Under the pieces are notes generated by a model. It worked only from the letters and a program-made list of their open reading frames with translations. It had not been told where the DNA came from and searched no databases. This document shows positions 1 through 64,000 of a stretch of 64,000 bases of DNA, piece by piece. The translations under genes were made by a program, and so were the position numbers. Source of the stretch: Bacillota bacterium (lineage in GTDB: Bacteria > Bacillota > Clostridia > Oscillospirales > Acutalibacteraceae); assembly GCA_022706685.1 (NCBI GenBank), contig JAKJCA010000008.1, positions 1 through 64,000 on the forward strand. The letters are read 5' to 3'. Positions within the stretch are counted from its first letter, which is position 1, and each line of letters begins with the position of its first letter.

Positions 1-1
1 C

Positions 2-253
2 GCATTGCTGAAAACCTACTGGGTCGTCATCTTCGGCGACGTCGACGGGGACGGATACGTAACGGCTGCGGACGAAAACCTGATTGACGCGGCGGCATCG
101 TACCAGAGCGAGTTTGAGTACGGCACGGCAGCGTTCTACGCGGCGGACATCATGCAGGACGGCGGGGTGGACGCGCTCGACCTGAACATCGTATCCGCGG
201 CGACAAGCTACACGGGGGTGCTCGACCAGGCCAATCCGGGCGTCATCATCTGA
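2..253 (+). CDS. C-terminal end of a dockerin-domain protein (5' truncated)
   Basis: The frame is open from the window edge and ends at a TGA, so only the last 83 or so residues are visible. They contain two calcium-loop repeats of the dockerin type I kind. The first is D-V-D-G-D-G-x5-D-x3-L/I beginning near residue 12. The second is a looser copy, A-D-I-M-Q-D-G-G-V-D-A-L-D, about 35 residues later. In the dockerin family such repeats bind calcium and dock secreted proteins to cohesins. Here the domain sits at the extreme C terminus, as usual. The catalytic or structural part lies outside the window. A strong terminator follows directly, separating this gene from the glycan locus. It could be a dockerin-like repeat of a non-cellulosomal surface protein. 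Confidence 0.75.
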   Translation, partial: ALLKTYWVVIFGDVDGDGYVTAADENLIDAAASYQSEFEYGTAAFYAADIMQDGGVDALDLNIVSAATSYTGVLDQANPGVII

Positions 254-276
254 ATATCAGCGCTAAGGCATAACCG

Positions 277-304
277 GGCCGCGGGGGTAACCCCGCGGCC
301 TTTT
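277..304 (+). terminator. Rho-independent terminator after the dockerin gene
   Basis: A perfect 10-bp GC-rich stem (277-286 with 291-300), a four-base GTAA loop and a TTTT run at 301-304 start 24 bases after the stop codon. Confidence 0.92.
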
Positions 305-364
305 CCGTTGGTATCAACCCGGCAGACGCACCGCGCCGCAACGGATTATCTGTCCGGTTTCGCG

Positions 365-393
365 TTGACTGGAACAGACGAAGAGTGTAATAT
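365..393 (+). promoter_or_regulatory. Putative sigma-A promoter for the dehydrogenase gene
   Basis: TTGACT at 365-370 and TAATAT at 388-393 are separated by 17 bases. Transcription would start near 400, about 30 bases before the ATG at 429. It lies just downstream of the terminator at 277-304, as expected for a new unit. Confidence 0.65.
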
Positions 394-428
394 ATCTTTG
401 TTTGACTCAACTTTGTAAAAACGGTGAT

Positions 429-1748
429 ATGATGTCTCTTTTTGAAAAGCTGCTTGCCCGGGAGGAAAAACTTTCGCTCGTCGGGCTCGGCTACGTCGGT
501 CTGCCGATCGCTGTTTCGTTTTCCGAACACCTCGACGTCATCGGTTTCGACGTCAATCTTGAAAAAGTCGAACAGTACAGGCGCGGCGTTGATCCGACAC
601 GCGAAGCCGGCGACGAAGCGGTAAAAAACTGCGCGGTGGATTTTACGGCGGACGAAACACGCCTTCGCGAAGCGAAGTTTCATATCGTCGCCGTGCCGAC
701 CCCCGTGAGAAAAGATAAGACCCCGGACCTTTCGCTGGTGGAAAGCGCCAGCAGGCTCGTCGGCAGGAATTTGACGCCTGGTTCCATAGTGGTATATGAA
801 TCGACTGTTTATCCCGGCGTTACCGAGGAAATCTGCCTGCCCATCCTTGAGCGGGAGTCCGGTCTTCAAAGCCCCGCGGATTTCCGTGTCGCCTATTCTC
901 CGGAGAGGATTAACCCGGGCGATAAAACCCACCGGCTGGAAAATATTGTTAAAATCGTCTCGGGGCAGGACGCCGAGACATTGGATACCGTTGCACGCGT
1001 CTATTCCTTGGTCGTCAAGGCCGGCGTGCACAAAGCGGCAAGCATTAAAATCGCGGAGGCGGCCAAGGTCATCGAGAACGCCCAGCGGGATATCAATATC
1101 GCGTTTATGAACGAACTGTCCCTGATATTCAACAAAATGGGCATCGATACAAAATCCGTGCTGGAGGCTGCCTCGACAAAATGGAATTTCCTTCGCTTTT
1201 ATCCGGGCCTCGTCGGGGGGCACTGTATCGGCGTGGATCCCTATTATCTGACCTATAAGGCGGAGCAGCTCGGTTACCACTCGCAGGTTATTCTCGCAGG
1301 CCGCCGCATCAACGATGAAATGGGTAAATATGTCGCCGAAAATATCGTCAAGAAACTCATTGAGGCGGATATTCCGGTCAAAAACGCGGCTGTCGCCATT
1401 TTCGGCTTTACGTTCAAAGAAAACTGCCCCGATACCAGGAATACGCGTGTTATCGATATTGTCCGTGAACTGCGCGAATACGGAATCAAGGCTGTCATTT
1501 CCGACCCGGTTGCCGACGCCTGCGAAGCCGGCAAAGAGTACGGCGTTGAATTCAGCCCGGCGGAGTCCGTCAAGGGTATGGACGCCGTCGTTTTCGCAGT
1601 GGCGCACGATGACTTCTCCCGCCTGACGCCGGCTGAATTGGAACCGTTTTTTAAGGCCGGACAGCCCGGAAAGGTTCTTATCGACGTCAAGGGTGTGTTT
1701 GACAGGCAGCAATGCGAGCGGCAAGGTTATACCTATTGGCGGCTCTAA
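429..1748 (+). CDS. tviB: UDP-N-acetylhexosamine 6-dehydrogenase (TviB/WbpO type)
   Basis: This is a cytosolic NAD-dependent nucleotide-sugar dehydrogenase. It oxidises C6 of a UDP-sugar, most likely UDP-GlcNAc or UDP-GalNAc, to the uronate. The 439-residue protein begins with the Rossmann motif G-L-G-Y-V-G (residues 19-24). It has the family blocks V-Y-E-S-T-V-Y-P-G, Y-S-P-E-R-I-N-P-G-D and F-T-F-K-E-N-C-P-D-x-R-N-T-R. The catalytic Cys is in G-G-H-C-I-G-V-D-P near residue 266. Overall it resembles Vi-antigen TviB/VipA more than UDP-glucose dehydrogenase. Length is normal. ATG 429 or 432 is preferred over the upstream TTG 402, although the ribosome site is weak. It opens a plus-strand unit with two membrane-protein genes. 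The exact sugar is inferred. Confidence 0.93.
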   Translation: MMSLFEKLLAREEKLSLVGLGYVGLPIAVSFSEHLDVIGFDVNLEKVEQYRRGVDPTREAGDEAVKNCAVDFTADETRLREAKFHIVAVPTPVRKDKTPDLSLVESASRLVGRNLTPGSIVVYESTVYPGVTEEICLPILERESGLQSPADFRVAYSPERINPGDKTHRLENIVKIVSGQDAETLDTVARVYSLVVKAGVHKAASIKIAEAAKVIENAQRDINIAFMNELSLIFNKMGIDTKSVLEAASTKWNFLRFYPGLVGGHCIGVDPYYLTYKAEQLGYHSQVILAGRRINDEMGKYVAENIVKKLIEADIPVKNAAVAIFGFTFKENCPDTRNTRVIDIVRELREYGIKAVISDPVADACEAGKEYGVEFSPAESVKGMDAVVFAVAHDDFSRLTPAELEPFFKAGQPGKVLIDVKGVFDRQQCERQGYTYWRL

Positions 1749-1787
1749 GCGCGGCAGCGCGCCCTACCTTGCGGAAGGAACCGTTTT

Positions 1788-2993
1788 ATGGCAAAAAGAA
1801 GGTTTCTGGCTGTATATGAAGCAATCAAGTACGAACTGCCCGTGTTCATACTGCTGACAGCGCAACTGATACCGCAGGGCTTCGATTTCAGCAAAGACGC
1901 CTACTCGTCTGTCCTGGTGCTTGACTACCGCATCGGCTTCGCGCCGCGCCTGTTCATGGGCTCGGTGTTGTCGCTGTTTACGCGTTTTAAGGGCAGCCGG
2001 GAACTGAATATCTTTTTCGCCGTTATGTTCGCCGCTTGCTTTTTTCTGATATCGTGGACGGCGGGCAGAATCATCCGCGCGGCTGCGGATGAAAATCAGA
2101 AGATGACGATATTTTTTGTATCGCTGTTTCTTGCGGGCCCCTTTTCCACCGCGTTTTTGTTTCCGGTCCTGCTGAGTTTGGACCGTTTCCTCGTCCTATT
2201 CACCGTCGCCATTTTGCTGGTGATCGGGAAGCCGAGGCTGCGCTGGCTGACGCCTGTTTTCCTGTTTATGGCGCTCGCGACGCACCACGTGTTTGCTTTT
2301 ACCTATATGCCGGCTGTTGCGATCGTCGTCTTATATGAACTGTATGTTAAAAAAGACAAACCCACCGTTCTGTTCGCCACGGCTGCTTTTATTACCATGG
2401 CGGTGTTTTGCGGATACTTTTTTCTGTACGGCGGGACGGACAGATTTGCCGACTACCGGGAACTGGTCGCCTACGCCAAAACACAGACGGATATTCCCAT
2501 CCGCGAGGATTTCTATGCCGGCTATTTCTTTTTGCAACCTTCGAGTTTTTCCAACTATCTGTTTAAATACACGACGATCGAAATGGCTCCGTTCCGCAGG
2601 GATATGCTCGTCAACCTGTTTTTGCTTCCGCTCATTGTATTGTTTTTTGTGATTTGGAAACAGGCCATTCAAAACAGCGGCAGTCGATTTGAAAAGTTTA
2701 TCTTTCTCCTGTGCCTGCTGGCGCCTCTGGCGAGGATACCGATGTATTTTCTGGTTTCGGACCTCTTCAGGGGCCGTGTCGGCGTTGTGGTCGTCGAGTT
2801 TTTCCTGCTGTTTTGGATGCTCTATTACCGTAACGAAGCCGTTGAACAATCCGCCGCTAAGGTATGGGCTTTTCTGGGGAAGAACCGTCTTGTGGCGCTG
2901 ATGCTGGTTGCCTATTACGCGGCCGCTTACGCTTCCGTCGAAAAGAGCGAATGGTGGCGCGACTTATTCCGGCAGCTGACCGGCAACCTTTAA
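1788..2993 (+). CDS. Polytopic membrane protein, MP family (variant motifs)
   Basis: A 401-residue integral membrane protein with about ten hydrophobic segments, starting at ATG 1788 behind AAGGA. It shares the MP family layout: a first helix, then Y-R-I-G-F-A-P-R-L-F-M-G-S before helix 2, a threonine/histidine-rich A-T-H-H segment, then Y-M-P-A near residue 170. It differs at two places that are acidic signatures in its relatives: the G-R-[LF]-D-x-[YF] site reads S-L-D-R-F, and the D-W-D-R-W site is replaced by S-D-L-F-R-G-R. The role is not known. The family setting, beside sugar-nucleotide and polyprenyl-sugar synthases, suggests a membrane glycosyltransferase, polymerase or transporter. 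This member may have changed specificity or lost activity. Confidence 0.85.
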   Translation: MAKRRFLAVYEAIKYELPVFILLTAQLIPQGFDFSKDAYSSVLVLDYRIGFAPRLFMGSVLSLFTRFKGSRELNIFFAVMFAACFFLISWTAGRIIRAAADENQKMTIFFVSLFLAGPFSTAFLFPVLLSLDRFLVLFTVAILLVIGKPRLRWLTPVFLFMALATHHVFAFTYMPAVAIVVLYELYVKKDKPTVLFATAAFITMAVFCGYFFLYGGTDRFADYRELVAYAKTQTDIPIREDFYAGYFFLQPSSFSNYLFKYTTIEMAPFRRDMLVNLFLLPLIVLFFVIWKQAIQNSGSRFEKFIFLLCLLAPLARIPMYFLVSDLFRGRVGVVVVEFFLLFWMLYYRNEAVEQSAAKVWAFLGKNRLVALMLVAYYAAAYASVEKSEWWRDLFRQLTGNL

Positions 2994-3039
2994 GTCAACA
3001 CGCAACGCGTTGCTTTGGGGAAGGAGGACGGGGACGAAC

Positions 3040-4011
3040 GTGAAACAATGGATGAAGAAAAATATCAGCGCATTCGCGGTATTTTTATTTCTGTTGCTGA
3101 CCGCTACCCGGCCGCCGCAATTCAACGCGGCCGTCGCGCTGTGCCTTGGGGGCCTGCTGGCCTTGTGCGCGTTTACCGCATGGATATTCAACGGAGTCAT
3201 CAAGCGGGCCGATGAAGACCGCAAAGCGTCTCTGATTACCCTGACGGCGATATTGCTGGCAGGATACGCCTCGCATCCGGTACTGTCGTTGGATAACTGG
3301 TATAAAGATTCCCATATCTTTGCCGGCGCTGCTGTGGCCGCATTATTCTTTCTTTCGCTGTACGCTGTTGGCCGGCCTTCGATGGCTTGGCGCATCCCTG
3401 TTTACTGCGCGCTGGCCGGCGTGATAGAGCCGCTTTTCCTCTTCACCTTTTTGCCGGCCGTTCTGCTCGCGCTTGCGGAAAAGAAAGTCTCGACAAAAAA
3501 CAAGTCCGGCCGTTATACGGCGGCTCTGGCGCTCGCGTTCCTGCTGCCGTTTGCGGCTTTTCTGATTTTCGGCTGGGGCGCTGCAAAGCGCAATCAGACC
3601 GATCCGATTTTCAGCTTTCCCGCCGGCGCCTGGCGGCTGCCGGCGCTTAGTGCTGCAGTGCTGCTTCCAGCGATTGTCCTTGCTGCGGTTCTATGGATTT
3701 CCATTTTAAAACACGGCCAAGAAAAAAAGGCCGCGGCCATAACGGCATTGGCCTTGGCAGCGCCTGTTGTATCCATTGTTTCTCTTTTTATCCGCGACAC
3801 TCATGTTAATTTCATCGCTTCGGCTGTTTTTTCACAGTTTTGCCTGCTGATATATTTTGCAGATGCCGGCAACAAAGCAGTCTTGTCCGCGCTGGAGGCT
3901 ATGGAGGCCTTTTTCAAAAAGAACCGGCTGCTTTTTTATATCATGCTGATTTATCTTGCCGCTTTTGCCGCGCTGGCCAAAGCAAATGACTGGCGGTACT
4001 TCTGGTTTTAA
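3040..4011 (+). CDS. Short, diverged MP-family membrane protein
   Basis: A 323-residue polytopic membrane protein. GTG 3040 is chosen because AAGGAGG (3021-3027) precedes it; the TTG at 3010 lies upstream of that site. It aligns with the second half of the MP family through the C-terminal pattern of helix, F-S-Q-F-x-L-L-I-Y-F, a short loop and a final helix. It is about 90 residues shorter at the N-terminal side and lacks G-R-[LF]-D and D-W-D-R-W; the latter site reads I-R-D-T-H-V-N. It follows the MP gene at 1788 by 46 bases and is probably co-transcribed. It may be a degenerate or accessory paralogue. No function can be assigned. Confidence 0.75.
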   Translation: MKQWMKKNISAFAVFLFLLLTATRPPQFNAAVALCLGGLLALCAFTAWIFNGVIKRADEDRKASLITLTAILLAGYASHPVLSLDNWYKDSHIFAGAAVAALFFLSLYAVGRPSMAWRIPVYCALAGVIEPLFLFTFLPAVLLALAEKKVSTKNKSGRYTAALALAFLLPFAAFLIFGWGAAKRNQTDPIFSFPAGAWRLPALSAAVLLPAIVLAAVLWISILKHGQEKKAAAITALALAAPVVSIVSLFIRDTHVNFIASAVFSQFCLLIYFADAGNKAVLSALEAMEAFFKKNRLLFYIMLIYLAAFAALAKANDWRYFWF

Positions 4012-4038
4012 CCGGACGCAATTATGTTCAAAACGCCG

Positions 4039-4926
4039 TTACATAGACATCTTCAACTCTCGCAAGCCCAGCGTTTGCTTCAATAGCGTATTGTCCATCA
4101 GACAGACGCCCGCGCGCTTCGCCTGAAAAATTTCGTGGTCTTCCCGCATTTCAACGGGAAGAATCAGCTTTTCGGGGAGCGCTTCCTTTTTTGCCAGCCT
4201 GAGGCCGAGGTCGTATTTCGACAGCGCCTCGTCACTGCAAAGGTTCAGCACATTCGGCACCCGCTCGCAGACTGCCTTCTCGGCGAGGCGGACCGCCATG
4301 TCCGCGACGGTAGCGTAATCGAGCGCCGAACGGACGGCATCGGTAAACAACCTTACGCTGGTTCCGTGCTTCAGATCATCGATAATCTTGTCGTAGAAAT
4401 GCTTTTTCTGCGGCGAAAGGCTTGGCCCGAACATATATGGCAACCGCAGCGCATGGCCGCCGCAGGCCGTGACAAGGCATTCGGCCGCCGCTTTTTGGCT
4501 GCCGTAATGGCCCAGCGGTTCAAGCGTGTCTTTTTCCGTAAATCGATGCTCAATCCGCCCATCGCCGTACACGCAGTCGGTGGAGGAAAAAAACAGGCAG
4601 GCGGGCGGATCGATTGCGCCGAGGAAGGAAGCAAGCGCGGTGATATTGACCGCCCAGGCTGCTTTAGGGTTTTGCTCGACGCCGTCAATGTTGTGATAAG
4701 CGGCCAGATAGAATACCTTGCAGGGTTCTTTCCCGCTCATCGCTTCAGCCAGTTCCAACACGTCGCCCGGCGAAGTGACGTCGCACCTGAGCGGCCGGAC
4801 GCGCTCGTCGCAGGCTAATCCTTCCACGCCGCGGGCGGCGGCAACGATATTGTCCGAAGTATTGGCAAGAATGGATCTAATCAGATAAGATCCCAAAAAA
4901 CCGTTGGCGCCGATAATCGTGTACAT
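4039..4926 (-). CDS. NAD(P)-dependent SDR, dTDP-4-dehydrorhamnose reductase (RmlD)-like
   Basis: This 295-residue extended short-chain dehydrogenase probably reduces or epimerises a nucleotide-linked sugar in the cytosol. The N-terminal G-A-N-G-F-L-G (6-12) is the dinucleotide-binding turn. S-S-T-D-C-V-Y-G (114-121) carries the catalytic Ser/Thr position, and Y141-x3-K145 is the catalytic pair. The shape is closest to the RmlD branch, but substrate choice is not visible. The start ATG 4926 has AAAGGTGG upstream with slightly long spacing. It lies 91 bases downstream of the radical SAM gene at 5018-6253 on the same strand and converges with the MP gene ending at 4011, leaving only 27 bases between stops. 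Confidence 0.88.
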   Translation of the reverse strand: MYTIIGANGFLGSYLIRSILANTSDNIVAAARGVEGLACDERVRPLRCDVTSPGDVLELAEAMSGKEPCKVFYLAAYHNIDGVEQNPKAAWAVNITALASFLGAIDPPACLFFSSTDCVYGDGRIEHRFTEKDTLEPLGHYGSQKAAAECLVTACGGHALRLPYMFGPSLSPQKKHFYDKIIDDLKHGTSVRLFTDAVRSALDYATVADMAVRLAEKAVCERVPNVLNLCSDEALSKYDLGLRLAKKEALPEKLILPVEMREDHEIFQAKRAGVCLMDNTLLKQTLGLRELKMSM

Positions 4927-5017
4927 CGGTTTGTTACACCACCTTTGACTGGATCATAGGGCAGGATTCCGGCGGCGCGCGCCGGCGGGAAGAATAAGGA
5001 TTCGGGTTTGCGGCGCT

Positions 5018-6253
5018 TCAATGCCGTCTTCTTTTCGGTCGCTGGTTGCGGCGGCGCAGGCGGACGGCGAAAGGTTTCAGGAATTTTTGCAGCAGCGCAG
5101 CCGCTTTTCTGCCGGAGGGGTTGCCGGCAATAATCCAGTCCTCGGCCTTTGCGCTGTTTTTCGGCGCGGTTTTCCATGCGAAGGGTTCCAAACCCGGCGA
5201 ACAGTAGCTGCAGAAAGGGTGCGCCTTGCCGAAAAGGCGGTTGATCTCCCAGCCGTTTAAAGACGTATGATACAAATCGACCACTTCTTCGGGGTCGCGC
5301 GCCGGATAATGCAGGCCGAAGGCTTCGTTGAGCCGGCTGCTGTAAAACTGGCGGGTACAGGCGCCGAGCAGGCCGCGTTCCAGCGAGTGGCAACGGGTAA
5401 AGATGCAATGATCATAAGCGCGGTCCGGCGATGCGGCCGGGGTTGCCAAAAGGCCTTTGTAAAATACTTTGATAGGCAGGCTGACGTTATACGAGACGCC
5501 GGCCGCGTCGAGATAATCGGTGATGGATTTCAGCTTTTTGCGCGTCGGCGGGTATGCGGAAATATCGATGGAGCAGTTATACTGCCTGATAACGGCGAGT
5601 TGCCCGCGTTCGAGCTGCTCAAGAAGCAGACTGTTGCTGACCAGACGAAGGTCGCTGTCGGGGAATATTTTACGCGCGGCCTTGATAAAAAGAAGAAAAT
5701 CGGGATTTAACAGCGGCTCGCCGCCCTGTAGTCTGATTTTTCCAATCCCCCAGAAGAATTTTTTCAGCTGTTGCAAATCCTTCGTAAAGGCGTCCAAATC
5801 GGCCGGACACTTGCCGTTAACCAGGTTGGAAAACTGGAAGCAGCCTTTACAGTTGAGGTTGCAGCCGCTGTTGAGCTCGATTTCGACGCGGTCGAGCCGC
5901 GGTTTGCTGTTGTCAATCGCCGTCAGGCAGTGCTGTAAAATGGTTGTTTCCCTGCCGAAAAAATGGGTATCCCAGGGAAAAACGCTCATTTCGAAGATAC
6001 CCAGTTGATGAAACGCCTCGCTGACTTCCTGCAGCTGCTCGTTGCGGAACACAAGAATGATGTGTTTGTTTTCGGCCGCACGCAGGAACGCGGCGAGGCC
6101 GCGCTTCCAGTGCCTGCCCGTCAAAAAAGGCGCGTCTGCGGCGACCGCGCTTTTATGCAGTTGTGCCGCCAGCCAGCGGCTGGCCTGTTTATGGTTTCCA
6201 AAGATGGCGGCTTGGTTCATTTTCAATTTCGGCTCCGGGTCAATACTCGGCAT
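5018..6253 (-). CDS. Radical SAM protein with SPASM/twitch-like Cys tail (twin of 37459-38667)
   Basis: A 411-residue radical SAM enzyme of the type without a cobalamin domain. The SAM-cluster motif C131-x3-C135-x2-C138 lies in N-S-G-C-N-L-N-C-K-G-C, followed by L-Q-G-G-E-P (the GGEP motif that contacts SAM). Towards the C terminus five cysteines form C-x4-C-x10-C and later F-C-S-Y-C, ending in P-F-A-W-K. This suggests one auxiliary iron-sulphur cluster. The same arrangement occurs in the twin at 37459-38667, including F-S-N-L-V after the first cluster. About 120 residues precede the radical SAM core and are of unknown fold. It is upstream of the SDR gene on the same transcript. The substrate is unknown. 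A peptide or sugar substrate is possible, and no precursor-peptide gene was seen nearby. Confidence 0.85.
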   Translation of the reverse strand: MPSIDPEPKLKMNQAAIFGNHKQASRWLAAQLHKSAVAADAPFLTGRHWKRGLAAFLRAAENKHIILVFRNEQLQEVSEAFHQLGIFEMSVFPWDTHFFGRETTILQHCLTAIDNSKPRLDRVEIELNSGCNLNCKGCFQFSNLVNGKCPADLDAFTKDLQQLKKFFWGIGKIRLQGGEPLLNPDFLLFIKAARKIFPDSDLRLVSNSLLLEQLERGQLAVIRQYNCSIDISAYPPTRKKLKSITDYLDAAGVSYNVSLPIKVFYKGLLATPAASPDRAYDHCIFTRCHSLERGLLGACTRQFYSSRLNEAFGLHYPARDPEEVVDLYHTSLNGWEINRLFGKAHPFCSYCSPGLEPFAWKTAPKNSAKAEDWIIAGNPSGRKAAALLQKFLKPFAVRLRRRNQRPKRRRH

Positions 6254-6291
6254 TGGAAAAAGATCGGGCTTCTGCGGCTTTCTTATCTTTA

Positions 6292-6300
6292 ATTATAGCA
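6292..6300 (-). promoter_or_regulatory. Putative extended -10 promoter for the 6253-4039 unit
   Basis: Reading the minus strand, TGC-TATAAT gives an extended -10 (TG-N-TATAAT) about 40 bases upstream of ATG 6253. No convincing -35 box was found. Confidence 0.45.
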
Positions 6301-6402
6301 TCCGAAGGCCGTTAAGCATAGCGATTTCCGTATGAAGACAAAGGTGATTTGTTGCAGTATCATGGGCCTCGCGGGCGAAATAACCGGCGACGGATGTCAC
6401 GA

Positions 6403-6431
6403 TTGAAAGTTGTCAATAATATGTGCATAAT
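6403..6431 (+). promoter_or_regulatory. Putative promoter for the fucose guanylyltransferase gene
   Basis: TTGAAA at 6403-6408 and CATAAT at 6426-6431 are spaced by 17 bases, about 100 bases upstream of the TTG start at 6530. The 276-base divergent intergenic region holds no other gene. Confidence 0.5.
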
Positions 6432-6529
6432 AAAAGGGTGATTTTTGTTTTGCTTTGAACTGATGTACCTTCCTGTATGGGCGGCCGATGAGCGCAAGCA
6501 ATATATATTTTGGGCTGCGAGGTTGATGA

Positions 6530-8134
6530 TTGAGCGCTTTATCCGCGAAAAACAATACGAATCGAAATGGCGACGCGCCTGATTCCCGCTACCCGGCGGC
6601 GAAGCACGGAATGCCGGCCGCTTGGGATGATGTTATCCTGACAGCATCGGACGAAGAACAGGCCGTTTTTTACCGCAACCAAATTCGTTTCAGGCTCTCA
6701 AAAGGCTTGCTTTCGCCCGAAACAAGGTTTGCGGTCGTGCCGGACCTTGAGGGGCAGCGAATCGGCTCGGGCGGCGCGTTTTTCAATGTGCTTAAGCATT
6801 TATGGGAGTTAAACGGCGGGCCCGACAGGTTTGAAAACAGGCGTGTCCTGCTCATCAACAGCGGCGGCGACAGCGTTCGGGTGCCGCAGTATTCTGTTTG
6901 CGGCAAACTGTTCGCGCCTGTCCCGCGCGAGTTGTCCGGCGGCGCGCCGGCGGCGCTCTTTGACGAAATCATGCAATCGCTTGCATGGCTTCCGGCACAA
7001 CTGCCGCCGGGCATCCTGACCGTGAGCGGAGACATCCTTATCCTGTCCCAATCGCCTGCATTCAATTGCGAAGGTTGCGGCGCCGCTGCTTTGTCTGTCA
7101 GGGACAGTGTTTTCAAAGGCGTCGGCCACGGCGTTTTTGTAACCGACGAGCACGGCGTCGTCGTTCGCTTTCTACATAAACGCTCCGCCGAAGAGCAGCG
7201 GCAGGCCGGCGCTGTCGACGGCACGGGCATGGTGCTGATCGATACCGGTGCTATATGGCTGGGTACTGCCGTTGTGCGGGATTTAGCCGGCCTCATCAGC
7301 GCAGCCGGCAAACTTGACGCCGATCAATTCGGCGTTTATGTTAACGGCGAGACGCGTCTTTCTTTCTACACGGACATTGTCTATCCCATGGCGCGGGCAT
7401 CCCGTCTTGAAGAATATTATTCGGAGCAGCCCGAAAACGGCTATACCGACGAACTTCGTTATTGCAGGGAGCGGCTTTGGGGCATATTGCGCAAATATCA
7501 AATGAAAATGATTGAATTGTCGCCGGCTTCTTTTCTCCATTTCGGCACGACGGCGCAGGCGCTTGATGCGATGACCGGCGATATTGAAAAATATTCCGCG
7601 CTCGGTTGGCGGAACCGAGTTCTTTCGGATATCGCGGTCAGAGGCGGCTTCAATGCGCTTTGCTCTTTTGTCGATGCCAATTCCCGCGTCGGCGAAGGCG
7701 CTTATCTCGAAAACAGCGTCGTCATTGGCTCGAAAATCGGCCGCCGCTGTGTCGTTTCCAATATCCGCCTCGACGGTGTCGAAATCCCCGACAACACGGC
7801 CGTTCACTGTCTCAGGCAAAAGGACGGGAACTTTGTCGTCAGGATATATGGAGTTGACGACGATCCGAAACGCGGCCTATGCGACAACGGCACGTTTCTC
7901 AATAGGCCGCTGACCGAATATATGAAAGCGCGCGGTCTTGCGGCGGAAGATTTATGGCCCCGCGAACCTTACGACTTATGGAATGCGAGACTCTACTTAT
8001 CATGCCCGTGCGCCGAAGCGTCTTTAAGCCATGCCCTCGGCTTGTTTGGACGGCCGTCCGGGATTGCCGCGAACGGTCCGCTCTTGAGCATGAAAGAAAG
8101 CGCCGACAACGCCGATAAATCGCTGTTTTTTTAA
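6530..8134 (+). CDS. Fucose-1-phosphate guanylyltransferase-like protein (N-terminal half of Fkp)
   Basis: This 534-residue cytosolic protein matches the fucose pyrophosphorylase domain that forms the N-terminal half of bacterial Fkp. It would join L-fucose 1-phosphate to GTP to make GDP-L-fucose. Visible marks are G-Q-R-I-G-S-G-G-A (75-83), N-S-G-G-D-S-x-R-x-P (110-119), V-S-G-D-I near 165, and a hexapeptide-like C-terminal region with V-V-I-G-S-K-I-G-R-R. The TTG start at 6530 has GAGG seven bases upstream. The kinase half of Fkp is encoded separately at 10913-12262 on the other strand; the combined length is about that of fused Fkp. It is transcribed alone and convergent with the MP genes. 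A related sugar-1-phosphate substrate cannot be excluded. Confidence 0.85.
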   Translation: MSALSAKNNTNRNGDAPDSRYPAAKHGMPAAWDDVILTASDEEQAVFYRNQIRFRLSKGLLSPETRFAVVPDLEGQRIGSGGAFFNVLKHLWELNGGPDRFENRRVLLINSGGDSVRVPQYSVCGKLFAPVPRELSGGAPAALFDEIMQSLAWLPAQLPPGILTVSGDILILSQSPAFNCEGCGAAALSVRDSVFKGVGHGVFVTDEHGVVVRFLHKRSAEEQRQAGAVDGTGMVLIDTGAIWLGTAVVRDLAGLISAAGKLDADQFGVYVNGETRLSFYTDIVYPMARASRLEEYYSEQPENGYTDELRYCRERLWGILRKYQMKMIELSPASFLHFGTTAQALDAMTGDIEKYSALGWRNRVLSDIAVRGGFNALCSFVDANSRVGEGAYLENSVVIGSKIGRRCVVSNIRLDGVEIPDNTAVHCLRQKDGNFVVRIYGVDDDPKRGLCDNGTFLNRPLTEYMKARGLAAEDLWPREPYDLWNARLYLSCPCAEASLSHALGLFGRPSGIAANGPLLSMKESADNADKSLFF

Positions 8135-8152
8135 TGATATATGATTTGTCAT

Positions 8153-8199
8153 AAAAAACCGGCGGCCTCTATCCATTCATTGAAGGAAGGGGGCCGCCG
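8153..8199 (-). terminator. Terminator of the minus-strand MP/fucokinase unit
   Basis: An 8-bp GC stem (8160-8167 with 8192-8199) is followed on the minus strand by TTTTTT (plus-strand A-run 8153-8158). It lies between the convergent genes ending at 8134 and 8221. Confidence 0.8.
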
Positions 8200-8220
8200 C
8201 GATATTTCGGCAACAAAAGG

Positions 8221-9495
8221 TTATCCGCCGGCAATATGGTAAACGTACCGGTTGAAATAATTTTCAATCAATTCTGCCGTCGCTTCCTTATCTTTGATAA
8301 AAGAGAAAATATCGGTTGCCGCGGCGGAAAAGGTCAAAGCGTTCATGACGATTAAAACGGCCGGCAAAATCAGCGGATGCTCTTCAAAGAATCCGCCGAC
8401 CTTTTCGGCTGCAGAGGTCACCGTTTTTTCCCGCGCGTAAATGAAATAGAAGATTAGGATAAACTGGCCGTTGACCGCTGCCGCCCAGTAGCGGTCCCAG
8501 TCGTTGGCCGCCAGGGCGGCGGGGATGAAAACAAGAGGCGCCGCGGCGCACATCACAAATATCAGCCGCAAAAATTTGCTTGTAGAACGCCTGAGTGCGC
8601 GGTACCATATATAGACAAAGACGGCGATCAGCGGAACGCTGGAAACCAGGTAGAACATCCCGAGAGGCAAAGCGTAACTCGCGGTAAAAGGCAGGGTATA
8701 TTCGAAAAGCCACTCTTTGGCCGGAGCGAAAAAGCCGACATGGAGCATCGGGGCGGAGGCGGCAAAATCCGCTCTTTGCGAAAGATGGGCTGCCAGTTCG
8801 GCCGCGCTGCCGAAAGGAAAATGCGAAGGAGCAAATTGAAAATATGCGAACAGAAGTATCATGACAAGGCAGTTGATGCCGAATAAAAGATAATTGCGAA
8901 AGCGGCGCGGATTTTGATAGACCTCATACAGCATCGGGATAGCCAGCGCCGGCATGTACGTGCTCATGAAACCCTGGTGAATACACAAGGCGGCCGCGCA
9001 CAGCAGCGGGACGGTCCAGCGCAGCACGGGCTTCCTTAATATAGAAAGCGCCAGCAGCGTGAGGATAATCCAGTAGACATCCAGGCGCTGCATATGCATG
9101 CCCAGCAGATAGGTTACCGACAGGGGAGAAGCCAAAAACAGCAAAGCGATTGCGGCGGTTGACTGCCGCGCGGTATGGCCGCTTTTCCTGATCAGGTATC
9201 CGAGAAGCAGTGAAATCTGTGCGGCCATCAGAAGGAAGGATATGACCGAGACAATAAAAATCATTCGGCTGGTAACGATATCGGTGAATAAATAGAGAAT
9301 GGAACCTGCAAACGCTTGAGGGCCGAAACCAAACTCGTAACTGAGCAGGTAAGCCGTCCTTGTGTTGGTGTCGGATACATTGTTGCCGACCAGGAAAAAA
9401 AATTCCAGCAGCAGGAAAGCGAATATAGCGCCCTCATAGACGCCGAAACGCCCGCGCGTTTGCTCAACCAAACGGCTTGTTGAAGGTTTGTCCAA
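8221..9495 (-). CDS. Polytopic membrane protein, MP family
   Basis: A 424-residue membrane protein with about ten predicted helices. TTG 9495 is chosen because AAAGGTGA precedes it at good spacing; the in-frame ATG 9525 has no ribosome site, and longer reading would overlap the upstream gene. Family marks: Y-E-F-G-F-G-P-Q-A-F-A-G-S after the first helix, where Gln replaces the usual Arg; M-Q-R-L-D-V-Y; H-Q-G-F-M-S-T-Y-M-P-A; and N-D-W-D-R-Y-W-A-A-A-V-N-G-Q-F. The conserved acidic sites are intact. It is the last gene before the terminator at 8153-8199 and follows the sister MP gene by 35 bases. Candidate membrane glycosyltransferase or polymerase, by context only. Confidence 0.85.
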   Translation of the reverse strand: MDKPSTSRLVEQTRGRFGVYEGAIFAFLLLEFFFLVGNNVSDTNTRTAYLLSYEFGFGPQAFAGSILYLFTDIVTSRMIFIVSVISFLLMAAQISLLLGYLIRKSGHTARQSTAAIALLFLASPLSVTYLLGMHMQRLDVYWIILTLLALSILRKPVLRWTVPLLCAAALCIHQGFMSTYMPALAIPMLYEVYQNPRRFRNYLLFGINCLVMILLFAYFQFAPSHFPFGSAAELAAHLSQRADFAASAPMLHVGFFAPAKEWLFEYTLPFTASYALPLGMFYLVSSVPLIAVFVYIWYRALRRSTSKFLRLIFVMCAAAPLVFIPAALAANDWDRYWAAAVNGQFILIFYFIYAREKTVTSAAEKVGGFFEEHPLILPAVLIVMNALTFSAAATDIFSFIKDKEATAELIENYFNRYVYHIAGG

Positions 9496-9530
9496 GCATG
9501 TCACCTTTCTGATTATTGTTGCCATCGAGT

Positions 9531-10820
9531 TTACAGGGAAAAGTCGTAATTCGGCAATACTTTCGCGAAAAAGTCCTGCCAAATACTCTTGTCAAGCACA
9601 TCAAGTGTAAAAGACGTGATATTTGACAGCATCAGCGTTCCGGAAAAAACGAGAATACACAGCAAAACCAGTGTGTGACGGCCGAAATAATCATAAACCT
9701 TGCGGATGGAACTCCGGACAGGTGAATCTTTGTTGCTGAGCAGGTAGAACAAGAGTATAAACTGGCAGTTTAGAGCGGCAACCCACCACCGTTCCCAGTC
9801 TTGAGCGAACAGGGCCGCGGGAATAAACGCGAGCGGCGCTGCCGCGCAAAGGATGTAAATAATTCTGGATAAGCGGTCGTTTCCCAGACGGAAACTGCTG
9901 CGCCATACTGCGGCGAAGACGGCTATCAGCGGGATACTGAAAGCAAAAAGTACAAACAGGCTGGGTAAAGCAATATTTTTTGCCATGGGGATTTCAAGTC
10001 CCCAGAAAATATCGGGCTTTGACGGATTGTCCAAATGCGGGCTGATGTATTCCAGATAGAGGACAGGGTTGGATATTTTCATATCGGTTCGGGCGGCAAG
10101 TTCGCGCCCGAATGCTTCCGCATCCTTGAAAGGTACGGCAGGTGACAGGAATTGGAAATAAATAAAAGCACCGAGTATCACTGCGCCGGAAACGGTAAAA
10201 AGAGCAATGCTTGAGCGGGAATATTTGCTTCGGTGTACCTCGTAAAGAAGCGGAATCGCCAATGCGGGCAGATAGGTAACCACATAGCCGGGATGTGTCG
10301 CGACTGCCATAACACCCAAAAAAGGAACCAGCCACCTCAGTCGCGGCGATCTCAGGCATAAAAGTCCCAGGAGCGTCCACAAGAGCAAAAATATATCCAA
10401 ACGCCCAAAGTGGCGCTCCACAAGATAAGTATGGGAAAGCGGTGCAGTTGCAAGCAATAAGAGGAACAGGTACATTGACGGTTTTTCTTCCGCGGGTAAA
10501 CGGCTGGCTATTTTACCAAGCATCAGGGAGGCCAGCCCGAGGGTGAACAAGACTGTTACGGTTATGATTAACATTAATGTGTCACGTGTCAGATAACCGG
10601 TGAAAAGCGAAATAAGCCAGCCGATAAAAGCACGCGGAATCGGCCCGTATTCGTAGGTTAGGGTATAATAAACAGCGACAGCGGGAGAGAAAAAGAATTG
10701 CCGGTTGCGCGCGTAAATGAAAAACCTGAGAAGGAAAAAAACAAAAAGCAGGGCGCCGGGTATAAAGGCGGTTGAAACAGACCCGTTTGTCAGCAGCGGA
10801 TTATTCCGGTTGCTTTTCAT
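9531..10820 (-). CDS. Polytopic membrane protein, MP family
   Basis: A 429-residue membrane protein starting at ATG 10820 behind GGAAAGGATG. Motifs in order: Y-E-Y-G-P-I-P-R-A-F-I-G (57-67), F-G-R-L-D-I-F (138-144), T-H-P-G-Y-V-V-T-Y-L-P-A, and D-W-E-R-W-W-V-A-A-L-N-C-Q-F. Glu replaces the second Asp of the usual D-W-D-R-W, keeping the charge. It resembles the MP protein at 18580-19857 most closely; both have a T-H-P-G-Y segment instead of I-H-Q-G. It is 92 bases downstream of the fucokinase-like gene on the same strand, so it may act on a fucose-derived lipid-linked sugar; that link is inference. Confidence 0.86.
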   Translation of the reverse strand: MKSNRNNPLLTNGSVSTAFIPGALLFVFFLLRFFIYARNRQFFFSPAVAVYYTLTYEYGPIPRAFIGWLISLFTGYLTRDTLMLIITVTVLFTLGLASLMLGKIASRLPAEEKPSMYLFLLLLATAPLSHTYLVERHFGRLDIFLLLWTLLGLLCLRSPRLRWLVPFLGVMAVATHPGYVVTYLPALAIPLLYEVHRSKYSRSSIALFTVSGAVILGAFIYFQFLSPAVPFKDAEAFGRELAARTDMKISNPVLYLEYISPHLDNPSKPDIFWGLEIPMAKNIALPSLFVLFAFSIPLIAVFAAVWRSSFRLGNDRLSRIIYILCAAAPLAFIPAALFAQDWERWWVAALNCQFILLFYLLSNKDSPVRSSIRKVYDYFGRHTLVLLCILVFSGTLMLSNITSFTLDVLDKSIWQDFFAKVLPNYDFSL

Positions 10821-10912
10821 TGTTTCACATCCTTTCCAGGAATGATTTGACTATCAGTTGAGATAATCATGGCTACGATGCCTGCCTTATGCCGTGACAG
10901 CAGGGGAATGCT

Positions 10913-12262
10913 TCAAACAAAATCACATTCCCAAACCTCAATGCCCCGGCCGGGGAACGATTCTTTGAGGCGGTCGTTGAGCTGCTGTCTGCTGAAACCT
11001 TCGCGCAGAATGATTTGGATAAAGCCGCCGCCGCCAGCCCCGCAGATCATTCTGCCCGCCGTCATATCAGCGCAGGCGCGAAAAATCTTCTCGAGGTCTT
11101 CGTCAGCGAAGCCTGTGTCGAGCGTCTTCGTCAGTTGTGTCTGGCGGTTGAGGTTGGCGATGAACCCGTCCATATTGCCGGCTTCGATGTTCTTTTTTGC
11201 CTCCAGGGCGAGTTCACGCGTCTGCCGAAGGCTCTCGACAAACAGGGCGTCCGATTGGATATATCCGCTCATAATTTGCCGGAGTATGGTTCTGCCGAGT
11301 CTTCTCCTTCCGCTGTAAACCAGGCAGAAACGCTTGCGCAGTTCTTCCATGAACATCGGCGGAGCCAGCAACTGTTCGCTGCGCACTTCCTGCCTGTTGC
11401 CGCGTTCCGCCCGTACCAGTTTGATGCCGCCGGCCAGGCCGCCCATCTGATCCTGCCAGCCTCCGCCCGTACCCATGAGTTGTTCCGCCAGCAGAACGCG
11501 GCGGCAGATTTCCGCGTCGGAAGCGTCGATTCCCTGAAAAGCCAAAAGCCCCTTGACGCAGGCCGCGAGAAGGATGCTGCTGGTCCCCAGGCCGGACCCT
11601 TTTGGTATGTCGACAACCCCAGTCGACAGATGTAGGCCGCCCGAAAGGCACTCGAAAAGATTCCATCTTTCTTCCCGCCCCGGAAAAGCGACAAGACCGC
11701 AGACCATCAGAGCGGCTTGAAGCAGCGGAAAAGGGTTTTGCTCGATGGAAAAATCGGACAGCTGTTTTGTTTCGCGGAACTCGCCGATATCGCCCGAGTC
11801 AAAATATTCCAGTACAATTTTCGGTTCGCTTATTTTTTCTGCCAGAACCCTGACCGGCAGCCGGCCTTTAATTTTGACGGCGACGTTCACCACGGCGCCG
11901 CCATTCTCCAGGCAATAGGGCGGGGTATCCGTCCACCCTCCGCACCAGTTTACGCGAAGCGGCAATTCAAGATGTACGCTGTCGTTTTTTGCGGCCGGTT
12001 TGGGGAAATCGACGCCGCCCGGGAAAGTGCCTTGCTGTACCATTTCGCGGACGCAGCGGAAACTTTTATCCTCCAGCCGTGCACGGATTTCTCCCGCCGC
12101 AATATATGAAGCATAACTATATGCCCGCATTTGTTCTTCCAGCGGAAGACATTGAACTGCCCGGCTAAGCATTTCGGCTGTTATACGGTCGATTCCGCCA
12201 TGTTCGAAATGGCCCGCAGCGATCTTAACCGGAGTTCCGATCTTTATTGAAGACAAGAACAA
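10913..12262 (-). CDS. Fucokinase-like GHMP kinase (C-terminal half of Fkp)
   Basis: This protein of at least 449 residues matches the kinase half of Fkp and should phosphorylate L-fucose at O1 using ATP. It has the GHMP substrate motif N-W-C-G-G-W-T-D-T-P-P-Y (105-116), the ATP loop G-S-G-L-G-T-S-S (222-229) and the third motif C-G-A-G-G-G-G-F near residue 410. The N-terminal segment P-V-K-I-A-A-G-H-F also fits this group. The start is uncertain: TTG 12262 lacks a ribosome site. In-frame ATA 12292 has AAAGGA ten bases upstream and would give 459 residues. Its partner guanylyltransferase is at 6530-8134. A heptose kinase of the HddA type is a less likely alternative, because HddA lacks this N-terminal region. 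Confidence 0.85.
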   Translation of the reverse strand: MFLSSIKIGTPVKIAAGHFEHGGIDRITAEMLSRAVQCLPLEEQMRAYSYASYIAAGEIRARLEDKSFRCVREMVQQGTFPGGVDFPKPAAKNDSVHLELPLRVNWCGGWTDTPPYCLENGGAVVNVAVKIKGRLPVRVLAEKISEPKIVLEYFDSGDIGEFRETKQLSDFSIEQNPFPLLQAALMVCGLVAFPGREERWNLFECLSGGLHLSTGVVDIPKGSGLGTSSILLAACVKGLLAFQGIDASDAEICRRVLLAEQLMGTGGGWQDQMGGLAGGIKLVRAERGNRQEVRSEQLLAPPMFMEELRKRFCLVYSGRRRLGRTILRQIMSGYIQSDALFVESLRQTRELALEAKKNIEAGNMDGFIANLNRQTQLTKTLDTGFADEDLEKIFRACADMTAGRMICGAGGGGFIQIILREGFSRQQLNDRLKESFPGRGIEVWECDFV

Positions 12263-12289
12263 ATCAATGTCTGTTGCCCGGTCTTTCTT

Positions 12290-12308
12290 TATTGAATATC
12301 ATTCCTTT
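12290..12308 (-). promoter_or_regulatory. Ribosome site with possible AUA start for the fucokinase-like gene
   Basis: On the minus strand AAAGGA (12308-12303) is followed ten bases later by in-frame ATA-AAG (from 12292). The only ATG here (12302) abuts the ribosome site and opens a 12-codon frame that closes before the kinase. Compare the similar case at 44468-44487. Confidence 0.4.
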
Positions 12309-12331
12309 CGGTTTGATGCATCGTCAAAATT

Positions 12332-13579
12332 TCAGGCAACATAGCTCATCAGGGCCTCAAACACATCCGCATTTTGATATGCTATGCTGAGCACCAAGGC
12401 TGAAGCTTTTGAAAATGTCAGGGAATTGGAAAAAATCAGCAGCAAAGCCAGCATTAATAAATGTTCGTTAAAAAAATCTCCAACTTCACGAATCGCATCG
12501 ATTACTGATTTCTCCTTTGAAAAGATAAAATAGAAGATGATAATAAATTGATTATTGATAACAGCCGCCCACCATCTGTCCCAATCGGTTCCGAGAGCAG
12601 CTACCAAAACAAAAAGGGATGGCGCCAAGGCGCACAATAAAAAAATAAATTTCAGGAATTTGTTATCCGTTTCCCTCAAACACTGTTTCCAGATAGAACC
12701 GAAAATGATAATCAGCGGGATGCTGAAGGTTAGAAGTGTCAGGCCCACCGGAAGAGCAAGGTATGCCAGCAAAGGATAAACCACATGGATTTGCCACTGC
12801 GGAAAGGGACAGTAATACTCCAAATAAACCATCTGCTGGTCGGGAACGAAATCGACATTTTTTGCTATCTGTTTTACAAAATCAGCAGCGTTATCATAAG
12901 GGAGATTTTTTTGCGCAAACGTGAAAAATATTAGGATGCATAGCATTGAAACACAGCTTAAGCCAAAAATGACGATGGATTTCTTTGAATATCTGCTTTT
13001 ATAGATTTCGTAAAACACCGGTATGAGCAAAGCCGGCATGTATGTAAACAGATATCCCTGGTGAATCATAACAGCGGCGGCGCACAGCAGGGGAATCGCC
13101 CATCTTAAAATGCGGTTTTTCAGACAAAAAAGTGAAACAAGGGTGATAATCAGCCAGTACATATCCAGCCTGGCAAAATATCCTCCGAGCATATATGTAA
13201 CGGACAAAGGCGACGCAAGGAAAAGGACTGCAAATATCTTTAAGGCCGGTTTTATATCCGAGTCGCTTTTTCTGATTAATCTTCCGAGCGCAATTGAAAT
13301 TTGGGAGATTAAGATCATAAAGGAAATGATGCTCATGATATATACTGCTTGTGATGTTACTTTATTTGAGAACAATGAAATCAATGAACCGATTAAAGCC
13401 CGGGGTATTAGGCCGAACTGATAAGTAAACGCATAATGCGTAAGAACAAATCTATCGAGATATTTCTCGGAGACCATAAAAATGAACTCGAAGAAAAGAA
13501 ACAAGAAAACAGCAATTTCATATCTTTCCTGAAAGGAGGGTTTTGTTATGTGAATTTGTTTAGAATGATTGATTTTCAC
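12332..13579 (-). CDS. Polytopic membrane protein, MP family (archetype)
   Basis: A 415-residue membrane protein; GTG 13579 is preceded by GGAGGG at ideal spacing and is preferred over upstream in-frame codons. It shows every family motif clearly: Y-Q-F-G-L-I-P-R-A-L-I-G-S (53-65), F-A-R-L-D-M-Y (135-141), H-Q-G-Y-L-F-T-Y-M-P-A (173-183), D-W-D-R-W-W (332-337) and N-N-Q-F-I-I-I-F-Y-F-I (342-352). About ten helices are visible, and positively charged loops follow helices 3 and 6. Closest to the MP protein at 22319-23620. It lies upstream of the fucokinase-like gene (69 bases). The acidic residues in predicted loops are candidates for catalysis or ion coupling; the true function is unknown. Confidence 0.87.
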   Translation of the reverse strand: MKINHSKQIHITKPSFQERYEIAVFLFLFFEFIFMVSEKYLDRFVLTHYAFTYQFGLIPRALIGSLISLFSNKVTSQAVYIMSIISFMILISQISIALGRLIRKSDSDIKPALKIFAVLFLASPLSVTYMLGGYFARLDMYWLIITLVSLFCLKNRILRWAIPLLCAAAVMIHQGYLFTYMPALLIPVFYEIYKSRYSKKSIVIFGLSCVSMLCILIFFTFAQKNLPYDNAADFVKQIAKNVDFVPDQQMVYLEYYCPFPQWQIHVVYPLLAYLALPVGLTLLTFSIPLIIIFGSIWKQCLRETDNKFLKFIFLLCALAPSLFVLVAALGTDWDRWWAAVINNQFIIIFYFIFSKEKSVIDAIREVGDFFNEHLLMLALLLIFSNSLTFSKASALVLSIAYQNADVFEALMSYVA

Positions 13580-13953
13580 ATAATTCCCTCCATTCGAAGA
13601 AAAGTAAATGAGTTTCACACCATGTCAGGGTAATTGAAACTGTTTAATATGACAAACAGATAAAAGGTTGATTGGTTGTTATCAAGGAATAATAAAGAAC
13701 AGATCCGTTGAACACTATCGGCAAGCTGAAGCAGCATTGTATCAAAAGCTGCCGTAATAAGCACCGATATAATCACAAAGCGGCATCCGGAAAAACAATC
13801 CCCCGGCGTTTAAGGGCCCGGACAGCCGGGGACTGTTTTTGGGTGTTGTACAAAGGCGTTAAAACGAAAATATCACGAATAAACAGCACGCCGCACAACG
13901 CGGCGGCTGCAGGATGAAGAATTTGTCCGGCAATGGCACTGTGCGGCACGTGT
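13580..13953 (-). other. Gene-free interval between two MP genes
   Basis: No credible coding frame. Two small hairpins are visible: 13889-13894 with 13900-13905 (6 bp, about 50 bases after the stop of 13954-15069, with a loosely T-rich minus-strand flank), and 13817-13821 with 13826-13830 (5 bp, TTTTT on the plus strand at 13836-13840). Neither is a convincing terminator for the minus-strand genes. The rest is A/T-rich leader of the 12332-13579 gene with no clear promoter. Confidence 0.4.
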
Positions 13954-15069
13954 TCAATAAGGCAGTTTGGAGAAAATATCCTGGAAAGGTTTGGCCAGGT
14001 ATGCGGAGGTGACGTTCGACAGCGAGGCCATAGCAATAATCACGATATAGAACGCAAAACGGTGCTCGGCCACATAATCGCCGAATTCACGAACCGCTTT
14101 AAGCGCCGCAGGGCTGTTTTGCGACACGCTGTAAAATAATGCCGCAAACGAGGACACAACAAGGAAAGGAATCAAAATTATATAGTAATTACGATAGGCA
14201 AGTACGAGCATCAGCACGGCCGCCAGAGCCGCCGCTTTCCAAACACCGGCGTACAAGCCGGACTTTGCCGCCTTATACAGCACAGCGCAGATGCCTGCCA
14301 AAGCCGGCGCCGCTATCACCAGCGCCACTAATAAATACCAGTCATACTTCTGGTCCGAAGAATAACGCATTTCAAAAAATACTTTTCCGCGAATCAAAGT
14401 ATAGGCATACGAAGCGGCGGCAACCGCCGTACTGACGATGAAAAGCGCAGGCGACGGCGGACGTCCTTCGTTTTTCTTTGCCGCGCTTTTTTTTGAGCCG
14501 GGTTTGAGGCGCGTTTTCATCGTCGAGAGGAACAGCAGCATCAGGATGAGCGGCACATAGAGGATAGCGGCTTTGCGCAATGCCTCGAAAAATACTTCTT
14601 CGGTATGAACGGCGGGTACAAAAAATAGAATGCAGATGACCGGCACGAACCACTGTATACCCGGTTTGTCAAAAACCAGGACGGCAAGCAAGAAAACAGC
14701 GAAGGGGTACAGCAGCATGGTGCCGCTGATCCCGTTTGGGTCAAATAAAAATGGAAGTGAAACGGGGCAGGCAAAAAAGAGGGCAATCAGGAATATCAGC
14801 GGTTTTTCCGATTCTTCACCGGCGCCCCTGATCAGTTTCCCGAACAGCGCGGCTGTGCATAAGACCACCGCGACAAGAACAACAGTCCCAAGGGTGACGG
14901 ACGGCACAGCGGACAACCCGAAAACAGGCTTCTGAGTGAAGAACGCTTGATAGCCGAGAATGTTTTTGAAAAAGAAGCGCAACAGAAGAAAAGCGGACAA
15001 AACAATTTCCGCTTCATACCGTTTTAACCGCTCGGCCAAAACAGTTTTGCCGCCGTCTGCTTTTGCCAA
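13954..15069 (-). CDS. Diverged MP-family membrane protein
   Basis: A 371-residue polytopic membrane protein. TTG 15069 is favoured since GAAAGG lies 11 bases upstream; GTG 15078 is only 2 bases from it. The first 35 residues and the final pattern (A-L-F-Y-S-V, charged loop, E-H-R-F-A-F-Y-I, last helix) follow the MP family. The F-G-x2-R-x3-G-S motif, the G-R-[LF]-D site and D-W-D-R-W are all missing. In their place are L-F-D-P-N-G and a K/R-rich loop around residue 180. Like 3040-4011 it may be a non-catalytic paralogue or partner. It is the first gene of the minus-strand unit driven from the promoter at 15216-15244. Confidence 0.72.
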   Translation of the reverse strand: MAKADGGKTVLAERLKRYEAEIVLSAFLLLRFFFKNILGYQAFFTQKPVFGLSAVPSVTLGTVVLVAVVLCTAALFGKLIRGAGEESEKPLIFLIALFFACPVSLPFLFDPNGISGTMLLYPFAVFLLAVLVFDKPGIQWFVPVICILFFVPAVHTEEVFFEALRKAAILYVPLILMLLFLSTMKTRLKPGSKKSAAKKNEGRPPSPALFIVSTAVAAASYAYTLIRGKVFFEMRYSSDQKYDWYLLVALVIAAPALAGICAVLYKAAKSGLYAGVWKAAALAAVLMLVLAYRNYYIILIPFLVVSSFAALFYSVSQNSPAALKAVREFGDYVAEHRFAFYIVIIAMASLSNVTSAYLAKPFQDIFSKLPY

Positions 15070-15215
15070 TGCAACCACAGCCTTTCAAAATTGATTGTTT
15101 AATAAGAAAGAGTAACAAACAAAGAAGAACTTTTGAAAAAAGCACTTTTATCAGTTACTGCCGGTAGAGCAAGCGCGGCTACTGTTCGCATGAACATTAA
15201 AGAACCTGTCTTTAT

Positions 15216-15244
15216 ATAATAGAATATCTTCGATATTTATTCAA
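15216..15244 (-). promoter_or_regulatory. Putative sigma-A promoter for the minus-strand MP/fucokinase unit
   Basis: On the minus strand TTGAAT (15244-15239) and TATTAT (15221-15216) are spaced by exactly 17 bases. It points away from the promoter at 15291-15319, and the gene starts about 145 bases downstream. The approximately 350-base intergenic region 15070-15425 holds these two promoters and no gene. Confidence 0.6.
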
Positions 15245-15290
15245 GCACCGGACGGCCATATAACGCCGTTGTCGCCCGGACAGGGCTTTA

Positions 15291-15319
15291 TTGACAAGCC
15301 AGACCAACAAATATAGAAT
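15291..15319 (+). promoter_or_regulatory. Strong sigma-A promoter for the kinase/uridylyltransferase operon
   Basis: Consensus TTGACA at 15291-15296 and TAGAAT at 15314-15319 are spaced by 17 bases. The start would be near 15326, giving a leader of about 100 bases before the GTG at 15426. Confidence 0.75.
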
Positions 15320-15425
15320 ATGTTTGTTATATTATTTGAATATTACCGTGATCGCAATATGTTGCTGATTTCCCGCCTGCTTCTCCCGCGAATCATGGCG
15401 AACGCTGCCAGAGGAGAACAACCCC

Positions 15426-17369
15426 GTGAAAAAGGAATGCATGGAAATTTTTGTTCCCGGCCGGCTCTGCCTGTTCGGCGAACACAGCGACTGGGCAGGC
15501 GCGCAGCGCATTTTTAATTCGGCCATCGTTCCCGGTGAAGCGATTGTCACCGGCATCGAACAGGGCATCCGGGCAAAAGTGAATAAGCATGAACGCTTTA
15601 TTATCTATTCGAGTCTGCCCGGCGAAGAGCAAATGCGGCTGGAATGTCCCATGTCAGCTCCTCAGCTTCGCGAGATTGCCCGCGAGGGGGGCTATTATTC
15701 CTATGTCGCCGGTGTGGCTTCCTATGTTTATGACAACTATTCCGTCCAAGGGCTTGAAATATGTATCACAGAGAGAACGCTTCCCGTCAAACGCGGCCTT
15801 TCATCCAGCGCAGCTATCTGCGTCCTTGTGGCGAAAGCGTTCAATCGCCTGTACGACCTGCACATGAGCATCAAAGGTGAAATGCAGGTTGCCTATTACG
15901 GCGAGCAGCGCACTCCTTCACGCTGCGGGCGCTTGGACCAGGCTTGCGCGTTCGGGATTCGGCCGGTCCATATGATATTTGACGGCAACGAGATAGACGC
16001 TTCGAGCCTGCCCTCGAAGGCCGAATTGCATATTGTATTTGCCGATTTGATGGCTCAGAAGGACACCATTAAAATTCTTGCCGACCTCAACAAAAGTTAT
16101 CCTTACCCGCAAACACCGCTCGATCGCAGCCTTCATGACGCATTGGGTAAGGATAATCATGAAATAGTAGCCCGCGCGGTCGAACTCATCGCGCGGGGGG
16201 ATACGCCTGCGCTCGGCGCGCTGATGACAAAAGCGCAGCGGCTCTTTGACGAAAAAGTCGCGCCTGCCTGCCCGGATCAGCTCAGTGCCCCTATTTTGCA
16301 CAGCGTCCTTAACGACCCGATGGTCAAAAGCTTGACTTATGGAGGGAAAGGCGTCGGTTCCCAGGGCGACGGGGTAGTGCAGCTGCTTGCAAAAGACAAG
16401 TCCTGCCAGGGAAAGCTGGCGCTTTATCTTCGCGAAGAACGGCATATGGACTCCTATCAACTGACCCTTTTACCCCGGCACAGCGTACGAAAAGCCATTA
16501 TACCCGTCGCAGGTTATGGAACAAGAATGTATCCCGCCACAAGGTTTTATAAAAAGGAGTTTTTCCCCGTGGTGGACAGGGACCATCTTGCCAAGCCGGT
16601 CATCCTTGTTCTGTTGGAAGAACTTGACCGTGCCGGCATTGAAGAGTTCTGTCTGGTCATCAATGGTGATGAGGACCGCGAGCAGTACCAAAAGTTTTTT
16701 AACGATTTTCTGGCCGGCGATTATCTGGATAAAATACCCGCACAATTAAGGTATTACGAACAGCTGATCCACCGCATCGGCAGCCATATCGAATATGTGA
16801 TACAGCATGAGAAACGCGGTTTCGGCCATGCCGTTTACCAGGGCCGCGCTTTCGCGGGGAACCAGCCTGTTCTCCTTGCGCTGGGCGACACCATATACCG
16901 CAGCGAAAACGAGGACAACTGCACGGCCCAATTGCTGGAAGCGTTTGAAAAAATCCAAAAAACGACAATTTCCATCCATACGATTCAAGCGGAAAGCGTT
17001 GCCCATTACGGCGTGCTGACCGGTACATGGGACGAGCGTTTTGCCGCCCAACGCATTCTGAGAATCCGGCGCATGATGGAAAAACCCTCCGTCCGGCAGG
17101 CGGAAGAATTATTAAAAATGCCCGGCGATACGCGGGGAGACAAGTTTTTCTCCGTCTTTGGCGAATATGTGCTGACGCCGGAGGTTTTTGAGATCCTTGG
17201 GAGGAATATTGACGAAAACAAATGTACCCATGGCGAAATACAGCTAACCGACGCTCTTGAAGAATTGAGGGCGGACGGCGAACTTTACGGTTTTGCCGTG
17301 GACGGTTCGATGTTCGATGTCGGTATTCCGCAGGCGTATGTCGAAACCGTTGCCCGATACAACCGGTAG
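15426..17369 (+). CDS. Fused GHMP sugar kinase and UTP-sugar-1-phosphate uridylyltransferase
   Basis: A 647-residue two-domain protein. Residues 7-345 are a GHMP sugar kinase: G-R-L-C-L-F-G-E-H-S-D-W-A-G (12-25), ATP loop V-K-R-G-L-S-S-S-A-A (121-130) and third motif G-G-K-G-V-G-S-Q-G-D-G (306-316). Residues 355-647 are a GalU-type nucleotidyltransferase starting K-A-I-I-P-V-A-G-Y-G-T-R-M-Y-P-A (356-371), with P-V-V-D (381-384) and F-G-H-A-V-Y-Q-G-R later. One polypeptide could thus phosphorylate a free sugar at C1 and make the UDP-sugar, like Fkp does for GDP-fucose. Which sugar (galactose, a uronic acid, arabinose or other) is not visible. GTG 15426 has GAGGAG upstream; ATG 15441 is an alternative. 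It is followed by a GT2 gene 52 bases on. Confidence 0.88.
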   Translation: MKKECMEIFVPGRLCLFGEHSDWAGAQRIFNSAIVPGEAIVTGIEQGIRAKVNKHERFIIYSSLPGEEQMRLECPMSAPQLREIAREGGYYSYVAGVASYVYDNYSVQGLEICITERTLPVKRGLSSSAAICVLVAKAFNRLYDLHMSIKGEMQVAYYGEQRTPSRCGRLDQACAFGIRPVHMIFDGNEIDASSLPSKAELHIVFADLMAQKDTIKILADLNKSYPYPQTPLDRSLHDALGKDNHEIVARAVELIARGDTPALGALMTKAQRLFDEKVAPACPDQLSAPILHSVLNDPMVKSLTYGGKGVGSQGDGVVQLLAKDKSCQGKLALYLREERHMDSYQLTLLPRHSVRKAIIPVAGYGTRMYPATRFYKKEFFPVVDRDHLAKPVILVLLEELDRAGIEEFCLVINGDEDREQYQKFFNDFLAGDYLDKIPAQLRYYEQLIHRIGSHIEYVIQHEKRGFGHAVYQGRAFAGNQPVLLALGDTIYRSENEDNCTAQLLEAFEKIQKTTISIHTIQAESVAHYGVLTGTWDERFAAQRILRIRRMMEKPSVRQAEELLKMPGDTRGDKFFSVFGEYVLTPEVFEILGRNIDENKCTHGEIQLTDALEELRADGELYGFAVDGSMFDVGIPQAYVETVARYNR

Positions 17370-17421
17370 CAGGGGTCAAAAATCTGTTTGAATGCGGGAA
17401 CAAACAAAACAGAGTGATGTA

Positions 17422-18390
17422 ATGAACAAAAGGCTTTATATCGTAATTCCCTGTTATAACGAGCAGGATGTACTGCGCGAGACAGCCGAACGCCTTCGGC
17501 AAAAAGTGGAAGGCATGATAGCGAACGGCCTTATTGCACCGGACAGCAGGGTTCTGTTTGTGGATGACGGCTCCAAAGACGCCACGTGGGCTATCATCAG
17601 GCAGCTCAACGGCGAAAATAGACTTTTCACCGGTTTCCGGCTATCGCGAAATGTCGGCCAGCAGAAGTCCCTTTTCGCAGGGATGGTTGCGGTCAAGGAC
17701 CTGGCGGACATGGCTGTTTCTATGGATGCCGATTTGCAGGATGACATTGATGTCATGGAGCAAATGATTCAGGCTTATTACCGTGGGGACGATATTGTTT
17801 TCGGCGTGCGCTCTTCGCGCAAAAAAGACTCACTCATCAGGAAACTCGCCTCCGAAGGTTTTTATCTTTTCACCAGGATGCTGGGCATCCGCATCGTGCC
17901 TGACCACGCCCATTACCGGTTGATGAGCCGCCGTGCAATTGAGGCGCTCGCCCAGTACAGCGAAGTCAACCTGTTTTTGCCTTTCCTTGTCCCCCAATTG
18001 GGTTTCCGGCATTCCATCGTCTATTACGAAAGAAACAAGCGGTTCGCCGGCAAAACAAAATATTCGCTTCGCAAACTTTTTTCCATGGCCGTCGACGGTA
18101 TTACCTCTTTCAGCACAAAGCCGATTGAATTAATCAGCATTCCGGTATTTCTTTCCTTTTTGGCAGCTTTTGGCGGATGCATCGCCATGCTTGCCTTAAA
18201 GGCGCGGCACGATACCATCCCTGAATGGCTGCCTGTTTTTTCTTCTCTATGGTTCGTCGCAGCTTTTCAACTGCTGGCCATCAGAATTATCGGGGAATAT
18301 ATAGGCAAGACATTTAAGGAAACAAAGAGGAGGCCAAGGTATTTCATCGCTGAAAAACTGCTGGACGATATAAAACACGATGGTTCCTGA
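17422..18390 (+). CDS. GT2 polyprenyl-phosphate glycosyltransferase (DPM1/GtrB-like)
   Basis: A 322-residue family 2 glycosyltransferase that probably moves a sugar from a nucleotide sugar to polyprenyl phosphate at the inner face of the membrane. The GT-A domain has I-P-C-Y-N-E (9-14), V-D-D-G-S (47-51) and D102-A-D104-L-Q-D-D. Two C-terminal helices (about 238-260 and 272-292) are followed by G-E-Y-I-G-K and R-R-P-R-Y-F, typical of the DPM1-like/GtrB group. ATG 17422 is chosen over 17392 because it places the first beta strand at residue 5, as in the paralogues at 23742-24707 and 33660-34673. It shares the operon with the fused kinase, whose UDP-sugar may be its donor. Confidence 0.9.
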   Translation: MNKRLYIVIPCYNEQDVLRETAERLRQKVEGMIANGLIAPDSRVLFVDDGSKDATWAIIRQLNGENRLFTGFRLSRNVGQQKSLFAGMVAVKDLADMAVSMDADLQDDIDVMEQMIQAYYRGDDIVFGVRSSRKKDSLIRKLASEGFYLFTRMLGIRIVPDHAHYRLMSRRAIEALAQYSEVNLFLPFLVPQLGFRHSIVYYERNKRFAGKTKYSLRKLFSMAVDGITSFSTKPIELISIPVFLSFLAAFGGCIAMLALKARHDTIPEWLPVFSSLWFVAAFQLLAIRIIGEYIGKTFKETKRRPRYFIAEKLLDDIKHDGS

Positions 18391-18397
18391 TCAATCA

Positions 18398-18430
18398 GAC
18401 AACGGCCGGACATATTGCCCGGCCGTTGTC
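18398..18430. terminator. Inverted repeat between convergent genes, likely two-way terminator
   Basis: A perfect 12-bp stem (18398-18409 with 18419-18430) with a nine-base loop begins eight bases after the GT2 stop. The T-run is weak on both strands. It also lies downstream of the minus-strand unit ending at 18580. Confidence 0.7.
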
Positions 18431-18579
18431 TTGTGATAATCAATATATATATATCCGCAAAAATAATCAAAATCATACAAGGGCCGATAGAGGCTAAACA
18501 ACTATTTTGAACTTGACGCCGTTTGCGAGTTTTATACATATCGCGATAGACTTATTTATACGGTGTGCCTGATGGAGTC

Positions 18580-19857
18580 TCATTCCAGCATATACTCGAA
18601 ATCACGCAGAGCTGTTCCAAAGAAATCGTAGTAAAGATTTTTATCCCAAAAATTCAGAAACAACGTCCCCAGATTGGAGAGCATCGCCAAACCTGCAAAA
18701 AGAAGGATGAACAACAAGACCAGCGAATGTTTTTCAAAAAAGTCAGCTAAGTGTTTCAACGAGTCCGTAACGGCATGTTCGTGTGAAACGATGAAATAGA
18801 ATAAATAGATGAATTGGCAATGAATCAACGGCGCCCACTGACGGTCCCAGTCGTGGCCGAAGAACGCTGAGACAAAAAACATGAGAGGAGTAAACGAGCA
18901 GAGCAGAAAGATAAACTTGAGAAATTTGTCTTTGGCGTTTCGGATGCTGTTTTTCCAGACAACCGCGAAGATGACGATAAGCGGAAGGCTTACCGTCAGC
19001 AGCGCGATGCCGACCTCCGGCAAATTCATGCTCAGGGATTCCGGGATAACCCATTTCGTAATCCAGTCGGGAAAAGGCGCGAAATACTCCAGATACAGCA
19101 TCGGCAAGCCGATTTTCATATCGGTATGCTGCGAAAGGAATCGGCCCATTTCCTCTGCTGTTGAAAAATCCAGCTGTTTGCGTGAAAACAACTGGAAATA
19201 AAAGAAAAGACCGAGCAAAATTAAGCAGCTGGAAGAAAAGATAGCGACGCTTTTTTTTGAACATCTGCTGCGGTATACCTCATAAAGCATAGGTATCGCA
19301 AGCCCCGGCATAAAGGTGACCAAGTATCCCGGATGGGTCGCTACGGCTGCAAAGCAAATAACAGGAACAAACCATTTCAGGACCGGATTCCTCAGGCAGA
19401 CAAGCCCTATCAAAGTCAAAAGCAGCATGTAAACGTCAAACCTGCCGAAATGCGCCTCAAACATGTAGGTCAAAGAAACAGGCGCTGAAACGAATAAAAA
19501 CACAAATATAATAACCGTATTTTTTAATTCCTTGCTAATTCCCGCAATGACCTTACCGATTAGATAAGAAATCAGAGCAATCAGAGCCAGCGTTGCCGTG
19601 AAAGCGATTATCTTGAATTGTTTGAGCGTTAAATCATCCGTGAATAAAGCAATGACGGAACCGACAAAGGCCCGCGCAATAAATCCCGATTGATAATTGA
19701 TGACATAGGGAGTCGTTATCCAGGTTGAGAAAGTGTTTCTGCCCAGGAACGAAATTAAAAACCTGGTGAAAAAAAACAGGAAAATCAGTATGCCGCAGCA
19801 CAAGCCGGAGAGCCGGTTTTGCTTAACGGGAGAATGGTTGTTCGCGATTTTTATCAA
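18580..19857 (-). CDS. Polytopic membrane protein, MP family
   Basis: A 425-residue membrane protein starting at TTG 19857, five bases after GAGGGGGTG. It carries Y-Q-S-G-F-I-A-R-A-F-V-G-S, F-G-R-F-D-V-Y, T-H-P-G-Y-L-V-T-F-M-P-G and D-W-D-R-Q-W-A-P-L-I-H-C-Q-F. The change of R-W-W to R-Q-W is specific to this copy. It is the last gene of the 26445-18580 module and lies 68 bases after the GT2 gene at 19926. Closest to the protein at 9531-10820. If the family consists of GT-C-type transferases, the GT2 enzymes of this module would supply its lipid-linked donor. Confidence 0.86.
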   Translation of the reverse strand: MIKIANNHSPVKQNRLSGLCCGILIFLFFFTRFLISFLGRNTFSTWITTPYVINYQSGFIARAFVGSVIALFTDDLTLKQFKIIAFTATLALIALISYLIGKVIAGISKELKNTVIIFVFLFVSAPVSLTYMFEAHFGRFDVYMLLLTLIGLVCLRNPVLKWFVPVICFAAVATHPGYLVTFMPGLAIPMLYEVYRSRCSKKSVAIFSSSCLILLGLFFYFQLFSRKQLDFSTAEEMGRFLSQHTDMKIGLPMLYLEYFAPFPDWITKWVIPESLSMNLPEVGIALLTVSLPLIVIFAVVWKNSIRNAKDKFLKFIFLLCSFTPLMFFVSAFFGHDWDRQWAPLIHCQFIYLFYFIVSHEHAVTDSLKHLADFFEKHSLVLLFILLFAGLAMLSNLGTLFLNFWDKNLYYDFFGTALRDFEYMLE

Positions 19858-19925
19858 CGATACACCCCCTCTTTTTTGCCTGATTTACGGCATTCTAATC
19901 TTCGCTAAAAAACAGCGGCTTGCTT

Positions 19926-20672
19926 TTATTTTTTCAAAATGTCATCCTTTTTCATCAGCCTGACATGGAAAACGGTTTTAAAATAGGTGAAATATTTGAA
20001 AAATGATATGACCGACGTTCCTTCTGTCCTGGCGTTCCAGGTAGCGGGTACTTCGATAAAATCAACACCCAGCCGCAGCGGTTTCAGGCAGGATTCAAGC
20101 GCGAACGGGTGCTTTGCTTCTTCCCATCGTATGGATTGCACCAGTTCCGTGGGATAAAGGCGGTAACCGTAGGTGACATCCGTCAATTTTGTCATAAAAA
20201 GTACGCGGATCATTTGCTGGAAGACATAGTTTAAACCCAGCATAAATTTTTTATATCCGTTGAAGCCGCCTCCGGGCATCCAGCGCGAAGCGGCGATGAT
20301 GCTTTCCGGGCTGCTTTTGCTTTTTTCGATGAACTTGCTTAGAGCGTAAGGGTCCATGTCCATATCCGCCGCCACCGTAACGACATGGGAACCTTTGGCC
20401 AGGAAAAAAGCTTCGCGCAACGCGTTGCCGAAATGCGGCTCCTTCTGATAATAAACCGAAATCGGATAATCGCTGTAATCGGCCTTGAGCTGTTCCGCGG
20501 TTTGGACACACGCTGAGGTTGTCCTGTCGCAGAGGACAAAAATCAATTCCTCGATATCCTCTTTATTGCACGTGCCCAGCATGATGTCGACCGTTTGGCG
20601 AAACAAATACGTTTCGTTTAAAGCAGGTATGATCAGTGTGACCGATTTGAATTCTTTCATGCTATCCGCCAT
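19926..20672 (-). CDS. GT2 glycosyltransferase without membrane tail
   Basis: A 248-residue family 2 glycosyltransferase: I-I-P-A-L-N-E near residue 14, and D-M-D-M-D near 105 in the place of the DxD metal motif. The segment S-R-W-M-P-G-G-G-F-N-G-Y and then V-T-Y-G-Y-R-L recall the cytosolic dolichol-phosphate-mannose-synthase-like enzymes lacking C-terminal helices. It ends K-K-D-D-I-L-K-K. A clear paralogue enters from the right edge (63579-64000). It lies 19 bases downstream of an RS1 gene. The donor and acceptor are not visible. Confidence 0.87.
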   Translation of the reverse strand: MADSMKEFKSVTLIIPALNETYLFRQTVDIMLGTCNKEDIEELIFVLCDRTTSACVQTAEQLKADYSDYPISVYYQKEPHFGNALREAFFLAKGSHVVTVAADMDMDPYALSKFIEKSKSSPESIIAASRWMPGGGFNGYKKFMLGLNYVFQQMIRVLFMTKLTDVTYGYRLYPTELVQSIRWEEAKHPFALESCLKPLRLGVDFIEVPATWNARTEGTSVISFFKYFTYFKTVFHVRLMKKDDILKK

Positions 20673-20691
20673 TTCGATTGATTTGGCCTTG

Positions 20692-22170
20692 TCAGCGTTT
20701 CCCGTTCGCCTTCAGTCCGTATTTCCTCAATATTTTCGGGAACGTCAGCGCATAAAAAGCGACGCCGATGAATTCCCTTACCGCGGCGAAAACTTTGCGT
20801 AAGGACCGCGGCGTTCTCCGCCGCAGGTTCTCAACAGTCTGGCCGAGAGCTTTTTTTGCGTATACTCTTGAACGGCCGGCATAATTGCGGTAATTCCCGA
20901 AGATGCTCTGCCATAGAAACCACGAACAGACAACCTTCAATTCCCTGTCGGGTACCTGCGAAAAATTCATGGTCAATCGATTGAGTTTCGGGTACCGCAT
21001 CCATTCGCGAATCGTTCCGGGTGCCTTGAAACATCCGCTTGCGACGAGTTGCGCGAATAATTCGGAGTTCGGCACGGGATAGAAGTAGAACGCGAGCTTT
21101 ACGTCGGACTGAAGCCGGCAGATATAGCTAACAGTTTCTTTAAGCTCAGCCTCGGTTTCTCCGGGGAAACCGATGATGAAGGAGGTGGTCGTTACAATGC
21201 CGATTTCTCTGCACGCGTTAACAGTCTCTTCTGCCTTTTGCAAATCCGTCATTTTTCGGATTTTTTTCTGCCTTTCCGGCGAGCCGCTTTCAATGCCGAA
21301 AAAAATCCAGCGGCATCCGGCGTCGTACATCATTTGCAGGTCTTCGCGCGACCAACGGTCGACCCGCAGGTCGCAGCCCCATACAAAACGGAGCCCGCTA
21401 AGGGAAATCGCTTTAAACAATTCGTGCAGCCGGGCTGCGCTCGGGCTGAGCAAATCGTCCGCAAAGAAGACACCGTCGATGCCGTGGTTTTCAACGAGAT
21501 ACTGAATTTCCTTCATCACATATTCAATCGGCCGCGCGCGCCATGTGCACGCCGAATAATTCGGGCTGTAGCAGTAGGCGCACTTGCCCGGGCAGCCTTT
21601 TGAAGAGTAAACGTGAAGCGTCTTGGCGCTGCTGAAGTTTTGAATGAAATACTTTTCGAGGCCGACGTAACGCCAGTCGATAACCGGCAGTTGAGCCAAA
21701 TCGGCAAAAGCGCGCGGTTTATTCGTCTTAACAACGCCGTTTTCCCTGTACGCCAGCCCGTTGACATCACCCAGTGGACCTTTGCCGCCAAGCGCGTCAA
21801 GCAAAGTCATCATCGTTATTTCACCTTCGCCGATAACCACAAAATCTACCGCAGGATTTTGCAGGACCACTTGCGGAATCAGCGAGGGCATTTGCCCGCC
21901 CCAAACGACGGGAATATTTCTCTTCTTCAGGGCTTTTGACACCCTGAAGGCGTCGGGGAAACTTTCGATGCCGATGGCCGAAATACCCGCCGCATCCGGT
22001 TTGAATCGTTTAAGGTGTTTGTGAAGACTGCCGCCTTCAACGACTCTGTCATAAATTTCAACCGTATGGCCATGATCGTTGAGATAGGCGGCGATGGAAA
22101 GCAGCCCGAGAGGCACGGCTGCCTTCTGTTCGACATGGACGGCGTCGGCATTGATTAACAGGATTTTCAA
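20692..22170 (-). CDS. Cobalamin-dependent-type radical SAM enzyme, RS1 family copy 1
   Basis: A 492-residue protein of the B12-binding plus radical SAM class (BchE/class B methylase architecture). Residues 1-130 form a Rossmann-like cobalamin-binding domain: first strand K-I-L-L-I-N, then P-L-G-L-L-S-I-A-A-Y-L, V-V-W-G-G, and I-G-E-G-E-I-T (113-119). The radical SAM core has C193-x3-C197-x2-C200, and G-I-E-S-G-S binds SAM. A C-terminal helical region with a hydrophobic stretch ends in P-K-I-L-R-K-Y-G-L, a tail shared by all RS1 proteins. TTG 22170 has GGAGTGA upstream. Family members use SAM and methylcobalamin for C-methylation or other radical changes; this substrate is unknown, probably a sugar or lipid of the locus. 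Confidence 0.87.
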   Translation of the reverse strand: MKILLINADAVHVEQKAAVPLGLLSIAAYLNDHGHTVEIYDRVVEGGSLHKHLKRFKPDAAGISAIGIESFPDAFRVSKALKKRNIPVVWGGQMPSLIPQVVLQNPAVDFVVIGEGEITMMTLLDALGGKGPLGDVNGLAYRENGVVKTNKPRAFADLAQLPVIDWRYVGLEKYFIQNFSSAKTLHVYSSKGCPGKCAYCYSPNYSACTWRARPIEYVMKEIQYLVENHGIDGVFFADDLLSPSAARLHELFKAISLSGLRFVWGCDLRVDRWSREDLQMMYDAGCRWIFFGIESGSPERQKKIRKMTDLQKAEETVNACREIGIVTTTSFIIGFPGETEAELKETVSYICRLQSDVKLAFYFYPVPNSELFAQLVASGCFKAPGTIREWMRYPKLNRLTMNFSQVPDRELKVVCSWFLWQSIFGNYRNYAGRSRVYAKKALGQTVENLRRRTPRSLRKVFAAVREFIGVAFYALTFPKILRKYGLKANGKR

Positions 22171-22318
22171 AGAATCACTCCGTCGTCTGCTGTTCGGCAG
22201 GGGATAGGTGCTTTTTTCTACGGTTGATCTTTTCCGGCGCTGCCCGGACAAACTGAATTCCATCAACGATTTTTCGGCGTAAAATAAACGTTACTGCTGA
22301 GATGAACGGTTGATTTTA

Positions 22319-23620
22319 TTAAACATTAATCCCGAATACCCGCTCAATTCCGGGTATGTTTTCGGCAACATATCTCACGATAATCATAATCAATTCCCCG
22401 CCTTTTCGAAAATCATCCAGGGAAATATTAAGCACCAAAGAGGACGCTTTCGAAAATGTAAGCGAATTTGTGAAAATCAGCATTAATGAAAGTATCAATA
22501 AATGATGATGCAAAAAATTCCCGACTCTTTTTACTGCATTCGTGACCGGTTTTTCTTTGGAAAAAATGAAATAGAAAATGAATATAAACTGGTTATTCAT
22601 AACGGCCGCCCACCATCGGTCCAAGTCCGCCGCGAACAATGCCGCCGCCGCAAAAATACACGGAGCCGCGGCGCACAGAAAAAAGACAAATTTCAAAAAC
22701 TTGCTTTCCGCAGTCTTGAACGATTGCTTCCAAATATAAAAGAAAATTATCAGCAGCGGCGCGCTGAACACGAGCATAAGCGACACAACCGTGGGTCCGA
22801 TGATTGACAGTGTCGGAAGTATCACATTCTGCGACCAGTCCTTTGCAGAACAGAAATATTCCGAATAAATCAATGCAATTTCGGGAGCGAACGCCGCTCT
22901 TTTTGCAAGATGATTTAAGAATTCGACGGGATTATCGAACGGGATATGATTGACCGAATATTGCAAATACAGGAATACGCTTATCATTGAAAAACAACTC
23001 AAAGCGAAAACCGCGATGCTGCTTTTTGAATATTTGTTCCTGCACACCTCATATAGCAGCGCTATTGCCAAAGCCGGCATGTATGTTACCATAAATCCCT
23101 GGTGTATCATCACCGCAACTGCGCATAACAAAGGGACTGCCCATCTGAAGGCGGGCTTTTTTAAAAAAACAAGCGAAAGCAACGTGATGATGACCCAGTA
23201 CAAATCGAACCGGCCGAAATAACCGCCGAGCAAATAGGTTACGGAAAAAGGCGATGCCAAAAAAAGAAGCGCGAAAATCTTAATGGACGGCTTCATATCG
23301 GTTTCGCTTGTTTTTATGGCGTTCCCCAGTAGAAGCGATATCTGCGCAATCAAAAAAGTGAACGATACGATGGAAACAGCATATACCAGGTTATATGTAA
23401 TATTATTTGCGAACAATGAAAGCAGTGAACCGATAAATCCTCGCGGGACCAACCCGAATTCATAAGTGATTAAATAATGCGTAAGAAGCCATGGGTCAAG
23501 AGTTTGCTCCGATATCATCAGGACAAATTCAAAAAGAAGGAACAGAAAAATAACCATTCCGTATTTTTCTCTTAACGAGTCTTTTGATATCAGTGGATGA
23601 CTTAACCTGTAGTTTTTCAA
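22319..23620 (-). CDS. Polytopic membrane protein, MP family
   Basis: A 433-residue membrane protein starting at TTG 23620 downstream of AGGGGAAA. Motifs: Y-E-F-G-L-V-P-R-G-F-I-G-S, F-G-R-F-D-L-Y, H-Q-G-F-M-V-T-Y-M-P-A, and D-L-D-R-W-W-A-A-V-M-N-N-Q-F. Leu replaces the first Trp of D-W-D-R-W-W but both aspartates remain. It is closest to 12332-13579, sharing the L-T-H-Y segment before the first motif. It lies between the GT2 and RS1 genes of the 26445-18580 module, with 121 and 148 bases of spacing that show no gene. Confidence 0.86.
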   Translation of the reverse strand: MKNYRLSHPLISKDSLREKYGMVIFLFLLFEFVLMISEQTLDPWLLTHYLITYEFGLVPRGFIGSLLSLFANNITYNLVYAVSIVSFTFLIAQISLLLGNAIKTSETDMKPSIKIFALLFLASPFSVTYLLGGYFGRFDLYWVIITLLSLVFLKKPAFRWAVPLLCAVAVMIHQGFMVTYMPALAIALLYEVCRNKYSKSSIAVFALSCFSMISVFLYLQYSVNHIPFDNPVEFLNHLAKRAAFAPEIALIYSEYFCSAKDWSQNVILPTLSIIGPTVVSLMLVFSAPLLIIFFYIWKQSFKTAESKFLKFVFFLCAAAPCIFAAAALFAADLDRWWAAVMNNQFIFIFYFIFSKEKPVTNAVKRVGNFLHHHLLILSLMLIFTNSLTFSKASSLVLNISLDDFRKGGELIMIIVRYVAENIPGIERVFGINV

Positions 23621-23741
23621 AAAAATTTCCCCTGAATGCTGAATTTGACATTCAAATTATTATCTTGAGTTGCTTCACTTGCGCCGAGCATTTTTGGGTA
23701 TTGTTAAGACAAATATGCGTGATCGCAAAAAAGTTTTCTTC

Positions 23742-24707
23742 TCATTCTTTTTCCGTGTATTTATTTGTATCGGGCAATTCTTCCGCGATGAAATACCTCG
23801 GCCTTTGCTTGGCTTCCAAATAGGTTTTCCCAACATATTCGCCTGCAACACCAACCGATAAAAGTAATATTCCCCCGACAGCCCACACGGACGCCAGCAC
23901 AAGCAGCCATCCTTTGAACGTGCCGGCAAATGCGGTAAAAATATCGTAGACAGCAATTCCGCCGAAAATAAGCAGACAAAGCATTGCGGCGAGATTGATG
24001 AGGCGAAGCGGCTTCAAACTGAAAGAAGTGATGGCTTCCATTGCAAGTAAGAACAGTTTTTTAATGGAATACTTGGTCTTCCCTGCAAACCGTTCGTTTT
24101 GTTTATAATGGACAACGGAACTGCTGAAACCCAACAGATGCACAAGGGCAGGCAAGAAGATATTGACTTCGCTGTATCCCGAGAGCGCGTCCATTGCCCG
24201 GGAACCCATCAGCCTGCAGGAAGAATGATGCGAGACCATGTCGACGCCAATGATTTGAATGAACCGGTAAAAACCGTCGGCCAGCAGTCTGCGGTGTATC
24301 TTTTCATTGTGAATGGGCGCTTTGACGCCATAAACGATTTCGCTGCCATTTTGACGCTCCGCCAGCATCATGTCTATCACGTCAAGATCGTCCTGCAGGT
24401 CCGCATCGACTGAAACAGTGATATCGGCATATTCCCTGGCCTGCATCAGCCCGGCCAAAAGCGCGTTCTGCTGCCCGCAGTTGTGCGACAGCCGGATGCC
24501 GGAATAAATAACATTATCACGGCAAATGCCGCTGATGATTTCCCAGGTGCGGTCCGTGGACCCGTCGTCAACAAAAAAAACCCGGCTCTTCTGCGAAACC
24601 ATGCCGCTGCTGATCAGGGCGGTCAGCTTTTCGGCGGTTCTGACCGCTGTCTCGCGAAGAACTTCTTCTTCATTATAACAGGGGACGATAAGATACAGAG
24701 TTTCCAC
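23742..24707 (-). CDS. GT2 polyprenyl-phosphate glycosyltransferase (DPM1/GtrB-like)
   Basis: A 321-residue paralogue of the enzymes at 17422 and 33660. Motifs: V-P-C-Y-N-E-E (8-14), V-D-D-G-S (46-50), D101-A-D103-L-Q-D-D, then two C-terminal helices and G-E-Y-V-G-K, R-P-R-Y-F. It should act on the cytosolic side of the membrane and load a sugar onto a polyprenyl phosphate. GTG 24707 is the start, aligned with the paralogues; the ribosome site is modest. It lies 25 bases downstream of the isomerase gene and 121 bases upstream of an MP gene, so the sugar made by the SDR/isomerase pair may be its donor. Confidence 0.9.
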   Translation of the reverse strand: METLYLIVPCYNEEEVLRETAVRTAEKLTALISSGMVSQKSRVFFVDDGSTDRTWEIISGICRDNVIYSGIRLSHNCGQQNALLAGLMQAREYADITVSVDADLQDDLDVIDMMLAERQNGSEIVYGVKAPIHNEKIHRRLLADGFYRFIQIIGVDMVSHHSSCRLMGSRAMDALSGYSEVNIFLPALVHLLGFSSSVVHYKQNERFAGKTKYSIKKLFLLAMEAITSFSLKPLRLINLAAMLCLLIFGGIAVYDIFTAFAGTFKGWLLVLASVWAVGGILLLSVGVAGEYVGKTYLEAKQRPRYFIAEELPDTNKYTEKE

Positions 24708-24732
24708 GGCCTGCCCGCCATTCGTTGTTTAC

Positions 24733-25509
24733 TCAGGCGAAAATACCGGCGATGTACCGCGCCGTGTTTTTCACCGTTTCGATGTCGCCGAAATATTTCA
24801 TTTCAATAGAAACATAACCGGAATAGTCGAATGCTTTTATTTTCCTGTGGACCGCGCGTTTTTTCAGGACGGCCAGCATCGGTTCGGAAATGTGGATGTG
24901 ATGGACCATAGCGATGTTCTTTTTTACTTCTTCGATTTTTTCATTATTAAAAATAGCGGTGCCGAGGTCATAATTGACCCGGAAGCCTTCACTGGCGACT
25001 TTTCTGCAAAAAGCAAATGCCTCCGGGGTTGTATTGATCAGGTTGGTCCCGTAATAGAAGGGGATGGGCTCAAACGCTATAACGGCGCCGTGTTTGTATG
25101 CGAAATCGCCGATTTCGCGGAAAAACGCTTCCGCAACCGGCAGATATTCAACCGAGGGCATGTTTCTGTTTTTGGGAGAACCGAAAACAAGATTCCGGCA
25201 CCGGACGGCTTCTGCAAATAAGACCGCTTTCTTCAGATAGTCGAGCAGTCTTTTCCGCTGTTCGGGCGAGGCGAAAATATTCTCATCTCTGCCGAATAAC
25301 AGCGACTGGACGGATGAAATCTCCAGTCCGTATTCAGACCTCAGTTCTTTTGCGAATATAGCGGCTTCGGTTATGCGGCTGTACGGCTTGTCGGGAAAAA
25401 GCCGCGTCGGCGCGATTTCAACGCCGTTGTAACCGATTTCCGATAAAAAACGGTACATTTCGCCGTCGTGCGAGACCGGCCATGCAATGTTGGAGATGGA
25501 CAGTTTCAT
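24733..25509 (-). CDS. Sugar-phosphate isomerase/epimerase-like TIM-barrel protein
   Basis: A 258-residue protein of the xylose-isomerase-like TIM-barrel superfamily (AP endonuclease 2 fold). Likely metal-binding and catalytic positions are visible in order: the E of A-F-E-P-I-P-F, the D of N-Y-D-L-G-T-A, the H of H-I-H-I-S-E-P and the E of S-I-E-M-K-Y. Typical chemistry is epimerisation or isomerisation of a small keto-sugar. The ATG directly abuts the stop of the SDR gene at 25510, indicating tight coupling, so the two may work on one sugar. Dehydratase relatives (IolE-like) share the fold, so the exact reaction is open. Confidence 0.83.
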   Translation of the reverse strand: MKLSISNIAWPVSHDGEMYRFLSEIGYNGVEIAPTRLFPDKPYSRITEAAIFAKELRSEYGLEISSVQSLLFGRDENIFASPEQRKRLLDYLKKAVLFAEAVRCRNLVFGSPKNRNMPSVEYLPVAEAFFREIGDFAYKHGAVIAFEPIPFYYGTNLINTTPEAFAFCRKVASEGFRVNYDLGTAIFNNEKIEEVKKNIAMVHHIHISEPMLAVLKKRAVHRKIKAFDYSGYVSIEMKYFGDIETVKNTARYIAGIFA

Positions 25510-26445
25510 TTATTCACCCTGCAATTGTTGTTGCGCCCGGACGAACGCGCATATCTCCCGCGTGGATTGTTCTTTGTCGAAAATATACCCGTTTTGTCCG
25601 CCGAAAAGCTTATCGTAGATGGTTTTGATATTATATGACGGCACCGGCTTCTCCATTTCGTTATAAAAGGTTTTTCCCGTGACAGCGCGGTAGATTTCCG
25701 CTGCGCCAACCGGTTCGACGGCCAGGTTGAGCAGTCGTATGCCGTTCGCGGCGGCCAATTCGATATGTTCCCAAAGATAAGCGAGATTGAAAAATTGAAA
25801 TTTCGCGCGGCTGTCGGTGAAATGGAGAGCGGAGAAACCGGCCCTTTCAAATGCCTGCTTGAGCAATTCTCTTTCGTTTTTATCCCGGTATTCACAGCGG
25901 TAAAAACCGTCTCCGCGGTTATGGTAACACTGAGCGATGAGCGCTTCTCTGCGTGCCAGTTCTTCATATTTCGACGCCGTCAGCATAGAGGGCAAAACAT
26001 GAATCAAATCATATAAAAAGTTCTTTTTAAGGTTTTCGCCGAACAACCCGGGCAAACGGATGATATGATAGTCGGGCACATTGCCGCGGACCCATTCTTC
26101 GAGATAAAAACGGTTCTTTCCGTAAGGCTGAAGCGTATCGGAATCGATGACGGTGTTTTCGTCGACCTCACGCGGGTCGGCATAAACATCTGCGGTGGAG
26201 ATCAGAACCATTTTTTTTGGTTTGATTTTTTCAATATTCTCTTCAGCGCCACGGATAGCTTCCAAGTCCTTTTCGGGCGCCGCGTTGGCAAGGAACTTCT
26301 CGGCCCTGACGCCGCTGTATACGCATAAATCGGGAGCCAGGCCGAAGGCTTGTTCGATGTTGGTTGAATTGAAAAGCCGGTCAAAACACCGTGCTTTTAA
26401 AATGTTGGAACCGACGAAGCCGGTATAGCCTACCAAAATGTCCAT
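25510..26445 (-). CDS. NAD(P)-dependent sugar epimerase/dehydratase-like SDR with altered YxxxK
   Basis: A 311-residue extended SDR. The dinucleotide turn reads G-Y-T-G-F-V-G (6-12); S-T-A-D-V-Y (83-88) is the serine/threonine segment. The usual Y-x3-K is Y108-G-K-N-R112, with Arg in place of the catalytic Lys. The chain is otherwise full length, with R-L-P-G-L-F-G in the usual place, so it may still bind NAD(P). ATG 26445 is chosen as the start since the fold begins there and AAGGCGGTG precedes it; a longer reading adds 57 residues with no fold signal. It opens the 26445-18580 module behind the extended -10 promoter at 26488. Confidence 0.82.
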   Translation of the reverse strand: MDILVGYTGFVGSNILKARCFDRLFNSTNIEQAFGLAPDLCVYSGVRAEKFLANAAPEKDLEAIRGAEENIEKIKPKKMVLISTADVYADPREVDENTVIDSDTLQPYGKNRFYLEEWVRGNVPDYHIIRLPGLFGENLKKNFLYDLIHVLPSMLTASKYEELARREALIAQCYHNRGDGFYRCEYRDKNERELLKQAFERAGFSALHFTDSRAKFQFFNLAYLWEHIELAAANGIRLLNLAVEPVGAAEIYRAVTGKTFYNEMEKPVPSYNIKTIYDKLFGGQNGYIFDKEQSTREICAFVRAQQQLQGE

Positions 26446-26487
26446 ATCAGCCCGCACCGCCTTATAAAAAGCCTTCTTTAAGAAATT

Positions 26488-26496
26488 ATTATACCA
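26488..26496 (-). promoter_or_regulatory. Putative extended -10 promoter for the 26445-18580 module
   Basis: On the minus strand TGG-TATAAT gives an extended -10, about 45 bases upstream of ATG 26445. No good -35 was found. Confidence 0.5.
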
Positions 26497-26616
26497 TAAT
26501 GGCCACGACAATAATTCGTATATCGGGAAATAAGGCTTATGCCGTGCCGTTAAGCGCCGCGGCAGCGAAGGGGCGGCTTGCAGGCAAAAGGGGACGGCAT
26601 CAAGAGAACGAAACAA

Positions 26617-26635
26617 CCCGGCTTGATAAACCGGG
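26617..26635 (-). terminator. Weak hairpin after RS1 copy 2
   Basis: A 5-bp stem CCCGG/CCGGG (26617-26621 with 26631-26635) lies about 40 bases after the stop of the gene at 26677, followed on the minus strand by TTGTTTCG. Too short to be certain. Confidence 0.3.
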
Positions 26636-26676
26636 CGCTCATCCGTTGTCTGCGGGTAATCAAAATGCGCTTGTTG

Positions 26677-28152
26677 TCAATTCCGGTGCAGGCCGTATTT
26701 TTTACGGATTCCGGGAAAAAATAAAAAATAGTACAGATAAGTCAGGAAGGTTTTTGCCGATAATACAAAATTTTTAAAAAACATCACAAATCCGTCGTTG
26801 GCCATATCGAGGAATTGTTCGCGTAGCATTTTTAAAGCAAAACTGAAAGGCTTTGCGGATTCGGATGTTTTTTTTCTAAAAAGGGTGGATATCATAAAAT
26901 AGGAATAGACGACATTCAAATCCCGGGTGCTGATTTTTGAAAAATTCTTTACGATGCGGCCGCCCAAGGTTTCAATCGCCGCCAAATCATTTAAGGTTGC
27001 GGGTAATTGGTATCGTCCCTCATTGATCAGCGATAAAAAGAGTTCTGAACCTGGGTCGGGAAAAAAGTGATTAAAACTGCGCATAGCAAAAGGCAGTTTT
27101 TGAGCCATTTCGGCGGTCTGGCGGAGTTCTTCTTCCGTTTCATCGGGGAATCCGACAATAAAAGCGGCTATCACCACAATGCCGGCGTTATAGCAATTAG
27201 AAACGGTTTCCGCAATCTTATCATAAGCGATTCCTTTTTTGATCTTCGACAGCCGTTCCCTGGAACCGCTTTCAATTCCGAAAAATATCCAACGGCAACC
27301 GGAGTCATATAAATATTTAAAATCTTCTTCTGCGAATCCGTTGATTCTGGTTTGGCAGCCCCAAACAAAATCGAGGCCTGAATTTTTGATTTGTTCACAT
27401 ACAGCGCGCATCTCGCTTTTTGTTCCCAAAAAGTTCTCGTCGGAAAAATAAACGCCATCCAATCCGTGATGACGAATAAGATAATCGATTTCCTTCAGTA
27501 CATATTCTATCGGGCGCTTTCGATAAGTACATCGGTGATACTCTTTGTTGAAGCAAAAGGTGCACTGGTTGGGGCAGCCTTTGCCTGCATACAGATACAG
27601 CATTTTTTTGCACCCAAAATACGCGCGGAAATATTTCGCCGGCTCTGCCAACGACCAGTCAATGACAGGAAGACTCGCGAGATCGGAGAAATCCCTCGCC
27701 TTGTTGATCACAATCTTGCCGTTTTCGATAAATGCTAAACCGTCAACATGACTCAGCGGGAGGTTATTGGAGATTGCTTGAATCAACTCGAGCATGGTAA
27801 TCTCGCCCTCGTTGATGACAACGTAATCCACAACTCCGCTCGATAATACAAGTTCAGGCAGTAAAGATGAAAGCGTTCCGCCGCAGGCAACGGGAATATT
27901 GTGCGCTTTGGCCGTTTTGCATATTTTCAAAACGTCTTGAATTGTTTTGGCCGACATCATTGAAACCCCAATGATATCGGGTTGAAAATCTTTTATAACA
28001 TTTTCGATATCGCATTTACATATGGTCCTGTCGATAAACTTCACATTGTATCCGTTTCCATTGAGATATGTGGCAACCGATAGAATGCCCAATGGTGCCG
28101 ATAAGCTTCTTATCGATATTTCCACTTTGGGCGATATCAGCAGGACATTCAT
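26677..28152 (-). CDS. Cobalamin-dependent-type radical SAM enzyme, RS1 family copy 2
   Basis: A 491-residue RS1 protein. The cobalamin-type domain runs to about residue 130; the strand before the second loop reads I-N-E-G-E-I-T, Asn replacing the usual Gly of I-G-E-G-E. The cluster motif is C193-x3-C197-x2-C200, followed by K-E-Y-H-R-C-T-Y-R-K-R-P; G-I-E-S-G-S follows near residue 290. The tail ends P-G-I-R-K-K-Y-G-L. Closest to copy 3 (28531-30012), with which it shares most motif wording, suggesting a fairly recent duplication. ATG 28152 is chosen over TTG 28164, which overlaps the ribosome site. It has its own promoter at 28193-28221. Confidence 0.87.
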   Translation of the reverse strand: MNVLLISPKVEISIRSLSAPLGILSVATYLNGNGYNVKFIDRTICKCDIENVIKDFQPDIIGVSMMSAKTIQDVLKICKTAKAHNIPVACGGTLSSLLPELVLSSGVVDYVVINEGEITMLELIQAISNNLPLSHVDGLAFIENGKIVINKARDFSDLASLPVIDWSLAEPAKYFRAYFGCKKMLYLYAGKGCPNQCTFCFNKEYHRCTYRKRPIEYVLKEIDYLIRHHGLDGVYFSDENFLGTKSEMRAVCEQIKNSGLDFVWGCQTRINGFAEEDFKYLYDSGCRWIFFGIESGSRERLSKIKKGIAYDKIAETVSNCYNAGIVVIAAFIVGFPDETEEELRQTAEMAQKLPFAMRSFNHFFPDPGSELFLSLINEGRYQLPATLNDLAAIETLGGRIVKNFSKISTRDLNVVYSYFMISTLFRKKTSESAKPFSFALKMLREQFLDMANDGFVMFFKNFVLSAKTFLTYLYYFLFFPGIRKKYGLHRN

Positions 28153-28192
28153 TGGCCGTTTCAACTCCCGGGCTCTGCGTGACTTTTAATTC

Positions 28193-28221
28193 AGATTAAC
28201 ACTAATGCGATTCATTGTCAA
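28193..28221 (-). promoter_or_regulatory. Sigma-A-type promoter of RS1 copy 2
   Basis: Minus-strand TTGACA (28221-28216) and TAATCT (28198-28193) spaced by 17 bases. The -10 lies inside a small palindrome TTAAT-CTGA-ATTAA. The ATG is about 40 bases downstream. Confidence 0.68.
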
Positions 28222-28406
28222 TTTTACCGGAATTCAGGTTTCACGGTTTTTCAACCCTTGAGGATAAAAAATGAAAGATTATTTCTATAAAAATCAATTA
28301 TCCGGCGACGCCTTGTTGAGTGCCCGCCGAACAAAAAATCGCAGCCGTTGCTATAATCGTTCGGCGTTCTTCATTTGGTTTTTTACATAGATACGACTTA
28401 ATATAA

Positions 28407-28445
28407 CACTTCGCCTTTGCGTGTTTATGCCGCAAATGCGAAGTG
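28407..28445. repeat. Imperfect inverted repeat, 14 paired bases
   Basis: Arms 28407-28421 and 28431-28445 pair over 8 and 6 bases around one C/T mismatch, with a nine-base loop. There is no T-run on either flank, so it is a weak terminator candidate, an RNA-stabilising hairpin or an operator. Confidence 0.55.
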
Positions 28446-28530
28446 CGTTTATGAATTGACCGCCAGCGGAAAATAGCCCGGTTTGCAGCCTGAAATAGTT
28501 GCGGGCGAATGGAAACGACAAGAAGTCAAT

Positions 28531-30012
28531 TCAATCCTTGGCGTTTGAATATAAGCCGTATTTTTTGCGTATTTTGGGGAAGCAAAAGTAATAATAAAGA
28601 TAAGTCAAAAACACGTTTGCTGTTTTAACGAAATTGATAAAGAACGCAGCAAGCCCCCCTTTTGCAATATCGCTCAACTGTTCTTTTACTATTTTTATTG
28701 CAAAACTGAAAGGTTTTGCGGATTTGTCTGTTCTTTTCCTTGCAAAGGTGGATATCATGAAATAGGACCAAACGACATTCAATTCTTTGGTGGGGATTTT
28801 CGAAAAGTTTTTGATGATTTTGTCTGCCGGCGAAATCCTGGTCATTTCGCTTAAATCGGACGGTAATTCGTATTTCCCATCAGCAATCAGCGAATAATAG
28901 AGTTCGGAACCCGGAACGGGGATAAAATGATGAAACGCCCACATCGTGAACGGCATCTTTTTAGCCAGTTCAATGGTTTGGCGGAGTTCCTGTTCGTCTT
29001 CGTCGGGGAAACCGATAATGAAGCCGGAGATGGCAACGATCCCGGCGTTATAACAATTGGTTACCGTTTCCATGATTTTATCGTATGCGATGCCTTTTTT
29101 AACCGCCGCCAGCCTCTCCTTAGAACCGCTTTCGATGCCGAAATAAATCCAACGGCAGCCGGCGTCGTACATATATTTAAAATCCTCTTCGAGAAAACCG
29201 TTGATTCTCGTTTGGCATCCCCAAACGAAATGGAGGCCGGTCGCCTTGATGCTGTCACAAAAATCATGCATTTCTCGCCTGGTTCCGCAACAGTTTTCAT
29301 CCGAAAAGTAAACTCCGTCCAAACCGCAATTCGTGACCAGATACTCGATTTCCTTCAACACATAGGCCATAGGGCGTTTTCTGTAGGTGCAGCGGTGATA
29401 CTCCTTGTTCATGCAGAAGGTACACTGCCCCGGACAGCCCTTGCTGCCGTAAAGATAAATCATCTTCTTGCAGCCGAAATAAGCGCGGAAGTATTTTTCG
29501 GGGTCGACGAGAGACCAGTCAATGATCGGAAAATCGGCAAGGTCGGCGAATTCCCTTGGGTTGTTGTAGATGATTTTACCGTCTTTGATAAAAGCCAGGC
29601 CGTCGACTTTATCCAAAGGCATTGCGCCGCTTAGTGAGCCGATGAGCTCGAGCATGGTGACTTCGCCTTCTCCGATGGCGACGAAATCCACTTTGCCGCT
29701 TTTCAGAACGAGTTCGGCAATTAACGAGGTGAAGGTACCGCCCCATACGACAGGTATCTTTAAATAACGCGCTTTTTCGCTGATGGCGAGCGCATCCGGA
29801 ATGGCCTTGGTCGACATGACTGCGATTCCGACCAAAGCGGGCTGAAATTCCCTGATGATTTTATCGACATTATAGGGATATACTTCCCGGTCGATAAACC
29901 GGACATTGTGTCCTTTTTCTTTAAGATATGTCGCGATCGAAAGGATGCCCAGAGGGGCCGAATCGGTCCGGGTCGATATTTTCGGCTTTGGGCAAATCAG
30001 CAGAACATTCAA
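28531..30012 (-). CDS. Cobalamin-dependent-type radical SAM enzyme, RS1 family copy 3
   Basis: A 493-residue RS1 protein starting at TTG 30012 behind AGAGGAA. N-terminal cobalamin-type domain with N-V-L-L-I-C-P, A-P-L-G-I-L-S-I-A and I-G-E-G-E-V-T; cluster motif C193-x3-C197-x2-C200 in K-G-C-P-G-Q-C-T-F-C-M; W-G-C-Q-T-R-I-N-G-F and G-I-E-S-G-S as in copy 2. The segment W-A-F-H-H-F-I-P-V-P-G-S-E-L-Y begins the C-terminal domain, and the tail ends P-K-I-R-K-K-Y-G-L. A stretch near residue 470 (V-K-T-A-N-V-F-L-T-Y-L-Y-Y) could lie along a membrane. It is transcribed from its own promoter at 30053-30081. Confidence 0.87.
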   Translation of the reverse strand: MNVLLICPKPKISTRTDSAPLGILSIATYLKEKGHNVRFIDREVYPYNVDKIIREFQPALVGIAVMSTKAIPDALAISEKARYLKIPVVWGGTFTSLIAELVLKSGKVDFVAIGEGEVTMLELIGSLSGAMPLDKVDGLAFIKDGKIIYNNPREFADLADFPIIDWSLVDPEKYFRAYFGCKKMIYLYGSKGCPGQCTFCMNKEYHRCTYRKRPMAYVLKEIEYLVTNCGLDGVYFSDENCCGTRREMHDFCDSIKATGLHFVWGCQTRINGFLEEDFKYMYDAGCRWIYFGIESGSKERLAAVKKGIAYDKIMETVTNCYNAGIVAISGFIIGFPDEDEQELRQTIELAKKMPFTMWAFHHFIPVPGSELYYSLIADGKYELPSDLSEMTRISPADKIIKNFSKIPTKELNVVWSYFMISTFARKRTDKSAKPFSFAIKIVKEQLSDIAKGGLAAFFINFVKTANVFLTYLYYYFCFPKIRKKYGLYSNAKD

Positions 30013-30052
30013 AGTAATTCCTCTTGCATGGATTATATTAAGTCTAATTTTC

Positions 30053-30081
30053 AGTCTAACATTCGCGCGGGGGGTTGTCAA
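30053..30081 (-). promoter_or_regulatory. Sigma-A-type promoter of RS1 copy 3
   Basis: Minus-strand TTGACA (30081-30076) and TAGACT (30058-30053) spaced by 17 bases, about 40 bases before the TTG start. A direct repeat TTAGACT occurs twice around the -10 region. Confidence 0.65.
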
Positions 30082-30160
30082 ATATCGGCGCAGGCGAAAA
30101 ACCGCTGCGGTCCAATCCCCGCAACAGCATATAAAAAACCGGCGGCGCGCAACACTGCCG

Positions 30161-31657
30161 CTAAAGCTTTTTTATGATTCTTTTCGTTACTCTGGTATAA
30201 AGCCGGTATTTTTTTCGGATATGAGGGAAGCAAAGAATATCGGCAAGCAGAGACAAAAACAGAATAAAAGTCTTTGCAAAATTGGGGAAAAACATCCAAA
30301 AACCGTCGCGCGACATATCACGGAACTGCTCCCTGAGGACTTTTGAAACAAGGACGAAAGGCTTGGTCTCTTTCGACGGCTTTTTTCTGAATAAATCCGC
30401 GAACAGGAAAAATGCGCGAATCACTCTCAAATCTCTGGAAGGAACATTCGAAAAGTTCTGGAACACCTGCTCAAAGGGCGTCAGGGACGCCACTTCCTCT
30501 AAACTTTTGGGTGGTTTTAATTTACCTTCGTTCTTAAGTTCTTGATACAATTCGGAGCCGGGCAGCGGGGTGAAAATATTGATGACGTGCATCGCTCCGG
30601 GCATTTGGAAAGCCAAATCAACAGTTTCGCGCAGTTGTTGTTCGGTTTCGCCCGGAAAGCCGGCGATGAAAGCGGTGATTGCCACAATACCGGCCTTAAG
30701 GCAGTTTTCGACGGTTTCGACAATCAGGTCGTAAGCGATTCCTTTTTTAATTTTCGCCAGCATTTCTTTCGAACCGCTTTCGATTCCGAAAAACAGCCAG
30801 CGGCACCCCGCATCGTACATATAACGAAAATCTTCCACGGTAAAACCGTTGATTTTTGTTGTTGCGCCCCAGACGAAAGGGAGCTGAATGCTCTTGAGAC
30901 TGTCGCAGAATTCGAACATTTCGTCTGGTGTCTTACAGCAGTATTCGTCAGTGAAATAGACACCGTCCATGCCGTGCGCCTGAACAAGATGGGTGATTTC
31001 CCTTGTTACATATTCTAACGGCCTTTTTCTGCATATGGCTCGATGATAGTCTTTGTTCGTGCAGTAAGTACACTGACACGGGCAGCCCTTGCTGGCATAT
31101 AAATACAGCATTCTATTGCAGGCGAAAAAGGATGAAAAATATCGGGAGGGGTCCGTGAAAGACCAGTCAATCACCGGAAGGTCTGCGAGGTCCGCCAATT
31201 CCCTTGGCTCGTTCACCACCGGTTCGCCGTTGTCTATATAAGAAAGCCCTTTGATTTCCGAGAACGGGGCGCCGGTTTTCAACGCATCGATCAGGGCGAG
31301 CATGGTGACTTCGCCCTCGCCTTTAATCACAAAATCCATGTATCCGCTTTTAAGGAAAAAAGCAGGATCGGATACCAGCGTGCCTCCCCATACGACCGGA
31401 ATCTGGTGAGCGCGCAGCGTTTCGCTGACAAGCCGGGCATCCCGAATCGCCTTTGTTGTCATCAGCGACAGTCCGGCGATATCCGGTTTGAATTTGCTGA
31501 TTAACGTTTCCAGTTTTTCAACACGCACCGACCGGTCGGTAAATTGAACGGTGTGTCCGTGCTCCCGCAGATAGGTGGCCACCGATAAGATTCCAAGCGG
31601 AACATAAACGGACCTTGTCGAAATCTCCGGTTTCGGGCAGATGAGCAAAACATTCAT
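30161..31657 (-). CDS. Cobalamin-dependent-type radical SAM enzyme, RS1 family copy 4 (extra Cys in motif)
   Basis: A 498-residue RS1 protein; ATG 31657 aligns with the family start and follows a GGGGG stretch. The cluster motif C192-x3-C196-x2-C199 includes an extra cysteine, C194 (K-G-C-P-C-Q-C-T-Y-C). The downstream family Cys of H-R-C-T is shifted to R-A-I-C. The SAM motif G-I-E-S-G-S is normal. The tail reads P-H-I-R-K-K-Y-R-L and then a basic extension ending I-I-K-K-L; Arg replaces the Gly of K-Y-G-L. Its promoter lies at 31751-31779. Whether the extra thiol binds a metal is unknown. Confidence 0.86.
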   Translation of the reverse strand: MNVLLICPKPEISTRSVYVPLGILSVATYLREHGHTVQFTDRSVRVEKLETLISKFKPDIAGLSLMTTKAIRDARLVSETLRAHQIPVVWGGTLVSDPAFFLKSGYMDFVIKGEGEVTMLALIDALKTGAPFSEIKGLSYIDNGEPVVNEPRELADLADLPVIDWSFTDPSRYFSSFFACNRMLYLYASKGCPCQCTYCTNKDYHRAICRKRPLEYVTREITHLVQAHGMDGVYFTDEYCCKTPDEMFEFCDSLKSIQLPFVWGATTKINGFTVEDFRYMYDAGCRWLFFGIESGSKEMLAKIKKGIAYDLIVETVENCLKAGIVAITAFIAGFPGETEQQLRETVDLAFQMPGAMHVINIFTPLPGSELYQELKNEGKLKPPKSLEEVASLTPFEQVFQNFSNVPSRDLRVIRAFFLFADLFRKKPSKETKPFVLVSKVLREQFRDMSRDGFWMFFPNFAKTFILFLSLLADILCFPHIRKKYRLYTRVTKRIIKKL

Positions 31658-31750
31658 CGATGAGCCCCCGGTCATTAAGGCGGCTTTTCCTGACGACGTT
31701 AAAAGGGAAAACCGGTGTAATCGTAGAAATCAATGCGCGCGATTGCTTAT

Positions 31751-31779
31751 ATAATATAATAAAAATGAAATATTGTCAA
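31751..31779 (-). promoter_or_regulatory. Sigma-A-type promoter of RS1 copy 4
   Basis: Minus-strand TTGACA (31779-31774) and TATTAT (31756-31751), 17-base spacer, A/T-rich surroundings, leader of about 90 bases. Confidence 0.72.
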
Positions 31780-31902
31780 TTTGCCTTGGTTATGGCTTTG
31801 CATTTGCCGCACGTTTCCGTACTGCAAATACAAAAGCTTTTATTTTAAACAGTTCGGCGTCTGAATAGATATAACAAACATTGATTACGTTCACGCTATT
31901 GT

Positions 31903-33411
31903 TTATTCGCGACTGTCGGCGGCACATTGGCCCGGGACGGAGCGCTCGTGCAACCCGTATTTTTTGACAATACCCGGATAAGCTTTTGCATACCAAAGAA
32001 CGGTAAAAAACCATTTTGCGGAAGCGATTGCCCCGGGAATAACGTAAAGCGGCCCGTTGCGAAAGATTTTAATGAACGCATCGCTGATCATTTTTTTTGC
32101 GATGCCGTAAGAGTCGTTATTGATCGAACCTTTGTCCGCAAAGGCAGACCATTGAGTATAATGATGAATCACTTTGAGTTCCCTGTCCGGGACATTGGAA
32201 AGGTTGACGTTGAGTTTCTCGAGCCAAACAATTTTACTCCAGGCTTTAAGGGTCTCAGGCGGTTTATAAAGCCCTTTGGCGACAGCATCGTTATACATTT
32301 CCGTGCCCGGCTGAAGGAACAGCATGGAAAAAGGGCAGAGGTTTGCGTTGAGCGACAGGCCGAAGCGGACGCTTTCTTTGAGTTCTTCTTCCGTTTCCCC
32401 GGGGAAGCCGATGATAAACGAACTCTGCGTGGTCAAACCGATTTCCCTGCACGCGGCGAATATTTCCTTTGCCTTGTCAAGATCGACGCCCTTTTTAATC
32501 TGCCTGTTGCGCTCTTTGCAGCCGCTCTCGATTCCGAACAGGATCCAGCGGCAGCCGGCGTTGTACATTTTTTGGAGGTCGCCGCGGTCAAGGGAACCAA
32601 GCCTTGTCTGGACACCCCAGGAGAATTTCAACTGTTTTTGTTCGATGAGGTCGAAAAAACGCTGCATTTCCTCTTTGCCGGGATGCCAGTATTCGTCGGC
32701 AAAATTGACCGAGTCGATCCCGCAGTGCTTGATCAGGTACTCGATTTCAGCGATGATATGTTCGGCGGGCCGTCTGCGGTGTGTGCTTCTCTGAAAAGTG
32801 GGATTGATGCAGAAAGTACACTTGCCCGGACAGCCCTTGGAAAAATAGACATAGATCATTTTTTTGACGCCGAAGAAATACTGGAAATATTTCTCCGGCT
32901 TGACAAGCGACCAGTCGATGACAGGGAAAGTGGAGAGGTCCGCGAAAGCGCGCTGACCGGTAATCCGTACGCGGGAGCCGTCCTTATAGGCGAGTCCATT
33001 GATATTTTCGGCCGGGCTTCCGCTTTGCAAAGCGTCGAGCAGTTCGCTGAAAGTGATTTCGCCTTCGCCGATGACGACGTAATCGACACAACCTTCCTGC
33101 AGCGCAAGTTCCGGGAAAGTGCTGATGAAATGACCGCCCCAAACGACGGGCTTGTTGAGTTTTTTGGCATATCTCGAGATGCGAAGGGCGTCTCTGCCTG
33201 CCATCGGCGAAATCAGCGAGATGCCGACGACATCGGGGTTGAATCCGCGTATTTTCTTTTTCGCGCTTCCCGTTTCCACCATGCCGTCGAAAATGACAGC
33301 CGTATGCCCTTTGGCGTTGAGAAAACTTGCAATGGAAAGAAGACCGAGTGGACAAGTGGCGGACCTTGACAGATCGAGCGATATTTTGGGGTTAATCAGC
33401 AGAACCTTCAC
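31903..33411 (-). CDS. Cobalamin-dependent-type radical SAM enzyme, RS1 family copy 5
   Basis: A 502-residue RS1 protein. GTG 33411 is chosen because GGGAGG precedes it and the first strand K-V-L-L-I-N-P begins there. The upstream reading frame stays open for 64 codons but crosses the promoter. Cluster motif C194-x3-C198-x2-C201; it lacks the Cys of the H-R-C-T segment (F-Q-R-S-T-H). G-I-E-S-G-C replaces G-I-E-S-G-S near residue 297, as in copy 8, suggesting these two form a subgroup; both also share T-T-Q-S-S-F-I-I-G. The tail P-G-I-V-K-K-Y-G-L carries an extra 15 residues. Divergent from the GT2 gene at 33660. Confidence 0.87.
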   Translation of the reverse strand: MKVLLINPKISLDLSRSATCPLGLLSIASFLNAKGHTAVIFDGMVETGSAKKKIRGFNPDVVGISLISPMAGRDALRISRYAKKLNKPVVWGGHFISTFPELALQEGCVDYVVIGEGEITFSELLDALQSGSPAENINGLAYKDGSRVRITGQRAFADLSTFPVIDWSLVKPEKYFQYFFGVKKMIYVYFSKGCPGKCTFCINPTFQRSTHRRRPAEHIIAEIEYLIKHCGIDSVNFADEYWHPGKEEMQRFFDLIEQKQLKFSWGVQTRLGSLDRGDLQKMYNAGCRWILFGIESGCKERNRQIKKGVDLDKAKEIFAACREIGLTTQSSFIIGFPGETEEELKESVRFGLSLNANLCPFSMLFLQPGTEMYNDAVAKGLYKPPETLKAWSKIVWLEKLNVNLSNVPDRELKVIHHYTQWSAFADKGSINNDSYGIAKKMISDAFIKIFRNGPLYVIPGAIASAKWFFTVLWYAKAYPGIVKKYGLHERSVPGQCAADSRE

Positions 33412-33463
33412 GAGCGTCCTCCCGGGGCCGAACACGCAATCAATGTGATCATACTTCATAGAA

Positions 33464-33492
33464 ATCAAATCACAAACACTATGCAATGTCAA
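33464..33492 (-). promoter_or_regulatory. Putative promoter of RS1 copy 5
   Basis: Minus-strand TTGACA (33492-33487), 17-base spacer, then TTTGAT (33469-33464), a weak -10. The -35 position and context match the promoters of copies 2-4. Confidence 0.5.
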
Positions 33493-33501
33493 GAAAAAGC
33501 C

Positions 33502-33570
33502 GCCGCCCGGTTTAAAACCGGGCAATGTTTCGCTTTGTAAAGGTTGAAGGCCTTTTCGCCTAAAAAGGCC
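33502..33570. repeat. Two hairpins in the divergent promoter region
   Basis: The first is a 7-bp stem with arms GCCCGGT and ACCGGGC around a TTAAA loop near 33504-33522. The second is an 8-bp stem (33549-33556 with 33563-33570, GGCCTTTT/AAAAGGCC). They lie between the -35 of RS1 copy 5 and the GT2 promoter and may insulate or regulate the two divergent units. Confidence 0.5.
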
Positions 33571-33589
33571 GAAAATACCGGGCAGGGCT

Positions 33590-33617
33590 TTGCGATAGGG
33601 CAATAAAATGATACAAT
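33590..33617 (+). promoter_or_regulatory. Putative promoter of the GT2-DegT-RS1 operon
   Basis: TTGCGA (33590-33595), 16-base spacer, TACAAT (33612-33617); the TTG start at 33660 is about 40 bases downstream. Confidence 0.5.
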
Positions 33618-33659
33618 ATATATAAATTTTTAACGAGCGGCTTGCGTTGGGGTGATGAA

Positions 33660-34673
33660 TTGGGCGATATCCTCTTTTTTGTGGTGCCCTGTTTTAATGA
33701 GGAAGACATTCTTCCCGTTTCGTCGACCATACTGTCAGGCAAAATCGACGCACTCGTCAAGGCGGGGCTGATCAGCCCGGCAAGCAAGATTCTTTTTGTC
33801 GACGACGGTTCGACGGATCGCACATGGGCAATGATTAAAACCCTGCATGAGGATAACTCTTTGTTTCTCGGCATCAGTCTGGCGCACAACAGCGGCGAAC
33901 AGAACGCCTATCTTGCGGGGTTGATGACCGCAAAAGAGTACGCTGATTTTATTATTACGATCGATGCGGATTTGCAGGATGATATCAATGCCGTTGATGC
34001 CATGATTGCCGAGTACCGTAAAGGCAGCGAAATTGTGTATGGCGTCAGGTCCTCCAGGAAACACGAATCTTTTTTTAAGAAAATACCGGCGCAGGCGTTT
34101 TATGCGATGATGAAATACATGGGCACCGAACTGATTGCAAACCATTCGCAATATCGCTTGATGAGCCGCAGAGCCGTCGAAGCGCTGGCCGCTTATCATG
34201 AGGTGAACATGTTTTTGCCTGCCCTTGTTCCGCTGCTCGGATTTCAAAGCTCGGTTGTCCTTCATGAAAGAAAAGAGAGGGTTGCCGGCAAGTCGAAATA
34301 TTCCGTCCGAAAATTGTATCACTTGGCGGCTGAAGCCGTAACATCTTTCAGTATGAAACCGCTTCGCGTCATCAAAATTCTCGGAGCGCTTTGCCTGACG
34401 GTAGCAGCCGTTGCCGCCGTCTATGCGGTTGTGCTGGCTTATCGCGAAACTTTACCGGGCTGGCTTGCCGTGCTCGCCTGTATTTGGGCGGTCGGCGGCG
34501 CTGTGCTGCTGTCCATGGGCATCATCGGCGAGTATACAGGCAAAATGTACGCTGAAGCGAAAAGAAGGCCGAGATATTTTGTTTCGGAAAGTCTGCTTGA
34601 CCCCCTTGGAGATTCGCTTTCTCAACCGCCCGCCGCAAACGTTGCCGGAGACGATAACAGCCGAAAGGATTAA
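33660..34673 (+). CDS. GT2 polyprenyl-phosphate glycosyltransferase (DPM1/GtrB-like)
   Basis: A 337-residue paralogue of 17422 and 23742. V-P-C-F-N-E-E (9-15), V-D-D-G-S (47-51) and D102-A-D104-L-Q-D-D form the catalytic GT-A core; two C-terminal helices and G-E-Y-T-G-K, R-R-P-R-Y-F follow. TTG 33660 is chosen since GGGGTGA lies at proper spacing and the first strand begins at residue 4. The tail after the membrane segments is longer and hydrophilic. One base separates its stop from the DegT start. Inferred role: sugar transfer to polyprenyl phosphate, with the amino sugar of the next gene a possible donor. Confidence 0.9.
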   Translation: MGDILFFVVPCFNEEDILPVSSTILSGKIDALVKAGLISPASKILFVDDGSTDRTWAMIKTLHEDNSLFLGISLAHNSGEQNAYLAGLMTAKEYADFIITIDADLQDDINAVDAMIAEYRKGSEIVYGVRSSRKHESFFKKIPAQAFYAMMKYMGTELIANHSQYRLMSRRAVEALAAYHEVNMFLPALVPLLGFQSSVVLHERKERVAGKSKYSVRKLYHLAAEAVTSFSMKPLRVIKILGALCLTVAAVAAVYAVVLAYRETLPGWLAVLACIWAVGGAVLLSMGIIGEYTGKMYAEAKRRPRYFVSESLLDPLGDSLSQPPAANVAGDDNSRKD

Positions 34674-34674
34674 G

Positions 34675-35793
34675 ATGGGAAATTTTGTCGAATACATCGA
34701 CTTAAAGCGAGATTATATTACCCGAAGGGACGAATACCTTGACGCGATTGACCTTGTATGTCAAAAGGCGCAGTATGTCGACGGGGAATTTGTCAGGCAA
34801 TTCGAAAGCGAATTTGCGGCTTACTGCGGCGTGCCGTTTGTTTCCTGCGTCAACAGCGGCACCAACGCGATTTTGCTTTCCATGCTGGCGACGGGGATTC
34901 AGAGCGGCGATGAAGTGATTATCCCAGCCAACACATTCGTCGCGACGGCTTGGGGGCCGGTCTACGCAGGAGCGAAACCGGTATTCGTCGACTGCAACCC
35001 CGAAACCTGGCAAATCGATCCCGCTTCAATCGAGAAAGCCGTCACTCCGAGGACCCGGGCGGTTATCGGGGTGCATCTCTACGGCCTGCCGTTTGACATT
35101 GATGCCGTGCGCGCGGTGACGCAGAGATACGGCCTTCTCTTAATTGAGGATTGCGCGCAGGCGCATGGAGCGACATATAAAGGCCGGCCGGTCGGCGGTT
35201 TATGCGACGCCGGCTGCTTCAGTTTTTACCCGACGAAGAACCTTGGTGCTTTCGGCGAAGCGGGCTGCGTCGCTACAGCGGACTCCGCCGTAGCCCAAAA
35301 AATCGATTCGCTGAAAAACCATGCCGCCGATATCGGCGGCGACCACTCGGAGATCGGCTTCAATATGCGCATGGACGGCATTCAAGCGGCGGTTTTGAGC
35401 GTACGGCTTAAAAACCTCGACGCGCTCAACACCCGCCGGCGGGCCATCGCGCAGCGTTATAGTGAAGAAATCGTCAATCCGCTGATTCAAAAGCAATCGG
35501 TGCCGGAGCAAAAGCGGCATGTTTATCATCTGTACGTAGTTACGGTCGACGACAGGGACGCCTTCATGCGCCATTTGGCCGCGAAAAAAGTCGGCTGTGC
35601 GATTCATTATTCTATTCCCTGCCATCTTCAGAAAGTATTTTCACATCTCGGTTACAAGCCCGGGGACTTGCCGAACGCCGAGTACGTTTCCGGACATTGC
35701 GTTTCCCTGCCGATGTATCCGGAGCTTTTCGATGGGGAAATCGACCGCGTTATTGAAGCGTGCAACAGTTATCAAGGCGGTTATCGTTTATGA
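34675..35793 (+). CDS. DegT/DnrJ/EryC1 family PLP sugar aminotransferase
   Basis: A 372-residue PLP enzyme that converts a keto group of a nucleotide sugar to an amino group. Visible marks: S-G-T-N-A (61-65) for phosphate binding, E-D159-C-A-Q-A-H-G-A for the pyridine nitrogen, and S-F-Y-P-T-K188-N-L-G with the Schiff-base lysine. Full family length. ATG 34675 follows AAAGGAT; the preceding open frame is a read-through of the GT2 gene in another frame. It overlaps the RS1 gene by four bases (ATGA). With the dehydrogenase at 429-1748, it could act in a diamino- or amino-uronic-acid route of the Wbp type; the nucleotide sugar is not identifiable. Confidence 0.92.
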   Translation: MGNFVEYIDLKRDYITRRDEYLDAIDLVCQKAQYVDGEFVRQFESEFAAYCGVPFVSCVNSGTNAILLSMLATGIQSGDEVIIPANTFVATAWGPVYAGAKPVFVDCNPETWQIDPASIEKAVTPRTRAVIGVHLYGLPFDIDAVRAVTQRYGLLLIEDCAQAHGATYKGRPVGGLCDAGCFSFYPTKNLGAFGEAGCVATADSAVAQKIDSLKNHAADIGGDHSEIGFNMRMDGIQAAVLSVRLKNLDALNTRRRAIAQRYSEEIVNPLIQKQSVPEQKRHVYHLYVVTVDDRDAFMRHLAAKKVGCAIHYSIPCHLQKVFSHLGYKPGDLPNAEYVSGHCVSLPMYPELFDGEIDRVIEACNSYQGGYRL

Positions 35794-37274
35794 GAATTCT
35801 GTTCATTGTGGCATCTACGGGTTATTACCGAAGCGGGCTGTCCAACCCCTTGGGGGTGTTGTCTATCGCCTCTTATCTTCAAGCGCACGGTTACGAGGTG
35901 AAAATATATGACAGAAATATCGAAACCGCAGGAATAAACAGCGTCTTTAAAACTTTTAACCCGGACATCGTCGGCGTTTCCATCATGTCATCCAGAGGCG
36001 TTAAGGATGCCGTTAAGGTTTCGAAAGCCGGCCGCAAGCACGGTAAAATCATTGTTTGGGGCGGTCAAATACCGACGATGAATATCCAACCGTGCCTGAA
36101 CAATGATTTTGTCGATTATATCGTGATGGGCGAAGGCGAACTGACTTTTCTTGAATTTGCCGATAAAATCAGGCGGGGCGAATCGCCCGACGCGATTGAC
36201 GGCATCGCTTATAAAAGAAACGGTCAAATCATCACGACGAAACATCGCGCGTTTGTTAATCTGGATGATTTGCCTCTAATCGATTGGACCATACTCAATC
36301 CGCGGGACTACTACCAAAAATATATCTATGATAATTTGCTTTATCTGTTTTCTTCGAAAGGTTGCCCGTTCAACTGCTCTTTCTGCGGCAATCGGGATTA
36401 TCACCGCTGTACCCACCGAAGGCGGCCGACCGATAAGACTCTTGACGAAATCGAAAATCTTGTCAACAACTACGGGCTCAAGGCTGTCTATTTTACCGAT
36501 GAATTATGGTGTTATAAAAAAGAAGATGTTTATGAGTTTTGCCGCCGGGTGAAAGAAAGGAATATGAAGTTCTACTGGGGCTGCGACTCGCGCGCGGACC
36601 AGTATACAAAAGAAGATCTGAAGCTCATGCATGATGCCGGATGCAGATGGCTGCTGTTCGGAGGCGAAAGCGGCTCTGAATTAATGTTGAAAAAAATGAA
36701 TAAAGGCATCACCACTTCAAAAGTGGAAGAAGCTGTCGAGCTGTGCAGGGAAATCGGTATTGCCGCTATCATCACGCTGATTGTCGGGCTGCCCGGCGAA
36801 ACGGTCGAGGAAGTCATGGAAACAGTCAGCCTCGGCTTGAGAATCCGCACAAAATTCGTTTTATTCTTTCATTACTTCCCGACGCCGGGTTCGGATATGC
36901 ACAAAGAGCTTGTGGAAAGCGGTTTGTACAAACCGCCCGAATCACTCGAAGAGGTGAGTAAATTAGTCGCGATGGAGAGTTTGGGCCGGAATTTCTCCGC
37001 GGTGCCTTCGAAGGATTTAATAGTCATCAGATGTTTTTTCTTGTGGGCGGCATTTATTCAAAACGGCTCGTTTGATCCTGCGAACAATAAAAAGCTGGCG
37101 TTTGCGAAAGAAACCGTAGCCGATTTTATTAACGCTGTTTCCAAGAAAGGTATCGGCTATTTCCTGCAAGGTGTTTATTCGGCTGCAAAGGAATTTCTCT
37201 TCATTTTATGGCATGTCATCGCCTATCCCGGCATCAGAAAGAAATATGGTTTATATTTAAGAAATAAAAAGTGA
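35790..37274 (+). CDS. Cobalamin-dependent-type radical SAM enzyme, RS1 family copy 6
   Basis: A 494-residue RS1 protein starting at an ATG that overlaps the DegT stop. Cobalamin-type domain with R-I-L-F-I-V, N-P-L-G-V-L-S-I-A-S-Y and M-G-E-G-E; cluster motif C-x3-C-x2-C in K-G-C-P-F-N-C-S-F-C near residue 192. The SAM segment reads F-G-G-E-S-G-S, Gly replacing Ile of G-I-E-S-G-S. A hydrophobic stretch F-L-F-I-L-W-H-V-I-A precedes the tail P-G-I-R-K-K-Y-G-L. Coupling to an aminotransferase and a polyprenyl-sugar synthase suggests that its substrate is an amino sugar or the lipid-linked form; this is inference. Confidence 0.87.
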   Translation: MRILFIVASTGYYRSGLSNPLGVLSIASYLQAHGYEVKIYDRNIETAGINSVFKTFNPDIVGVSIMSSRGVKDAVKVSKAGRKHGKIIVWGGQIPTMNIQPCLNNDFVDYIVMGEGELTFLEFADKIRRGESPDAIDGIAYKRNGQIITTKHRAFVNLDDLPLIDWTILNPRDYYQKYIYDNLLYLFSSKGCPFNCSFCGNRDYHRCTHRRRPTDKTLDEIENLVNNYGLKAVYFTDELWCYKKEDVYEFCRRVKERNMKFYWGCDSRADQYTKEDLKLMHDAGCRWLLFGGESGSELMLKKMNKGITTSKVEEAVELCREIGIAAIITLIVGLPGETVEEVMETVSLGLRIRTKFVLFFHYFPTPGSDMHKELVESGLYKPPESLEEVSKLVAMESLGRNFSAVPSKDLIVIRCFFLWAAFIQNGSFDPANNKKLAFAKETVADFINAVSKKGIGYFLQGVYSAAKEFLFILWHVIAYPGIRKKYGLYLRNKK

Positions 37275-37458
37275 GCCCGCTCATACTCCGGCTGCCAGAA
37301 CAGTGCATCCTGATAACGGGTTGTTGCTGTTCCGGTGTTTCGTTATACGAAAAAGTGCGGCCTATGATGATTTAAATCGCCTTGTGAACTGTGAACCTTC
37401 GCTTGCATGCGCTTGCGTTAAAACGGTCCGTTCCTAATATGAACCGCGAACGTGCGAA

Positions 37459-38667
37459 TTATTTATTGTATTTTTTTTCCGTAGCCGTAAGCATGCGATA
37501 TAGAATGGATAATATCGCGCCGAGGTTTTTGTATAAAAACGGATGATATTTTTTGTTGATCAAATTTGAACGAATAATCCAGTCCTCCGGCTTGACATCG
37601 GCGGATTTGCGCTGTTTCCAAACAAAGGGCGTGATGATGAAATGACAGTACTTGCAGAACTCCGCAGGTTTCTCTTCCAGGATTTCCGCCAGCTCCCAAC
37701 CGTTCCCGCGAAAGCTGTTGATTTCAATTTTATCGGTATCCGGCAAAGCGAAACCGAACTGGTTGTTGAATTTATTGATGTGCAGCGGAAACATGCATGG
37801 AGCAATATAGGAGTTTTGCATCCCGGAGCAGCGTTTGATCAGGCAGTTTTGAAATGAAATATCGGGATGCTCGTGCGGCTTCAGCAGCAGTTTTTTTGCG
37901 AAGATATATCTTGGTGTGGTTATGATGCACGCGATATTGTTGTCTTTGACGATCTTTCTGATCTTTCTGAATAATTTTCCGAATTTCGGATACCGTGTGA
38001 TGTGCAAAGTGCAGTTGTATTTTCTCAGCGCTTTTAGTTTGTCCGGGTCAACAGAGGGAATGCGCAGCCCGTTTGTGACGATGTGGACATCGCAATCAGG
38101 GAAGATTTCATGTGTCAACCGGACATAGTCTAGGAAATTCGGATTCTCGAGCGGTTCGCCGCCCTGCAGATGGATGGTCGCGACACCCCAGAAATACTCT
38201 TTCAGCTTCAGGAGGTTCTTTCTGAAAAGTTCAAGGTCCAGAAAAGCCTTTTCTGTTACCAGATTGGAAAAATCGAGGCATCCTTTGCAGCGCAGATTGC
38301 AATGCTCGGTTATTTCAACATCAATAAAACTAAGACGAGGCTTTGTATTATCAATTTGAATGAGATCATCTGTTCCCGGGGTTCTTCCGCCATCATTTAA
38401 CTGAATATCATATGGATAAATATATAAGCTGTACACGCCAAGTTGATGTAATGATTTTGAATATTTTTTGAGCAGGCTATTTTTCATCAACAAGGCTATA
38501 TCGGCTTCGCCATGAAAATATGCTTGCATATCGTCCGGGTCGACACAAGTTCCTTTTCCGCGGCACAAAACAGGTTTCACATGCGCAGTCCAGCCGTCTG
38601 AACGGTTGTCTCGCATCGCGTCATATATTGATGTGCTGTCAGTCAGAATGATGACGGTGCTTCTCAA
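37459..38667 (-). CDS. Radical SAM protein with SPASM/twitch-like Cys tail (twin of 5018-6253)
   Basis: A 402-residue radical SAM protein without cobalamin domain. TTG 38667 has GAGGGGA upstream. SAM cluster C123-x3-C127-x2-C130 (E-H-C-N-L-R-C-K-G-C), followed by F-S-N-L-V and L-Q-G-G-E-P. The C-terminal cysteines repeat the spacing of the twin: C-x4-C-x10-C, then F-C-K-Y-C and P-F-V-W-K, with a shared W-I near the end. The upstream 110 residues are unlike known domains. It is the last gene of the 42660-37459 unit, and the 184 bases before the convergent RS1 gene show no clear terminator. Function unknown; probably modifies the same class of molecule as its twin. Confidence 0.86.
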   Translation of the reverse strand: MRSTVIILTDSTSIYDAMRDNRSDGWTAHVKPVLCRGKGTCVDPDDMQAYFHGEADIALLMKNSLLKKYSKSLHQLGVYSLYIYPYDIQLNDGGRTPGTDDLIQIDNTKPRLSFIDVEITEHCNLRCKGCLDFSNLVTEKAFLDLELFRKNLLKLKEYFWGVATIHLQGGEPLENPNFLDYVRLTHEIFPDCDVHIVTNGLRIPSVDPDKLKALRKYNCTLHITRYPKFGKLFRKIRKIVKDNNIACIITTPRYIFAKKLLLKPHEHPDISFQNCLIKRCSGMQNSYIAPCMFPLHINKFNNQFGFALPDTDKIEINSFRGNGWELAEILEEKPAEFCKYCHFIITPFVWKQRKSADVKPEDWIIRSNLINKKYHPFLYKNLGAILSILYRMLTATEKKYNK

Positions 38668-38703
38668 ACAATCCCCTCATAATCGAGCAATAGAACATAA
38701 TAT

Positions 38704-38722
38704 AACCGCTTTTTGAGCGGTT
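38704..38722. repeat. Hairpin upstream of the SPASM-like gene
   Basis: AACCGCT and AGCGGTT pair over 7 bp around a TTTTG loop, 37 bases before TTG 38667 on the minus strand. It could be an attenuator or an RNA end; there is no long T-run. Confidence 0.45.
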
Positions 38723-38846
38723 TAAATATAAATTTGCCGCATACGCCCGCAAGTGCGGTTTCGGCGCAAACAACTGGCGAAGGCGTGAGAAAACATCTTC
38801 CCCTCGGCCGGTGTCTTATTGGGCCTGCCAACGAGATTCCCCAAAA

Positions 38847-40697
38847 TTATAATACTGTCAGTACATATCCGAACTCGCTTTCCCGGACCTGGACTTTGAA
38901 CATATCCGCAAACTCGTCAACCATTTCTTTTGCCCTACTGGGGAAGTAGAGGTACATCAAATCGGTATATTTCGAAACATAGATGTACTTGGGCGATTTG
39001 TCCGGGTGCAGTTTGTAATAATCGAGAAGCCGCGGCATCATCTCTTCGAAAATGTCGGTTAAAAACCATGATGAAAAAGTGGCGTAGGGCATGTCCAGAT
39101 ATAGATAGCACCACGGCATATTGGCGGCGACCAGAACGGGAACCTGTCCGCTGTCTTTCAGCGGGGCCAAATCATTCAGCGTTCCAAGATAGACCTTTGC
39201 CCGGTCAGCCGTTGTTTTTATGCCTTTTTCGGGACCTTTATTTAGAGTGATATCCAGTTTTTCCTTTGAACGCCTGTCCAGTTTGAGACTCATTTCTTCG
39301 GTGTTTACCACCAGGTAGTCGCTGTTGAGTTTTAAATCCGCAGCCAAATAAATTTCCTGCCCGAGTTGGAAAATGATCGCTGCGGACAGTGCAACCGCAA
39401 GTATTTTCTTCCTTGAATTATCTCGCTTGCCGGTACGGCGCTTTTTTTGCGACATGATTTCCATGGAAGTATTATAAATAAATATGACGCTGGCAGGGGA
39501 CGAAACCGTTAAAGCCAGGCAGGCTGTCCAGTAACCGACGTCCGATGTGATATCCAAGCAGAAAAAGTATAAGACGCTCGATATCCAGAGAAATACAAAT
39601 AGGCTTTTCATCTGGTTGTTTCTATTTTCCATTAAAATATAACACAAAAAACCAAACATGGCCAAAGGCAGCATGGTATAACCGTAGCGCGGAAAATCTG
39701 TCGTGAGAACGATGTACAATACATAGGCGCAGAAAGCGGCTGCTCCGGCGGCAAGGTACAAATGCCGCCGTTTCTCTTTGTTTTTATCGAACTGAACCGC
39801 CGCGAAAAGAAGAATAAATATGCCGAATATGTAAGGGTTGATCTTGATGATCGCGAGCAAAGTCTCCTTGAAAGTGAATACGTTCTGCTTGCCTGATGTA
39901 TTTGACAGCAAGCGGTAATCCGGATCCTGGAAAATCATTGGCAGATTTTCAAGGATTTCTTTCAAACTGGTTTTAGAGAAGATGAATATCAGAAATAATG
40001 CGGCAACCGAGGCGACGCCGAAAGTCAGCCACATCCAGGCTTTGAACGAGAATGAAAATTCAGTGAACTCCAGTAAGGCCCGCTGACGGTTTTTCGTCTT
40101 TTCCCGCAGGATCATGCAAAAAGAATAGATAAGATATACCAGAACCAAAACGGGATTGCATAAGACCGCGCAGGCGAACAGCATCCCTGCGAAAAAGAAG
40201 GTTATTTTTTTGAACGGCTGAACCGTTGCAAGCAAAAGGCCGGACATCATGACGAAAGCGATTCCCATTGCATAGTAGCTGGGCGCCATGATCGTCATCG
40301 GGATATTAAAAAACAGAACCAATCCCGCAAGTATAGCGACAAAACCATATCTTCTGAGCCGGATATAAATGAGCGTCGCAGCGCTGCCTTGAAGAAGGAT
40401 AAACAGATAACGGTAAAAAAGGACGATGCCGTCTGTTGTTCCCGCTATCGCCATGTATATTTTGAACGGGACGTACAGTAAGAAACTGAACAACTGCGCG
40501 ACGTTCCACTCGTCTGTCAGCAAAGAGTCGCCCATCATCATTCTGTGCGTCATGGTCATATACCAGCTTTCGTCGTCCAGACCAAAGCCGAAACTTGCCC
40601 TCCAAACAAAAAAAACAATCGCTGCGGTAAAACAAATGACCACAGCAAAATCGGGATTCTTGCTCAAGGAGAATGCCTTGTTTATCAGCTTCTTCAT
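38847..40697 (-). CDS. GT-C-like polytopic membrane protein with C-terminal soluble domain
   Basis: A 616-residue membrane protein unrelated in motif to the MP family. After the first helix (about 17-34) the loop carries D41-D42-E43-S-W-Y, the place and composition of the catalytic acidic pair in GT-C enzymes such as ArnT/PMT/EmbC-like transferases. About ten to eleven helices follow, then a soluble domain of about 170 residues (from near 445) with W-C-Y-L-Y-L and Y-I-Y-V-S-K. ATG 40697 is preferred over TTG 40715, which lies upstream of the GGAAAGG site. It would use a lipid-linked sugar on the outer face of the membrane. It lies 43 bases downstream of an RS2 gene. Donor and acceptor are unknown. 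Confidence 0.83.
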   Translation of the reverse strand: MKKLINKAFSLSKNPDFAVVICFTAAIVFFVWRASFGFGLDDESWYMTMTHRMMMGDSLLTDEWNVAQLFSFLLYVPFKIYMAIAGTTDGIVLFYRYLFILLQGSAATLIYIRLRRYGFVAILAGLVLFFNIPMTIMAPSYYAMGIAFVMMSGLLLATVQPFKKITFFFAGMLFACAVLCNPVLVLVYLIYSFCMILREKTKNRQRALLEFTEFSFSFKAWMWLTFGVASVAALFLIFIFSKTSLKEILENLPMIFQDPDYRLLSNTSGKQNVFTFKETLLAIIKINPYIFGIFILLFAAVQFDKNKEKRRHLYLAAGAAAFCAYVLYIVLTTDFPRYGYTMLPLAMFGFLCYILMENRNNQMKSLFVFLWISSVLYFFCLDITSDVGYWTACLALTVSSPASVIFIYNTSMEIMSQKKRRTGKRDNSRKKILAVALSAAIIFQLGQEIYLAADLKLNSDYLVVNTEEMSLKLDRRSKEKLDITLNKGPEKGIKTTADRAKVYLGTLNDLAPLKDSGQVPVLVAANMPWCYLYLDMPYATFSSWFLTDIFEEMMPRLLDYYKLHPDKSPKYIYVSKYTDLMYLYFPSRAKEMVDEFADMFKVQVRESEFGYVLTVL

Positions 40698-40740
40698 GAA
40701 TAGCGGCCTTTCCAAAGCAAAGTAACCGGGATTTGAAACA

Positions 40741-42660
40741 TCAGGTGCAATGAACCGTCAATGAATTTTTTTCGTTTGTAATGATTGTTTCGCCCCGTCT
40801 TTTGCCCCCCAGAATGATTTTAAAACCGTAATCCGACCAGGAGTTGACTTCTATTGCCGTACGAAAGCGCACATGGCAATGCTTCTTCTCCAACGGAGCA
40901 TAATCGCTGTTGTATATCCGTTCAAAGTAGTTGATAAAATCATAGTTGAAATCTGCTTCAGCTGTCCGGATATCCGGGCGGCGGATAATAAACTGCTGAT
41001 AACGAAGCATATCGGCAAAAAGGTCTTCTGGGATTTCAAACTGTTCGAGGAAGGGCCGGATTTCCGGCCAAAAGCCATCCCAGACGTAAATCAGGTCCAA
41101 AAAAGCGGCTTCCTCAAAATACCAGCCCGACTTGCCGAACCTCTCGTCGACATGGGTCCAGTCGCCTGTTTCGGTGTCGCGCAGCCGCTGCTCATACCCG
41201 AGAAACAGTTTTTGCAGAAAAGTGCCGTCAGCATGGGTGATATACGAAAGCAGGAGATTATAAAAATCGTAGTATTCGACCCCTTGCTCGGCGTGCAGAT
41301 ACAGCGCAAAACACCTGAGAAGTCCCATGTGGTGAAAGGTTTGCAGGACAATGGAAAACATATTGGTTTTTACCCAGTCGTTTGTATCCATATCCGCCGT
41401 GCCGACGACAATTTCGAAATACTCCTGAATGCCGTTGGTATCGGGGATATGGTGCACGCGATGGAAAGGGACTTTTGCAGTCTTAATTCCGAACTGCTTC
41501 TGGTAGTCTTTGTCGCCCAATAACGCGTGATAATAAACCTGGCACAGGTAGACTGCGATTGAGTTGTGCTGACCGGCTTCAATCAAACGGCATAGCCCCT
41601 CACAGAAACTTTCGTAGGTTTCGCCCGGTAGGCCGAGAATCAGTTCCGTGTAAGTCGGAATGTTCTGCGAGGCGTATTTCTGCTCGAGGGAGGCGTAATT
41701 GTCAATATTGAGTTCCTTGCGGCCGATGAGTTCAAGCGTGCGTTCGTTGAGCGACTGATAAGCGATGGTGACGCCTTTGTCTGCGCCGTTTTGGTTAAGG
41801 ATTTTTCCCGCTTCAAAAACTGTTTCGTTGCTGTTTTTTGCGTAGGTGGGGCGGAAAATCGCTGGATAGCCGTTTTTCTTCCGCGTTTCGATGACAAACC
41901 GCGCAATTTCAACGTCCCGTTGGGCGATGCCGAAGTTCGCGTCGGCACAGTAGCAGTATTCAATCTTCTTGTCCGACATCCACTCGATTTCCTTCTTGAC
42001 CCTTTCAAGGGGGAAAAAGCGGATCTCCTTTGTATAGCACCACTCGCAGAATGCGCAGCGGTAGGGGCAGCCGCGGTTGGTTTCGATAATCGCATGGAAT
42101 TCGACGCCCGGATATCTGCTGAAAACGTTGTCAAAGAGCCCTGTCAAATAGGGAGAAGGGTAATCGGAAATATCGAAGTAATCCGCTGTCTCGTTGATAA
42201 TGATATCGTCGCCGGAACGGTAGGCGAGGTTTGTAATGCCTTCGAACCCGCTGTTGTTTATTAAACTTTTCAGCAGACCCGAAAAGGCTCTTTCACCCTC
42301 GCCGCGGACTGCGAAATCAATAAAAGGATACTCGAGCAGAATCTCTGCGTGGTCCGGTACTCCGTGGCCGCCGAATATGATAAGGCATTCGGGATGGGCT
42401 TCTTTGAGTTTTTTGGCAAAGGCCTTGGAGTACTCAATATTTCCGATGACGCAGGAAAAAGCAGCGAGAAACGGTTCCTCGATAGCCTTTATTGCATCGC
42501 CGATCTCTTCGCGCATAAAAAGGATGTCGTTGAACCGATAAGATTCGGCTATTTCCGCATCCTGTTTCGCGTACGCAATCAGGCAGCCGGTGGCATAGGG
42601 CAGATAGACCGTGAAATTATCGCGGCTGATAGCTGCCTGTACAAAATAGAGGTTTCTCAT
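40741..42660 (-). CDS. Cobalamin-dependent-type radical SAM enzyme, RS2 family copy 1 (CxWC subgroup)
   Basis: A 639-residue RS2 protein; ATG 42660 follows GGAG at good spacing. Domain order: N-terminal cobalamin-type Rossmann domain (1-150) with Y-L-P-Y-A-T-G, F-G-G-H-G-V (96-101) and R-G-E-G-E; radical SAM core (190-400) with C198-x3-C202-x2-C205 and a further Cys in C-E-W-C; A-D-A-N-F-G and L-G-L-P-G-E-T-Y; then E-A-G-Q-H-N-S and a helical C-terminal domain of about 240 residues with F-H-H-M-G-L-L-R-C-F. Such proteins cleave SAM and may use cobalamin for methyl transfer or other radical steps. It is the only RS2 gene outside the array at 51829-63575. The reaction is unknown. Confidence 0.86.
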   Translation of the reverse strand: MRNLYFVQAAISRDNFTVYLPYATGCLIAYAKQDAEIAESYRFNDILFMREEIGDAIKAIEEPFLAAFSCVIGNIEYSKAFAKKLKEAHPECLIIFGGHGVPDHAEILLEYPFIDFAVRGEGERAFSGLLKSLINNSGFEGITNLAYRSGDDIIINETADYFDISDYPSPYLTGLFDNVFSRYPGVEFHAIIETNRGCPYRCAFCEWCYTKEIRFFPLERVKKEIEWMSDKKIEYCYCADANFGIAQRDVEIARFVIETRKKNGYPAIFRPTYAKNSNETVFEAGKILNQNGADKGVTIAYQSLNERTLELIGRKELNIDNYASLEQKYASQNIPTYTELILGLPGETYESFCEGLCRLIEAGQHNSIAVYLCQVYYHALLGDKDYQKQFGIKTAKVPFHRVHHIPDTNGIQEYFEIVVGTADMDTNDWVKTNMFSIVLQTFHHMGLLRCFALYLHAEQGVEYYDFYNLLLSYITHADGTFLQKLFLGYEQRLRDTETGDWTHVDERFGKSGWYFEEAAFLDLIYVWDGFWPEIRPFLEQFEIPEDLFADMLRYQQFIIRRPDIRTAEADFNYDFINYFERIYNSDYAPLEKKHCHVRFRTAIEVNSWSDYGFKIILGGKRRGETIITNEKNSLTVHCT

Positions 42661-42718
42661 CGATATTCTCCGGCGGGGTTGCGGTAAGAGGTTATGTTTG
42701 TGGAGAGAATCGCTTCCC

Positions 42719-42759
42719 TTGACCAATGTGTTGAAATAAATTAAAATGAATCATAAGAT
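42719..42759 (+). promoter_or_regulatory. Two overlapping sigma-A promoters for the RS1/MP operon
   Basis: Promoter A: TTGACC (42719-42724), 17 bases, TAAAAT (42742-42747). Promoter B: TTGAAA (42731-42736), 17 bases, TAAGAT (42754-42759). They are shifted by 12 bases, and the ATG at 42803 is about 40 bases downstream. Confidence 0.62.
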
Positions 42760-42802
42760 TAAGCAGAATTTTTCGGCAAGTTTGAGATAATGAGTAAACC
42801 CT

Positions 42803-44281
42803 ATGCGCGTGCTTTTGGTCAATCCCGTCATGAAGAGGTACTACAAATCGCCGACATGTCCGCTGGGATTGTTGTCGATAGCGACCTATCTTCACCAACA
42901 GGGCCATATAATAAAAATTATCGACGCCGCTGTCAAAAATGTCAACTATCAAAAAGAAATCAGCGCATTTCAACCCGATATTGTCGGCGTTTCCGTCATT
43001 TCAAATAAATCAATTGCCGACGCGGTCCGGGTGTCGAAGACGGCCCGCTCGCAAAAGATTCCCGTTGTATGGGGCGGGACGCTCGCTTCCGCCATTCCCG
43101 AAATTATCCTGCGCAGCGGTTTTGTCGATTATGTCGTCATCGGCGAAGGCGAAATCACCTTCGATATGCTGCTTGAGGCGCTGAAAGACCGTTCTCCTCT
43201 GGCTAATATTGACGGACTCGCGTTCCTGCGGCAGGGCACAGTGGTCGTCAATCCCGACAGGGCTTTTGCCGACCTTGCCGATTTTCCCGTTCTGGACTGG
43301 ACCTTTGTGAACCCGGCCGACTATTTTCAGCAAATGTTCTCAGCCCGAAAGATGCTGTACCTCTATTCCGCAAAAGGCTGTCCGGCGCGCTGTACGTTTT
43401 GTTTTAATAAAGGTTTCAACCGCTGTGTTTACCGTGCCCGTCCTTTCGAACACTGTTTGGAGGAGATTGCTTTTCTAACTTCTTGCTGTGCGATGGACGG
43501 GGTCCATTTTGCAGACGAACTCTGGTGTGAAAACAAAACGCAGCTTGCCGAGAAATGCGAAAAGTTATTAAGCCGTTTTCCGGCTCTCGTATGGGGATGC
43601 AACGCCAGGATAGGGTCGCTTGCCCAACCGGATTTTGAACTGATGTACCGCGCGGGCTGCCGCTGGATATTTTTCGGTGTGGAAAGCGGCTCGCCGGATA
43701 TCCAGAAACTGATTAAAAAAGGCATAGAACTTCATAAGGTCGAAACTACTGTCCGCGGCTGTTATGAAGCCGGCATTGTACCCGTCGTCTCGCTGATCCT
43801 CGGCTTCCCGGATGAAACGCCCGCCCAGGTCAGGCAGACGGCGGACCTTGCACGCAAACTTCCCGAAGCGCTGTTTGACGTTAATTTCTTTTTTCCGTTG
43901 CCGGCAACCGAGTTGTGCGATATGCTCATTCAAAGAGGCAGTTACCATCTGCCCGCAACGCTTCGTGAATTTTCCAGGTTATTGCCGACGGAAAAATTGC
44001 ATGATAATTTTTCAAAGACACCCGCTCGCGACCTTAAAGTGGTACGATCATACTTCATGTGGTCGACTTTTTTGCGAAAAGGTTTGCTGCCCGGGCAAGG
44101 GCGGCCGCTGGCAGTTAAAGCCGTCAAAGACGCGTTCAAAGGTATTTGCAGGCATGGACTCGGGAATGCGGCGCTTTCTGCCGCATACGATGCCGCGACG
44201 TTTTTGGGTATTATGGCGGCTCGGACTTTGCATCCGCGAATCAGGCAGCAGTACGGCCTTTTTAAAAGGACGCAAAGCTAG
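42803..44281 (+). CDS. Cobalamin-dependent-type radical SAM enzyme, RS1 family copy 7
   Basis: A 492-residue RS1 protein beginning R-V-L-L-V-N-P at ATG 42803; its ribosome site is weak. P-L-G-L-L-S-I-A-T-Y-L, V-V-W-G-G-T and I-G-E-G-E-I-T mark the cobalamin-type domain. Cluster motif C-x3-C-x2-C in K-G-C-P-A-R-C-T-F-C-F, then N-R-C-V-Y-R-A-R-P; G-V-E-S-G-S. The tail P-R-I-R-Q-Q-Y-G-L varies from the usual K-K. It is the first of four RS1 genes read in series with two MP genes and diverges from the RS2 gene at 42660. Confidence 0.86.
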   Translation: MRVLLVNPVMKRYYKSPTCPLGLLSIATYLHQQGHIIKIIDAAVKNVNYQKEISAFQPDIVGVSVISNKSIADAVRVSKTARSQKIPVVWGGTLASAIPEIILRSGFVDYVVIGEGEITFDMLLEALKDRSPLANIDGLAFLRQGTVVVNPDRAFADLADFPVLDWTFVNPADYFQQMFSARKMLYLYSAKGCPARCTFCFNKGFNRCVYRARPFEHCLEEIAFLTSCCAMDGVHFADELWCENKTQLAEKCEKLLSRFPALVWGCNARIGSLAQPDFELMYRAGCRWIFFGVESGSPDIQKLIKKGIELHKVETTVRGCYEAGIVPVVSLILGFPDETPAQVRQTADLARKLPEALFDVNFFFPLPATELCDMLIQRGSYHLPATLREFSRLLPTEKLHDNFSKTPARDLKVVRSYFMWSTFLRKGLLPGQGRPLAVKAVKDAFKGICRHGLGNAALSAAYDAATFLGIMAARTLHPRIRQQYGLFKRTQS

Positions 44282-44405
44282 AAAATCCTCGGTTGCGCTG
44301 CGCGCCGGGCTAATCATGAACACGGAGGCATGAAACATGCTGATGGCGGGTTTTTATCCGTCATAGAGATGAGCGTAAAAACCCTTATCGAGCGCTGCGG
44401 TTTGT

Positions 44406-44435
44406 TTGACGGCAAAAACAATAATCAAATACATT
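44406..44435 (+). promoter_or_regulatory. Possible internal promoter before RS1 copy 8
   Basis: TTGACG (44406-44411), 18 bases, TACATT (44430-44435), in the 203-base gap after RS1 copy 7. Moderate match only. Confidence 0.4.
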
Positions 44436-44467
44436 AAGCCCTGATTCGGTTTATCCCAGCCTATGGC

Positions 44468-44487
44468 AGGAAGGAATATCAAAGATA
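44468..44487 (+). promoter_or_regulatory. Ribosome site with probable AUA start codon
   Basis: AGGAAGGA (44468-44475) is followed nine bases later by ATA-AAA-ATT (44485). This is exactly where the other RS1 genes have ATG, GTG or TTG. No in-frame ATG, GTG or TTG exists between the upstream in-frame stop and ATG 44512, and 44512 has no ribosome site. Confidence 0.6.
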
Positions 44488-45972
44488 AAAATTTTATTAA
44501 TACAACCGGTCATGAACCACTTTTTAATAAGACAAAAATCAACCAGCACGCCTCTTGGCCTGCTGGCAATAGCCAGTTATATGCAGGAAAAAGGGCACAC
44601 GGTAAAAATCGTCGACTTAACGGTGGAAAAAGAAAGCATAGAAAAACAAATCAAGCTATTTTGCCCTGATGTAGTCGGGTTGTCAGTTATGGCGGCTCTT
44701 GCGAGAACATCCGCGGTCAAAGTATCCAAAATTGCGCGAAAACATAAAAAGCCGGTTGTGTGGGGCGGGCGCTTGCCGAGTTCGTTGCCCGCCGAATGTC
44801 TGAAAGAAGGCTGCGTTGATTATGCGGTGATCGGAGAAGGGGAAGTAACGTTTGCCGAATTGATAGAAGCAATAGAAGCGGGTCAATCGTGTGAGGATAT
44901 TGCCGGCTTGGCTTACATGGATCAAAACGGCGTTCATATCAATCAAAAAAGGACATTTGCAGACCTTTCGGATTTTCCAGTGACAAATTGGAACTTAATA
45001 AATACACAGAATTACAATCAAAAATATTTTTCATGCGACAAAATGATGTATCTTTATTGGTCTAAAGGTTGCCCGGGCCGATGCACTTTTTGTTACAATG
45101 CACAATATCACGGGGCGCTTCATCGCACGCGCCCGCCGGAATATGTTGTTGCGGAGATTGAATATCTCGTGAAAAACTGCGGCGTTGACGGCATCTATTT
45201 TGCGGATGAGTTTTTACGCCCAAGCAAAGAAGATATGCAGACTTTTTTCCGGCTAATCAAGGAGAAGAATCTTGATTTCAGATGGGGCGGCATGACGAGG
45301 GTAGGAGCATACAGCAAAGAAGAATTGCAGCAAATGTATGACGCGGGGTGCAGATGGCTCCTTTTCGGGATTGAAAGCGGTTGCGCCGAACGGTTGAAGG
45401 CGATTAAAAAGGGTGTCAATCTGGAAAAAGCAAAACAGGTGTTTGAATATTGCAGAGAAATCGGTATCACTACGCAAAGTTCCTTTATCATCGGGTACCC
45501 GGGCGAAACGGAAGACGAGTTGAAAGAAACTGTCCGTTTCGCTTTCAGCCTCCGGGCGAATCTGCTGCCTTTCAACGGCTATTTCCCTCAGCCGGATTCC
45601 GAATTGTATGATACTCTCGTTGAAAAAGGGTGGTTTGTTCCGCCCAAAACCTTAAAGGAATGGAGCCGCTTTGAAGTCGGCGAAGTGATTCAAGTCAATT
45701 TTTCTAAAGTCCCGCGGAAAGATTTAATGGTGCTTCATTTCTATACGCAGTGGCTGGCGTTTTTGCGGAAAGATTCGGTGAACACAGAAAAGTATGGCCT
45801 CGCAAAAAAAGTGGCGGCCGATACGATGCAAAGCATTTTCACATCCGGATTTTCCGGTTTCTTCATCAACATCATTGATTCGGTGAAAAGATTTGTGACC
45901 ATTGCATGGTATGCCAACGCCTATCCTAACATTTTGCGCAAGTACGGAATCAGCAAGCAGGTGAAGCAGTGA
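44485..45972 (+). CDS. Cobalamin-dependent-type radical SAM enzyme, RS1 family copy 8 (apparent AUA start)
   Basis: A 495-residue RS1 protein if read from ATA 44485; from ATG 44512 it would lack the first beta strand (K-I-L-L-I-Q-P) of the cobalamin domain. The rest is intact: P-L-G-L-L-A-I-A-S-Y, I-G-E-G-E-V-T, cluster motif in K-G-C-P-G-R-C-T-F-C-Y, G-I-E-S-G-C (as in copy 5), and tail P-N-I-L-R-K-Y-G-I with Ile for Leu. The H-R-C-T cysteine is absent (Y-H-G-A-L-H). The stop overlaps the next RS1 start by four bases, so translation is coupled. Function as for the family; substrate unknown. Confidence 0.85.
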   Translation: MKILLIQPVMNHFLIRQKSTSTPLGLLAIASYMQEKGHTVKIVDLTVEKESIEKQIKLFCPDVVGLSVMAALARTSAVKVSKIARKHKKPVVWGGRLPSSLPAECLKEGCVDYAVIGEGEVTFAELIEAIEAGQSCEDIAGLAYMDQNGVHINQKRTFADLSDFPVTNWNLINTQNYNQKYFSCDKMMYLYWSKGCPGRCTFCYNAQYHGALHRTRPPEYVVAEIEYLVKNCGVDGIYFADEFLRPSKEDMQTFFRLIKEKNLDFRWGGMTRVGAYSKEELQQMYDAGCRWLLFGIESGCAERLKAIKKGVNLEKAKQVFEYCREIGITTQSSFIIGYPGETEDELKETVRFAFSLRANLLPFNGYFPQPDSELYDTLVEKGWFVPPKTLKEWSRFEVGEVIQVNFSKVPRKDLMVLHFYTQWLAFLRKDSVNTEKYGLAKKVAADTMQSIFTSGFSGFFINIIDSVKRFVTIAWYANAYPNILRKYGISKQVKQ

Positions 45973-47450
45973 GAATACTTTTTTTCCATCCGTCGACAAG
46001 CCAATATATCAAGGCGCCCTCCGTTCCTCTCGGGGCGCTCTCTGTTGCCACGTTTATGAAAGATAACGGGCATACCGTGAAAATAAGCGACAGGTGTATT
46101 AGAAAGGAAAATATAAAAAAGCTTGTCAAGGAGTTTCAGCCCGATATCGTCGGCCTCTCCATCATGTCTGCCAGAGGAATAAAAGACGCGCAATTCATTT
46201 CGCAGACAATTAAAAAAATGAATCTACCCGTGATTTGGGGCGGGCATTATCCGACCTTTATTTACGACGACGCGTTAAATTCCGGACTGGTTGATGTCGT
46301 TGTTCTCGGGGAAGGGGAATTTACTTTTCTTGAACTGGTCAACAATATTTCCCGGAAGCTTTTTCCCGATAAACTCGACGAAATCCCGGGGCTCGCTTAT
46401 CGCCGCGAGGGCAAGATTGTCGTTACAAAAACAAGGGAGTTTGCCGACCCGGCCGATTTGCCTTTGATTGATTATTCCCTTGTCGATGTACCGCGCTATT
46501 ATCAAACATGGTACGGATGCAAAAAAATGCTGTACCTGTACGGTTCAAAAGGCTGTCCGTTTGCCTGTACTTTCTGCTACAATGCCGCATACAACAGGTC
46601 TCAATTTCGCAAAAGGCCTGACGAGGTTCTTTTTAAGGAGTTCGATTACCTGGTCAACGAACAGGGTATGGACGGCATATATTTTACCGACGACGTGTTT
46701 TGCCCCAAAAAAGAAGATTTGCAAAAGTTCTGCGCCATGATGAAGCAGAAAAACTATAAAATGACCTGGGGCTGCCAGGCCAGGACCGGCCAGTTTAGCC
46801 GGGCAGACTTTGAACTGATGTATGACGCCGGGTGCAGATGGATTTTTTACGGGGTCGAGACAGGCTCCGCTTCCATGCAGAGCAAAGTCGGCAAAAATCT
46901 GGATTTGGACAAAATGGAAGACACGTTCAAGGCGGCAAAAGAAACGGGGTTAATCACGATTTCCTCGCTGATTATCGGTTTTCCGGATGAAACCGTGGAA
47001 CAATTAAGGGAAACAGTTGCCCTGGCAAAAAGAATCAAAGCGGATTTGTATCCCTGCAATATGTACACGCCCAATATTGAGCAGAAACTGTGCCAGGATT
47101 TGATTCGGCAAGGCCGGTTTCGACCGCCCAAAACGCTTGAAGAGCATGCGAAACTCAACCCGACAGTCGACTGCTATGCTGCTTTTTCAAACGTGCCTTA
47201 CAGGGACCTTATGGTCATCAGGAGTTACTTTCACTGGCTCAGTTTTACCAAAAAAGGCACAAACAAGTCGGCGAAACCCTTTGAGTTCGCCGCCAAAGCG
47301 TTGAACGATGCATACATCAATATATTTCGCTTTGGGCTCGTTTCCTTTGTTTCCGCGGGGCTCTATTCGCTGAAAACCTTTTTGAGCGTTGTTTGGAATG
47401 TTTACGCCCATCCGGGGATCCGAAAGAAATACGGGCTGTACCGGTTTTGA
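45969..47450 (+). CDS. Cobalamin-dependent-type radical SAM enzyme, RS1 family copy 9
   Basis: A 493-residue RS1 protein starting at GTG 45969, which overlaps the previous stop (GTGA). First strand R-I-L-F-F-H-P; V-P-L-G-A-L-S-V-A; L-G-E-G-E-F-T. Cluster motif in K-G-C-P-F-A-C-T-F-C-Y. The SAM segment is G-V-E-T-G-S, with Thr where the others have Ser. The C-terminal domain opens with Y-T-P-N-I-E-Q-K instead of the usual P-G-S-E-L-Y, so this copy may differ in substrate binding. Tail P-G-I-R-K-K-Y-G-L-Y-R-F at the very end. Confidence 0.87.
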   Translation: MRILFFHPSTSQYIKAPSVPLGALSVATFMKDNGHTVKISDRCIRKENIKKLVKEFQPDIVGLSIMSARGIKDAQFISQTIKKMNLPVIWGGHYPTFIYDDALNSGLVDVVVLGEGEFTFLELVNNISRKLFPDKLDEIPGLAYRREGKIVVTKTREFADPADLPLIDYSLVDVPRYYQTWYGCKKMLYLYGSKGCPFACTFCYNAAYNRSQFRKRPDEVLFKEFDYLVNEQGMDGIYFTDDVFCPKKEDLQKFCAMMKQKNYKMTWGCQARTGQFSRADFELMYDAGCRWIFYGVETGSASMQSKVGKNLDLDKMEDTFKAAKETGLITISSLIIGFPDETVEQLRETVALAKRIKADLYPCNMYTPNIEQKLCQDLIRQGRFRPPKTLEEHAKLNPTVDCYAAFSNVPYRDLMVIRSYFHWLSFTKKGTNKSAKPFEFAAKALNDAYINIFRFGLVSFVSAGLYSLKTFLSVVWNVYAHPGIRKKYGLYRF

Positions 47451-47473
47451 TTGCAAAGTTTTGAGGTGAGCCG

Positions 47474-48925
47474 TTGAAAGTTCTCCTGGTCAATCCGAAA
47501 GCAAAGTTTACCATGGAAATTCTTACAAGCCCGCTGGGCTTAATTTCCATTGCGACATATTTGAATGCGAACGGTCATACCGCACGAATATATGACAGCG
47601 GAAGCAGCAAAGAAGGCCTGTGTGATGTCATCAGGGAGTTTGAACCCGATATCGTCGGGGTTTCTGTCATTTCCGGCAAAGCAGTCGATGACGCCGTAGC
47701 AATCTCGAATACTGCAAAATCAGCCGGCATCACCGTCGTTTGGGGCGGTTACCTTCCTTCGGCGATGCCGGATCTGGTCTTAAAGAACGCCTGCGTCGAT
47801 ATGGTGGCCATCGGGGAAGGCGAGTACACGCTGCTGGAAGTACTCGGAACGATGGAAGCCGGTCAAACCCTTGAAACGGTCGCCGGGCTGGCGTTTATGA
47901 AAAACGGCGAACTGGTCAAAACGCCCGGACGCGATTTTGTGGACCTTGCTTCTCTTCCGATGCTGGATTTTTCTTTGATTGACATAGAGCGTTATATCTA
48001 TCCGTACTATTTCTCGAAAAGAACGTTTTCCCTGTATTCGTCGAAGGGCTGCACGGGACATTGTACATTTTGTTACAACGCGTCCTTCAATAAAAGCAGG
48101 CATCGTGTCAGACCGCCGGAGCAGGTGGTTCGGGAAATGGCGTATTTGACGGAAAAATACGGTGTTGACTCCTTCAGCTTGAATGATGATTTAATATTCT
48201 GCAATAAGGAGGAAATGTACCGGTTTTGCTCGCTGCTTCAGGATGCGGATTTGAGAGTGAGTTGGGGGAGCAGCTGCGTGATCGGCTTATTCGGCAAAGA
48301 TGATCTGCGGTATATGTATCAAACCGGTTGCAGGTGGCTGATGTTTGGCGTGGAAAGCGGCAGCCGGGAAATATTAAGCTGTATCCGTAAAAACCTTACC
48401 ACGGATGAAGTGGAACGTACCTGCGACGACTGTGCCGAAATCGGCATTGTTGCCCGCGCGGGAATCATCATCGGCTTTCCAGGGGAAACGGAAAAAGACC
48501 TGAAAGAAACGGCAGAGCTGGCGATGAGACTCAAAACGTCCCAGGTGTCCGTCAATTATTATACTGTTGTTCCGGCTTCGGCATCCTACAAACAGCTGCT
48601 GCTTGACGGAACCATAAGCCCTCCTCAAAACCTGGAGGCATTTATCGAAAAATACAGTTTTGATAAATTGAATAATTTATCGTGCGTGCCGGACAGGGAT
48701 TTAAAAGTCATTTATTCTTATTTTATAATTAAAAGGCATTCCGGCAAAAGGACGGATCCCTCGGGGCAGGCGAACTCATGGACGAAAATCACCGCAGATT
48801 CGCTGTTGAGAATATTGCGGACGGCCACCCTTTCCGGTGTTTTTGCTTATTTCAGCCGCTTTGTCAGCATATTTTTCCATTATTTTTGTTTTCGCGGAAT
48901 AAAAAAGAAATACGGATTGCGATGA
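47474..48925 (+). CDS. Cobalamin-dependent-type radical SAM enzyme, RS1 family copy 10
   Basis: A 483-residue RS1 protein, the shortest of the ten. TTG 47474 has GAGGTGA six bases upstream. K-V-L-L-V-N-P-K begins the cobalamin-type domain. The cluster motif is K-G-C-T-G-H-C-T-F-C-Y, Thr replacing the Pro after the first Cys. G-V-E-S-G-S is normal. A-R-A-G-I-I-I-G-F-P-G-E-T follows, and the C-terminal part has V-V-P-A-S-A-S-Y in place of P-G-S-E-L-Y. It ends K-K-K-Y-G-L-R. The next gene (MP) starts 71 bases on. Confidence 0.86.
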   Translation: MKVLLVNPKAKFTMEILTSPLGLISIATYLNANGHTARIYDSGSSKEGLCDVIREFEPDIVGVSVISGKAVDDAVAISNTAKSAGITVVWGGYLPSAMPDLVLKNACVDMVAIGEGEYTLLEVLGTMEAGQTLETVAGLAFMKNGELVKTPGRDFVDLASLPMLDFSLIDIERYIYPYYFSKRTFSLYSSKGCTGHCTFCYNASFNKSRHRVRPPEQVVREMAYLTEKYGVDSFSLNDDLIFCNKEEMYRFCSLLQDADLRVSWGSSCVIGLFGKDDLRYMYQTGCRWLMFGVESGSREILSCIRKNLTTDEVERTCDDCAEIGIVARAGIIIGFPGETEKDLKETAELAMRLKTSQVSVNYYTVVPASASYKQLLLDGTISPPQNLEAFIEKYSFDKLNNLSCVPDRDLKVIYSYFIIKRHSGKRTDPSGQANSWTKITADSLLRILRTATLSGVFAYFSRFVSIFFHYFCFRGIKKKYGLR

Positions 48926-48995
48926 ATATTGCTTTCCGGCCTTTGTTTTTGGCCGGCCGTGCGCCGGTATCAATCTATTTATACAGAGGGGTAAT

Positions 48996-50246
48996 ATGGC
49001 TGGCAAGCCAACGTCGGGCAAACGAATAAGAGCCGCGCGGCGCGAACCGCAATATGAAATTGCGGTATTCGCCATGTTGCTGGCCGCGCTTATGCTGACA
49101 TTTCCCAACCTGTACGCATTAGGGAAAAGCAATTCGCTTTACTATGTCCTGCCTTATAAAGATTTCGGTTTTCAATCGAGGCTGGTCGTGGGTTCTGTTG
49201 TCCGTCTGTTTACGGATTATATTACCGAAAAATCAATTTTTATTATCATGGCAGTCACTACCCTGTTTTTTATTCTTGCGGTTTCTTTGATGGCGGGGAG
49301 AATCATAAGGGCCGCGGTTCGGCGCGGCGATATCGAGGCGGAGGTGCTTGCGGTTCTTTTTATTGCCTGCCCGGTTTCGGTGCAGTATCTTTTCACAAGC
49401 AACAACATGGGGCGGCTCGACCTGTATTTAATCCTGATAACTGCCCTTATTTTGTATTGTATCCGTCATAACAAAGCGAAATGGGCAGTTCCCGCGCTAT
49501 GCTCATTTGCGATGATTGTCAGTTTTAACTTTATTTTCTTATATATGCCTGTGATAGCGGTCATTATGATTCGCGAATATATCCTTGTCAGCGGTTCAAG
49601 GAGCAGTCGTATACTGCTTGCGCTTTCCGGCCTTGCGGTTGTGTTGTTTTTTGCTTTCTTTAAAATATTTCCGCCTGCTTCCGCTTTTTCAAATCTGGAG
49701 GAATTAAAAGCATATCTTGCCGGCATAACCGATGTGCGGGGTGAAGAATTTCTTATCTATAACGACATGTGCCGTCCTTTGGCAGATACGTATACGCGAG
49801 GCGCAGACACAACATTTTCGTGGTTCTTTGAGTTGCTCGGCAAATACGGGTCCTTTTCTTTGTTTACTGCCGGGCCCGCGGCTGCTTTCTTTATTTCTTT
49901 TTGGCTCTCGGCGTTCAAGAATGCCACGAACGGTAAACAGCGCCTGTTCTATTTGTTTTGTCTTTTGGCTCCTGCCGGCGGCCTGCCCATGTTTCTTGCC
50001 CTTGACTGGGACCGCTGGATACCCACGCTGTTTATTTCGCAGATCATTCTGGTTTTATATTTGGTGGCGGTGAATGATGCCGGTACCGCGGATACGTTGC
50101 GCAGATTCCGTGATTTTTCGGGCCGCCACGCCCTTTTTGTTCTGCTGTGCGTGATTTATTTGTCATCCTCCATATTTTTTGACAGGTATCTTATCTATAA
50201 GCCTGTTATTCTGAAACACATTAACAAGTTTTTTGATTTTTATTGA
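48996..50246 (+). CDS. Polytopic membrane protein, MP family (tandem pair, first)
   Basis: A 416-residue membrane protein from ATG 48996 behind AGAGGGG. R-R-E-P-Q-Y-E-I-A starts the first helix; Y-K-D-F-G-F-Q-S-R-L-V-V-G-S; M-G-R-L-D-L-Y; L-D-W-D-R-W-I-P-T-L-F-I-S-Q-I. The R-W-[IV]-P-T-L-F-[IL]-S-Q version of the last motif and the D-F-G-F-Q-S-R wording are shared only with the next gene, so the two are a recent tandem duplication forming their own subgroup. The H-Q-G/T-H-P-G segment is replaced by V-S-F-N-F-I-F-L-Y-M-P. Likely read with the four RS1 genes upstream. Confidence 0.87.
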   Translation: MAGKPTSGKRIRAARREPQYEIAVFAMLLAALMLTFPNLYALGKSNSLYYVLPYKDFGFQSRLVVGSVVRLFTDYITEKSIFIIMAVTTLFFILAVSLMAGRIIRAAVRRGDIEAEVLAVLFIACPVSVQYLFTSNNMGRLDLYLILITALILYCIRHNKAKWAVPALCSFAMIVSFNFIFLYMPVIAVIMIREYILVSGSRSSRILLALSGLAVVLFFAFFKIFPPASAFSNLEELKAYLAGITDVRGEEFLIYNDMCRPLADTYTRGADTTFSWFFELLGKYGSFSLFTAGPAAAFFISFWLSAFKNATNGKQRLFYLFCLLAPAGGLPMFLALDWDRWIPTLFISQIILVLYLVAVNDAGTADTLRRFRDFSGRHALFVLLCVIYLSSSIFFDRYLIYKPVILKHINKFFDFY

Positions 50247-50431
50247 TAAATCACGTCTACATCAGACCCGTTAGAAGAACGACGGGAGCGCCGCCGCTTT
50301 GACATTGCTTCGTTTGAAATCATGCCGCCTTAGTAGGAACATGTCGCCCAAAATCGTTTTAACCAGACAATTTTCACCGCAACACGGCTTGCCGGTCAGC
50401 CGGTGAATAAATTGCTTGTTGAGGATACTGT

Positions 50432-51682
50432 ATGCTATCGAGAATGTCGAAAGGAAACAGGCGGGATGTGTTGCGCCGTGAGCCGCATTATGAAATTGCG
50501 ATTTTCATAATGCTCATTCTGGCGTTTCTTTTCAGTGCCCCGGATATTCAGCATCTGAATCAATGGACTTCGATTTATTATGTTCTGTCTTATGCCGATT
50601 TCGGCTTCCAGTCAAGGCTTGTTATCGGTTCCGTTATCAGGCTCTTTACAAGTTATGTGTCTACCCGTTTGATTTATACGATAATCACCGTCTTCTCTGT
50701 TTTGTTTATCGTCTTTGTGTCGCTGACTCTCGGAAGAATAGCGAGGAACATATCAAAAAACGCCGGTGTTTCCGCCGAAATACTGATTGTGATATTTATC
50801 GCCTGCCCGGTTGCCGTGCAGTATCTTTTCAACATCAATAATTATGGCAGGTTTGATTTATTTTCAATCGTTTTGACTGTATGTATGCTGTTTTGCATAA
50901 AGAGCAGAAGGGCGAAATGGCTGGTGCCGGCTTTATGCGCGCTTGCGGTCATTTTGAATTTCAATTATGTTTTTATGTATCTGCCGGTTTTGGCGGTGGC
51001 AATGATCTGCGAATACGTGACGGAAAACAAATCAAAAACGCGGCTCTTGATTTTAATTCTTTCATGTGCGCTGTCCGTTGCGCTTTTTATCTATTTCAAG
51101 TCATTTGCGTATTCGTCTGATTTCAAGAGCATTGAAGAAGTTAAAGCCTATCTCGGCGGTATCACGGATGTCCAAGGCGGGGAAACCCAGGTTTTTTATG
51201 ACTTGTGTTATCCTCTTGCGAAGTTTTATCATCGCGGCACGCAGACGACATACGAATGGTTCTTTGATTTACTGATGAAATATGGCCTCTATATGCTTTT
51301 TTCAACGGGTCCGGTTTTTACCGTTTTCATCGCTTTTTGGCTCAAAGCCGCGAAAAACGCACGGAGGAAGTTGAAAAGGGCTGTTTTGATGCTTTGCCTG
51401 CTTGCGCCGGCGGCGAGTTTGCCCATGTTTCTCGCAATCGACTGGGACAGATGGGTCCCGACTTTGTTTTTATCGCAGTTTATGCTTGTTTTGTATTTTA
51501 TCGCGTCGAACGATATTGATGCTGCTGCCGCCCTTGCGAGTTTGAAAAAGTATTTCAACCGGCATAGCCTGCTTTTCGCGGTTCTGGTTCTTTATTCCGC
51601 TTCCTCCGTTTTTTCAAACAGTTATTCGGTATATGTATCGGTGCTGTCGAAGTACATTGATGATTTTTTAAGTTTGGCATAA
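50432..51682 (+). CDS. Polytopic membrane protein, MP family (tandem pair, second)
   Basis: A 416-residue membrane protein of the same length as its neighbour, starting at ATG 50432 behind GAGGAT. R-R-E-P-H-Y-E-I-A; Y-A-D-F-G-F-Q-S-R-L-V-I-G-S; Y-G-R-F-D-L-F; I-D-W-D-R-W-V-P-T-L-F-L-S-Q-F. All acidic family sites are present. The 185-base gap before it has a TTGACA but no matching -10, so it is probably co-transcribed with the pair partner. It ends the plus-strand unit before the large hairpin at 51735-51775. Confidence 0.87.
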   Translation: MLSRMSKGNRRDVLRREPHYEIAIFIMLILAFLFSAPDIQHLNQWTSIYYVLSYADFGFQSRLVIGSVIRLFTSYVSTRLIYTIITVFSVLFIVFVSLTLGRIARNISKNAGVSAEILIVIFIACPVAVQYLFNINNYGRFDLFSIVLTVCMLFCIKSRRAKWLVPALCALAVILNFNYVFMYLPVLAVAMICEYVTENKSKTRLLILILSCALSVALFIYFKSFAYSSDFKSIEEVKAYLGGITDVQGGETQVFYDLCYPLAKFYHRGTQTTYEWFFDLLMKYGLYMLFSTGPVFTVFIAFWLKAAKNARRKLKRAVLMLCLLAPAASLPMFLAIDWDRWVPTLFLSQFMLVLYFIASNDIDAAAALASLKKYFNRHSLLFAVLVLYSASSVFSNSYSVYVSVLSKYIDDFLSLA

Positions 51683-51734
51683 AATTGAAGACGCGAATTT
51701 CTGCGGCGCGGTTTTTCATCCATGCCGTTGAGTA

Positions 51735-51775
51735 ACAGGCGGCAGTTGCAAAATTGATTTGCGGCTGCCGCCTGT
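51735..51775. terminator. Long hairpin between convergent units
   Basis: Arms 51735-51752 and 51758-51775 pair over 18 positions (16 Watson-Crick plus two G-U) with a five-base loop. There is no T-run on either side. The position between the MP stop (51682) and the RS2 stop (51829) fits a two-way terminator or RNA-protecting stem. Confidence 0.7.
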
Positions 51776-51828
51776 GTTCCGGGCGTTCATGAAAAGGCTG
51801 AACGGAAATCAATCGATCTTATCAAACG

Positions 51829-53757
51829 CTAAATGACATACTCAACGGCAATGTCGCTGAATAGAGTGCGGCTGTCGTTCCTTCCGTACCAAACATTTCC
51901 AACAGCATAGTCCTTCCATGTCTTTGCATACTTTTTATCTGCGGCATGAATAATGTTTTTCTTTTGCTCAAGTTTGGCATAGGAATGCACATAGATCCGT
52001 TTAAAGTAATGATGCAAATCGTACGCTAAAACAATCTCGGCTCTGCGTTGATTCGGCTGTTTGAGCATACCTTTCTGATAAGCCAGCAAGCTTGAATAAA
52101 CGCTTTGCTCAATTTCGAACAGATGCAGGAAGTCCTCGATTTCCTGATAAAAACGTTCTATATTAGGCAGGATTTCCAAAAAAACCGCTTCTTCAAGAGG
52201 CCATACCGTATTTCCGTAGATGGGATTGATGTAACTCCTTGAGCCTTTGCCTACGGACACGCCGGACAGTTTCGAGTTAAAACTTGCGTATATTTCGCCG
52301 CACAGGGTATGTTCGTTGGTCTTGCTCCATTCAAGCAGTTTGTCATAAAATTCACAGTATTTCAGATTTGTTTCATAATACAAATAAATGGCGAAAAACT
52401 GCAGCAAACCCAGTTGATGGAAGTTTTGCAAAAAAATAAAAAACATCATTGATTGAACCCACATCGACGAATCCATGGAAGCGGTTGACACGACCAGGTC
52501 ATAATATTCCGGGATATCGTCCTGGGCTTTTTCACAATGAAATTGCAGAAACTCTGTTTTGACGGTTTGTATGCCGTGCTTTTTCCTATATGCCGGGTCC
52601 GCCATTTGAGAATTGGGCAGTAAAACCAGCGCGTGCAAGTTGAGCGCGTTATGCTGCCCGGCCTCCAGAAGCGTCTCGATTCCGTTGCGGAAACTTTCGT
52701 AAGTTTCGCCGGGCAGTCCCAGGATCAGCTCGGCATAGGTGGCGATTTGCGCGTCGTTATAAAGCGCCATCATTTCCGCGAACCGCTCCATGGTGATGTT
52801 TTGTCTGTTGATGTTTTTCAGCACCGTCGGATCGAGACTCTGAAAAGACAGCGTGGCCCCTTTGTTCATGCCGACCGCATTGAGTTTTTTGCACATCTCG
52901 TAGACTTCGACTTCGCGGCGCTCAGCGTAATTTGCCTTGAATGTTTTCGGATAACCTGTTTCCAGTTTCCTTTCAATGAGCCGGTCGATGATAATCATGT
53001 CCCGCTTGAACAGCCCGAAACTGGAGTCGGCGCACCAGAAATATTCGATTTTATGTTCCGCCATCCAGTCGATTTCTTTGAGCACTTTATCCAACGGGAA
53101 AATTTTGAACTTCTGCCCGAGTCTGCCCCAGTCGCAATAGGTGCAATGGTTGGGGCAGCCTCTGTTCGTTTCGATGACTGCGCAGAAATTAAAATCGCCT
53201 TGGCTGAACAGCGGCTCGAACAGTCCCTCGAGGTAAGGCGATGGCAAATCGATATCTTCAACAGGGGAAACGCAGGTTTTAACGATTTCGCCGCTGTCGT
53301 TCCTATAGGAAATATTATGGATGCCCGCAAGGTCGCCGTTGCTGGCAAAAGCCGAAAGCAGCGCTTTGAAAGCATCTTCCCCTTCGCCGTGCACCAGCAC
53401 ATCGATATAGCCGCACTGTTCGAGCATCAGGGTATTATTCGGCACATTATGGCCGCCGAACACCGTAACGCATTCGGGATAGATTTCCTTAATCTTTTTT
53501 GCGAGGGCTTTATTATATTCGGTATTCCATATATAACAGGAAAAACCGACGAGAAAAGGGGCATCCATTGACGCGGCCGCCTCTTCGATTGGCTGCCGCC
53601 AAAAGACAAATCCTTTCAATTCATAGTGCCTGGCGACATCCGGGTCCGAGAGCGCGTAGGCGGCAAGCAGACCGGCGGTATACGGCAGATAGATGGATTT
53701 TTCTTCATTGCCGTAGAGATGGTCCACTTGAACCATATACAGGTTTTTTTTATTCAC
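51829..53757 (-). CDS. Cobalamin-dependent-type radical SAM enzyme, RS2 family copy 2 (CDWG subgroup)
   Basis: A 642-residue RS2 protein, last of the six-gene array. GTG 53757 lies eight bases after AAAGGAGG; other in-frame starts are too close to or inside that site. Y-L-P-Y-T-A-G and F-G-G-H-N-V mark the cobalamin-type domain, H-G-E-G-E its end. Cluster motif R-G-C-P-N-H-C-T-Y-C-D-W-G; C-A-D-S-S-F-G replaces the usual A-D-A-N-F-G. L-G-L-P-G-E-T-Y and E-A-G-Q-H-N are present. The C-terminal domain has T-A-S-M-D-S-S-M-W and F-H-Q-L-G-L-L-Q-F-F. Of the isolated-Cys features only the three cluster cysteines are shared with all copies. Confidence 0.86.
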   Translation of the reverse strand: MNKKNLYMVQVDHLYGNEEKSIYLPYTAGLLAAYALSDPDVARHYELKGFVFWRQPIEEAAASMDAPFLVGFSCYIWNTEYNKALAKKIKEIYPECVTVFGGHNVPNNTLMLEQCGYIDVLVHGEGEDAFKALLSAFASNGDLAGIHNISYRNDSGEIVKTCVSPVEDIDLPSPYLEGLFEPLFSQGDFNFCAVIETNRGCPNHCTYCDWGRLGQKFKIFPLDKVLKEIDWMAEHKIEYFWCADSSFGLFKRDMIIIDRLIERKLETGYPKTFKANYAERREVEVYEMCKKLNAVGMNKGATLSFQSLDPTVLKNINRQNITMERFAEMMALYNDAQIATYAELILGLPGETYESFRNGIETLLEAGQHNALNLHALVLLPNSQMADPAYRKKHGIQTVKTEFLQFHCEKAQDDIPEYYDLVVSTASMDSSMWVQSMMFFIFLQNFHQLGLLQFFAIYLYYETNLKYCEFYDKLLEWSKTNEHTLCGEIYASFNSKLSGVSVGKGSRSYINPIYGNTVWPLEEAVFLEILPNIERFYQEIEDFLHLFEIEQSVYSSLLAYQKGMLKQPNQRRAEIVLAYDLHHYFKRIYVHSYAKLEQKKNIIHAADKKYAKTWKDYAVGNVWYGRNDSRTLFSDIAVEYVI

Positions 53758-53793
53758 GCGCACAGCCTCCTTTCTCAATACGGCCGGCCGCTA

Positions 53794-55737
53794 TTACATG
53801 TATTCCGTTTCGATCTCCGTGATGATATTCCTGTTTTCATTGCGTCCCCACCAGACGTTCTCTCTGGCGTAATCGATCCAGTTGTCCCAGCTTTTCGGAT
53901 CCCGGGTGCGGGCCAAGTTGGCGCGCTTGACAAGGTCTTTTTTATCGTTGAGGTAGATGTTGCGGAAATAGCCGGCAAAATCATACCCCAGCCGAACGGT
54001 CTGCCCGCCGAAATTCGGCCGTTTGATAATACTCTTTTGAAACTTCAGCAGGTCGCCGTAAAGCGCCTCGCCGAGGCCGAAGGTTTTCAAAAACGGCTCG
54101 ACTTCTTCGTAGAACAATTCGAAATCCAGCATGATATCGAGGTACATCGCCTCGGAGTAGGACCATACGATGTGCCCGAACACAGGGTTGGAGTAAAACA
54201 GGCCGCCGTTGCCTGACAATACATCGTTATAGCAGGCGTTGAGCTTTTTATAGATTTGTCCGCAGACCGAGTTTTCATGCCGTTCCATCCATTTTTGCAG
54301 CTGCTGATAAAACGATTCATACTTAACGCCGCTTTCGTAGAACAGGTAAATGGCGAAGCAGCGCAGCAGCCCGAAATTATGAAAGCACTGGATGCTGTTG
54401 TAGAACAGGGACGAACGTTTCCAGCTTTCGCGGTTCATCGAATAATTGGAGACGACGATATTTGAATACTCGGTCACATCCTCGCTCTGAGGGGCGCAAT
54501 GCAGGCGTACCAGCGGGATGCGCACAGTTTCAAACTGGTATTTTTTCACGCTTTCCGGGCTGCCGAGGCTGGAGTTGCACAGCAGTTCAAAACTGTAGAT
54601 GTTGACGGTTTTATGCTGCCCCGCCTCCAAGAGTATGCCGATCCCGCGGCAAAAACTCTCATACGTTTCGCCGGGCAGGCCGATAATCAGCTCGGAATAG
54701 GCGGTGACCCCGGCTTCGTTGTAGCGGGCGATGAGGGAGGAAAGCTTCTGGATACTCATATTGTCCCGGCGGATATTTTTAAGGACTTCCGGCGAAAAGC
54801 TTTGGAAAGACAGCGGTACGCCGCGGCTCATCTTCGCTTCGTTGAGCAGTTTGTTGATGTAAAAAACATTTTCAGCTTTGGTCTTTGAATAGTTCACGTT
54901 GAAAACTTTCGGATAACCGGTGCGCCGTTTCGCTTCAACGAGCACGCCGGCGATTTCCATATCGTCGTCGAACATGCCGAAATTAGGATCGGCCCCCCAG
55001 ACATATTCGATTTTATGCCGGGCGAACCACTCGATTTCCTCTTCCACCTGCCGTTTTGAATAACGCCTTGTTTTTGCTCTTAACTGGCCCCAGTCGCAGA
55101 ACGCGCACAGATAGGGGCAGTCCCGGCTCGTCTCGAGTATCGCGCAGAAAGTATACTGGCTGTTTTGCTCGATAAGGCTGTCGAATAGTCCCGAAAGATA
55201 AGGGGAGGGGTCGTTTTCCAGCGGCCGCGAAATAGCAACGCGCGGGCTGCTGACAGGATTCGTCGTCTTGTCCCTGAATGATATATTCGGGATTTCGGCC
55301 AGACTGCCGCCTTTGCCAAGGGCTGTTAAAAGGTTCTTGAAAGCATCTTCGCCTTCGCCGTGCACCAGAATATCGATATAAGGGCATTGTTCCAGCAAAG
55401 AAGTGTCGGGCGGCACATTATGGCCGCCAAATACCACGATGCAATCGGGAAACCGCTCTTTCAAACACTCGGCGAAGCGCTTGTTGTATTCAAAGTTCCA
55501 GACATAGTTGGAAAAACCGACCAGATAAGGTTTTTCTAATGCGCCGATGGCCTGTTCGATATCGTTTCGTGTGAAAAGCAGGCCGCCGAGACGGTAGTGC
55601 TCCCTGATGAAAGCATCCTGCCAGGCATAAGCCGCCAGCAGGCCGACAGCATAGGGCAGATAAACAGCTTTGTCGTCTTCGCCGTAAGCCAGGTCGACCT
55701 GCACCAAATAGATGTTTTTCTTTTCCGTCGTTTTCAA
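53794..55737 (-). CDS. Cobalamin-dependent-type radical SAM enzyme, RS2 family copy 3 (most divergent)
   Basis: A 647-residue RS2 protein. TTG 55737 follows GAAGGAAG; the frame is open for another 108 codons upstream but that stretch overlaps the next gene and lacks fold signals. Cobalamin-type domain with Y-L-P-Y-A-V-G and F-G-G-H-N-V. The cluster segment reads T-S-R-D-C-P-Y-L-C-A-F-C-D-W-G, where all other copies have T-N-R-G-C. The next motif is G-A-D-P-N-F-G, losing the Cys of C-A-D. These changes lie next to the active-site cluster and may mean altered activity. The spacing to the upstream RS2 gene is 61 bases, the largest in the array. Confidence 0.85.
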   Translation of the reverse strand: MKTTEKKNIYLVQVDLAYGEDDKAVYLPYAVGLLAAYAWQDAFIREHYRLGGLLFTRNDIEQAIGALEKPYLVGFSNYVWNFEYNKRFAECLKERFPDCIVVFGGHNVPPDTSLLEQCPYIDILVHGEGEDAFKNLLTALGKGGSLAEIPNISFRDKTTNPVSSPRVAISRPLENDPSPYLSGLFDSLIEQNSQYTFCAILETSRDCPYLCAFCDWGQLRAKTRRYSKRQVEEEIEWFARHKIEYVWGADPNFGMFDDDMEIAGVLVEAKRRTGYPKVFNVNYSKTKAENVFYINKLLNEAKMSRGVPLSFQSFSPEVLKNIRRDNMSIQKLSSLIARYNEAGVTAYSELIIGLPGETYESFCRGIGILLEAGQHKTVNIYSFELLCNSSLGSPESVKKYQFETVRIPLVRLHCAPQSEDVTEYSNIVVSNYSMNRESWKRSSLFYNSIQCFHNFGLLRCFAIYLFYESGVKYESFYQQLQKWMERHENSVCGQIYKKLNACYNDVLSGNGGLFYSNPVFGHIVWSYSEAMYLDIMLDFELFYEEVEPFLKTFGLGEALYGDLLKFQKSIIKRPNFGGQTVRLGYDFAGYFRNIYLNDKKDLVKRANLARTRDPKSWDNWIDYARENVWWGRNENRNIITEIETEYM

Positions 55738-55798
55738 TGAACAGCGCTTCCTTCGTTTGTTCTTTCGTTCAAAATTTCCGTCAGCAATCGGGTTCGTA

Positions 55799-57766
55799 TT
55801 ACCCGGCTGTCTGATCCTTGTAGCCGACTTCCCGTGCGTACCTTCCTCCGCTGTACAGCGCTGCATCGTCTCTTCTTCCGAGCCAGACGATTTCGCGTGC
55901 ATAATCCTCCCACGTTTCGGCGGCGCGGTCGTTATGGATGAGCAGAATGCTTTTGCGTTCGGCCAACGGCGCGTACGCCCCGCGGTAAATATTTTCAAAG
56001 TAGGCGGGGAAATCATAGTCCGATTCGATACGCCTTTTTGTTTCGAATGGCAGTTTGACAAGTTCCCGCTGATAACGCAGCAGCGGCTCTTTCATTTCAC
56101 CAAGCCGGTAGCGTTCCAGAAACCGGCCCATCTCCCGGTAAAAGGCGTCGATGTTTTTAACCAACTCCAAAAAAGCGAGTTCTTCGAAACCCCAGGTGAG
56201 GTTGCCGAACTCTTCGAGCGCGAAAACCCAGGCATGCCGTCCTTCGCTGACACCCGCGGTTAAATCGGCAAGGTTTTCATATACCTTGTTGACAATGGTG
56301 CCGGGCGTATGCTTGAAGAATTGCAGCAGCTGCGTATAAAACTCCAGGTAAGCGACGCCGCGCTCATGGCGCAGATACATGGCTACCGCCCGGGTCGGGC
56401 CGATATTGTGCAGCGCCAGCACCGTGAAGGAGAAAATCGCCGCTTGGACCCATTCTTCGCGCGACATTGTGGCGGTGGCCACGACAAATTCGGAGTATTC
56501 CTGTATTTCCGCCGCGCTGTCGGGAATCGGGCAGTGTATCTGGTAAAATGGCAGCCGTACCGATTGGATGCCGTGTTTTTTCTGATAAAGCGGATCACCC
56601 AGCCTGGAGTTGGGCAGCAGTTCGCAGGCGTACACGTTGATGGATTTATGCTGACCGCATTCCAGAAGTGTACAGATGCCCTCGCAGAAACTGCCGCAGG
56701 TTTCGCCGGGCAGGCCAAGAATCAATTCCGAGGAGGTGGAAACGCCGGTACGGTTGTACAGCGCCATCAGCTCTTTGAAATGGTTGAGGTCCATGTTTTT
56801 TCTGCCGATGTTGTTTAACGCGGCCGGCGACAGGCTTTGATAGGAGAGCGGCAGCGACTTGTCCAGACTGTTGGCGTAGAATTTGCCGATGATATCCTCC
56901 ACCGTCGCGGTGATATTTTTAGCGATATTGACCCTGAACCGCTGCGGGAAGCCTTTTTCGTTTTTGAGTTTCACAATCAAATCCGTGATTTTGCTGTCAC
57001 GTTCAAATAAGCCGAAGTTCGCGTCGCCGCAGTATATATATTCGATTTTCTTTTCCGCAATCCAGTTGAGCTCGCGTTCGATCTTATCCAGCGGAAAGAG
57101 TTTGACTTTTGTTTTCAAGTCTCCCCAGTCGCAAAATGCGCAGTTGTTCGGACAGCCGCGGTTCGTTTCGATAATAGCCGAAAAACGGATGCCGTCTTGA
57201 AGGATATCATCAAAATAACCTTCCAGATACGGTGAGGGATAATCATTCGTATCACGCTGCTTTTTCAGGTTTGTAACCGTTCCGCCGCCGGGACTGCGGT
57301 AAGAAATGTTCGGAATATCGCCCCACGGCATATAACCTGCGACGGCCAGCAGAACATCCCTGAACGCTTCCTCGCCGCCGCCGTGCACCAAAACGTCGAC
57401 ATATTCGAAATCAGCGAGGTTCGAGGCGTCCGGCGACACATGGTGCCCGCCGAAAAGGATGATGCAGGAAGGGTAAAGTTTTTTGATTTTTTGGGCCAGC
57501 GCCTTATTGTACTCCATATTCCACACGCTGCATGAAAAAGCTGCAAGCGCGGGGGCGTCCAATGACGCGGCGGCAGTCCCGACGTCTTCCCTGGTATAAA
57601 TGAAACGGCCGAGCCGGAAGTTCGCTTTAACGCGTTCATCCGCCCAGGCGAACGCGGCGATGCAGCCCGCGGCATAGGGAATATAAACCGTCTTCTCGGT
57701 TTCACCGTAAACGGGGTTTGCCTGAATGATATAGACGTTTTTTCGGGTTTGATCAGCCGTTTGCAT
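55799..57766 (-). CDS. Cobalamin-dependent-type radical SAM enzyme, RS2 family copy 4 (CDWG subgroup)
   Basis: A 655-residue RS2 protein, the longest copy. ATG 57766 has AAGGCGGA upstream and lies 14 bases inside the preceding RS2 gene, so translation is coupled. Y-I-P-Y-A-A-G, F-G-G-H-H-V and H-G-G-G-E (Gly replacing Glu of G-E-G-E) mark the N-terminal domain. Cluster motif R-G-C-P-N-N-C-A-F-C-D-W-G, then C-G-D-A-N-F-G. The C-terminal domain contains A-T-M-S-R-E-E-W and L-H-N-I-G-P-T-R-A-V, a departure from G-L-L-R-C-F. Substrate unknown. Confidence 0.86.
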   Translation of the reverse strand: MQTADQTRKNVYIIQANPVYGETEKTVYIPYAAGCIAAFAWADERVKANFRLGRFIYTREDVGTAAASLDAPALAAFSCSVWNMEYNKALAQKIKKLYPSCIILFGGHHVSPDASNLADFEYVDVLVHGGGEEAFRDVLLAVAGYMPWGDIPNISYRSPGGGTVTNLKKQRDTNDYPSPYLEGYFDDILQDGIRFSAIIETNRGCPNNCAFCDWGDLKTKVKLFPLDKIERELNWIAEKKIEYIYCGDANFGLFERDSKITDLIVKLKNEKGFPQRFRVNIAKNITATVEDIIGKFYANSLDKSLPLSYQSLSPAALNNIGRKNMDLNHFKELMALYNRTGVSTSSELILGLPGETCGSFCEGICTLLECGQHKSINVYACELLPNSRLGDPLYQKKHGIQSVRLPFYQIHCPIPDSAAEIQEYSEFVVATATMSREEWVQAAIFSFTVLALHNIGPTRAVAMYLRHERGVAYLEFYTQLLQFFKHTPGTIVNKVYENLADLTAGVSEGRHAWVFALEEFGNLTWGFEELAFLELVKNIDAFYREMGRFLERYRLGEMKEPLLRYQRELVKLPFETKRRIESDYDFPAYFENIYRGAYAPLAERKSILLIHNDRAAETWEDYAREIVWLGRRDDAALYSGGRYAREVGYKDQTAG

Positions 57767-59702
57767 GATTTCCGCCTTCGTTGATATATTCAACGCGTAC
57801 ATTTTTGAGCGCCGACGTCATCACCGTGTCGCCGCGCCGCTTGGCAAAAAGCATCACCAGCCGCGCATATTCCTTCCAGTTGCCTATAGTTTCATCGGCT
57901 GTGAGTGTCAGCCGGTTGGCTTTTTTTTCAAGCGGGCTGTAACGGCCGGCTTGGATGTTGAAAAAATAACGGTAAAAATCATATTGCTGTTCCAGCACTA
58001 CTTTTTCACGGCCGGGCAGACGGATGATATTTTTCTGGTAATTGTACAACTGGGCGGCAACGGCTTTATCGATATCGAAACTGGACAAAAACGGTTCAAT
58101 CTCCGCCCAGAACCTTTCGTAATCGTAAACGAGTTCCATGAAAGCGCCTTCTTCCAGAAACCAGCCCGTTTCGCCGAAGCGGGAATCCTGATAAGTCCAT
58201 TCGCCGCTTTCGATATCAAGGCACATCGCGCTGACGCGCTTGAAAAGCGGCCTTATCAGCGTTGTGTCCGCTTCAAGCACGTAATCCATCAGCCGGGTGT
58301 AGAAGTCCAGGTAAGCGATATCATGCTCGTGGCGCAGGTACATCGCGAAACAGCGCAGCAGGCCGATGTGGTGAAAGCACTGCAGGCAGGTGCAGAATGT
58401 CATGGCCCGGGCCATCATTGCCCGGCTCATATCGGCGGTTTCCACTACGACGTCGATGTATTCCCGTATCTCGCCTTCGCGCGGCGGTACAAAGCGGATG
58501 AAGTTGATGGGCATGCGCGCAATGACGATGCCGTACCGGTCGCGGTATTCCTGCTGTCCCATCAGCGAATTCGGGTAGACCTGGCAGGCGTAGACGGTGC
58601 AGTTGGTGTGCTGGCCTGCTTCAATCAGGTCGCAAAGCCCGCGGCAGAAAGAATCGTAAGTTTCGCCGGGCAGGCCGAGAATCATTTCCGTATAGGTCGG
58701 TATGCCTGCCTCGTTGTATTGCCGAAGCAGTTTTGAAAAGTTCTCGACCGTGAAATTCTTCCGGTTGACGTTTTCCAGCGCAGCGGTGTTCATCGACTGA
58801 TAAGCCAGCGTCGCGGCCTTGTTGGCTTTGTTGTCATAAAGCAGTTTGGAAATCTGGAACACGGTGTCATTGCTGTTTTTGGCATAGCAGCCGTTGAAAA
58901 TCAAGGGATAACCGGTTCGCTTTTTGACCTCGACGATATATTTCGCGATGTCCAGATCCCTTTCAAGGATGCCGAAGTTGGCGTCCGCGCAAAAAATGTA
59001 CTCCGCCTTTCTGGAAGCAAACCAGTCAACCTCGCTTTTGACGCGGCTCATGGGGATCGTTCTGATTTCTTTCGTAAAGCACCAGTCGCAATAGGCGCAG
59101 CGGTAAGGGCAGCCGCGGTTGGTCTCCATGATATAGCAGAATTCGTCTGCCCGGCCCGCGTCGATATACCTGTCAAACAAACCGGCCAAATAGGGGGAAG
59201 GGTAGTCGGCCAGATTGCCGGGGGCGGCATTTTTTGTTCTGCGCGGCCCGTCTGTGGCGCGGTAGGAAATATTGGGTACATCGTCGAGGCTGTTGCCGCC
59301 GGCCAGCGCGCGAAGCGCGGCAAGAAAGGACTCCTCGCTTTCCGCGTGAAAAAGCACGTCGACGAAGGGATTGTCGTTCAGCGCCGAGAAATCGTTGGTA
59401 ATCTGGTGTCCGCCGAAGAATATCAGGCAATCGGGATAACGCTCTTTGACTTTTTTCGCAAGGGCCTTGCTATACTCGTAGTTCCAGTTCAGGCAGGTAA
59501 ATGAGACGATCGCCGGATCTTTAATTTTTTTAAGGCAGGCGTCGACGCTTTCGTGCCGGAAAAGAAAATCCGCGATTTCGTATTCGCCGCGGACTGTTTC
59601 GTCCTGCCAGGCGAAGGCGGCGAGGCAGCCCGCGGAATAGGGTAAATAAACCGCGCGCTCATAGGTCATGCCGGACTGTACAAAATAGACTTTCTTTTTC
59701 AT
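57753..59702 (-). CDS. Cobalamin-dependent-type radical SAM enzyme, RS2 family copy 5 (CDWC subgroup)
   Basis: A 649-residue RS2 protein from ATG 59702, which overlaps the upstream stop by four bases. Y-L-P-Y-S-A-G, F-G-G-H-Q-I and H-A-E-S-E replace the usual V and G-E-G-E wording, so the N-terminal cobalamin-type site may be modified. Cluster motif R-G-C-P-Y-R-C-A-Y-C-D-W-C-F-T-K-E-I-R; this T-K-E-I-R stretch is shared with copy 1 at 40741. C-A-D-A-N-F-G and L-G-L-P-G-E-T-Y are normal. F-H-H-I-G-L-L-R-C-F lies in the C-terminal domain. It and copy 1 form a clear subpair. Confidence 0.86.
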   Translation of the reverse strand: MKKKVYFVQSGMTYERAVYLPYSAGCLAAFAWQDETVRGEYEIADFLFRHESVDACLKKIKDPAIVSFTCLNWNYEYSKALAKKVKERYPDCLIFFGGHQITNDFSALNDNPFVDVLFHAESEESFLAALRALAGGNSLDDVPNISYRATDGPRRTKNAAPGNLADYPSPYLAGLFDRYIDAGRADEFCYIMETNRGCPYRCAYCDWCFTKEIRTIPMSRVKSEVDWFASRKAEYIFCADANFGILERDLDIAKYIVEVKKRTGYPLIFNGCYAKNSNDTVFQISKLLYDNKANKAATLAYQSMNTAALENVNRKNFTVENFSKLLRQYNEAGIPTYTEMILGLPGETYDSFCRGLCDLIEAGQHTNCTVYACQVYPNSLMGQQEYRDRYGIVIARMPINFIRFVPPREGEIREYIDVVVETADMSRAMMARAMTFCTCLQCFHHIGLLRCFAMYLRHEHDIAYLDFYTRLMDYVLEADTTLIRPLFKRVSAMCLDIESGEWTYQDSRFGETGWFLEEGAFMELVYDYERFWAEIEPFLSSFDIDKAVAAQLYNYQKNIIRLPGREKVVLEQQYDFYRYFFNIQAGRYSPLEKKANRLTLTADETIGNWKEYARLVMLFAKRRGDTVMTSALKNVRVEYINEGGNHANG

Positions 59703-61648
59703 GTAGCCCCCGCATCCGGCTGCGTTTGGCCGTCCAGGTATTCCGTTTCGGTCTCGCCTTTGTTGCTGGTGTGCAGCGTCGCGCCCCTGCGCCGACCGTA
59801 CCAGACGGTTTCCCTGGCGTAGTCTTTCCAGTTCGCCGTTGCGTTGCCCGCGATGCGCAGGATGTTGCCCCGGATGACCGGCGCCTCGCGTCTGCCTGCG
59901 TAAACGCCGTCAAAGTAACCGTACCAGTCATACGCCAAGGTCAAAACAACCGCTTGTGTACCGGGCCTTTTAACGATAGCTCTCTGATAAGCGGCGAGGT
60001 CGGCATATACCCCGTCCTCCCAATGGAATGTGTCGAGAAAGGCTTTGATTTCATTCCAGAAGCGGTCGTATTGCAACAGGATTTCAAGAAAAGCGCCTTC
60101 CTCCGGGAACCAGGCGCCCTCGCCGAAAAGTTCGTTGCGGTACATCCATTTGCCGTCGGTCAGGTTTTCAAATTCCTTTCGGAACCGCTCGAAGAGTTCG
60201 TAAACGAGCGTACCTTTGGCCGAAACGGCGAATTCCAGCAGTCGGCGGTAGAAATCGATGTACTTCAAACCGTTTTCATTGCGCTGGTAAATCGCGAAAC
60301 AGCGCAGCAGCCCCAGATTATGAAAACATTGCACCAGGATGCTGAACAGGTTGGCCTTGACCCACTGGTCCCCGTTCAAGGTGTTTGTGCCGACGACCAG
60401 ATAGGAATACTCCGTTACCTCCTCGTCTTTTTCCGCGCTGTGTATATGGTTGAAAGGCATTTTGGCGACACGGATGCCGTGCTTTTTGATATATGCCGGC
60501 TGCGCCATCTCCGAGTTCGGCAGCATTTCGCAGTGGTAAACACTGATGGAATTGTGCTGGCCCGCTTCCAGCAGGCCGCAGATACCGTCGCAGAAACTGT
60601 CATACGTTTCGCCCGGCAACCCGAGGATTAGTTCCGAGTAGGAGGGGATACCCGCTGCGTTATATTTAGCCAGCAGGCCTGCGAACTTATCCAGCGTCAG
60701 GTTGAGGCGGTTGACGTTTTCAAGCGCGTCGTCGCTGAGCGTCTGGTAGGCGAGCGTCGCGCCCTTGTCCATTTCAACACTGTTGAGTTTCCTGCTGATT
60801 TCAAAAACGTTGTCGTCGCTGTTTTTTGCGTAGCAGGGCCGGAACACTTTCGGGTATCCGGTCCTCCGTTTGGCCTCGACCAGATAATCGACGATCTCCA
60901 GGTCTCGGCGGTACATGCCGAAGTTGGCGTCCGCGCAGAAACAATACTCGATTTTATTCTCAGCCAGCCAGTCAATCTCTGCCTTGATTCGCTCCATCGG
61001 GAAAAACCGAACTGTCTTACCTGCGCACCAGTCGCAGTAGGAACAGCGGTAAGGGCAGCCGCGGTTGGTCTCAAGCACCGCTAAAAAGTCCGTGCCGCGG
61101 TTCTCCGCAATCAGGTTGTCGAATACTCCCGACAAATAGGCGGAAGGGCAGCGTTCGAGCGCGGGAGGTCCCGCCTCCGGTGTGCTGACGACGCTTCCGT
61201 TTTCACGGTATGATATGCCGTTCACGGCATTCAGGGCCCCGGTGCCGAGCGCCGCCAGCAGCTGCGCAAAGGTTTCCTCGCCCTCTCCATGCACCAGAAT
61301 ATCGACGTATTCTTCCTTCTCCAGCATCGCCCCGCCCGGCGTGACATGATGGCCGCCGAAGACGATAAGGCATTCGGGGTGGAAGGCTTTGATTTTTTTC
61401 GCCAGCGCTTTGTTGTATTCGTAATTCCAAACACAGCATGAAAAACCGGCGAGGAAAGGGCTCTCCATCCGACCGGCGGCTTCGTCGAGCTTCTCGCGCC
61501 GGAAAATGAAGTCCTTAAACACGTAGCGTTCGCGTATCACGGCATCCTGCAGCGCGTAAGCCGCCAAAGCGCCCGCCGCGCAGGGAAAATACAGCGATTG
61601 GTCGAACGCAAAACCGGCCTGGATGAGATAGATATTCTTCTTACGCAT
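59699..61648 (-). CDS. Cobalamin-dependent-type radical SAM enzyme, RS2 family copy 6 (CDWC subgroup)
   Basis: A 649-residue RS2 protein starting at ATG 61648, inside the end of the upstream gene by eight bases. Y-F-P-C-A-A-G, F-G-G-H-H-V and H-G-E-G-E mark the cobalamin-type domain. Cluster motif R-G-C-P-Y-R-C-S-Y-C-D-W-C, then C-A-D-A-N-F-G, L-G-L-P-G-E-T-Y, E-A-G-Q-H-N-S. C-terminal F-H-N-L-G-L-L-R-C-F, and the end is Thr/Gln/Pro-rich. GC content is higher here than in the RS1 block. Second in transcription order of the array. Confidence 0.86.
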   Translation of the reverse strand: MRKKNIYLIQAGFAFDQSLYFPCAAGALAAYALQDAVIRERYVFKDFIFRREKLDEAAGRMESPFLAGFSCCVWNYEYNKALAKKIKAFHPECLIVFGGHHVTPGGAMLEKEEYVDILVHGEGEETFAQLLAALGTGALNAVNGISYRENGSVVSTPEAGPPALERCPSAYLSGVFDNLIAENRGTDFLAVLETNRGCPYRCSYCDWCAGKTVRFFPMERIKAEIDWLAENKIEYCFCADANFGMYRRDLEIVDYLVEAKRRTGYPKVFRPCYAKNSDDNVFEISRKLNSVEMDKGATLAYQTLSDDALENVNRLNLTLDKFAGLLAKYNAAGIPSYSELILGLPGETYDSFCDGICGLLEAGQHNSISVYHCEMLPNSEMAQPAYIKKHGIRVAKMPFNHIHSAEKDEEVTEYSYLVVGTNTLNGDQWVKANLFSILVQCFHNLGLLRCFAIYQRNENGLKYIDFYRRLLEFAVSAKGTLVYELFERFRKEFENLTDGKWMYRNELFGEGAWFPEEGAFLEILLQYDRFWNEIKAFLDTFHWEDGVYADLAAYQRAIVKRPGTQAVVLTLAYDWYGYFDGVYAGRREAPVIRGNILRIAGNATANWKDYARETVWYGRRRGATLHTSNKGETETEYLDGQTQPDAGAT

Positions 61649-63575
61649 TGCCGCCGTCCTTTGCCGTCACAAATCCGGAGAAGATATTCTTGCTTTCTTT
61701 TCGGCCGTACCAGACCACGTAGCGCGCGTAAGAAGCCCAGTCCGTCATGATGTCGCTGTCGGCGATTTTCAGCGTGATGCGCTGCCTGACCGGCGCCGCG
61801 CTTTCGCCTTTGAATTTGGCCGCGAAGTAGTCGTGCAGGTTGTACGCCAGGTCGAACTCGGCGGTTTTGCGGTTCGGCCTTTTGATGATGTTGCGCTGGT
61901 AAAGCAGCAAACTGTCAAAAAGGTCGTCGGGAAGTCCGAATGCGCGAAGGAAATCTGCGATTTCATCATAGAAAGTGTCGATCTCTCTGACGATTTTCAA
62001 AAAAGCGTATTCTTCGAACGGCCACGATATTTCCCCGAATTCGCTGTCATAACATAACAGCCCGCCCCGGCCCTCGACCACTTCGCGCAGGCGCCGGCGT
62101 ATGTCGGCGAAGACCCTCCCGCATACGCTTGCGGCGTGATGGTCGATGTAAGCGAGCAGCCGCTCATAAAAGTCAATGTAGGCCACCTTTTTTTCGTCGT
62201 GCAGGGCGATGGCGAAAAACTGCAGCAGGTTCATATGGTGGAAGCACTGCACGGTGTAGGAGAGCATATTGGTTTCAATCCACATGTCGTGGTCCATCGA
62301 AGCGGTTTTGGTGACGATTTGCGAATATTCCGGTATTTCGCCGCTGTCTTTCGACAGCGCCATGTGCGGCTGGTTGAGCGGTATTTTGCTGATGCCGATG
62401 CCGAAGCGCTCGATATAAGCGCGGCTCCCCATCGCGGAACACGGCAGCCACTCGCAGTTGTGCACATAGATGGCGTGGTGCTGCCCCGCTTCCATGAGCA
62501 TATTGAGCCCGTCGGCATAGCTTCTGTAGGTCTCGCCCGGCAGGCCGAGGATCAGTTCCGTATAGGTGGGGATATTCGCCGCGTTGTACAGGCGCATCAG
62601 TTTTTTATAATGCTGCAGGCTGACGTTGGTTCTCCCGACATTGGCGGACGCTTCGGGGCACAGCGTTTGAAAAGCCAGCGTGACCCCTTTGTTCATGTCG
62701 CTGTCATGCAGTTTCTTGCCGATGTTGTATATGCGCTGGCTGTTGTTCTTTGCGTATGACGTTTGAAACTTTTTCGGGTAACCGGTTGTGTTTTTTAATT
62801 CGATCAAACGGTCGATGATTTCCTCGTCGCGCGCAAGAATGCCGAAGTTTGCGTCGGCGCAGCCGAAAAACTCGATTTTTCGTTTGCAGGCCCATTCGAA
62901 TTCGTCGTAGACCCTTTGCAGCGGGAAACGCCTGATTTTGGCACGCAGGCTGCCCCAATCGCAGTAGGAGCAGCTGTACGCGCAGCCGCGGTTGGTTTCG
63001 AACATCAACTCGAAACTCAGTTCCGGATGGCCGCTGACGATGTCGTCAAAATACCCTTCCAGATACGGGGAGGGATAATCACAGCTGGAATACTCCTTGT
63101 AAGGCGTGTTGAAGGCTTTGCCGCCTTCACGGAAAGAAATGTTGGGGATTTCATGCAAATTCCCCTTGCCGAGCAGCGCAAGAAGGATTTGCCGCAGCGG
63201 TTCTTCCCCTTCTCCGTGCACGAGGATGTCCATATACGCGAAACGGTCCAGCAATTCGCCGCCAGGCGCCACATGGTGTCCGCCGAAGACGATGATGCAT
63301 CCCGGATATGCCCGCTTGAATTTTTCCGCGAGTATCTTGTTGTATTCGAAATTCCATACATAGGAAGAAAAACCGATCAGAAACGGTTCTTCGGCCTGGG
63401 CGACGCAGGTATCCGGATCTTCGCGCAGGAACTGGATTTTTTTCAATTCGCAGTTTTCCCGGATGACGGGGTCGCTGAAAACATAAGCCGCCACCGCGCC
63501 CGCCGCGTAAGGCAGATGGGCGGAGTTGCCGTAGAGGTAATTCGGTTGTATCATGTATATGTTCTTGCGGTTCAT
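61641..63575 (-). CDS. Cobalamin-dependent-type radical SAM enzyme, RS2 family copy 7 (CDWG subgroup)
   Basis: A 644-residue RS2 protein, first RS2 in the array, starting at ATG 63575 only three bases after the GT2 stop. H-L-P-Y-A-A-G, V-W-N-F-E-Y-N-K (73-80), F-G-G-H-H-V (97-102) and H-G-E-G-E (120-124) form the cobalamin-type domain. Cluster motif C198-x3-C202-x2-C205 with Ala in place of Pro after the first Cys (R-G-C-A-Y-S-C-S-Y-C-D-W-G). C-A-D-A-N-F-G, L-G-L-P-G-E-T-Y and E-A-G-Q-H-H follow. C-terminal T-A-S-M-D-H-D-M-W and F-H-H-M-N-L-L-Q-F-F, the latter like copy 2. Confidence 0.87.
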   Translation of the reverse strand: MNRKNIYMIQPNYLYGNSAHLPYAAGAVAAYVFSDPVIRENCELKKIQFLREDPDTCVAQAEEPFLIGFSSYVWNFEYNKILAEKFKRAYPGCIIVFGGHHVAPGGELLDRFAYMDILVHGEGEEPLRQILLALLGKGNLHEIPNISFREGGKAFNTPYKEYSSCDYPSPYLEGYFDDIVSGHPELSFELMFETNRGCAYSCSYCDWGSLRAKIRRFPLQRVYDEFEWACKRKIEFFGCADANFGILARDEEIIDRLIELKNTTGYPKKFQTSYAKNNSQRIYNIGKKLHDSDMNKGVTLAFQTLCPEASANVGRTNVSLQHYKKLMRLYNAANIPTYTELILGLPGETYRSYADGLNMLMEAGQHHAIYVHNCEWLPCSAMGSRAYIERFGIGISKIPLNQPHMALSKDSGEIPEYSQIVTKTASMDHDMWIETNMLSYTVQCFHHMNLLQFFAIALHDEKKVAYIDFYERLLAYIDHHAASVCGRVFADIRRRLREVVEGRGGLLCYDSEFGEISWPFEEYAFLKIVREIDTFYDEIADFLRAFGLPDDLFDSLLLYQRNIIKRPNRKTAEFDLAYNLHDYFAAKFKGESAAPVRQRITLKIADSDIMTDWASYARYVVWYGRKESKNIFSGFVTAKDGGNA

Positions 63576-63578
63576 GTT

Positions 63579-64000
63579 TCAGGATTCTCTCGGTTCTGCG
63601 GATTTGTTCGAGTCTTTACGTGCGAATCTGACCTTGAGCACGGTGTTGATGTATTTGCATTTGGTAAAAAAAGAGTTTTGCGAATCGCCCTGCTTGCGCA
63701 CCCGCCACATTGCGGGCACCTCGATGATAGGATAGCCGAGCCGCAGCATTCTCAGGTTCGTTTCCATCCCAATGGAAAAGCCTGTCGATTCCCATTTCAC
63801 AGAGAGCGTTTTGTCCACCGGCGCGAAACGGTAACCGTAGGTCAAATCTTTGACTTTTGTCCAAAACAGGACTTGAAGCATCTTGTTGAAAATAAAGTTG
63901 AGCGCCTTGTTGACACGGCCGTAGCCGTCAAAACCGCCGCCCCTGACCCAGCGCGAGGCGAGGATGATGGCGTCCGGGTGTTCTTTTGCGACGGCAATCA
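63579..64000 (-). CDS. GT2 glycosyltransferase, C-terminal part (runs off right edge)
   Basis: The last 140 or so residues of a family 2 glycosyltransferase; its start lies beyond the window. S-R-W-V-R-G-G-G-F-D-G-Y, L-T-Y-G-Y-R and E-V-P-A-M-W match the same places in the enzyme at 19926-20672, so the two are paralogues. The catalytic DxD region is not in view. It is directly followed by the RS2 array with a three-base gap, indicating that the array continues an operon that begins to the right of the window. Confidence 0.85.
   Translation of the reverse strand, partial: IAVAKEHPDAIILASRWVRGGGFDGYGRVNKALNFIFNKMLQVLFWTKVKDLTYGYRFAPVDKTLSVKWESTGFSIGMETNLRMLRLGYPIIEVPAMWRVRKQGDSQNSFFTKCKYINTVLKVRFARKDSNKSAEPRES

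Follow-up and report, generated by a model that had tools for sequence, protein, structure and literature searches.

A 64,000-nucleotide stretch of DNA (the window) from an uncultured gut/digester bacterium of the Oscillospiraceae, Clostridia, carries 19 radical SAM open reading frames. We found that seven of these, the RS2 family, are related in sequence, over their full length, to the carbon methylases TokK and CysS, which depend on B12, methylation itself being a prediction, and that the ten-member membrane family MP is modeled with the fold of a GT-C glycosyltransferase, an activity that is likewise predicted. The reading toward which we lean, at slightly better than even, is that a GDP-heptose-type sugar carried on polyprenyl phosphate is C-methylated serially by radical chemistry and that the GT-C enzymes attach it to a surface glycan or protein. 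All data are draft metagenome assemblies.

Results

Nineteen radical SAM genes in one locus

The 19 proteins, encoded between 5018 and 63575, all match PF04055 above the Pfam cut-off and all contain CxxxCxxC; an earlier note on this DNA had counted ten RS1, seven RS2 and two SPASM-like genes with intact motifs, and this count is right. Genome-wide there are 46 PF04055 matches in 2.78 Mb, so that about one would be expected in 64 kb, and chance clustering was rejected. The locus extends past the window to the end of the contig at 76010. The B12-binding domain PF02310 scores above its cut-off in 16 of the 17 RS1 and RS2 proteins (six of the seven RS2), the exception being RS2 57753 at 30.7 versus 32.1 bits, and the cobalamin-type assignment made in the earlier note thus holds. 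MiaB/RimO methylthiotransferases, an identity named beforehand as one that would speak against the proposal, were rejected for both families: against a TIGR00089 cut-off of 251 bits, three RS1 proteins score 42.8, 49.9 and 50.8 bits and two RS2 proteins 31.1 and 30.3 bits, a B12-binding domain being present instead. The two MoaA-like genes are:

5018..6253, minus: MoaA/SPASM-like radical SAM without a B12 domain (PF04055, 42.1 bits)
37459..38667, minus: MoaA/SPASM-like radical SAM without a B12 domain (Pfam)

RS2 proteins are relatives of TokK and CysS

An RS2 profile searched against the PDB matches TokK (E 3.7e-145) along the greater part of each chain. The C-terminal domain is largely covered, with the alignment extending to TokK residue 609 of 681, so this domain is homologous as well. 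CysS is matched with E 1.3e-73. The residues to which roles have been ascribed in TokK-type enzymes (Trp, Ser and the lower-axial Trp; PMC9692996, PMC12846815, PMC11659888) are nearly invariant. The three radical SAM cysteines are kept in 209 of 210 RS2 sequences, a Trp two residues after the third cysteine (TokK W215) in 207 of 210, Ser or Thr at the position equivalent to TokK Ser72 in 203 of 210, and the lower-axial Trp (TokK W76) in 202 of 204; in the window the exception is RS2 40741, with Gly at the W76 position. Two RS2 scores against the KedN5 subfamily model NF033712, 225.7 and 280 bits, fall far below the cut-off of 700, and sequence therefore does not assign RS2 to a subfamily whose substrate is known. 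The RS2 genes, with identities to their counterparts in locus L001, are:

40741..42726, minus: RS2, TokK-like, lower-axial Trp replaced by Gly (Pfam and alignment)
51829..53778, minus: RS2 array gene 6; 71% identity to the sixth L001 gene (Pfam and orthology)
53794..56061, minus: RS2 array gene 5, listed start too far upstream, alignable only from ~55725 (true start ~55.7 kb); 73% to the fifth (Pfam and orthology)
55799..57802, minus: RS2 array gene 4; 55% to the fourth (Pfam and orthology)
57753..59702, minus: RS2 array gene 3; 68% to the third (Pfam and orthology)
59699..61648, minus: RS2 array gene 2; 74% to the second (Pfam and orthology)
61641..63575, minus: RS2 array gene 1; 72% to the first (Pfam and orthology)

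RS2 gene order is conserved

The six window copies that form the array have orthologs in a sister species in identical order, each copy representing a distinct, old lineage that has an ortholog at the same position. Of 115 adjacent RS2 pairs across 75 loci, 114 follow a single order, and at finer subfamily cuts no adjacent pair comes from one subfamily. Recent tandem duplication was rejected, orthologs being 55-74% identical versus ~36-46% for paralogs. Conserved order and one-to-one orthology point to a fixed series, and they suggest, at the level of sequence, that the six-gene run is a fixed ordered pathway rather than a collection of interchangeable variants.

This bears on the earlier note's proposal of a combinatorial system, in which interchangeable paralogs would diversify the glycan, either inside one strain or from strain to strain. 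The paralogs are indeed numerous, RS1 26677, 28531 and 30161 form a window-specific group, as do several MPs, and the system is unevenly spread across the taxonomic order, where 2 of 295 genomes have RS2. The age and collinearity of the RS2 lineages nevertheless argue against such a repertoire, and we consider it unlikely. The proposal is not supported for RS2, whereas the window-specific expansion of RS1 and MP (RS1 26677 and 28531 are ~64% identical, MP 12332 and 22319 ~53%) may reflect some lineage-specific diversification in those families.

RS1 is a second B12-radical SAM family

The model of RS1 28531 (AF2 pLDDT 88) has AprD4 (Z 30.2), MgmA (Z 28.6) and OxsB as its nearest folds. Three RS1 proteins score 92.3, 69.8 and 74 bits with the AprD4 model NF033070 versus a cut-off of 500, and 135.7, 114.2 and 122.2 bits with the MgmA/MJ_0865 glutamine methylase model TIGR04014 versus 360. 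The RS1 genes are:

20692..22266, minus: RS1 B12-radical SAM (PF04055 87 bits, PF02310 68.9 bits)
26677..28164, minus: RS1 (Pfam)
28531..30081, minus: RS1, modeled (Pfam; AF2)
30161..31675, minus: RS1 (Pfam)
31903..33603, minus: RS1, listed start over-extended, match from ~33411 (Pfam)
35760..37274, plus: RS1 (Pfam)
42803..44281, plus: RS1 (Pfam)
44512..45972, plus: RS1 (Pfam)
45969..47450, plus: RS1 (Pfam)
47474..48925, plus: RS1 (Pfam)

The RS1 C-terminal regions are strongly basic, with a net charge of +6 to +16 per 90 residues and amphipathic stretches, and RS1 proteins give sub-threshold matches to lipid-pathway models such as HpnJ. Both features would suit radical enzymes whose target is the lipid part, a polyprenyl carrier or membrane lipid, rather than the sugar; the operon partners, however, are GDP-sugar genes and not isoprenoid or fatty-acid genes, and we give a lipid target a small chance, somewhat below that of a variable repertoire.

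MP proteins are predicted to fold as GT-C glycosyltransferases

By sequence, MP has no PDB match up to E=1 and nothing above cut-off in Pfam, NCBIfam or the PDB, with one weak PMT_2 match in Pfam. The model of MP 12332-13618 (AF2 pLDDT 85), compared with known structures, gives 41 top rows that are all GT-C (Z 8.2-14.0), the next row falling to 4.2; Foldseek returned no E below 0.001. In the aligned MP sequences the canonical acidic residue of the first GT-C external loop is not readily made out, and the near-invariant D152 (numbered in 12332-13618) sits elsewhere. The ten copies that the earlier note had counted are present, two of them (3010-4011 and 13954-15078) divergent or incomplete.

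1788..2993, plus: MP, GT-C-type (family profile 441 bits)
3010..4011, plus: MP, divergent/short copy without the N-terminal ~76 positions (263 bits)
8221..9582, minus: MP, GT-C-type (547 bits)
9531..10820, minus: MP, GT-C-type (530 bits)
12332..13618, minus: MP, GT-C-type, modeled (AF2; 41 top GT-C rows)
13954..15078, minus: MP, divergent copy (two partial matches, 170 and 103 bits)
18580..19857, minus: MP, GT-C-type (549 bits)
22319..23620, minus: MP, GT-C-type (544 bits)
48996..50246, plus: MP, GT-C-type (492 bits)
50432..51682, plus: MP, GT-C-type (514 bits)
38847..40715, minus: MP2, a second membrane family without a Pfam or NCBIfam match; homologs in 5 RS2 loci (profile searches)

Large Ser/Thr-rich secreted proteins adjoin MPs in loci L086, L091 and L103. 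Amino-acid side chains of such giant repeat proteins could be what RS2 and RS1 methylate, B12-radical SAM peptide methylases being known, but such secreted proteins accompany only a minority of the arrays, RS2 is nearest to small-molecule methylases, and no RiPP recognition domain was seen in the Pfam scans of RS1 and RS2. We find this the least probable of the alternatives.

Sugar-nucleotide genes and RS2 neighborhoods

The remaining genes assigned in the window are:

402..1748, plus: UDP-glucose/GDP-mannose dehydrogenase (PF03721/PF00984/PF03720)
4039..4926, minus: RmlD-like reductase (PF04321, 92.5 bits); homologs adjoin RS2 arrays in 18 of 75 loci
6530..8134, plus: fucose-1-phosphate guanylyltransferase half, GDP-sugar supply (PF07959, 265 bits; best NCBIfam model the bifunctional fucokinase/guanylyltransferase)
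10913..12262, minus: fucokinase-like GHMP kinase half (NF009948, 284.6 bits)
15426..17369, plus: GHMP kinase fused to a GalU-like nucleotidyltransferase (profile matches)
17392..18390, plus: GtrB-like polyprenyl-phosphate glycosyltransferase, one of a family of three (PF00535)
19926..20672, minus: GT2b, dolichol-phosphate-mannose (DPM)-synthase-like GT2 (PF00535; sole PDB match 5mlz)
23742..24707, minus: GtrB-like polyprenyl-phosphate glycosyltransferase (profile match)
24733..25509, minus: sugar isomerase-like TIM barrel (PF01261)
25510..26616, minus: epimerase/reductase-like (weak PF01370)
33642..34673, plus: GtrB-like polyprenyl-phosphate glycosyltransferase (profile match)
34411..35793, plus: DegT/DnrJ/EryC1 sugar aminotransferase (PF01041, 383 bits); listed start over-extended, alignment from ~34729
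63579..63998, minus: GT2b at the head of the six-gene RS2 run, running off the window (GT2b profile match); same position in L090 and L094

The sole PDB match of GT2b, the DPM synthase 5mlz, was obtained with E 9.9e-8 and 3.4e-9. RS2 and MP occur in the same 5 of 59 related genomes (6 of 60 with the bacterium's own), and RS1 in four of those five (five of six); the lack of co-occurrence that the earlier note had named as refuting is thus not seen. In flanks of up to 10 kb around the 75 RS2 loci, the recurrent neighbors are GT2b (41 loci), RS1 (30), MP (27), cupin (25), HddC-GmhB (23), HddA (22), RmlD (18) and SDR (18), and in other species RS2 arrays stand in operon-like runs with HddA, HddC-GmhB, cupin, reductases and the DPM-synthase-like GT2. 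For the heptose-type genes of these loci, the closest NCBIfam models include HddA, HddC and GmhB: in relatives' RS2 operons, the kinase has HddA as its best model at 147.6 versus a cut-off of 600 bits, the HddC-like gene scores 70.8 versus 300, and GmhB (TIGR00213) is above its cut-off at 150.3 versus 149.6. About two thirds of RS2 loci have no heptose genes in the fetched flanks. Heptose genes are absent from the window; elsewhere in the same genome, an MP on contig C60 has HddA-, SDR-, cupin- and HddC-like genes next to it, and the genome also encodes a GmhA-like SIS protein. The window's split fucokinase/fucose pyrophosphorylase suggests GDP-fucose, but identifying the sugar from the window's genes alone was rejected: the pyrophosphorylase was not detected close to RS2 in any of the 75 named loci, the fucokinase-like kinase turns up in L071 and L099 only, L099 being in the same genus, and heptose-type genes recur instead. 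A GT-C fold for MP, DPM-synthase-like GT2 genes by the arrays and GDP-heptose-type operon genes strengthen the link to lipid-linked glycans drawn in the earlier note.

The nearest characterized RS2 relatives work on antibiotic scaffolds, and RS2 might similarly alkylate the non-sugar scaffold of a secreted small molecule, with the sugar genes decorating it. Yet no PKS, NRPS or beta-lactam gene is found among the searched window genes or the noted recurrent neighbors, and at least ten GT-C enzymes would be excessive for a glycosylated small molecule; we judge this origin improbable, slightly more so than a lipid target.

Discussion

A proposed pathway

Our favored pathway, serial C-methylation of a carrier-linked sugar, rests on family and fold assignments, conservation of catalytic residues, co-occurrence, operon sharing and collinearity, from which we infer what the substrates are, that the RS2 reaction here is methylation, in what order the steps run and what the final acceptor is. 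Kinases, guanylyltransferases and epimerase/reductase-type enzymes would make GDP-activated sugars, of the GDP-D-glycero-D-manno-heptose type (with genes on another contig and in relatives' RS2 operons) and here probably also of the GDP-fucose type. The DPM-synthase-like GT2b and the GtrB-like GT2 enzymes would then load the sugar onto polyprenyl phosphate. The six fixed-order TokK/CysS-class RS2 enzymes and the one separate copy would methylate unactivated carbons, each at its own position or stage, and RS1 enzymes would add radical reactions of their own, either C-methylation or deoxygenation of the AprD4 type; the substrate of these radical steps could be the nucleotide sugar, the sugar on its polyprenyl carrier or the chain as it grows. 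Finally, on the outside of the cell, the GT-C membrane enzymes would attach the completed sugars to a glycan or a large surface protein. No flippase was identified.

A more specific version, which we entertain only tentatively and well short of even, is a radical assembly line in which the fixed-order B12 methylases would act successively on polyprenyl-phosphate-linked manno-heptose or its short oligosaccharide, gene order reflecting that of the reactions, to give a hyper-C-methylated, lipophilic bacterial surface glycan of a so far unknown type.

RS2 homologs are found on hundreds of Clostridia metagenome stretches, many of them sharing operons with genes for sugar activation, and bacteria of the rumen, gut and digesters may therefore use B12 radical methylation routinely in making their surface polymers. 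If so, a new class of carbon-branched surface sugars is predicted, surface structure would be tied to the supply of vitamin B12, and the arrays would offer a natural set of divergent, order-conserved TokK homologs for studying carbon choice.

Comparison with known systems

Paper searches of the open-licence literature matched no prior description of this system. B12-dependent radical methylases are mostly known singly, in antibiotic pathways, and MoeK5 of moenomycin is a single B12-radical SAM methylase of a sugar-containing natural product. GenK performs radical C-methylation in the sugar pathway of gentamicin (PMC4039129). Each of these two pathways has one such enzyme, whereas the window holds an array in an apparent surface-glycan locus.

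The carbapenem C6 methylases TokK and ThnK share with RS2 near full-length homology, the layout of B12-binding, radical SAM and C-terminal domains, and the same catalytic Cys, Trp and Ser positions, but TokK is a single enzyme that acts three times on a carbapenam, while RS2 genes come as two to six divergent homologs in fixed-order operons that include GDP-sugar genes. CysS, the iterative methylase of cystobactamid, belongs to the same B12-dependent C-methylase class, with homology limited to CysS residues 21-463, another scaffold and a single gene. Of the nearest RS1 folds, AprD4 is a sugar-acting enzyme, the paromamine 1,2-diol dehydratase, and MgmA the Mcr glutamine C-methylase; RS1 differs from both in lying far below their NCBIfam cut-offs, in its strong B12-binding match, in its basic C-terminal extension and in having up to ten paralogs. 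The combination of DPM-like GT2 and GT-C enzymes recalls Dol-P-Man/ALG/PMT-type and ArnT-type GT-C pathways, from which MP is set apart by its lack of an above-cut-off sequence match in Pfam, NCBIfam or the PDB and by its pairing with radical SAM arrays.

Radical SAM inventory and distribution

All 19 radical SAM genes that the earlier note had claimed are found in the window, and all ten members of RS1 and all seven of RS2, its two B12-type families, carry Pfam radical-SAM and B12-binding domains; the B12-binding match of the RS2 gene 57753 (genes are named by start coordinate) falls slightly below the cut-off, the sole such case in either family. The other two genes are 33% identical to each other:

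5018-6253, MoaA/SPASM-like radical SAM, without a B12 domain
37459-38667, MoaA/SPASM-like radical SAM, without a B12 domain

The 2.78-Mb genome that carries the window has 46 matches to PF04055, and the chance expectation for the window is ~1. The contig is 76,010 bases long, the window being its bases 1-64000, and several starts in the mechanical ORF list are over-extended. The genome appears to be congeneric with those of contigs DCTF01000073 (Oscillospiraceae bacterium UBA1447), JAAYFA010000132 and JAAYSC010000003. RS1 26677-28164 and a downstream epimerase-like gene, 25510-26616, share one frame with a single TGA between them (891 aa if read through).

The earlier note had made co-occurrence of RS1, RS2 and the ten-member membrane family MP in other genomes a check of its reading, and among 59 relatives they do co-occur. 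RS2 is present in 6 of 60 genomes (our own and the relatives), MP in the identical six, and RS1, at the thresholds used, in five of these and in none of the remainder. By hand calculation, full coincidence of the five RS2-positive with the five MP-positive relatives has a probability of ~2e-7 if genomes are independent, which related genomes are not, and of ~3e-5 by genus (3 of 57, own genome left out); all genomes are draft metagenome assemblies. In the order at large, RS2 occurs in two of 295 genomes sampled and MP and RS1 in our own only, which makes the system rare and patchy there. RS2 relatives are encoded on 413 stretches of the named collection; all of the 75 loci retained belong to Clostridia metagenome assemblies, mostly ruminant and some, judged by isolate name, probably from digesters.

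RS2 enzymes and their order

By sequence, the RS2 proteins are enzymes of the class of TokK and CysS, B12-dependent carbon methylases of antibiotic scaffolds, with profile matches of 3.7e-145 and 1.3e-73, respectively. In TokK, W76 lies beneath the cobalt and W215, two residues past the last cluster cysteine, touches SAM and cobalamin (PMC9692996; PMC12846815), while Ser72 grips the cobalamin tail (PMC11659888). Of 210 RS2 homologues, 209 conserve the three cysteines, 207 have tryptophan at the W215 position, and 203 have Ser/Thr where TokK has Ser72; tryptophan occupies the W76 position in 202 of the 204 homologues aligned there. One window copy, 40741, has glycine at the W76 position, where TokK is reported to tolerate several substitutions (PMC9692996). 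RS2 does not reach the KedN5-subfamily cut-off, and its substrate is thus not readable from sequence.

Six RS2 genes form a run in the window, in the order 61641, 59699, 57753, 55799, 53794, 51829. In a tree of 210 RS2 proteins these match the six-gene array of a sister species (L001) one-to-one and in order, and the first five pair likewise with the genes of L002; identity is 55-74% for diagonal (orthologue) pairs and mostly 36-51% off the diagonal. Across all loci, 114 of 115 adjacent same-strand RS2 pairs follow the majority order and one is reversed, where random order would give ~32 reversals (lowest among 500 trials, 22-23), statistics that are descriptive because the loci, from different species, are not phylogenetically independent. 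No adjacent pair belongs to the same subfamily at two finer cuts, 94 pairs are found in at least two loci (shuffled mean 20-27), and several orders are repeated, for example C-G-D-H, I-B-A and E-F. The earlier note had proposed a combinatorial set; for RS2, the fixed order points instead to a set sequence of steps.

Two RS2 units share a single 1294-aa frame at L072:6097-9978, possibly a natural fusion or a draft-assembly artefact. Some RS2 genes of relatives' contigs G002:C60, G003:C16 and G001:C60 are stop-broken or split over two frames (one TAG, one TAG, two TGA, and split frames), through decay or draft-assembly errors.

Probable sugar supply

Within flanks of up to 10 kb at the 75 RS2 loci, we counted GT2b, a dolichol-phosphate-mannose-synthase-like GT2, at 41, RS1 at 30, MP at 27, cupin at 25, the HddC-GmhB fusion at 23, HddA at 22, and RmlD-like and SDR genes at 18 each. 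These neighbours stand in operon-like runs, such as GT2b-RS2x5-RmlD-HddC/GmhB-HddA-SDR-cupin (L090) and HddA-cupin-HddC/GmhB-RS2x4-GT2b (L036/L041). Among heptose-type NCBIfam models, GmhB is matched at the equivalog cut-off and all others below it. In our genome, contig C60 carries at its end HddA-, SDR-, cupin- and HddC-like genes with an MP next to them (L087), and contig C102 encodes a SIS protein that resembles GmhA. A GT2b frame in the window, from 63579 on the minus strand, lies immediately upstream of the six-gene run, the placement seen in L090 and L094. The only solved relative of GT2b is dolichol-phosphate-mannose synthase, a likeness that fits a GDP-manno-configured donor, and the neighbours as a whole point to GDP-heptose and polyprenyl-linked sugars.

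A sugar-isomerase-like TIM barrel (24733-25509) and a kinase-nucleotidyltransferase fusion (15426-17369) are not conserved RS2 neighbours elsewhere, which suggests a strain-specific sugar supply.

The membrane family MP

The predicted structure of MP, built from 24 sequences (pLDDT 85), scored Z 8.2-14.0 against 41 GT-C structures (ALG12, OST, PglB, PMT, AftB, ArnT and others), with unrelated proteins beginning at 4.2. With Foldseek alone, no match fell below 0.001, the top ones still being of the same class; on the model, MP is a GT-C family. Large Ser/Thr-rich secreted proteins adjoin MP genes in L086, L091 and L103, and the one in L086 (L086:11144-19999, contig C63), which lies beside two MP genes, is 2952 aa or longer and contains 13 repeats of the Listeria-Bacteroides (Flg_new) type; these proteins are candidate acceptors.

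The window also encodes a 622-aa membrane protein (38847-40715) that has no Pfam or NCBIfam match; its homologues are encoded next to RS2 at 5 of the 75 loci, and also occur in L099. Outside the window, L084 (contig C83:64001-76010) holds three similar large membrane proteins (1858-3426, 3430-5046, 5804-7432), of which the one scanned is DUF6056, alongside one more MP, a GtrB-like GT2, and GDSL lipase-like and NodU/carbamoyltransferase-like proteins.

Proposed pathway and RS1

From draft metagenome genomes, flanks of up to 10 kb, sequence and predicted structures, we infer the pathway's substrate, product and reaction order: GDP-sugars would be produced and passed onto polyprenyl phosphate, B12 radical enzymes would remodel the sugars, and GT-C enzymes would hand them to a surface glycan or protein. 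We found no earlier description of such a system in the open-licence literature searched.

RS1 scores far below every curated NCBIfam cut-off. Its 'VGxS' motif has a serine that resembles the cobalamin-tail contact, and 37 of 43 sequences retain it. The C-terminal 90 residues of RS1 carry a net charge of +6 to +16 and include amphipathic stretches, a basic end that would suit a membrane-bound substrate. In a relative (L097, G003:C23, 140-7890), five tandem RS1 genes without RS2 precede Gfo/Idh-type and sugar-isomerase-type genes. RS1 chemistry may be methylation or deoxygenation. The folds nearest to the RS1 model (pLDDT 88) are AprD4 (Z 30.2), MgmA (28.6), OxsB (27.9) and TsrM (26.9), and the first of these, AprD4, is a diol dehydratase that acts on the aminoglycoside paromamine.
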